A DNA stretch of 64,000 nt from Ianthella basta. Lineage: Eukaryota; Porifera; Demospongiae; Verongiida; Ianthellidae. The notes beneath the pieces were generated by a model that was given only the letters and a program-made list of their open reading frames with translations, was not told where the DNA came from and ran no database searches. The translations under genes were made by a program, and so were the position numbers. This document shows positions 1 to 64,000 of this stretch, one piece after another. The stretch lies in assembly GCA_964019415.1 (NCBI GenBank), contig OZ025888.1:4040536-4104535 (forward strand), read 5' to 3'. Within the stretch, counting starts at the first letter, position 1. The number at the start of each line of letters is the position of its first letter.

Positions 1-1778
1 AAATTGGCCAGTGCTTTATTTTTATTTATATATAATTGTTGAAGGATCTCTGCATTAGACACAATCCTCTTTGTTGCAATAATATATAAGTGTTTTCATT
101 TCCAGGTACGTACTTCCAATACTGCCAACTGTGCACACACCATAGTCTGTCACCAGTGTTATTCACACAAGTCCAGTATGCCTCATGACAATTCTATATA
201 GGTAACTATGTAGCTCATCAGATTTAGGAGTATGTATATTGATCTTCCCAGGCTGGTAATACACCTGAGATAAAGACCAGTGAATCTGGAGCAGTATTGA
301 GACTACTCGCGTCTGCTTACTTTTCTTGATCATTGTTCTGTTAACGTTGGACTTAGGACATGAAAAGGATTATTACTGCAGTAGCCATTAGCATTTCTGG
401 GCCTTCCCCCTCTCTCTGCATTCTACACTATACAGAGAAGATTGCTATTGCCCAGCCAACACTGTATGCAGACATTACTCCACACAATCAATGCACGGGA
501 ATAGGAGCAAGCAGTGGTGAGGAACTGTATATGAAGGATGCAACAAAGAGGATGCTGTGCCTAATGTAATGCAAAGATCCTTCAACAAACCACTGGTCAA
601 TATGCTGCTTAATGAACATGGGTGAATAGCAACTCTGCTATAATTATACAGTATACGTAGGTGATCACAGTTAGCTACTTGGGTATATTTGATGCATGGC
701 TAACTATGTCTTCTATGGACCTAAAATCTAATGTGTATAATGAGATTGTGAAGGATTGGCTCTCTAGCTCTTTCTGCGATTATTAATTTTATATCTTTAA
801 TTTGTATCATGTGGGCCTGCTATCTAGTCCATATAGCAGTAGTATAAATGCCACATCTCATGTATGGAATCAGGAATACATTTATCCGGCGACAATGACA
901 TGAGCAAGCAAATAGTCATCTCTTCCATCTTCCGTGCATGGAGCCGTTTCTCAACAACTGAGTGTTGCACAAACTCTTTTCTGGAGATAATGCCACCATT
1001 CTTTAGCAAGGTCAATGAGCTCAATAGACTGCACTGTATGTCCAATCAACGTCGTAGCAGCATTCCTGCTCTCTTTGCAGCTTCTGCTCCTGTTCTGTTT
1101 TGGCAAAGAATAAGTACCTAACTCAATATTTACTGGCATGAAATTGGTAGATGTAAGCTGCATGGCCATTACATAGTCAGGATTGTTTGACCTCTTGCAG
1201 TCTTCCTTGTGGGGAGGGGCCAAGTGATGCCTTACTATACAAAGAGATACACTGTTCCCACTTGCATGCTGACAATGCCCAAAAATGTTCTCATTTCAGT
1301 GTTATAGCCTTGATTCAGTCGCCGTGTCAGTGGATCTGAATGCCTTATTTGCCTAGGCCTGTGGTGTTTAGTGCATGTGTCTCAACCAATGACTAGCACC
1401 ATAGATGTGTGTCTATAGAACAATGCATTGTTGGAGTAGTCATCCCATCACATGCAGTGCCCCCCATTAATCAGTGCAAGCAAGTGCGGTTGCAATGGCA
1501 TAAATTATATCATCACTAAAATCTCCTTTCACCCTCTCATATGTACTACCCTACAAGAAATTCTAAAAATTAAATCATCACTATTTAAGCACAGCTACTA
1601 TAGTAGGCAATTATTGCAGTGCTGGTAGCAGTGACAGTTCGGTCTTGTTGTAGCTGCATGTCTCCACATTGCTGTGCATAAACTATAGCATATCAAAAAA
1701 GACAACACCTAAAGCTATTAATGCATAGAAATCAAGCTACTTATCAGTTCCACTACTACATGGTCCAGGTATACCAGT
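1..1778. other. No supportable gene; spacer downstream of AKR1A1
   Basis: This stretch lies beyond the 3' end of the minus-strand AKR1A1 gene. Short open frames exist on both strands (for example about 90 codons on the minus strand at 951-1223), but none has a recognisable domain, splice-consistent extension or repeat signature. It may hold UTR, spacer or an unrecognised relic. Confidence 0.5.
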
Positions 1779-3912
<2,134 letters not shown>

Positions 3913-4014
3913 GCTACAGAAAGATCGTGACAGTTTAACAGCATGCATAGTAGTGCATTGCAAATTATATTGTAAAGTGGGATAGTGTTAGCTATATTAA
4001 TAACTCGAAATAAA
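3913..4014. promoter_or_regulatory. Probable bidirectional promoter between AKR1A1 and VBP1
   Basis: Only 102 bp separate the start codons of AKR1A1 (minus) and VBP1 (plus), so 5' UTRs and core promoters must share this AT-rich interval. No clear TATA box or initiator was identified. The call rests on gene geometry. Confidence 0.6.
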
Positions 4015-6594
<2,580 letters not shown>

Positions 6595-7281
6595 CTAGCT
6601 ATAGCTGGTTGTGGCAACGTATACACTAGCTCAGATAACCACATACTGGAGCTGTAGTTACATGTGCATGCATATGAGTAACATTGCAGTGTTTGGTAGT
6701 CCTGCAATAGATATTAAACATTAATTATTTACATCCAGATATTCTGCATTCATTTGGATATCTGCCAAGTAATTGGTCATACACTTATCCCCAGTGTATC
6801 AACTATTCTAACAAATAGTGCTTTTAAGTATATGAGTTTATTATACTTAAATTTGCACATTTTTGTTCAAAAAGAAAGCTTTGAACAAATTTGGAATGAA
6901 CCCCAGGTTGAAGGTGGTGAACAGAGCTCAAGGAATTCAAATCAGCTATACTACAGGCTGGGAAGCTCTATGATGTATCTGGATATGCATGCCAAACGAA
7001 TATCTGGAGGATAAAGGTATAGTGAATGAGAGTTGTTGGATTAACAGGAGTAAAATGGATTACACATTAAAGCACTGCTTTTGGCTACCTACTGTTCATA
7101 TACGTACTGTCGATGTTCCCAACTTACATCAAACTTGCAACATTAACTGGTTAGTACTAAAACTGATGGTGACATACAGTATATACTGCTGCATATAATT
7201 CTATGGGGCAAAAGGTGTAAGGGTCATTATGTACTATACAATAGGGATGGTATGCTGTACAATATAGGACGCCATGCATGT
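6595..7281. other. Spacer between convergent VBP1 and CHMP2B
   Basis: AT-rich sequence between the stop codons of VBP1 (plus) and CHMP2B (minus). It presumably holds both 3' UTRs. No gene, RNA or repeat could be supported. Confidence 0.5.
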
Positions 7282-10158
<2,877 letters not shown>

Positions 10159-10393
10159 GGAAATAATGGCACACCTCTTCCCTTCACATGACCGTCAGGT
10201 GAATAGCTTATCTTTAGTAACAAAATGACGAATAGGGGGTGTCCCCAGAAGAGGCGTGACCCACGTTAAAGAAAATCTACTCTATCCATGGAAACCCCGG
10301 CATAGGAGATTTTTCTGCAACAATGGCGTACGACAATTCAGCATGCTGCCCGTAGCTGCGATCGCTGAGATCTAGTCGTGTGCGTACAGCTCA
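10159..10393. promoter_or_regulatory. Probable bidirectional promoter, CHMP2B / dynein-like gene
   Basis: 235 bp separate the two divergent start codons. An imperfect RFX X-box-like half-palindrome, CTATCC-AT-GGAAAC, lies at 10282-10295, about 100 bp upstream of the dynein-like ATG. Its right half fits the RRNRAC consensus; the left half matches only partly. X-boxes drive ciliary genes in animals, so the placement is suggestive only. Confidence 0.45.
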
Positions 10394-33940
<23,547 letters not shown>

Positions 33941-35349
33941 GTGAGCAAAAATAGCAGTAGGTTTTAAGAGCAGGTCGCCGAAACTGTGGATGTGTGGCAT
34001 CAAGCAATTATGGAATGGTAAGTTGTTGGTCCATTTAATACGTACGTATGTCGTACATCAAATCCAATTGGAACTGCCACATAATCAGGTAAGTACGTAC
34101 GTATTAAATTAAATTACGTTGATAGATGCTGAACACGAAACAGGTAAGCACTGTCGTGATAATTACCGCTGGTGAGTAGAAGTAGCTTAAAAGGTGTTTA
34201 TGTTATACACTTGCTGACACTTGTGAGTACTCGTGAAAGTGTGGTAGCCGATGTGTGCACTGGCATCAGCACATCTGCAACTGGTTGTATTCTATGGCTT
34301 CGTTATACGTACTTTGGAGGAGTGTGTACGTATGTTACGTAATTCACACAATAACAACCTCTATCACTTGTGGGTCTTCATAACGTCCAAATGAGGTAAA
34401 CCTGTATGCGCACTCAATCATCACTGTGTTCGCACATACACCAATGTCTTTCTATTATAGAATTAGCCTGCTGCATTTCTGTACTTTGCCAGTCGTAAAA
34501 TGTTAGTGTCCTGGAAGTGTGTCACTTCAGAGATGCCAAAAAGCTACAGTGTGTATCTGACTCTTGTGACACATCCAGTGCCCACCCAGACAAAGCCCTG
34601 CTATGGCATGTCCTGTCCCATTAGTAAAGCAATCATGATGTGAAAAGTGTTTTGCATGACATACATGCATACTGTAAGAGCCCGGTGCTGTTAAGTGATA
34701 TAGCATTGTTTTGCTTATGAGCGTATCGTACAGTTTAAGACTATGAGAAGCACCATTCAAGAGCTCATTATGCAACACACTCGGCTTCACTCATTAATGT
34801 TAACAATGAACTGTTGTACACTCAGAAGACTATCATTAATGGTATTGGTTTCTGCACTTTCCATGTTTGTCTGTGTAGCAGCACTGGTCGTGTACAGATT
34901 ATGTATCGCTACACAGCAAACAGCCTTTTGCTGCTGCATGAATGGGGTTATTCCTGGTATATGGCTGCACCTACACTTATAGTGTGGTCGTGCCTGGTTG
35001 TATCACATGGAAGGCTCAGAGCATGAATCCTTGGCACATACTGAGCTGGCTCTTGTCCAAGTGCAGTAGTTTGTGAGTAACATTTCTTAGTTTCAACTGC
35101 TTAATTTTCAACATTCATTTGTTTCATAACATTCATCAACAATTGTCATTTGACCGAAAATGCTCTAATATGATGAGCCCATGTTTGTAACACACATTGG
35201 TAACAGACCCTAAGGAACCAGTAGCTTGTGTTGAGTTGTAAGCAACTCTGTGAAAATGTCTGTGAGCCCCTACTTGTAACACACATTGGTAGTTATATTG
35301 GAACCAACTGAACCTGTAGTATCCATCAAGCTGTCAGCAACTCAGTAAC
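33941..35349. other. Boundary between dynein-like gene and receptor-like array
   Basis: The sequence begins with a proper splice donor (GTGAGC) after the last recognised dynein exon, so transcription should continue. No AAA3 Walker B or later dynein motif could be read in the following 1.4 kb. An 80-codon open frame at 34743-34982 is hydrophobic and Cys-rich but has no recognised relative. The final 250 bp is the 5' flank of array copy 1. Confidence 0.5.
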
Positions 35350-37066
35350 ATGCTTAAACTACAGCTAAGATTCTTTGTGATCTTCCTCCCACTGTGGGCT
35401 CTGGCTGCATCGGCCAGTGAGAGCAGCTGTATGAACAGCTACCTGGACTTTGAGGAGCAGACCTTTGGCAACAACAGTGAGAACAGGCTAAAGCTCCACA
35501 AAGCTTTCTATTCTCCCAATCATCACTTGCCATACTCAGTGGTAGTGACCTACCAGGCTGTGCTTCCCAATGGAACTAGAGTCAACATATCCACCGATCC
35601 CACCTGCCCTGATGAACAAGTGTGGCTGTGGCTGTCTTCTCCCGATTTACTATTTAACAACCCAATGCATTTCAATTGCCTAGCCCTGTATACCCTTAAC
35701 CACTTCACTGAGTGGGTTCCCCCACATCTTATCATTACAACACCCCTACCTTGTCCTGCCAAGGCTGAAGGATTCCTCACACTAATGACCTCTTCAGTAA
35801 GTTCTGTCAGTAGAACAGCTTCTCTAATAATACCAACTCTTGTTCCTTCTGTACACATTATGTAGCTCAAATGTTACATCCTCATCTATCCAGCTCCAGG
35901 CCTATGCTGTAGGTGATCATTTGAAGGGAAAGCAACTGGGGTATTCTCGCCAAGGCTGTGCCATGGACATATTCAATTGTTCTCTAAAGGATGTAAGCCC
36001 ACCATGTATATTTATTGCATTGTTAGCATTACTAGAGTTTTTGTTCCAAGTATGTTTTTATGTGTAGTATCTGTTGTACTGCATCAAGTACTTCTTAAGG
36101 TTCTTTCACCAAAATTGGAGGCTGATGGCCACTCTTTTGCGTACTATGGGACGTTTTGGGGACTGTCAGCCATCCTTTGTATGGTCCTTGTACCATTGGT
36201 GTACATAGAGTGTGATACGTAGATATACTGCATTACATGCAGTAGGTCACTCACCAGAAAAGGCATTATGTATATGCCTGGTCAGTTGTCTTTCTTTTCC
36301 CATTATATTGTGTACTCCTGTGGCCACTTACTGTGGTGTCAAGTTCACCGCTCATTCTGTCTACCTTCTTCCCACTAAGCTCCTCTGCTGCTGCAATGAG
36401 AAGCATGCTGGAGCATTGGTCACTTCACTGACCCTTTGGTTTGACTTAGTAGTATCTGTTTTCCTTGTTTTCATGTTGTTTTTCATTGCATTGCATTTCC
36501 AGTGGCCACTCCATCTTTCTACCTCCTTCCTGCTAAACTCCTCTGTTGCGACAATGAGAAACGTGCCAGATAATTTGTTACTTCACTGACCCTTTGGTTT
36601 GACTTGGTTGCTGCCCATTACATTGTTGCTATTGGTGCTTTTATTCTGTTTGCATTTCCTGTGGCACCATTTGCTGTTGCTGTGAATGTGATGCTGCTTG
36701 TGCTGACTTTCATGTGTCTCACTTACATTATGGTGTTGGTCTTTGCCCATAATTATGTGCATCACTTGGTACTCGAAAGTGTCTCAGGAGCAATGCTGAC
36801 TGCTGTGCTACAGTTCATGCTGCAATGTTGTTCCCTCTCCTGCTACGTAGTTATCATCTGTTTCGTGTTCATAACAGTGTTTACATCTTTCTTAAATCTC
36901 TCTATGCTCCTGTCCTTTGACTGCCTTAAGCTTGGGTTTAAAGAAGTTTGTTTCTGTGTGGATGCACTGGTCACCTAATGGTGTGGAGCATGATAATGCA
37001 GTCAATCCACTACATGGACATGTGTACAACAGTTTCCCAGCCATAGATAATGTGGTAGTGCACTAA
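35350..37066 (+). pseudogene. Receptor-like array copy 1, decayed
   Basis: Exon 1 (35350-35796, 149 codons) is fully open with signal peptide MLKLQLRFFVIFLPLWALA, the family Cys residues and glycosylation sites. The donor is normal and the intron is 97 nt. Exon 2 starts at 35894 (LQAYAVGDHLKGKQLGY) but shifts frame in TM1 and stops at about 36065-36067. Later homologous pieces lie in different frames. The LLP-K-LLCCC-EK region occurs twice, near 36358-36450 and 36500-36620, and the second carries a TAA. Homology ends at DNVVVH-stop (37066). The open exon could still yield a secreted ectodomain fragment. Confidence 0.85.
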
Positions 37067-37945
37067 TTGTCTACTCAACAGAAGAATAGGACCAATAGTG
37101 TTTCTACAGTTTCTCTTATAATTGCATACTGTGCACATAAGGTAGTACGTTTTCTTTAATACGCAGCCTAGTGAGGTTTCAAGTTAAGTATACATAGTTA
37201 TTAGATTGGTTACTGAAACTGCACAAATGTATCTTGTATTGCATTTTATTATCTTATGACAGTGCAGTGGTTCTGTGTTTCCAACTCATTTGAATGGGCT
37301 ATGCTGAGTAAGCATAACAGGCCTGCAGGGACCACTAATTCATTCCTAATATTGGGACATGTGATGCAGGTTGCGTGGCTGCTATGGATGCTAGAGAAGT
37401 CTTAATAGTTGTGTAGTAGTTTAGGAGCAATTACTTTTCACATTTGGAGCAAAAGTTTTAAACTGAAAGTGGCTGTAATGCTTCGTTTGCTTGTGTACCA
37501 GTATGCTTTGTCTGTGGCTTCTTCGTATTCAGTAGCAGTGCACTGTATAATAATAGTTGCTGCATGCAACAACACGTAGCTTAGTACACAACTGAGCATC
37601 TGTGTAGCCATGCTACATGTAAGTATTCTGCATCCAAATGAGGTCTACTTTTACAATTAATGAAACTTTCCCTAGCATTTTATTTTATCAGCTTGCAGTA
37701 GGTCAGGTACCACACAGCACTGTGGTAACAGTGCTGTGTGGTAACAGGTGGGGCTACAGCAGCTATTAAGGCATGGAATCAGCAGTCAGTGTACTGCGTT
37801 ACATTTTAGTTTAGGTCAGTTTCGTTCTCAGACCTGTAATTTATTTTAATTTCCTGTTTTATATTATTGCATCAGTTTCATTGTTCCAATAAGTAAGCAT
37901 AATCTTATAAAGCTGCTGTGCCTTCAGTACTGTAACTCTGTAAGA
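37067..37945. other. Spacer between array copies 1 and 2
   Basis: AT-rich sequence without a supportable gene. A perfect hairpin with 15-bp arms (TACCACACAGCACTG and its complement) and a 6-nt loop lies at 37708-37743. The last part is the 5' flank of copy 2. Confidence 0.5.
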
Positions 37946-39269
37946 ATGTGTGAGAATAAGCTGGTATTCTTTGTGCTTCTCATTCAACTGTCAACTCTGA
38001 CAATCTCAGATGACAGTAGCAGTTGTGTAGGCAGCTATCTGGACTTTGAGGAGCAGACATTTGGCAACAACAGTGAGAACAGGCTAAAGCTGTATGAAGC
38101 TTTCTATCCTCCCAATGATCACTTGCCATACTCAGTGGTAGTGACCTACCAGGCTGTGCTTCCCAATGGAACTAGAGTCAACATATCCACCGATCCCACC
38201 TGCCCTGACAAACAAGTGTGGCTGTGGCTGTCTTCTCCCATTTTACTCATGTTGGAGCCTACTCAATTGAATCGCTTAGTTCTGTATACCCTCAACTACT
38301 TCACTGAGTGGGTCCCCCCACACCTTCTGATTACCATTCCTATACCCTGTTCTTCCAAGACTGAAGGATTCTTCGCACTAATGACCCCTTCAGTAAGCAG
38401 TGCGCATGGCATCAGTTTTGCTGCTCCAACTTCTCCTCAAGTCTCTCTCACAGAAAATGGACACTTGTAGGTACTCCTTTGATCAGTATGGGATATTCTG
38501 GGGAATGTCAGCCGTCCTTTTCATAGTCCTAATTCTGTTCTTGTACACAGCTATCACACACTTGTCACTTTTTACTTTCAATTCTGATAACCAACAGACA
38601 GCGTATATCAGGTACAGTATGCCACTTGTCTTCGCCTTCCCCATTGTATTCTGTGCACCTGTGGCCATTTATTTTGGGATCAAGTTTAAGTTTACAACTC
38701 CATCTGTCTACCTCCTTCCTGCTAAACTCCTCTGCTGCTGCAATGAAAAGCGTGCTCGAATATTGGCAACTTCTCTAGCCCTTTGGTTGGACCTGGTGGC
38801 TGCCCAGCATGCTATTGGTTTTGGTTTGTTGGTATTATATATATTTGTTATAGCACCATTTGTTGTTGCTGTGAATGTGATGCTGCTTGTGCTGACTTTC
38901 ATGTGTCTCACTTACATCATGGCATTAGTCTTTACAATGTGTGCATCACTTGGTACCCGAAAGTGTCTCAGGAGCAATGCCGACTGCTGTGCTACAGTTC
39001 GTGCTGCAATGCTGATCCCTCTCCTGCTGGCTATCATCTGTTTTGGCTCTACAATTACTCTAAGTGGTCAGTTTGTCAATACTGCCACTCAACAGAACAG
39101 CTTCAGTGCCATTTTTAAATCCCTCTTCACTACTGTCCTTTTGGCTGCTGTGACCTTGAGTTTAAAGAGGTTCATTTCTGTCTGGCTTCACTGGCCGTCT
39201 GGAGATAGTGAGGGTGGCAATGCTGTTTATGTAAGGGCCATAGATGCAGTAGTGGACTATGTGCACTAG
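37946..39269 (+). CDS. Receptor-like array copy 2, internally deleted but in frame
   Basis: Exon 1 (37946-38392, 149 codons) encodes signal peptide MCENKLVFFVLLIQLSTLT and the full ectodomain. The segment that in other copies holds the end of intron 1, the juxtamembrane LQAYAVG block and TM1 is gone. The normal donor at 38393 is now followed after 61 nt by CTCTCTCACAG, a coding stretch in other copies that here makes a good acceptor. Splicing to 38454-39269 restores frame and gives 420 aa with TM2-TM7 but no TM1. Without splicing the product would be a 174-aa secreted ectodomain. Whether it works is unknown; loss of TM1 should alter topology. Confidence 0.75.
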
Positions 39270-39300
39270 CTCTCTGCAGTACGTACAGTTGGCTGGCATA

Positions 39301-39462
39301 GTAACTCATCAGATTTGTTTACTAGACTGTTTTCGAGTGTATTGTATGGTATTTTCTGAACTGTTTTTAATGGATTTCCTAGTAACTCATCAGATTTGTT
39401 TACTAGACTGTTTTCGAGTGTATTGTATGGTATTTTCTGAACTGTTTTTAATGGATTTCCTA
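39301..39462 (+). repeat. 81-bp tandem duplication in copy 2 3' flank
   Basis: GTAACTCATCAGATTTG...GGATTTCCTA is present twice head to tail with a period of 81 bp. The 3' flanks of the relics at 43.4 and 48.1 kb carry one copy, so the duplication is local and recent. Confidence 0.85.
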
Positions 39463-39785
39463 ATACATGGTGTTTGTTGTACTATTTTGCATATTGTGTA
39501 GTGTTTACAGAACTGTTTTCTAACATATTCTTATTGTGTGGTGTTAGTTTCCTAATAACTGTGCGTTTCTTTTTTCTATATTCGTCATTGGCTTATTTGA
39601 AACTGGTGCAAGTGTGCACTGTAGCTGCAGCACTGTTCTTCTGTAATGGGAAAGTCATGAAAGTTCTACAGGGCAGCCCCCAGTGGTTGTTAGGAAGGCA
39701 GTTGCTCCTGTACTTTTGATTGCACCGCCTCTAGTACGTATACATGTTAGTAGCGTGTACAGCTCGCACTGCATTGCGTGTGTTT

Positions 39786-40004
39786 AGGGTTAGGGTTGGC
39801 TTTCAATTTCTTCTGTTGTGTACATCTGTTCTGATGTGTGGATAATTTCTGTTAGGAGTGACGTAATTGGTAAAGTGAAACACACGTTGTTTCACCTTAA
39901 AAAGCAACAGACTTAGTGTAGTTTATATAAATTCATGTTAAGTAGCAAACCAACATATGTACCAGTACTGTAACTTGCATCAAACTGCCAACAACTCTTT
40001 GAAG
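39786..40004 (+). promoter_or_regulatory. Putative promoter of array copy 3
   Basis: A block shared with copy 4 contains TGACGTAA (CRE/ATF-like), an 11-bp-arm hairpin AAAGTGAAACA-CACGT-TGTTTCACCTT at 39872-39898 (one mismatch), and a TATA-like GTTTATATAA at 39921-39930, about 75 bp before the ATG. Confidence 0.5.
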
Positions 40005-41610
40005 ATGCTGAACGTACAGATAACATTCTTTGTGTTTCTTTTTACGCTGTCGGCTCTGGGTTCATCAGGCAATGAAATCAGCTGTGTAAACAACTACCTG
40101 GACTTTGAGGAGCAGACATTTGTCAACAACAGTGAGAACAGGCTAAAGCTGTACCAAGCTTTCTATCCTCCCAATGATCACTTGCCATACTCAGTGGTAG
40201 TGACCTACCAGGCTGTGCTTCCCAATGGAACTAGAGTCAACATCACTACTGATACCAGCTGCCCTGATGGGCAGCTATGGCTATGGCTGTCTTCTCCTGT
40301 TTCACTGTTTGATGACCCCACAGAATTGAATCGCCTAGCCCTGTATACCCTCAACTACTTCACTGAGTGGGTTCCCCCACATCTTATCATTACAACACCC
40401 CTACCTTGTCCTGCCAATGCTGAAGGATTCCTCACACTAATGACCTCTTCAGTAAGTTCTGTCAGTAGAACAGCTTCTCTAATATTACCAACTCTTGTTT
40501 CTTCTGTCCACATTATGTAACTCAATTGTTACATCCTCATCCACCCAGCTCCGGGCCTATGCTGTAGGTGATCAATTGAAGGGAAAGCAACTGGGGTATT
40601 CTCGCCAAGGCTGTGGTATGAACGTGTCCAGTTCTTTTCTAAAGGATGTAAGCTCAGCCATGCCCATTTATCGTATTGTCTTTGTTGCTGGCTTCCTGTT
40701 TATGGCTATTTCTATATGTACAGCATCTGTGGTACTGCTCCCAATCCTCCTTAAGTCCGTTTCACAGAAAATGGAGGTTCATGGCCTCTCCTTTGACTAT
40801 TACGGTATCTTCTGGGGACTGTCAACTATTCTTTTCCTGGTATTTGCATTGCTCCTGTATAGAGATGCAACACTCATATCTATGGACTTCACTACTGACT
40901 TTTATCATAAAAGGTATTACAAGTATTTCTTTCCATTTGTCTTTGCTTTCTTTGGCGTATTTTGCACTCCTGTTGCCATTTACATTGGTGTTAAGTTTAC
41001 ATTTACCACTCCATCTGTCTACCTCCTTCCTGCTAAACTCCTCTGTTGCTGCAGTGAGAAACATGCTCGAATATTGGTTACTTCACTGACTCTTTGGTTC
41101 AACTTGGCTGCATCTGTTTTCCTTCTCGGACATGGTCTCATCACCTTGTTTGCATTCACAATGGAACCATTTGTTGTTGCTGTGAATGTGATGCTGCTTG
41201 TGCTGGCTTTCATGTGTCTCACTTACATCATGGCATTGGTCTTTACAATGTGTGCATCACACGGTACTCAAAAGTGTCTCAGGAGCAATGCCGACTGCTG
41301 TGCTACAGTTCGTGCTGCAATGTTGATCCCGTTCCTGCTGGCTATCATCTGTTTCGTGCTCATGGCTGCATTGAGTGGTCAGTTTGTCAATAATGCCACT
41401 CAGCCAAACAGTTTGTACGCCAATATTAAGTCTCTATTCACTCCTATCTTTCTGGCTGCTGCGAGCTTCGGTTTAAAAAGGTTAATTTCTGTGTGGCTAC
41501 ACTGGTCACCAGGCAATGTTGATGGTGGTCATGCAGTCTATCCAGTACATGGAAGGATGTATAATGGATACCAAGCCATGGATAATGTGGTAATAGAGTG
41601 TGAGGAGTAA
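40005..41610 (+). CDS. Receptor-like array copy 3, intact seven-TM-type membrane protein of unknown family
   Basis: Exons 40005-40451 and 40549-41610, 97-nt phase-0 intron, 502 aa. Signal peptide MLNVQITFFVFLFTLSALG is followed by an ectodomain of about 165 residues with Cys 27, 86, 135 and 171 and sequons N41, N74, N79 and N174. Hydrophobic segments lie near 192-217, 235-253, 276-298, 326-353, 356-384, 405-428 and 444-467; the last is weak because of an internal Lys-Arg. Loop TM3-TM4 carries LLCCCSEKHAR and loop TM5-TM6 carries KCLRSNADCCATVR. Loop TM6-TM7 carries sequon N431. The tail ends GRMYNGYQAMDNVV plus acidic residues, with a YxxM sorting-type motif. Sequons fall on predicted outside segments and Cys clusters inside, as for an N-out receptor. 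No known GPCR or channel motif was recognised; function unknown. Confidence 0.85.
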
Positions 41611-42978
41611 CTGCTTACAGTACATTTTGTGCACATTTTGGTTCTTTGAATAGGTTCGTTTAGTTGAAGTGTTTTTCCAGCGTTTTCCATATTGTGTGAA
41701 ATCCCATTCCAAGTAGAACCTACAATTACTTTCTGTACAGTTTTTGTAAACTGCATACCTTTTAACTGTGCAAATATAGCTACTTTAGCTTGGTATTGAC
41801 AGTTCATAGCAGGTAGTGTGGTTTGAGCAATTTCTGTACTTGTAAATGTTTTCAGTTTAATTGAATGGGCTTTAAAGACTAGGCATGTAATGCTCGGATA
41901 TGCTTGCACAGATTTGCACACTTTCACTATTCACTACAAGTACCGATATACACTGAGATGGTAGAACTGCATGCTGAACAATGCAGTGCATCTGATTGCT
42001 TGTGTCTGGGTTCTCCCAGAGCAGTCATCCTTTGCATTAGGAGCCACATTTTACATTTAGCTTTCGATGAACCGTGCATGTACTCCAAATGTTCAATTGT
42101 GTGCCCTATCGTTGTGTTGACTCTTTCGTGAAATGGCTAATGCCCAGTATGAGGTGAATTTTCTACTTGCCACTGTTCATTTGTATTGCTTGAAGCTGCT
42201 GACTAAGGCAAGTATGCATTTGCTTCTTATTCAAATTCTGCAGCTATCATAAATTGATTTGTGTGGTAGCTTGCATACTGTGCACACATCATTCATTCTG
42301 AATTAACATGTGCATCATGCAGGTGTTTGATTTGTTGTGCATACCTTGATGTACTGAATACCAGTTATCAAATTGGTGCACATGTGGCTACTCACCCCCT
42401 AGAACAGTACAGATTCCTATGAGTTCTGCAGTTTTTATGTTACGTACTGTCTGTGTTGTCTCCCTGGTTAGGGCATATCACAGACTGACCTGTGAGGTGT
42501 TTTATCCTTTGTACAGTCTGTTTGTGTGTTTGTGTGTTTGGAGAGATATAGCTATGATGTCATACTATCAAAAGAATTGTTTCATCACAGTGTTGTGCGT
42601 TAGCACATGTTGCAGTATTATGATGTAATCCGTACTTTCCCTCACATGCTGGGCTTTTGTTGGATGTCTGTACACAATTCTGTTTTGGCCTTTCTTACAA
42701 TGGTAGTGAAATGTTATGAAAGTATGGCTGACTGCCAGACACTAAGAACTAGATCCAAAGTAGACACAGCTACTGGTAAACACCACGTATTCCCATGTAT
42801 GTATGTGATGTATTTTGGGTGTGAGTCATTACACTTTGGCAACAACTTTGATAGTCGTACACTGTCAAAGCAGTGCAGTAAAACATTGGACTGCTACAGC
42901 TATCAAGGGACTGTCAGCTAGTGTTAGAAGTTCTTTAGTCACGTGGGTCTAACCGCTCAATCCTCAGTGATCTCTGTA
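41611..42978 (+). repeat. Array spacer repeat, copy following gene 3
   Basis: About 1.3 kb repeated after genes 4, 5, 7 and 8. Landmarks in order: TTCTTTGAATAGGTT, TGCTTGCACAGATTTG, AAGCTGCTGACTAAGG, GTGTGTTTGGAGAGATATAGC, CACATGCTGGGCTTTTG and CTGTCAAAGCAGTGC. It includes a recurring open frame of 60-100 codons starting MLQYYDVI, whose conservation is explained by duplication. Confidence 0.8.
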
Positions 42979-43390
42979 GACTCTCTGCCTTACTTACATA
43001 ATGGCATTGGTATTTGCTGTGCGCGCTACTATTAACACCCAATAATGTCTCAGGAGCAATGCTGACTGCTGTGCTACAGTTCGTGCTGCAATGCTGATCC
43101 CTCTCCTGCTGGCTATCTTCTGTTTCAGCTCTACAATTGCTTTAAGTGGTCAGTTTGTCAATACTGCCACTCAACAGAACAGCTTTAATGCCATTTTAAG
43201 ATTCCTCGTCACTACTATTCCTTTAGCTGCTGTGACCTTAAAGAAGAAAGAAAGTTTAAAGAAGTTCAATTCGTCAGGCTTCACTGGCCACCTGGAGATA
43301 GTGGGGGTGGTAATGCTGTTGACCTACGAGTCATAGATAATGCAGTAATGGACCAGCTCCCTGCAGTACCTACTGTTCTATAAGCTGGTA
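42979..43390 (+). pseudogene. C-terminal relic of a copy-2-like gene
   Basis: Begins at CTTACTTACATAATGGCATTGG (TM5), continues through CLRSNADCCATVR, TM6 and SGQFVNTATQQNSF, and decays in TM7 (43240-43330). NTATQQNSF and the following 3' flank match copy 2, not copies 3/4, so a second gene type once stood in each repeat unit. There is no insertion at the site used by the foldback element in the 47-kb relic. Confidence 0.8.
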
Positions 43391-43793
43391 TAGTAACAAT
43401 TCAGACTTGTCACTAGACTGTTTTTAAGTGTATTGTGTGGTATTTTCTAATGCGCTGTTAATGAATTTCCTAATACATGGTGTTTGTTGTACTATTTTGC
43501 ATATTGTGTAGTGTTTACAAAACTGTTTTCTAACATTATTCTTGTTATGTCGTGTTCAATTCCTAATAAATCTTTGTTTGTTTTTTTCTATATCTGTCAT
43601 TAGCTTTATTTAAAACTGGTGCAAGTGTGCACTGTAACCGCAGCACTGTTCTTCTGTAAAGGGAAACTTTTGAAAGTTCCACAGGGCAGCCCCCAGAGGT
43701 TGTTAGGAAGACAATTGCTACTGTACTTTTGATTGCACTGCCTCTAGTACATATACATGTTAGTAGCGTGTACAGCTTGAACAGCATTGCGTG

Positions 43794-44011
43794 TGTTTAG
43801 GGTTAGGGTTGGCTTTCAATTTCTTCTGTTGTGTACATCTGTCCTGGAGTGTGGATAATTTCTGTTAGGAGTGACGTAATTGGTAAGGTGAAACACACGT
43901 TGTTTCACCTTAAACAGCAACAGACTTAGCGAAGTTTATATAACCTCATGTTTGTAGCACACCTACATACGTACCTGTAACTTGCATCAAACTGCCGACA
44001 ACTCTATGAAG
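43794..44011 (+). promoter_or_regulatory. Putative promoter of array copy 4
   Basis: Same block as before copy 3: TGACGTAA, a perfect 11-bp-arm hairpin AAGGTGAAACA-CACGT-TGTTTCACCTT at 43885-43911, and GTTTATATAA at 43934-43943, about 70 bp upstream of the start codon. Confidence 0.5.
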
Positions 44012-45617
44012 ATGCTGAACATACAGATGACATTCTTTGTGTTTATCATTCCGCTGTCGGCCCTGGCTTCATCAGGCAATGAAATCAGCTGTGTAGACAA
44101 CTACCTGGACTTTGAGGAACAGACCTTTGGCAACAACAGTGAGAACAGGCTAAAGCTGTATGAAGCTTTCTATCCTCCCAATGATCACTTGCCATACTCA
44201 GTGGTAGTGACCTACCAGGCTGTGCTTCCCAATGGAACTAGAGTCAACATCACTACTGATACCAGCTGCTCTGATGGACAGCTATGGCTATGGCTGTCTT
44301 CTTCCATTTCACTAATTAATGACCCCACAGAAATGAATCGCCTAGCCCTGTATACCCTCAACTACTTCACTGAGTGGGTTCCCCCACATCTTATCATTAC
44401 AACACCCCTACCTTGTCCTGCCAATGCTGAAGGATTCCTCACACTAATGACCTCTTCAGTAAGTTCTGTCAGTAGAACAGCTTCTCTAATATTACCAACT
44501 CTTGTTTCTTCTGTCCACATTATGTAACTCAATTGTTACATTCTCATCCACCCAGCTCCAGGCCTATGCTGTAGGTGTTCAGTTGAAGGGAAAGCAACTG
44601 GGGTATTCTCGCCAAGGCTGTGGTATGAACATGTCTAGTTCTTTTCTAAAGGATGTAAGCTCCGCCATTTCCATTTCTCGCATTGCCTTCTATGCTGGCT
44701 TACTGTTTATGACTATTTCTATATGTACAGTATCTGTGGTACTGCTCCCAGCCCTCCTTAAGCTCCTTTCACAGAAAATGGAGGTTGATGGCCACTCCTT
44801 TGACTATTACGGTATCTTCTGGGGACTGTCAACTATTCTTTTCCTGGTATTTGCATTGCTTCTGTATAGAGATATGACACTCCTATATATGGACTTCACT
44901 ACCGACTTTTATCATAAAAAGTATTACAAGTATTTCTTTCCATTTGTCTTTGCTTTCCTTGGCGTTTTTTGCACTCCTGTTGCCATTTACATTGGTGTTA
45001 AGTTTGTATTTACCACTCCATCTGTCTACCTCCTTCCTGCTAAACTCCTCTGTTGCTGCAGTGAGAAACATGCTCGAATATTGGTTACTACACTGACTCT
45101 TTGGTTCAACTTGGCTGCATCTGTTTTCCTTCTCGGACATGGTCTCATCATCTTGTTTTCATTCACAATGGAACCATTTGTTGTTGCTGTGAATGCGATG
45201 CTGCTTGTGCTGGCTTTCATGTGTCTCACTTACATCATGGCATTGGTCTTTACAATGTGTGCATCACACGGTACTCAAAAGTGTCTCAGGAGCAATGCCA
45301 ACTGCTGTGCTACAGTTCGTGCTGCAATGCTGATCCCGTTCCTGCTGGCCATCATCTGTTTCGTGCTCATGGCTGTATTGAGTGGTCAGTTTGTCAATAA
45401 TGCCACTCAGCCAAACAGTTTGTACGCCAATATTAAGTCCTTGTTCACTCCTGTCTTTCTGGCGGCTGCAAGCTTTGGTTTAAGGAGGTTAATTTCTGTG
45501 TGGCTACACTGGTCACCAGGCAATGTTGATGGTGGTCATGCAGTCAATCCAGTACATGGAAGGATGTACAATGGATACCAAGCCATGGATAACGTGGTAA
45601 TAGAGTGTGAGGAGTAA
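44012..45617 (+). CDS. Receptor-like array copy 4, intact
   Basis: Exons 44012-44458 and 44556-45617, 97-nt intron, 502 aa. Closest to copy 3 in signal peptide (MLNIQMTFFVFIIPLSALA), promoter and C-terminus, differing by scattered substitutions such as TSCSDGQ for TSCPDGQ, SSSISLINDPTEM in the distal ectodomain and SNANCC for SNADCC. The start MLNIQ was chosen by alignment with other copies; a Met two codons upstream is also possible. All family Cys residues, sequons, membrane segments and the YQAM tail are retained. Confidence 0.85.
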
Positions 45618-47012
45618 CCCTTTACAGTACATGTTGTGTACATTTGGGTTCTTTGAATAGGTTTGTTTAGTTGAAGTGTTTTTCCAGCGTTTTCCATATT
45701 GTATGGAATTCATTTCCAAGTAGAACCTACTATTACTTTCTGTACAGTTTTTGTAAACTGCATACATTTTAACTGTACAAGTATGGCTACATTAGTAGGG
45801 CTACTTCAGCTTGGTATTGATAGTTCATAGCAGGTAGTCTGGTTTGAGCAATTTCTGTACTTGTAAATGTTTCAGTTTAATTGAATGGGCTTTGCTGACT
45901 AGGCATGTAACGTTCGGATATGCTTGCACAGATTTGCACGTATTCACTATACGTACATACTGATGTACACTGAGATGGTAGAACTGCATGCTGAACAATG
46001 CAGTGCATCTGATTGCTTGTGTCTGGGTTCTCCCAGAACAGTCATCCTTTGCATTAGGAGCCACATTTTACATTTAGCTTTCCATTAACCATGTACGTAC
46101 TCCAAATGGTCAATTGTGTGCCCTATCATTGTGTTGACTCTTTGATGAAATGGCTAATGCCCAGTATGAGGTGAATTTCCTACTTGCCACTGTTCATAAA
46201 AACTGATTTTGTATTGATTGAAGCTGCTGACTAAGGCAAGTATGTATTTGCTTCTTCTTCAAATTCTGCAGCTATCATAAATTGATTTGTGTGGTAGCTT
46301 GCATACTGTGCACACATCATTCATTCTGAACATGTGCATCATGCAGGTGTCTGATTTGTTGTCCATATCTTGATGTACTGAATACCAGTTATCAAATTGG
46401 TGCACATGTGGCTACTCACCCCCTAGAACAGTACAGATTCCTATGAGTTCTGCAGTGTTTATCTTATTGTCTGTGTTGAGTCCCAGGGTCCCTGGTTAGG
46501 GCATATCACAGACTGACCTGTGTGGTGTTTTATCCTTTGTACAGTCTGTTTGTGTGTTTGTGTGTTTGGAGGGATATAGCTATGATGTCATACTATCAAC
46601 AGAATTGTTTTGTCACAGTGTTGTGTATTAGCACATGTTGCAGTATTATGATGCAATACGTACTTACCCTCACATGCTGGGCTTTTGTTGGATGTCTGTA
46701 CACAATTCTGTTTTGGCCTTTCTTACAATGGTAGTGAAATGTTATGAAAGTATGGCTGACTGCCAGACACTGAGAACTAGATCTAAAGTAGACACAGCTA
46801 CTGGTAAACACCATGTATCCCATGTACATATGTGATCCCATGTATTTTGGGTCTGAGTCATTACACTTTGGCAACAACTTTGATAGTCGTACACTGTCAA
46901 AGCAGTGCAGTAAAACATTGGACTGCTACAGCTATCAAGGGACTGTCAGCTAGTGTTAGAAGTTCTCTAGTCACGTGGGTCTAACCGCTCAATCCTTAGT
47001 GATCTCTGTAGA
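45618..47012 (+). repeat. Array spacer repeat, copy following gene 4
   Basis: Collinear with the spacer after gene 3 with small indels and substitutions, and it ends at a TM5-type relic in the same way. It lacks the 0.6-kb insertion seen after genes 5 and 8. Confidence 0.8.
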
Positions 47013-48090
47013 CTCTCTGCCTTACTTACATAATGACATTGGTCTTTACTGTGTGCGCTACTATTAACACCCAATAATGTCTCAGGAGCAATGCCGACTG
47101 CTGTGCTACAGTTCGTGCTGCAATGCTGATCCCTCTCCTGTGGCCGTCTTCTGTTTCAGCTGTACAATTACTTCAAGTGATCAGTTTGTCAGTACTTCCA
47201 CTCATCAGAACAGCTTTAGTGCCATTTTAAGATTCCTCTTCACTACTATTCTTTTAGCTGCTGTGACCTTGGTTTGCAGAAGTTCAATAGACCAGTTGCG
47301 TATAAGTGTAATGCAGTACGTCATAATTGCATATGACGTCATCACTGGTGGCAGTGAAAGATAGGCAAAAAGATGTTGCACCGGCAGCCTCGAGCACTTC
47401 GTGCCGAATGTTCCATTTAGATGGCCCGGCTGAATGGTTCACACGAACGCACCTGACGGTCGTTGATTGAGGTTGATACGGCCTACAGTCGCAGAGATGG
47501 AGACTCGTGATGGGGGACTCGCCGGCGAGAATGTGGCGAACGAGTCTTCTCGACAGGATTTTTCGTTTTTTTTTACACTCCTAGACACAGAGTAGCTTCC
47601 AGTTGAACTACCTCTTACAGAGTATCAAGGTTAGCTACATGTAGCGATGGTAACGCAAGGGTGCTGGTCATAGCCTTATTAGCCGTTGCTCGCCGGTTAG
47701 TCCCACTCCAGACGTCTCCATCTCGGTGCCTGCTGTGGTGCTTTCGCCGAAATCGTGTCAAGAAGTCTCGTTCACCACATTCTGGTCGCTCATGTCGGCG
47801 AACCCCCCTTCACGAGTATCGATCTTGGCAACCGTAGGCCTTAGCAACTTCAATCAACGACCTGCAGGTGCGCATTCGTGCGAACGATTCAGCCGGGCCA
47901 TCTAAATGGGAACATTCGGCACGAAGCGCTCTAGGCTGCCGACAACACCTTTTGTCTATCTTTCAATGTATTGAAGTGCCACCATTGATGACGTCATATG
48001 CTATACCCGTAATTGGTCTATCCTGTCAGGCTTCACTGGTCACCTGGAGATAGTAGGGATGGTAATGCTATTGACCTAAGATTATGTAGT
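47013..48090 (+). pseudogene. C-terminal relic of a copy-2-like gene, split by a foldback element
   Basis: The relic runs from the TM5 region (CTTACTTACATAATG) through CATVR, TM6 and TM7 until about 47286. It is interrupted by an inverted-repeat element and resumes at about 48022 with CTGTCAGGCTTCACTGG, the homologue of the codons for the post-TM7 sequence. Confidence 0.75.
47287..48021. mobile_element. Foldback/MITE element with inverted repeats of about 200 bp
   Basis: Ends ATAGACCA and TGGTCTAT; a TA target site is possible. Arms share CATATGACGTCATCA, GAAAGATAG, CTTCGTGCCGAATGTTC, ATTTAGATGGCCCGGCTGAA and GTCGTTGATTGA in opposite orientation, roughly 80% alike. The centre is GC-rich and shows no open frame of note. 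A shrunken derivative sits at the same gene position at 59601-59702, while the relic at 43 kb has the empty site. Confidence 0.8.
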
Positions 48091-48288
48091 AATGAACTGT
48101 GTTCACCAACTCCCTGCAGTACCTACTGTTCTATGAGCTGGTATAGTAACAATTCAGACTTGTTGTACTAGACTGTTTTCAAGTGCATTGTGTGATATTT
48201 TGGTGTGATATTTTGTACTGTGTTTTTAATGGATTTCCTAATACATGGTGTTTGTTTGGTCTTTTTATTTCCTTCATTTTCATATTTC

Positions 48289-48367
48289 CAGTGGGTGAGT
48301 AAACAGGTGAGGCTACACAGTACTAGTAGTTTGTGTGGTACACTGTTGTGTCAGTCACTTGGCCAGA
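48289..48367 (+). promoter_or_regulatory. Conserved 5' flank of array copies 5, 7 and 8
   Basis: The 79 bp before copy 5 (CAGTGGGTGAGTAAACAGG through GGTACACTGTTGTGTCAGTC) recur almost unchanged before copies 7 (56513-56591) and 8 (59962-60040). They likely contain the 5' UTR and core promoter; no TATA box is evident. Confidence 0.4.
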
Positions 48368-49974
48368 ATGCTTGAGACTAAATGGGGATTTTTTGTGCTT
48401 CTCCTTCAACTATCAACTCTCACATTCTCAGTTGGCAGTAACACTTGCGTGGACAACTACCTGGACTTTGAGGAACAGACCTTTGTCAACAACAGTGAGA
48501 ACAGGCTAAAGCTGTATGAAGCTTTCTATCCTCCCAATGATCACTTGCCATATTCAGTGGTAGTGACCTACCAGGCTGTGCTTCCCAATGGAACTAGAGT
48601 CAACATCACTACTGATACCAGCTGCCCTGATGGGCAGCTATGGCTATGGCTGTCTTCTCCTGTTTCACTGCTTAATGACCCCTCAGAATTGAATCGCCTA
48701 GCCCTGTATACCCTCAACCACTTCACTGAGTGGGTTCCCCCACATCTTATCATCACAACACCCCTACCTTGTTCTGCCAAGGCTGAAGGATTCCTCACAC
48801 TAATGACCACTTCAGTAAGTTCTGTCAGTAGAACAGCTTCTCTAATATTACCCACTCTTGTTCCTTCTGTACACATTGTGTAACTCACTCGTTACATCCT
48901 CATCCACCCAGCTCCGGGCCTATGCTGTAGGTGATCAATTGAAGGGAAAGCAACTGGGGTATTCTCGCCAAGGCTGTGGTATGAACAAGTCCAGTTCTTT
49001 TCTAAAGGATGTCAGCTCAGCTGTGCACATTTCTCGCATTGTCTTCGTTGCTGGCTTACTGTTCATGGCTATTTCTATATGTACAGCTTCTGTTATACTG
49101 CTCCCAGTTCTCTTTAAGTCCATTTCGCAGAAAATGGAGGTTGATGGCCATTCCTTTGACTATTACGGTATCTTCTGGGGACTGTCAGCCATTCTTTTCC
49201 TGGTATTTGCATTGCTCCTATATAGAGATGTGACACTCATATCTATGGATTTCACTACCGACTTTTATCATAAAAAGTATTACAAGTATATCTGGCCTAT
49301 TGGCTTTGCTTTCCTTGGCGTATTTTTCACTCCTGTTGCCATTTACATTGGTGTTAAATTTGTATTTACCACTCCATCTGTCTACCTCCTTCCTGCTAAA
49401 CTCCTCTTGCTGCTGCAGTGAGAAACATGCTCGAATATTGGTTACTACACTGACTCTTTGGTTCAACTTGGCTGCATCTGTTTTCCTTCTCGGACATGGT
49501 CTCATCATCTTGTTTGCATTCACAATGGCACCATTTGTTGTTGCTGTCAATGTGATGCTGCTTGTGCTGACTTTCATGTGTCTCACGTACATCATGGCAT
49601 TGGTCTTTACATTGTGTGCATCACTTGGTACTCGAAAGTGTCTTAGGAGCAATGCTGACTGCTGTGCTACAGTTCGTGCTGCATTGTTGATCCCGTTCCT
49701 GCTGGCTATCATCTGTTTCGTGCTCATGGCTGCATTGAGTGGTCAGTTTGTCAATAATGCCACTCAGCCAAACAGTTTTAACTCTATTATTAAGTCCCTG
49801 TTCACTCCTGTCTTCCTGGCTGCTGCGAGTTTTGGTTTAAAGAGGTTAATTTCTGTGTGGCTACACTGGTCACCAGGCAATGTTGATGGTGGTCATGCAG
49901 TCAATCCAGTACATGGAAGGATGTACAATGGATACCAAGCCATGGATAATGTGGTAATAGAGTGTGAGGAGTAA
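48368..49974 (+). pseudogene. Receptor-like array copy 5, single-base frameshift
   Basis: Exon 1 48368-48814 (MLETKWGFFVLLLQLST...) and exon 2 from 48912. Exon 2 is 1,063 nt where intact copies have 1,062. The extra base lies at about 49405-49416, where TGTTGCTGC became TTGCTGCTGC in the LLCCC codons, and translation stops at 49419-49421. The rest is intact in the next frame to ECEE-stop. The truncated product would be about 318 aa, ending after TM3. A sequencing or assembly slip in this GCT-repeat-like tract cannot be excluded; if so, this is a 502-aa intact gene. Confidence 0.8.
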
Positions 49975-51919
49975 CCTTTTACAGTACATGTTGTGTACAT
50001 TTGGGTTCTTTGAATAGGTTTGTTTAGTTGAAGTGTTTTTCCAGCGTTTTCCATATTGTATGGAATTCATTTATAAGTAGAACCTACAATTACTTTCTAT
50101 ACAGTTTTTGTAAACTGCATACATTTTAACTGTGTAAATATGGCTACTTCAGCTTTGTATTGACAGTTCATAGCAGGTAGTGTGGTTTGAGCAATTTCTG
50201 TACTTGTAAATGTTTCAGTTTAATTGAATGGGCTTTGATGACTAGGCATGTAATGTTCTCCCAGAGCAGTCATCCTTTGCATTAGGAGCCACATTTACAT
50301 TTAGCTTTCCATTAACAATGTACGTACTCCAAATGTTCAATTGTGTGCCCTATCATTGTGTTGACACTTTAATGAAATGGCTTATCCCCAATATGAGGTG
50401 AATTTCCTACTTGCCACTGTTCATAAACACTGATTTGTATTGATTCAGGCTGCTGACTAAGGCAAGTATGTATTTGCTTCTTCTTCAAATTCTGCAGCTA
50501 TCATAAATTGATTTGTGTGGTAGCTTGCATACTGTGCACACATCATTCATTCTGAACATGTGCATCATGCAGGTGTCTGATTTGTTGTGCATATCTTGAT
50601 GCACTGAATACCAGTTATCAAATTGGTGCACATGTGGCTACTCACCCCCTAGAACAGTACAGATTCCTATGAGTTCTGCAGTGTTTATTGCCGAGCCGAC
50701 AGGCGAGGCAAGTAGTCGTGATGCGTTGTCGTCCCCTGTTTGTATATATGTATGTATGTATATATGTATATTCGTCCCAGTCAACCCGAGACACCTAGAT
50801 TGCGCAATAACTCGATGTTCTCCACAGGCGCTCACGACAACAAAACACTCTACTTGGCCACCATCGGCCACAAAACTGCTCAACACTCCATGTCATCGCT
50901 GCACCATGCGCTCAGATTGTTGTTAATGTCGCCCATTGCTTCAGTGAGGGCTACACGCCTGTTGGCGATTCCGCCGTATTGGCTGACGTCATTTGCCCCG
51001 CGTGGCCGGGAACACTCTCCCTGTTCACTCGGGTGAAGCGATAACGCACACTGTGTTAGCACAGCTCAGACAGGCTTCCCTGCGCAGCTCCAAATATGTA
51101 GGTGTTGAAGGGTCTGTTGCCATCCAGTGCTTCGTCTGGCTTGCTATCCCTTCTTTCTGCCAGCCAGTGAAAGCAGATTGCAGTTTTATTATTGCCCAAA
51201 ATATACTTGGGTAGAGTTACGCTCATGCACTGTAATTCACTGAAGTAGCTAGCTACATACATTCAAGCGAGGCTGGTTGCCTCTTACATACTGTCTGTGT
51301 TGTTAACCTGTGTGGTGTTTTATCCTTTGTACAGTCTGTTTGTGTGTTTGTGTGTTTGGAGAGATATAGCTATGATGTCACACTATCAACAGAATTGTTT
51401 CATCACAGTGTTGTGTGTTAGCACGTGTTGCAGTATTATAATGTGATGTGTACTTTCCCTCACATGCTGGGCTTTTGTTGGATGTCTGTACACAATTCTG
51501 TTTTGGCCTTTCTTACAATGATAGTGAAATGGTATGAAAGTATGGCTGACTGCCAGACACTAAGCACTAGATCCAAAGTAGACACAGCTACTAGTAAACA
51601 CCATGTATTCCCATGTACATATGTGTTCCCATGTATTTTGGGTCTGACTCATTACACTTCGGCAACAATGTTTGTTAGTCGTACACTGTCAAAGCAGTGC
51701 GGTATAACATGGGACTGCTACAGCTATCAAGGATTTATCACAAATGGAGAATTGTGTGTGTGGTAGGGGGGGCATTGACTCACTAGTTGAATCAGTTATG
51801 ATTTTGCCTTCATTTTGCCTTCCACCTGTGCATTTTCTCCCTTTCATTTTCTCGGTGGGTGATTTTGGAACAGTGCTAGCAATCTGTGTTGTACACTGTT
51901 ATGTCACTCCATTGCTAGA
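49975..51919 (+). repeat. Array spacer repeat following gene 5, with 0.6-kb insertion
   Basis: Same spacer family, lacking the TGCTTGCACAGATTTG segment and carrying a GC-richer insertion at about 50689-51285. The end is the 5' flank of copy 6. Confidence 0.75.
50689..51285. mobile_element. Insertion of about 0.6 kb of unknown type, copy 1
   Basis: Interrupts the spacer after TGCAGTGTTTAT relative to the units after genes 3, 4 and 7. It starts TGCCGAGCC, contains a TATG/TATA-rich run and a GC-rich centre (GCGTGGCCGGGAACAC), and ends TTGCCTCTTAC. GAGGCAA near the start and TTGCCTC at the end may be short terminal inverted repeats. There is no recognisable protein. Boundaries are approximate. 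Confidence 0.55.
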
Positions 51920-53533
51920 ATGCTCAAGATTAAACCGAGATTCTTTGTACTTCTCCTTCAGCTGTTAACTCTGACATTCTCGGATGACAGTAGCAGTTGT
52001 GTAGACAACTATCTGGACTTTGAGGAGCAGACATTTGGCAACAACAGTGAGAACAGGCTAAAGCTGTATGAAGCCTTCTATCCTCCCAATGATCACTTGC
52101 CATATTCAGTGGTAGTGACCTACCAGGCTGTGCTTCCCAATGGAACTAGAGTCAATATCACTACTGATTCCTCCTGCCACAACAGACAAGTGTGGCTGTG
52201 GCTGTCTTCTCCGATACTACTCTTAACAGAACCAACAGAATTGAATCGCTTAACCCTGTATACCCTCAACCATTTCACTGAGTGGGTTCCCCCACACCTT
52301 ATTATTACAACTCCACTACCTTGTTCTGACAAGACTGAAGGATTTCTCACACTAATGACTTCTTCAGTAAGTGGTAGAAGAATTTTACAGATTGTGTCTC
52401 ATAAACACAAAACACCTTTGTCTGCAGTGCACTACAGTTCACATTGTTACTATTCCCTGTCTACACAGTTACAGACATATGCTTTGGAAGAGATGTCAAA
52501 TGGAGAGCACTTGGGATATTCCAGCCAAGGGTGCACCACAAACACGGCTATTGTTTCTTTAATAGATGAAAGTTCTAATTTTCACATTTATCGCATCTTC
52601 GGTGCTGTTGGATTTACCTTTTTGGTTATATTTCAATCCATGGCATATGCTGTACTGCTCCAAGTACTGTTCGAGTCTCTTTCTCAGAAAATGGACACTT
52701 GTAGTTACTCCTTTGATTATTACGGGATATTCTGGGGAATGTCAGCCATCTTCTGTCTGTTCCTAATCGTGATCCTGTGCAGAGCTACCACGCACATGTC
52801 ACTTGTCACCTTCAACCCTGGTATCCAGCAAGCAGAACACATCAGATATTTCTGGCCAGTTAACCAAGCTTTCTCCATGATAATGTGTGCACCTGTGGCC
52901 ATATACTTTGGGATCAAGTTTAGGTTTGCCACTCCATCTGTCTACCTCCTTCCTGCTAAACTCCTCTGCTGCTGCAGTGAGAAACGTGCTGGAATATTGG
53001 TTACTTCACTGACCCTTTGGTGTGACTTGGTTGCTGCCCATTACTTTGTTGGCATTGGTACTTTTGTTCTGTATGCATTTCCTGTGGCACCATTTGTTGT
53101 TGCTGTGAATGTGATGCTGCTTGTGCTGACTTTGATGTGTCTCACTTACATCATGGCATTGGTCTTTACCATTTGTGCATCACTTGGTACCCGAAAGTGT
53201 CTCAGGAGCAATGCTGACTGCTGTGCTACAGTTCGTGCTGCAATGCTGATCCCTCTCCTGCTGGCTATCATCTGTTTCAGCTCTACTTTTGCTTTAAGTA
53301 GCCAGCTTGTCAATACGTCCACTCAGCAGAATAGTTTTCACATGTTTCTTAAGTCACTGTTTGCTCCAGTCCTTCTGGCTGTCTTGGGCTTGGGTTTAAA
53401 GAGGTTCATTTCTGTCTGGATGCACTGGTCACCTGCTGATGTCGATGGTGATATTGCAGTCAATCCACTACATGGACATGTGTATGATGGATACCAAGCC
53501 ATTGATAATGTGGTGCTGAACCTTATGCATTAA
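51920..53533 (+). CDS. Receptor-like array copy 6, intact, divergent type
   Basis: Exons 51920-52366 and 52469-53533; 503 aa when spliced. Signal peptide MLKIKPRFFVLLLQLLTLT. The intron is 102 nt with no stop in frame, so retention would add 34 residues between ectodomain and TM1 (537 aa in total). The type differs from copies 3/4/5/7/8 in the juxtamembrane region (LQTYALEEMSNGEHLGYSS), in QKMDTCSYSF after TM1, in the TM2-TM3 loop (CRATTHMSLVTFNPG), in ASSQLVNTSTQQ-like loop 6-7 and in the tail (YDGYQAIDNVVLNLMH). It resembles copy 2 and copy 9. Cys clusters and the YxxI tail motif are kept. Confidence 0.85.
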   Translation: MLKIKPRFFVLLLQLLTLTFSDDSSSCVDNYLDFEEQTFGNNSENRLKLYEAFYPPNDHLPYSVVVTYQAVLPNGTRVNITTDSSCHNRQVWLWLSSPILLLTEPTELNRLTLYTLNHFTEWVPPHLIITTPLPCSDKTEGFLTLMTSSVSGRRILQIVSHKHKTPLSAVHYSSHCYYSLSTQLQTYALEEMSNGEHLGYSSQGCTTNTAIVSLIDESSNFHIYRIFGAVGFTFLVIFQSMAYAVLLQVLFESLSQKMDTCSYSFDYYGIFWGMSAIFCLFLIVILCRATTHMSLVTFNPGIQQAEHIRYFWPVNQAFSMIMCAPVAIYFGIKFRFATPSVYLLPAKLLCCCSEKRAGILVTSLTLWCDLVAAHYFVGIGTFVLYAFPVAPFVVAVNVMLLVLTLMCLTYIMALVFTICASLGTRKCLRSNADCCATVRAAMLIPLLLAIICFSSTFALSSQLVNTSTQQNSFHMFLKSLFAPVLLAVLGLGLKRFISVWMHWSPADVDGDIAVNPLHGHVYDGYQAIDNVVLNLMH

Positions 53534-54311
53534 CCTTTATGTATTATGTACTGTTCATTGGACAGAGTGCAATAGGACTTGTGGTTTGTTACTTCAGCTG
53601 TATTCCTAGCTAGTGTATCTCCTCCTGTGTGGCTTTCAACAAATGCTGTATCTTCATTTGCAGTGCTTCCTTTATCCTAAGTTTATAGCAATGTGATTTT
53701 CTGCAGCGGTACGTTTTATACATATGTATCTACTCCTGTGTAGTGTTCATTACATTCTGTAACTTCGCAATGCATTCTTCGTCCTCACATAAAGTGATTG
53801 ATGGAGCCAAAAGTTGTCTTTCATTCATGTCACCATGGTACATAGGCCATCTCAAATACGTGGAGTTATTTTCGGCTGTTTCTGGTCAGGGTCCATGTTT
53901 GTTCTGGCCTGGTTGGTTGGCTTGGGCTGCTGAAACCCCACGTGAGGGCGTAAGTTGTTCTGAGTTCGGCTGCCAGCTGGTGCCAATTTTTCCTTTCTTT
54001 CCAACATTTCTTTCAAGTAGTGATTTTCATGAGACTTAACACTTATCTCATTATATGTTGCATAATCATAGTTTCCTGGCTTGCAGCTTAATGTGCCAGT
54101 CCTTTAGGCTAATCGTTGGCATGGAGTTCACAATCAACAGCTGCGTGTAGCGTATTACATTGACTGTGTTTAGTGTTAGGGTTGGCTTTCAATTTCTTCT
54201 GATGTGTAGACATCAAGCTAATTCCTGTTAGGCCAGTGATGTTTTGCAGGGTATAACACGTTGTTTCACCTTAAATGGTAGCAGACTTAGCATAGTTTGT
54301 ATATATGTTCT
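53534..54311. other. Spacer after copy 6 with displaced promoter block
   Basis: No gene supported. From about 54165 the sequence matches the promoter block of copies 3/4 (TTAGGGTTGGCTTTCAATTTC, ACGTTGTTTCACCTTAAA, CAGACTTAGC), now separated from its gene relic by a retrotransposon fragment. Confidence 0.55.
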
Positions 54312-54400
54312 TATTGTTAAAGTGACAGCAGCATGTAATCAGAGGCTGCATAGCCAGTACTAGCTTACTGATCACAAAGGAAAAGACAGGATGTAAAGAT

Positions 54401-54431
<31 letters not shown>

Positions 54432-54460
54432 GTTAGTCACACATGCATGGAGTGTGGATT

Positions 54461-54838
54461 TTAGTTGCTAAATAAAAGAGATTGCCTATGGGTGTACATC
54501 TTGGTAAGTATGTTTGCAATGGAATGGTCATAGGAGCTTAGAATGAAATGTAATTTGCTTGTGATCGGCTGTTGAAGGAATGTGCATGATAGTGAGTTAC
54601 ATTGATTGAAAAGCTGCAATCTGAATTGGTTGAAAGCGGGGCAAATAATTAAGAAGTGAATCTGGTCCTCCACCTTCCCACGATCACACAACCTACAAGA
54701 CCGCTGGCAGAGGGGACCCCAGTGCAGCGGCCAGTCTCCACCGCGAGCATGAGGCAACCCACCCGGAGACCCCTCCAGCACCCTCCTCACCCCTACTGAC
54801 CTAATATTGGCTACATATCTCTCTGTGGTTGGGAAACC
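54461..54838 (-). mobile_element. Non-LTR retrotransposon C-terminal fragment
   Basis: Minus-strand open sequence with ERYVANIRSVGVRRVLEG and a CX2CX9HX4C knuckle (CRLCDRG...HFLIIC followed by PAF), typical of the C-terminal end of LINE-type reverse transcriptase proteins. It is 5'-truncated and short, so not autonomous. The inserted segment spans about 54312-54885, includes a poly-G run at 54415-54432, and splits an array promoter from its gene relic. Confidence 0.7.
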
Positions 54839-54964
54839 TGCCTTTGTCCTTCTATAGATATTTATCCTACCTCCTGTTTCCTCCTGTTTTATATAACCTC
54901 ATGTTTGTAGCAAACCTACATACGTACCTGTAACTTGCATCAAACTGCCAACAACTCTATGAAG

Positions 54965-55254
54965 ATGCTCAACATACAGATGACATTTTTTATGTTTCTC
55001 TATTGCTGTTGACCCTGGCTTCGTCAGGCAATAAAATCAGTTGTGTAAACAGCTACCTAGAGTACAAGTACTGTTACTGTATAACATGGCCACAATGGCA
55101 CTTGCTCATTTATGAAATGAAGGCCAGAAAAGAGCTACGTATCTGAATGGATGTCTTATTACTTGCTCATTGCAATTTGAGTAATAATTTGATTATTTGA
55201 ATTTGTTAATGTACTGACCCTTTGGTTTATCTTGATTGCTGGCCATTACATTGT
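54965..55254 (+). pseudogene. Fragmentary receptor-like gene relic
   Basis: ATGCTCAACATACAGATGAC followed by a stop, then codons for SSGN-ISCVN-YLE, match the first 35 codons of copies 3/4. A second scrap at 55211-55254 matches the SLTLWF-L-A-HYIV region of TM4. The rest is deleted. Confidence 0.75.
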
Positions 55255-56512
55255 ATGTACTGTGTGGCTCACACTGCAATAGCTATTCATACTATACTGA
55301 TGCTTTGGACGGTGCCGAGACCGGGGAAATATTGTATTTACATCCTGAAAACTAGATATGGACACCAGCAATTAGATATAGCCATTACAGGCAAAGCAAT
55401 TATGTAGGCATCCAATAAAGACAGCTACCTAGCAATAACAAATAAGTATGAATCAGCTTGCTATAACGATGTAGTGGTATACCTTGAGTTCCTGGACCCA
55501 TTGCTAGAGAATACGGTAAACATACTTGCAGTCAGTTATAATGGTTCATGTACTTTACTCAATTAACTAGCACCAGTGCCATGGTCTATATATAGGTTAT
55601 ACCAAGATCCGAGGTGTCTACGGGATTTAGAACACCGTGGAAAAACCGATTACTATAGAGGCCCGCCCGCGGAGCGCAAGGGCCGCTATATCGGTTTTCT
55701 ATGTATTGTAAATCCACTAGACACCGAAGGAACTTGGTAAAAGGTGTTTGGAATATGATAGCAACCAGCGTCAATACGGGGAAGGACTGTGCTGGCCAGT
55801 TCTGCCGAGATATGACGACAAAAAGGTAGCCGAGTAGTCAAACGGCAGCATGAACTGGACAGAAACGACCCTGCGAAGCCCAGCTGCTGTGAAGTACCTC
55901 GAAACATTGCTAAAGTTAATTTCGCTCCAAGCTTTCACAAGTACATTGTCGATTGTTTGCCGTAAAGCGCCAGAAGCTACTAGATGTGATATAAGTTGAA
56001 TCAGAGGTGGTATAAGCGATTTAGAACACCTCCATTGGACCAATCAGATTACAGCAATTTGTTACATCATGGTCTATTCAGTGTTATGTTTGTCAAGTGT
56101 TGCCAGATGTTACTTTCACTTTGTGGACTGTCGCTGTACAGTTTATCATAGCGTACTTTCATCCTAGCTTTCAGTGTCTGTGGCATTGCTGCACCATCAT
56201 CCAACCTACGAAGCTATACCTGTGCTGTGTCATTAAAGTATAGTGTAGTGTACAGGACCCCATAACTTATAGATTGCACATGTAAATGCTACATTGTACT
56301 GTATAACTATGCTCTGCATCTGAATGGCCTTACAATATTGTGTATGTCCCAATGTATTGCTAGTGGACAATGGGGGGAGGGGGGTGAGGGGCACTGACTT
56401 TATACTGTACCTAAGGACACGTAAGCTGTTCTCTTGTTTATAATTTTTTTTCCTTTTCTTTTCTTTTCTTTTAAATTTTGTTTCCTTTTCATTTCCTTCA
56501 TTTTCATATTTC
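55255..56512. other. Repeat-rich spacer before copy 7
   Basis: No gene supported. Inverted segments around 55605-55735 (GAGGTGTCTAC...AAAAACCGAT against ATCGGTTTT...AGACACC) and a repeat of GATTTAGAACACC at 55623 and 56018 suggest a degraded inverted-repeat element. The last 150 bp is T-rich and leads into the copy 7 flank. Confidence 0.45.
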
Positions 56513-56591
56513 CAGTGGGTGAGTACATAGGTGAGGCTACACAGTACTAGTAGTTTGTGTGGTACACTGTTGTGTCAGTCACTTGGCCAGA

Positions 56592-58188
56592 ATGCTTGAG
56601 ACTAAATTGGGATTTTTTGTGCTTCTCCTTCAACTATCAACTCACACGTTCTCAGCTGACAATAACAGTTGTGTGGACAACTACCTGGACTTTGAGGAGC
56701 AGACCTTTGACAACAACAGTGAGAACAGGCTAAAGCTGTATGAAGCTTTCTATCCTCCCAATGATCACTTGCCATACTCAGTGGTAGTGACCTACCAGGC
56801 TGTGCTTTCCAATGGAACTAGAGTCAACATCACTACTGATACCAGCTGCCCTGATGGGCAGCTATGGCTATGGCTTTCTTCTCCTGTTTCACTGCTTAAT
56901 GACCCCACAGAATTGAATCGCTTATCCCTGTATACCCTCAACCACTTCACTGAGTGGGTTCCCCCACATCTTATCATTGCAACACCCCTACCTTGTCCTG
57001 CCAAGGCTGAAGGATTCCTCACACTAATGACCACTTCAGTAAGTTCTGTCAGTAGAACAGCTTCTCTAATAATGCCAACTCTTGTTTCTACTGTACACAT
57101 TACGTAACTCAAATGTTACATCCTCATCCACCCAGCTCCAGGCCTATGCTGTAGGTGATCAATTGAAGGGAAAGCAACTGGGGTATTCTCGTCAAGGCTG
57201 TGGTATGAACATGTCCAGTTCTTTTCTAAAGGATGTAAGCTCAGCCATTCCCATTTCTCGCATTGTCTTCTATTCCGGCTTATTGTTTATGGCTATTTCT
57301 ATATGTACAGCATCTGCTGTACTGCTCCCAGTCCTCCTTAAGTCCATTTCGCAGAAAATGGAGGTTGATGGCCACTCCTTTGAATATTACGGTATCTTCT
57401 GGGGACTGTCAGCCATTCTTTTCCTGGTATTTGCATTGATCCTGTATGGAGATGCAACAAGCATAACTATGGTCTTCACTACCGACTTTTATCATAAAAA
57501 GTATTACAAGTATTTCTGGCCTTTTGCCTTTGCTTTCCTTGGCGTATTTTGCACTTCTATTGCCATTTACATTGGTGTTAAGTTTACATTTACCACTCCA
57601 TCTGTCTACCTCCTTCCTGCTAAACTCCTCTGTTGCTGCAGTGAGAAACATGCTCAAATATTAGTTATTTCACTGACTCTTTGGTTCAACTTGGCTGCAT
57701 CTGTTTTACTTCTCGGACATGGTTTCGTCATCTTGTTTGCATTCACAATGGCACCATTTGCTGTTGCTGTGAATGTGATGCTGCTTGTGCTAACTTTCAT
57801 GTGTCTCACTTACATCATGGCATTGGTCTTTACAATGTGTGCATCACTTGGTACTCGAAAGTGTCTCAGGAGCAATGCCGACTGCTGTGCTACAGTTCGT
57901 GTTGATCCCGTTCCTGCTGGCTATCATCTGTTTCGTACTCACGGCTGCATTGAGTGGTCAGTTTGTCAATAATGCCACTCAACCAAACAGTTTTAACTCT
58001 ATTATTAAGTCCCTGTTCACTCCTGTCTTCCTGGCTGCTATGAGTTTTGGTTTAAAGAGGTTAATTTCTGTGTGGCTACACTGGTCACCAGGCAATGTTG
58101 ATGGTGGTAATGCAGTCAATCCACTACATGGAAGGATGTACAATGGATACCAAGCCATGAATAATGTGGTATAGAGTGTGAGGAGTAA
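56592..58188 (+). pseudogene. Receptor-like array copy 7, 8-nt deletion
   Basis: Exon 1 56592-57038 (MLETKLGFFVLLLQLST...) and exon 2 from 57136. At about 57900 eight bases are missing from the codons for RAAM (TTCGTGTTGATCC where others have GCTGCAAT inserted), shifting frame before TM6 with a stop at 57970-57972; product about 427 aa. A second 1-nt deletion near 58170 alters the tail. Exon 2 is 1,053 nt, nine fewer than copies 3/4. The ectodomain and TM1-TM5 remain open, so a truncated five-TM protein could be made. Confidence 0.8.
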
Positions 58189-59470
58189 CCTTTTACAGTA
58201 CATGTTTTGCGCATTTGGGTTCTTTGAATGGAATGTTAAGTTGAAGTGTTTTTCCAGCGTTTTCCATTTTGTATGGGATCTCGTTCCAAGTAGAACCTAC
58301 AATTACATTCTATACAGTTTTTGTAAGCTGCATACCTTTTAACTGTGTAAATATGACTACTTTAGCTTGGTATTGACAGTTCATAGCAGGTAGTGTGGTT
58401 TGAGCAATTTCTGTACTTGTAAATGTTTTCAGTTTAATTGAATGGGCTTTGATGACTAGGCATGTAATGCTCGGATATGCTTGCACAGATTTGCACATAT
58501 TCACTATACGTACATACTGATGTACACTGAGATGGTAGAACTGCATGCTGGACAATGCAGTGCATCAGATTGCTTGTGTCTGGATCTCCCAGAGCAGTCA
58601 TCCTTTGCATTAGGAGCCACATTTTACATTAAGCTTACCATGTACTCCGAATGTTCAATTGTGTGCCCTATCGTTGTGTTGACTCTTTGATGAAATGGCT
58701 AATGCCCAATATGAGGTGAATTTCCTACTTGCCACTGTTCATAAACACTGATTTTGTATTGATTGAAGCTGCTGACTAAGGCAAGTATGTATTTGCTTCT
58801 TATTCAAATTCTGCAGCTATCATAAATTGATTTGTGTGGTAGCTTGCATACTGTGCACACATCATTCATTCTGAATTAACATGTGCATCATGCAGGTGTC
58901 TGATTTGTTGTGCATATCTTGATGTACTGAATACCAGTTATCAAATTGGTGCACATGTGGCTACTCACCCCCTAGAACAGTACAGATTCCTATGAGTCCT
59001 GCAGTGTTTATGTTACGTACTGTCTGTGTTGTGTTCCTGGTTAGGGCATATCACAGACTGACCTGTGTGGTGTTTTATCCTTTGTACAGTCTGTTTGTGT
59101 GTTTGTGTGTTTGGAGAGATATAGCTATGATGTCATGCTATCAAAAGAATTAGCACATGTTGCAGTATTATGATGTAATACGTACTTTCCCTCACATGCT
59201 GGGCTTTTGTTGGATGTCTGTACACAATTCTGTTTTGGCCTTTCTTACAATGGTAGTGAAATGTTATGATAGTATGGCTGACTGCCAAACACTAAGAACT
59301 AGATCCAAAGTAGACACAGCTACTAGTAAACACCACATATTCCCATGTATGTATGTGTTCCCATGTATTTTGGGTCTGACTCATTACACTTTGGCAACAA
59401 CTTTGATAGTCGTACACTGTCAAAGCTGTGCAGTAAAACATTAGATTGCTACAGCTATCAAGGGACTGTC
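58189..59470 (+). repeat. Array spacer repeat, copy following gene 7
   Basis: Collinear with the spacers after genes 3 and 4. It lacks the 0.6-kb insertion and has a short deletion where TTTCATCACAGTGTTGTGTG is expected, near 59150. Confidence 0.8.
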
Positions 59471-59770
59471 AGCTGTACAATTGCTTTAAGTGATCAGCTT
59501 GTCAATACTGCCACTCAACAGAACAGCTTTAGTGCCATTTTAAGATTCCTCTTCGCTACCACTCTTTTAGCTGCTGTGACCTTGGGTTTTTCGGAAGTTC
59601 CATAGACCAATCTTTTAATGTATTGAAGTGCCACCAGTGATGACATCATATGCAATATTGCCTTAACCACAACATTCCTGAGTTACCCGCAACTGGTCTA
59701 TTCTGTCAAGCTTCACTAGCCACCTGGAGATAGTGGAGGTGGTAATGCTGTTGACCTTAAGAGTCTCAGA
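59471..59770 (+). pseudogene. C-terminal relic of a copy-2-like gene with shrunken foldback element
   Basis: The relic covers only the TM6-TM7 loop and TM7 (LVNTATQQNSFSAILRF...) up to about 59600. A 100-bp deletion derivative of the 47-kb foldback element follows (ATAGACCA ... TGGTCTAT, 59601-59702), then the gene relic resumes with TCTGTCAAGCTTCACT. Confidence 0.75.
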
Positions 59771-60040
59771 CGATGTAGCAATGGACTGTGTGCACCAGCT
59801 CCCTGCAGTACCTACTGTTCTATAAACTGGTATAGTAACAATTCAGACTTGCTACTAGACTGTTTTCAAGTGTATTGGGTGGTATTTTCTAATGCGTTTT
59901 AATGGATTTCCTAATACATGATGTTTGTTTGGTCTATTCATTTCTTTCATTTTCATATTTCCAGTGGGTGAGTACACAGGTGAGGCCACACAGTACTGGT
60001 AGTTTGTGTGGTACACTGTTGTGTCAGTCACTTGGCCAGA

Positions 60041-61643
60041 ATGCTTGAGACTAAATTGGGATTTTTTGTGCTTCTCCTTCAACTATCAACTCTCATGTTC
60101 TCAGTTGGCAGTAGCAGTTGTGTGGACAACTACTTGGACTTTGAGGAGCAGACCTTTGGCAACAACAGTGAGAACAGGCTAAAGCTGTATGAAGCTTTCT
60201 ATCCTCCCAATGATCACTTGCCATATTCAGTGGTAGTGACCTACCAGGCTGTGCTTCCCAATGGAACTAGAGTCAACATCACTACTGATACCAGCTGCCC
60301 TAATGGACAGCTATGGCTATGGCTTTCTTCTCCTGTTTCACTGCTTAATGACCCCACAGAAATGAATCGCCTAGCCCTGTATACCCTCAACTACTTCACT
60401 GAGTGGGTTCCCCCACATCTTATCATTACAACACCCCTACCTTGTCCTGCCAAGGCTGAAGGATTCCTCACACAAATGACCTCATCAGTAAGTTCTGTCA
60501 GTAGAACAGATTCTCTAATAATACTAACTCTTGTTCCTTCTGTACACATTACGTAACTCAAATGTTACATTTTCATCCACCCAGCTCCAGGCCTATGCTG
60601 TAGGTGATCAATTGAAGGGAAAGCAGCTGGGGTATTCCCGCCAAGGCTGTGGTATGGACATATCCAATTCTTATCTAAAGGATGTAAGCTCAGCCATTCC
60701 CATTTCTCGCATTGCCTTCTATGCTGGCTTACTGTTTATGACTATTTCTATATGTGCAGCATCTGTGGTACTGCTCCCAGTCCTCCTTAAGCTCCTTTCA
60801 CAGAAAATGGAGGTTGATGGCCACTCCTTTGACTATTATGGTATCTTCTGGGGACTGTCAGCCATTCTGTTCTTGGTATTTGTATTGCTCCTGTATAGAG
60901 ATGTGACAATCATATCTATGGACTTCACTACCGACTTTTATCATAAAAAGTATTACAAGTATTTCTTTCCATTTGTCTTTGCTTTCTTTGGCGTATTTTG
61001 CACTCCTGTTGCCATTTACTTTGGTGTTAAGTTTGTATTTCCTACTCCATCTGTCTACCTCTTTCCTGCTAAACTCCTCTGTTGCTGCAATGAGAAACAT
61101 GCTCGAATATTGGTTACTTCACTGACTCTTTGGTTCAACTTGGCTGCATCTGTTTTCCTTCTCGGTCACGGTTTCATCACCTTGTTTGCATTCACAATGG
61201 CACCATTTGTTGTTGCTGTGAATGTGATGCTGCTTGTGCTGGCTTTCATGTGTCTCACTTACATCATGGCATTGGTCTTTACAATGTGTGCATCACTTGG
61301 TACTCGAAAGTGTTTCAGGAGCAATGCTGACTGCTGTGCTACAGTTCGTGCTGCAATGTTGATTCCATTCCTGCTGGCTATCATCTGTTTCGTGCTCATG
61401 GGTGCATTGAGTGGTCAGTTTGTTAATAATGCCACTCAGCCAAACAGTTTTAACTCTATTATTAAGTCTCTATTCACTCCTGTCTTTCTGGCTGCTGCAA
61501 GCTTTGGTTTAAGGAGGTTAATTTCTGTGTGGCTACACTGGTCACCAGGCAATGTTGATGGTAATGCAGTCAATCCACTACATGGAAGGATGTACAATGG
61601 ATACCAAGCCATAGATAATGTGGTAATAGTGTGTGACGAGTAA
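60041..61643 (+). CDS. Receptor-like array copy 8, intact
   Basis: Exons 60041-60487 and 60585-61643, 97-nt intron, 501 aa. MLETK-type signal peptide as in copies 5 and 7, of which it is the only intact member. Differences include SCPNGQ in the ectodomain, NSYLKDVSSA before TM1, PTPSVYLFPAKLLCCCNEK after TM3, GNVDGNAV (one residue shorter) and a tail ending YQAIDNVVIVCDE. Family Cys residues and sequons are retained. Confidence 0.85.
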
Positions 61644-63533
61644 CCTTTTACAATACATGCTATGCACATTTGGGTTCTTTGAATAGGTTTGTTTAGTTGA
61701 AGTGTTTTTCCATATTGTATGGGATCTCTTTCCAAGTAGAACCTACAATTGCTTTCTATACAGTGTTTGTAAGCTGCATACCTTTTAACTATGTAAATAT
61801 GGCTACTTCAGCTTTGTTTGACAGTTCATAGCAGGTAATGTGGTTTGAGCAATTTCTGTACTTGTAAATGTTTTCAGTTTAATTGAATGGGCTTTGATGA
61901 CTAGGCATGTAATGCTCGGATATGCTTGCACAGATTTGCACATATTCACTATATGTACATACTGATGTACACTGAGATGGTAGAACTGCATGCTGGACAA
62001 TGCAGTGCATCAGATTGCTTGTGTCTGGATCTCCCAGAGCAGTCATCCTTTGCATTATGAGCCACATTTACATTTAGCTTTCCATTAACAATGTACGTAC
62101 TCCGAATGTTCAATTGTGTGCCCTATCGTTGTGTTGACTCTTAGATGAAAAGGCTTATCCCCAATATGAGGTGAATTTCCTACTTGCCACTGTTCATAAA
62201 CACTGATTTTGTATTGATTGAAGCTGCTGACTAAGGCAAGTACGTATGTATTTGCTTCTTATTCAAACTCTGCAGCTATCATAAATTGATTTGTGTGGTA
62301 GCTTGCATACTGTGCACACATTCATTCTGAACATGTGCAACATGCGGGTGTCTGATTTGTTGTGCATATCTTGATGAACTGAATAGCAGTTATCAAATTG
62401 GTGCACATGTGGCTAATCACCCCCTAGAACAGTACAGATTCCTATGAGTCCTGCAGTGTTTATTGCCGAGGCAAGTAATTGTGATGAGTTGTCGTCCCCT
62501 GTTTGTATATATGTATGTATGTATATATGTATATCCGTCCCAGTCAACCTGAGACACCTAGATTGTGCAATAGCTTGGTGTTCTCTGCAGGCGCTCACGA
62601 CAACAAAACACTCTACTTGGCCACCATCAGCCACAGAACTGCTCAACACTCCGCTGCACCCTGCATTCAGATTGTTGTTAACATCGCCCATTGCTTCAGT
62701 GAGGGCTACACGCCTGTTGGCGATTCCGCCATATTGGCTGACGTCATTTGCCCGCGTGGCCGGGAACACTTTCACTGTTCTCTCGGGTGAAGCGATAACG
62801 CACACTGTGTTAGCACAGCTCAGACAGGCTTCCCTGCGCAGCTCCAAATATGTAGGTGTTGAAGGGTCTGTTGCCATCCAGTGCTTCGTCTGGCTTGCTA
62901 TCCTTTCTTTCTGCCAGCCAGTGAAAGCAGATTGCAGTTTTATTATTGCCCAAAATGTACTTGGGTCGAGTTACACTCATGCACTGTAATTCACTGAAGT
63001 AGCTAGCTACATACATTCAAGCGAGGCTGGTTGCCTCTTACATACTGTCTGTGTTGTCTCCCTGGTTAGGGCATATCACAGACTGACCTGTGTGGTGTTT
63101 TATCCTTTGTACAGTCTGTTTGTGTGTTTGTGTGTTTGGAGAGATATAGCTATGATGTCACACTATCAACAGAATTGTTTCATCACAGTGTTGTGTGTTA
63201 GCACGTGTTGCAGTATTATAATGTGATGTGTACTTTCCCTTACATGCTGGGCTTTTATTGGATGTCTGTACACAATTCTGTTTTGGCCTTTCTTACAATG
63301 ATAGTGAAATGTTATGAAACTATGGCTGACTGCCAGACCCTAAGCACTAGATCCAAAGTAGACACAGCTACTAGTAAACACCATGTATTCCCATGTACAT
63401 ATGTGTTCCCATGTATTTTGGGTCTGACTCATTACACTTTGGCAACAATGTTTGTTAGTCGTACACTGTCAAAGCAGTGCGGTATAACGTGGGATTGCTA
63501 CAGCTATCAAGGATTTATTACTAATGGAGAATT

Positions 63534-63564
<31 letters not shown>

Positions 63565-63703
63565 GGGCATTGACTCACTACTTGAATCAGTTATGATTTT
63601 GCCTTCAACCTGTGCATTTTCTCCCTTCCATTTTCCCGGTGGGTGATTTTGGAACAGTGCTAGCAATCTGTTTTGTACACTGTTATGTCACTCCATTGCT
63701 AGA
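61644..63703 (+). repeat. Array spacer repeat following gene 8, with 0.6-kb insertion
   Basis: Same spacer family, with the insertion at about 62461-63050 and a poly-G run of about 21 at 63548-63568. It parallels the interval between copies 5 and 6 in order and content, showing that the two-gene block was duplicated. Confidence 0.8.
62461..63050. mobile_element. Insertion of about 0.6 kb of unknown type, copy 2
   Basis: Same insertion point and nearly the same sequence as 50689-51285, with small deletions (the CGACAGGC near the start and several bases in the centre). It is a co-duplicated copy rather than an independent insertion. Confidence 0.6.
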
Positions 63704-64000
63704 ATGCTCAAGATTAAACCGAGATTCTTTGTACTTCTCCTTCAGCTGTTAACTCTGACATTCTCGGATGACAGTAGCAGTTGTGTAGACAACTATCTGG
63801 ACTTTGAGGAGCAGACCTTTGGCAACAACAGTGAGAACAGGCTAAAGCTGTATGAAGCTTTCTATCCTCCCAATGATCACTTGCCATACTCAGTGGTAGT
63901 GACCTACCAGGCTGTGCTTCCCAATGGAACTAGAGTCAATATCACTACTGATTCCTCCTGCCACAACAGACAAGTGTGGCTGTGGCTGTCTTCTCCGATA
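63704..64000 (+). CDS. Receptor-like array copy 9, partial (cut by window end)
   Basis: The first 99 codons of exon 1 are open to the window edge. They are almost identical to copy 6 (MLKIKPRFFVLLLQLLTLT, DSSCHNRQVWLWLSSP), as is the 5' flank. The array therefore continues beyond the window. Confidence 0.85.
   Translation, partial: MLKIKPRFFVLLLQLLTLTFSDDSSSCVDNYLDFEEQTFGNNSENRLKLYEAFYPPNDHLPYSVVVTYQAVLPNGTRVNITTDSSCHNRQVWLWLSSPI

Follow-up and report, generated by a model that had tools for sequence, protein, structure and literature searches.

Sponges, which have no neurons, sense and react, and to our knowledge, their receptors for chemical cues are largely an open question. Among the closest described systems, the insect odorant and gustatory receptors constitute large tandem repertoires of seven-helix proteins that are not G-protein-coupled receptors (GPCRs), broken copies included; these proteins have their N-terminus inside and possess neither a signal peptide nor an ectodomain. 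GOST-type proteins (Wntless, GPR107, and TMEM87A) combine a signal peptide, a disulfide-bonded luminal domain, and seven helices, and form small, widespread families. Tandem clusters are described as common across chemoreceptor families (PMC11526382).

The window considered here is a stretch of 64,000 nucleotides of the 209 Mb Ianthella basta genome (C21:4040536-4104535). The initial annotation of this stretch described nine plus-strand copies and several relics of a two-exon gene, with intact and broken copies mixed. This description is accurate: nine exon-1 copies, each starting at the first coordinate given below, and three exon-2 relics are found in positions 35350-64000 of the window:

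35350..37063, plus strand: copy 1, open in exon 1 (35350-35796), with several stops and shifts disrupting exon 2
37946..39230, plus strand: copy 2, open in exon 1 (37946-38392), with an exon 2 that can be recognised only from around residue 75 onward
40005..41610, plus strand: copy 3, intact, 502 aa (exon 1 40005-40451, intron 40452-40548, exon 2 40549-41610)
42983..43252, plus strand: exon-2 relic
44012..45617, plus strand: copy 4, intact, 502 aa (exon 1 44012-44458, exon 2 44556-45617)
47015..47268, plus strand: exon-2 relic
48368..49974, plus strand: copy 5, exon 1 open, frame break in exon 2
51920..53533, plus strand: copy 6, intact, 503 aa (exon 1 51920-52366, exon 2 52469-53533)
52367-52468, plus strand: intron of copy 6, stop-free and in frame
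56592..58174, plus strand: copy 7, exon 1 open, frame break in exon 2
59483..59752, plus strand: weak exon-2 relic (E 1.9e-4)
60041..61643, plus strand: copy 8, intact, 501 aa (exon 1 60041-60487, exon 2 60585-61643)
63704..64000, plus strand: copy 9, cut by the window end, exon 2 broken beyond the window

In copies 3, 4, 6, and 8, the frame is open from ATG to stop once one phase-0 intron is removed (97, 97, 102, and 97 bp, respectively, with donor GTAAGT and acceptor CAG); exon 2 is broken in copies 1, 2, 5, 7, and 9. Exon 1 of the four intact window copies (149 codons) encodes most of the ectodomain, preceded by an apparent signal peptide, while their exon 2 (352-354 codons) encodes the remainder of the ectodomain, seven hydrophobic segments, and a tail. 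As a copy-1 query matches the other copies at E-values as low as 1e-139, chance is excluded for the array. The extent first given to the array, 35350-64000, is right for the window but not as the array's end, since copies continue to window-equivalent position 103899, with two further copies up to 151850. The array comprises at least 20 modelled gene copies, 13 of them intact, and its introns beyond the window range from 64 to 716 bp.

Genome-wide, one exon-1 query returned 158 candidates, and matches were scored for 150 of them (these counts being lower bounds). Near-full exons, defined as stop-free over at least 110 of 149 residues, account for 122 of the 150 matched places, with 24 clusters on 14 contigs, when exon-1 places within 60 kb are joined into a cluster. 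Two exon-2 queries reach the same contigs, at identities down to 20-30%. Three unusually long open frames located at family exons (1785, 1993, and 1919 aa) were discarded; one of them was inspected and proved to be a run of N. Large tandem clusters holding both intact and broken copies, as in a birth-and-death repertoire, were found, and the best reading is a lineage-specific family with more than 100 genes, whose growth involved tandem duplication, loss, and gene conversion. Demosponges, unlike cnidarians, typically have compact mitochondrial DNA with atp9, genetic code 4, and a nearly complete tRNA set. The mitochondrial contig of the assembly (C96, 21.2 kb, of which 20 kb was read) contains cox1 with nine in-frame TGA codons, atp9, 20 predicted tRNAs, and further nad, cox, atp, and cob genes, which points to a demosponge host.

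The ectodomain was initially said to carry four cysteines and several N-glycosylation sites, and all four intact window copies share Cys 27, 86, 135, and 171, as well as sequons at 41, 74, and 79. Cys positions 27, 86, and 135 and a W.W..SP motif are kept in all 18 aligned exon-1 proteins. In the exon-2 alignment (27 sequences, several of them partial), W238, P305, P357, P449, the Cys pair 316-317, and C171 are invariant among the sequences covering each position. The signal peptide that was also annotated is apparent, being judged by eye from the hydrophobic N-terminus. The estimate of about seven membrane segments agrees with two AlphaFold models, both of moderate confidence and built on one genome's sequences: copy 6, treated as one continuous frame (mean pLDDT 72, pTM 0.64; helices mostly at pLDDT 84-96, ectodomain blocks at 43-85), and exon 2 of a member from cluster C10 (mean pLDDT 77, pTM 0.71). 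The two members are 30% identical in exon 2, and both models contain the same seven helices and a short helix in loop 2. The predicted topology is N-out and C-in, with which the charge pattern and a sequon after TM6 in 10 of the 13 intact copies agree; against it, copies 16 and 17 have sequons at 300-302, and copy 16 has one at 229, on stretches predicted to be cytoplasmic.

No known receptor, channel, or transporter signature had been recognised in these proteins, and profile and structure-prediction searches likewise gave no strong match to a described family. No significant match was obtained in Pfam for six family sequences, in NCBIfam for 12 exon-2 proteins (best E 0.16), or in PDB sequences for profiles of both exons (best E 0.56 and 1.7). 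Foldseek searches with the two models were not significant either, against the PDB (best E 0.64 and 1.3) or against viral folds (best E 0.51). This is a large membrane family matching no model searched (Pfam, NCBIfam, PDB sequences, and PDB folds). Its description was not found in the literature searched, and it may exist as uncharacterised entries in named sponges. As for a bacterial or viral origin, peptide patterns, which find close relatives only, gave no relative in GTDB contigs (patterns of A1) or IMG/VR (patterns of A2), and this candidate was rejected.

Our tentative reading is that of a lineage-specific, non-canonical family of seven-helix, chemoreceptor-like proteins, which would be located at the cell surface and have a sensory role. 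The main rival, which we regard as unlikely, is a transporter, channel, or lipid-handling membrane protein that bears a glycosylated cap and whose expansion would serve substrate range. Part of the evidence bearing on it lies in the tails. The YxxM/I tail first annotated is verified as a YxxPhi motif in 12 of the 13 intact array copies, and in its YQAM or YQAI form in 10 of those 12. Since 21-64% of shuffled intact-copy tails contain YxxPhi by chance, this motif is weak evidence. The strict dileucine motif [DE]xxxL[LI] is present in three of the four C10/C12 tails, for 5-8% expected from shuffles, and also in copy 18; the non-array tails examined were L051-L054 and L065 (five of ten). Regulated endocytosis via the tail is a plausible function with weak support. 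Endolysosomal transporters, too, commonly carry tyrosine and dileucine sorting motifs, and the occurrence of such motifs here suits the rival, as do the unmatched helix bundle and the Trp, Pro, and Cys-pair residues that are invariant across the membrane part. Nevertheless, no significant transporter match emerged from Pfam, PDB sequences, or PDB folds, and a family of more than 100 members with tandem turnover is unusual for transporters.

Divergent but true GPCRs, with their recognisable motifs lost, constitute a less probable alternative still. The GPCR arrangement of seven helices, N-out and C-in, is found here as a prediction, which the sequons of two copies fit less well, and sequons in the N-terminal domain and more conserved inner helix halves also speak for it. 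In addition, 3 of 17 family groups lie within 50 kb of class-A-like GPCR genes, for 0.27 expected, a post hoc comparison that adds little weight. However, the Pfam 7tm profiles match none of the six family sequences, yet they find the GPCRs of the same genome (PF00001, 35 rows, 21 of them above the cut-off; PF00002, at least 155; PF00003, 89). Of two class-A-like neighbour genes checked against Pfam 7tm, one matches and the other does not. The corresponding GPCR classes are, incidentally, all present in this genome. By eye, none of the GPCR rows among the matches listed for these three profiles overlaps a family exon. Homology to the neighbouring class-A-like genes was discarded, as hhalign against two local class-A-like proteins gave a probability of 0.1; a family-to-family profile comparison, with members shared, gave 100. 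Foldseek TM-scores to the GPCR chains listed were 0.08-0.25 and insignificant, with models of mean pLDDT 72 and 77 built on one genome's sequences.

The initial annotation had also proposed a fast-turnover receptor family, whether chemosensory, immune, or for self-recognition. The turnover, the lack of a known relative in the searches above, and purifying selection are in line with it; the receptor role is inferred, and its immune or self-recognition form is not favoured. In that form, the ectodomain would bind non-self or self, a possibility that the array turnover, with intact and broken copies, and an ectodomain with four Cys and several sequons would accommodate. The pattern of selection argues against it, and we consider it as improbable as divergent GPCRs. 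Intact copies are under purifying selection, with a regional dN/dS of 0.31-0.57 (ratio of means, 78 pairs of intact copies) and a value of 0.31 for the exon-1 ectodomain. dN exceeds dS in 6 of the 78 pairs for the signal peptide, 18 for the tail, 1 for the juxtamembrane region, and none for the exon-1 ectodomain and the TM region. In 91 of 91 gene pairs (14 genes, some exons partial), conservation is higher in the mature exon-1 ectodomain than in exon 2, and purifying selection, therefore, acts on the ectodomain too.

Within the array, two subfamilies can be compared, A (copies 3, 4, 8, 10, and 11) and B (copies 6, 12, and 14-18). They show 6 fixed differences in the first 420 alignment columns (nucleotides) versus 115 across the other 1,098 (Fisher p 5e-11, sites treated as independent and 1,089 columns entered). 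Codon columns 361-400, a second uniform tract, also have zero fixed differences. When copy 18 is left out of B, the subfamilies are 94% identical over exon 1 nucleotides 121-240, while identity in their introns (0.64, against 0.57 when shuffled) and in their downstream flanks (0.64, against 0.61) is close to background. At four-fold sites of residues 41-80, identity is 0.91 among six array genes versus 0.52, 0.38, and 0.56 between the array and other clusters, which makes codon-level constraint a less likely explanation for the low synonymous divergence there. Some codon constraint is possible, as the same residues are also the most alike block between C12 and C10 (0.68 vs. 0.49-0.65), and between the array and C6/C5/C3/C2 (0.56 vs. 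0.24-0.44). Homogenisation of the ectodomain core within the array by gene conversion fits these sequence comparisons better than codon constraint. The immune or self-recognition form is not our first choice because the ectodomain is the conserved part, homogenised rather than diversified within the array.

Variation in the membrane part follows another pattern. With helix ends and the half-way split taken from the copy-6 model, the outer TM halves are more variable than the inner ones, both across the family (entropy 2.19 vs. 1.78, p 5e-6) and in the array (0.46 vs. 0.25, p 2e-8), over 231 positions. Likewise, dN/dS is 0.54-0.66 for the outer TM halves and loops versus 0.36-0.42 for the inner halves. 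Extracellular loop 1 and the outer halves of helices 1-4 are the most variable; TM5 has no outer excess in family entropy (1.57 vs. 1.70), and TM6 and TM7 have little. As cytoplasmic loops 1 and 3 are variable (family entropy 2.32 and 2.23) and loop 2 is at 1.36, only loop 2, which bears the invariant Cys pair, is a conserved cytoplasmic loop; extracellular loop 3 is not variable (1.71). As for variation focused at a putative ligand pocket, the outer halves vary more, TM5 runs against the trend, and dN/dS stays below 1 there, as it does everywhere but in the small tail within clade A (1.71). Outer variability can also mean relaxed constraint. A cell-adhesion or gamete-surface protein, whose ectodomain binds a fixed partner while the membrane part only anchors and sorts it, would share the conserved ectodomain and more variable membrane part, but it is very doubtful, since an anchor would not need seven helices that are maintained at 22-30% identity and contain invariant residues.

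From the anatomy and the variation pattern together, we infer that surface sensors tuned in the membrane bundle, and not in the ectodomain, offer a fitting description. Under the chemoreceptor-like reading, the proteins would sit at the cell surface and act like a chemoreceptor family, with the conserved ectodomain serving as a shared module (for folding, as an oligomer interface, or as a lid). The variable outer half of the membrane bundle would read water-borne cues, the more conserved inner half would relay the signal, and the tail might drive endocytosis. Such functioning would be akin to that of an odorant-type seven-helix repertoire, although a GPCR status is only conjectural. A bolder proposal, which we consider rather unlikely, is that sponges saw the origin or expansion of a seven-helix chemoreceptor superfamily distinct from GPCRs, with more than 100 genes, a gene-converted ectodomain, and a variable membrane pocket; if true, an animal lacking neurons would have evolved an odorant-receptor-like repertoire of its own. 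With over 100 near-full ectodomain exons and no model match, the family constitutes a direct candidate list for sponge chemical sensing, and the uniform ectodomain combined with a variable outer membrane half predicts where a ligand would sit. Even if its members proved to be transporters or adhesion proteins, this would remain a large membrane family unnamed in the libraries searched.

Compared with known systems, the family resembles the SRCR (PMC10855680) and NOD-like receptor (PMC12909245) expansions of sponges in being a large expansion of receptor-like genes; those expansions are defined by known domains, whereas no Pfam domain was found in this family. With class A, B/adhesion, and C GPCRs (PF00001, PF00002, and PF00003), it shares seven predicted helices, an N-out orientation, and clustered genes, but no significant sequence, profile, or fold match. 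GOST-type proteins resemble it in having a signal peptide, a Cys-containing outer domain, and then seven helices; none appeared among the PDB sequence or fold matches, with an ectodomain model that is weak (pLDDT blocks 43-85). The OR/GR Pfam profile did not match the six family sequences, and the apparent signal peptide and the charge pattern indicate N-out rather than N-in. With the insect odorant and gustatory receptors, the sponge family shares a tandem seven-helix repertoire including broken copies, and it differs from them by its predicted N-out orientation and its apparent signal peptide.

The short intron of array copies 6, 9 and 12 (the last lying beyond the end of the window) is stop-free and in frame, and a gene caller could, therefore, render copy 6, an intact gene encoding 503 aa when spliced (intron at window 52367-52468, plus strand), as a single 537-aa exon. 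Translation across the intron without splicing may be possible.

Other features of the window
3205-3987, minus strand: Aldo/keto reductase exon (Pfam, E 4.2e-33)
12729-24200, plus strand: axonemal dynein heavy chain exons (Pfam)
54461-54898, minus strand: open frame of 145 aa that contains the pattern CxxC..H..C

A long TG/CA repeat lies at the end of the reductase exon. In the dynein gene, DHC_N2 and the DYH2-5-8 coiled coil score above the Pfam cut-off, and DHC_N1 is sub-threshold. The 145-aa frame gave no Pfam match at E 0.01; its pattern is reminiscent of the terminal part of LINE reverse-transcriptase ORFs.

Elsewhere in the Ianthella basta genome, class-A-like (PF00001-type) GPCR matches lie less than 100 kb from 4 of the 17 family groups, against 0.45 expected, a proximity noticed post hoc and based on matches that include several under the Pfam cut-off.

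Class-A-like GPCR matches near family clusters
Contig C7, 8948094-8993476
Contig C2, 11382115
Contig C9, 2133940
Contig C12, 6530665

Contig C12 also carries, at 4781447-5038004 (about 257 kb), 30 near-full matches to 7tm_2 (PF00002, class B/adhesion GPCR) among the matches listed, which makes this region a candidate array of adhesion-type GPCRs.
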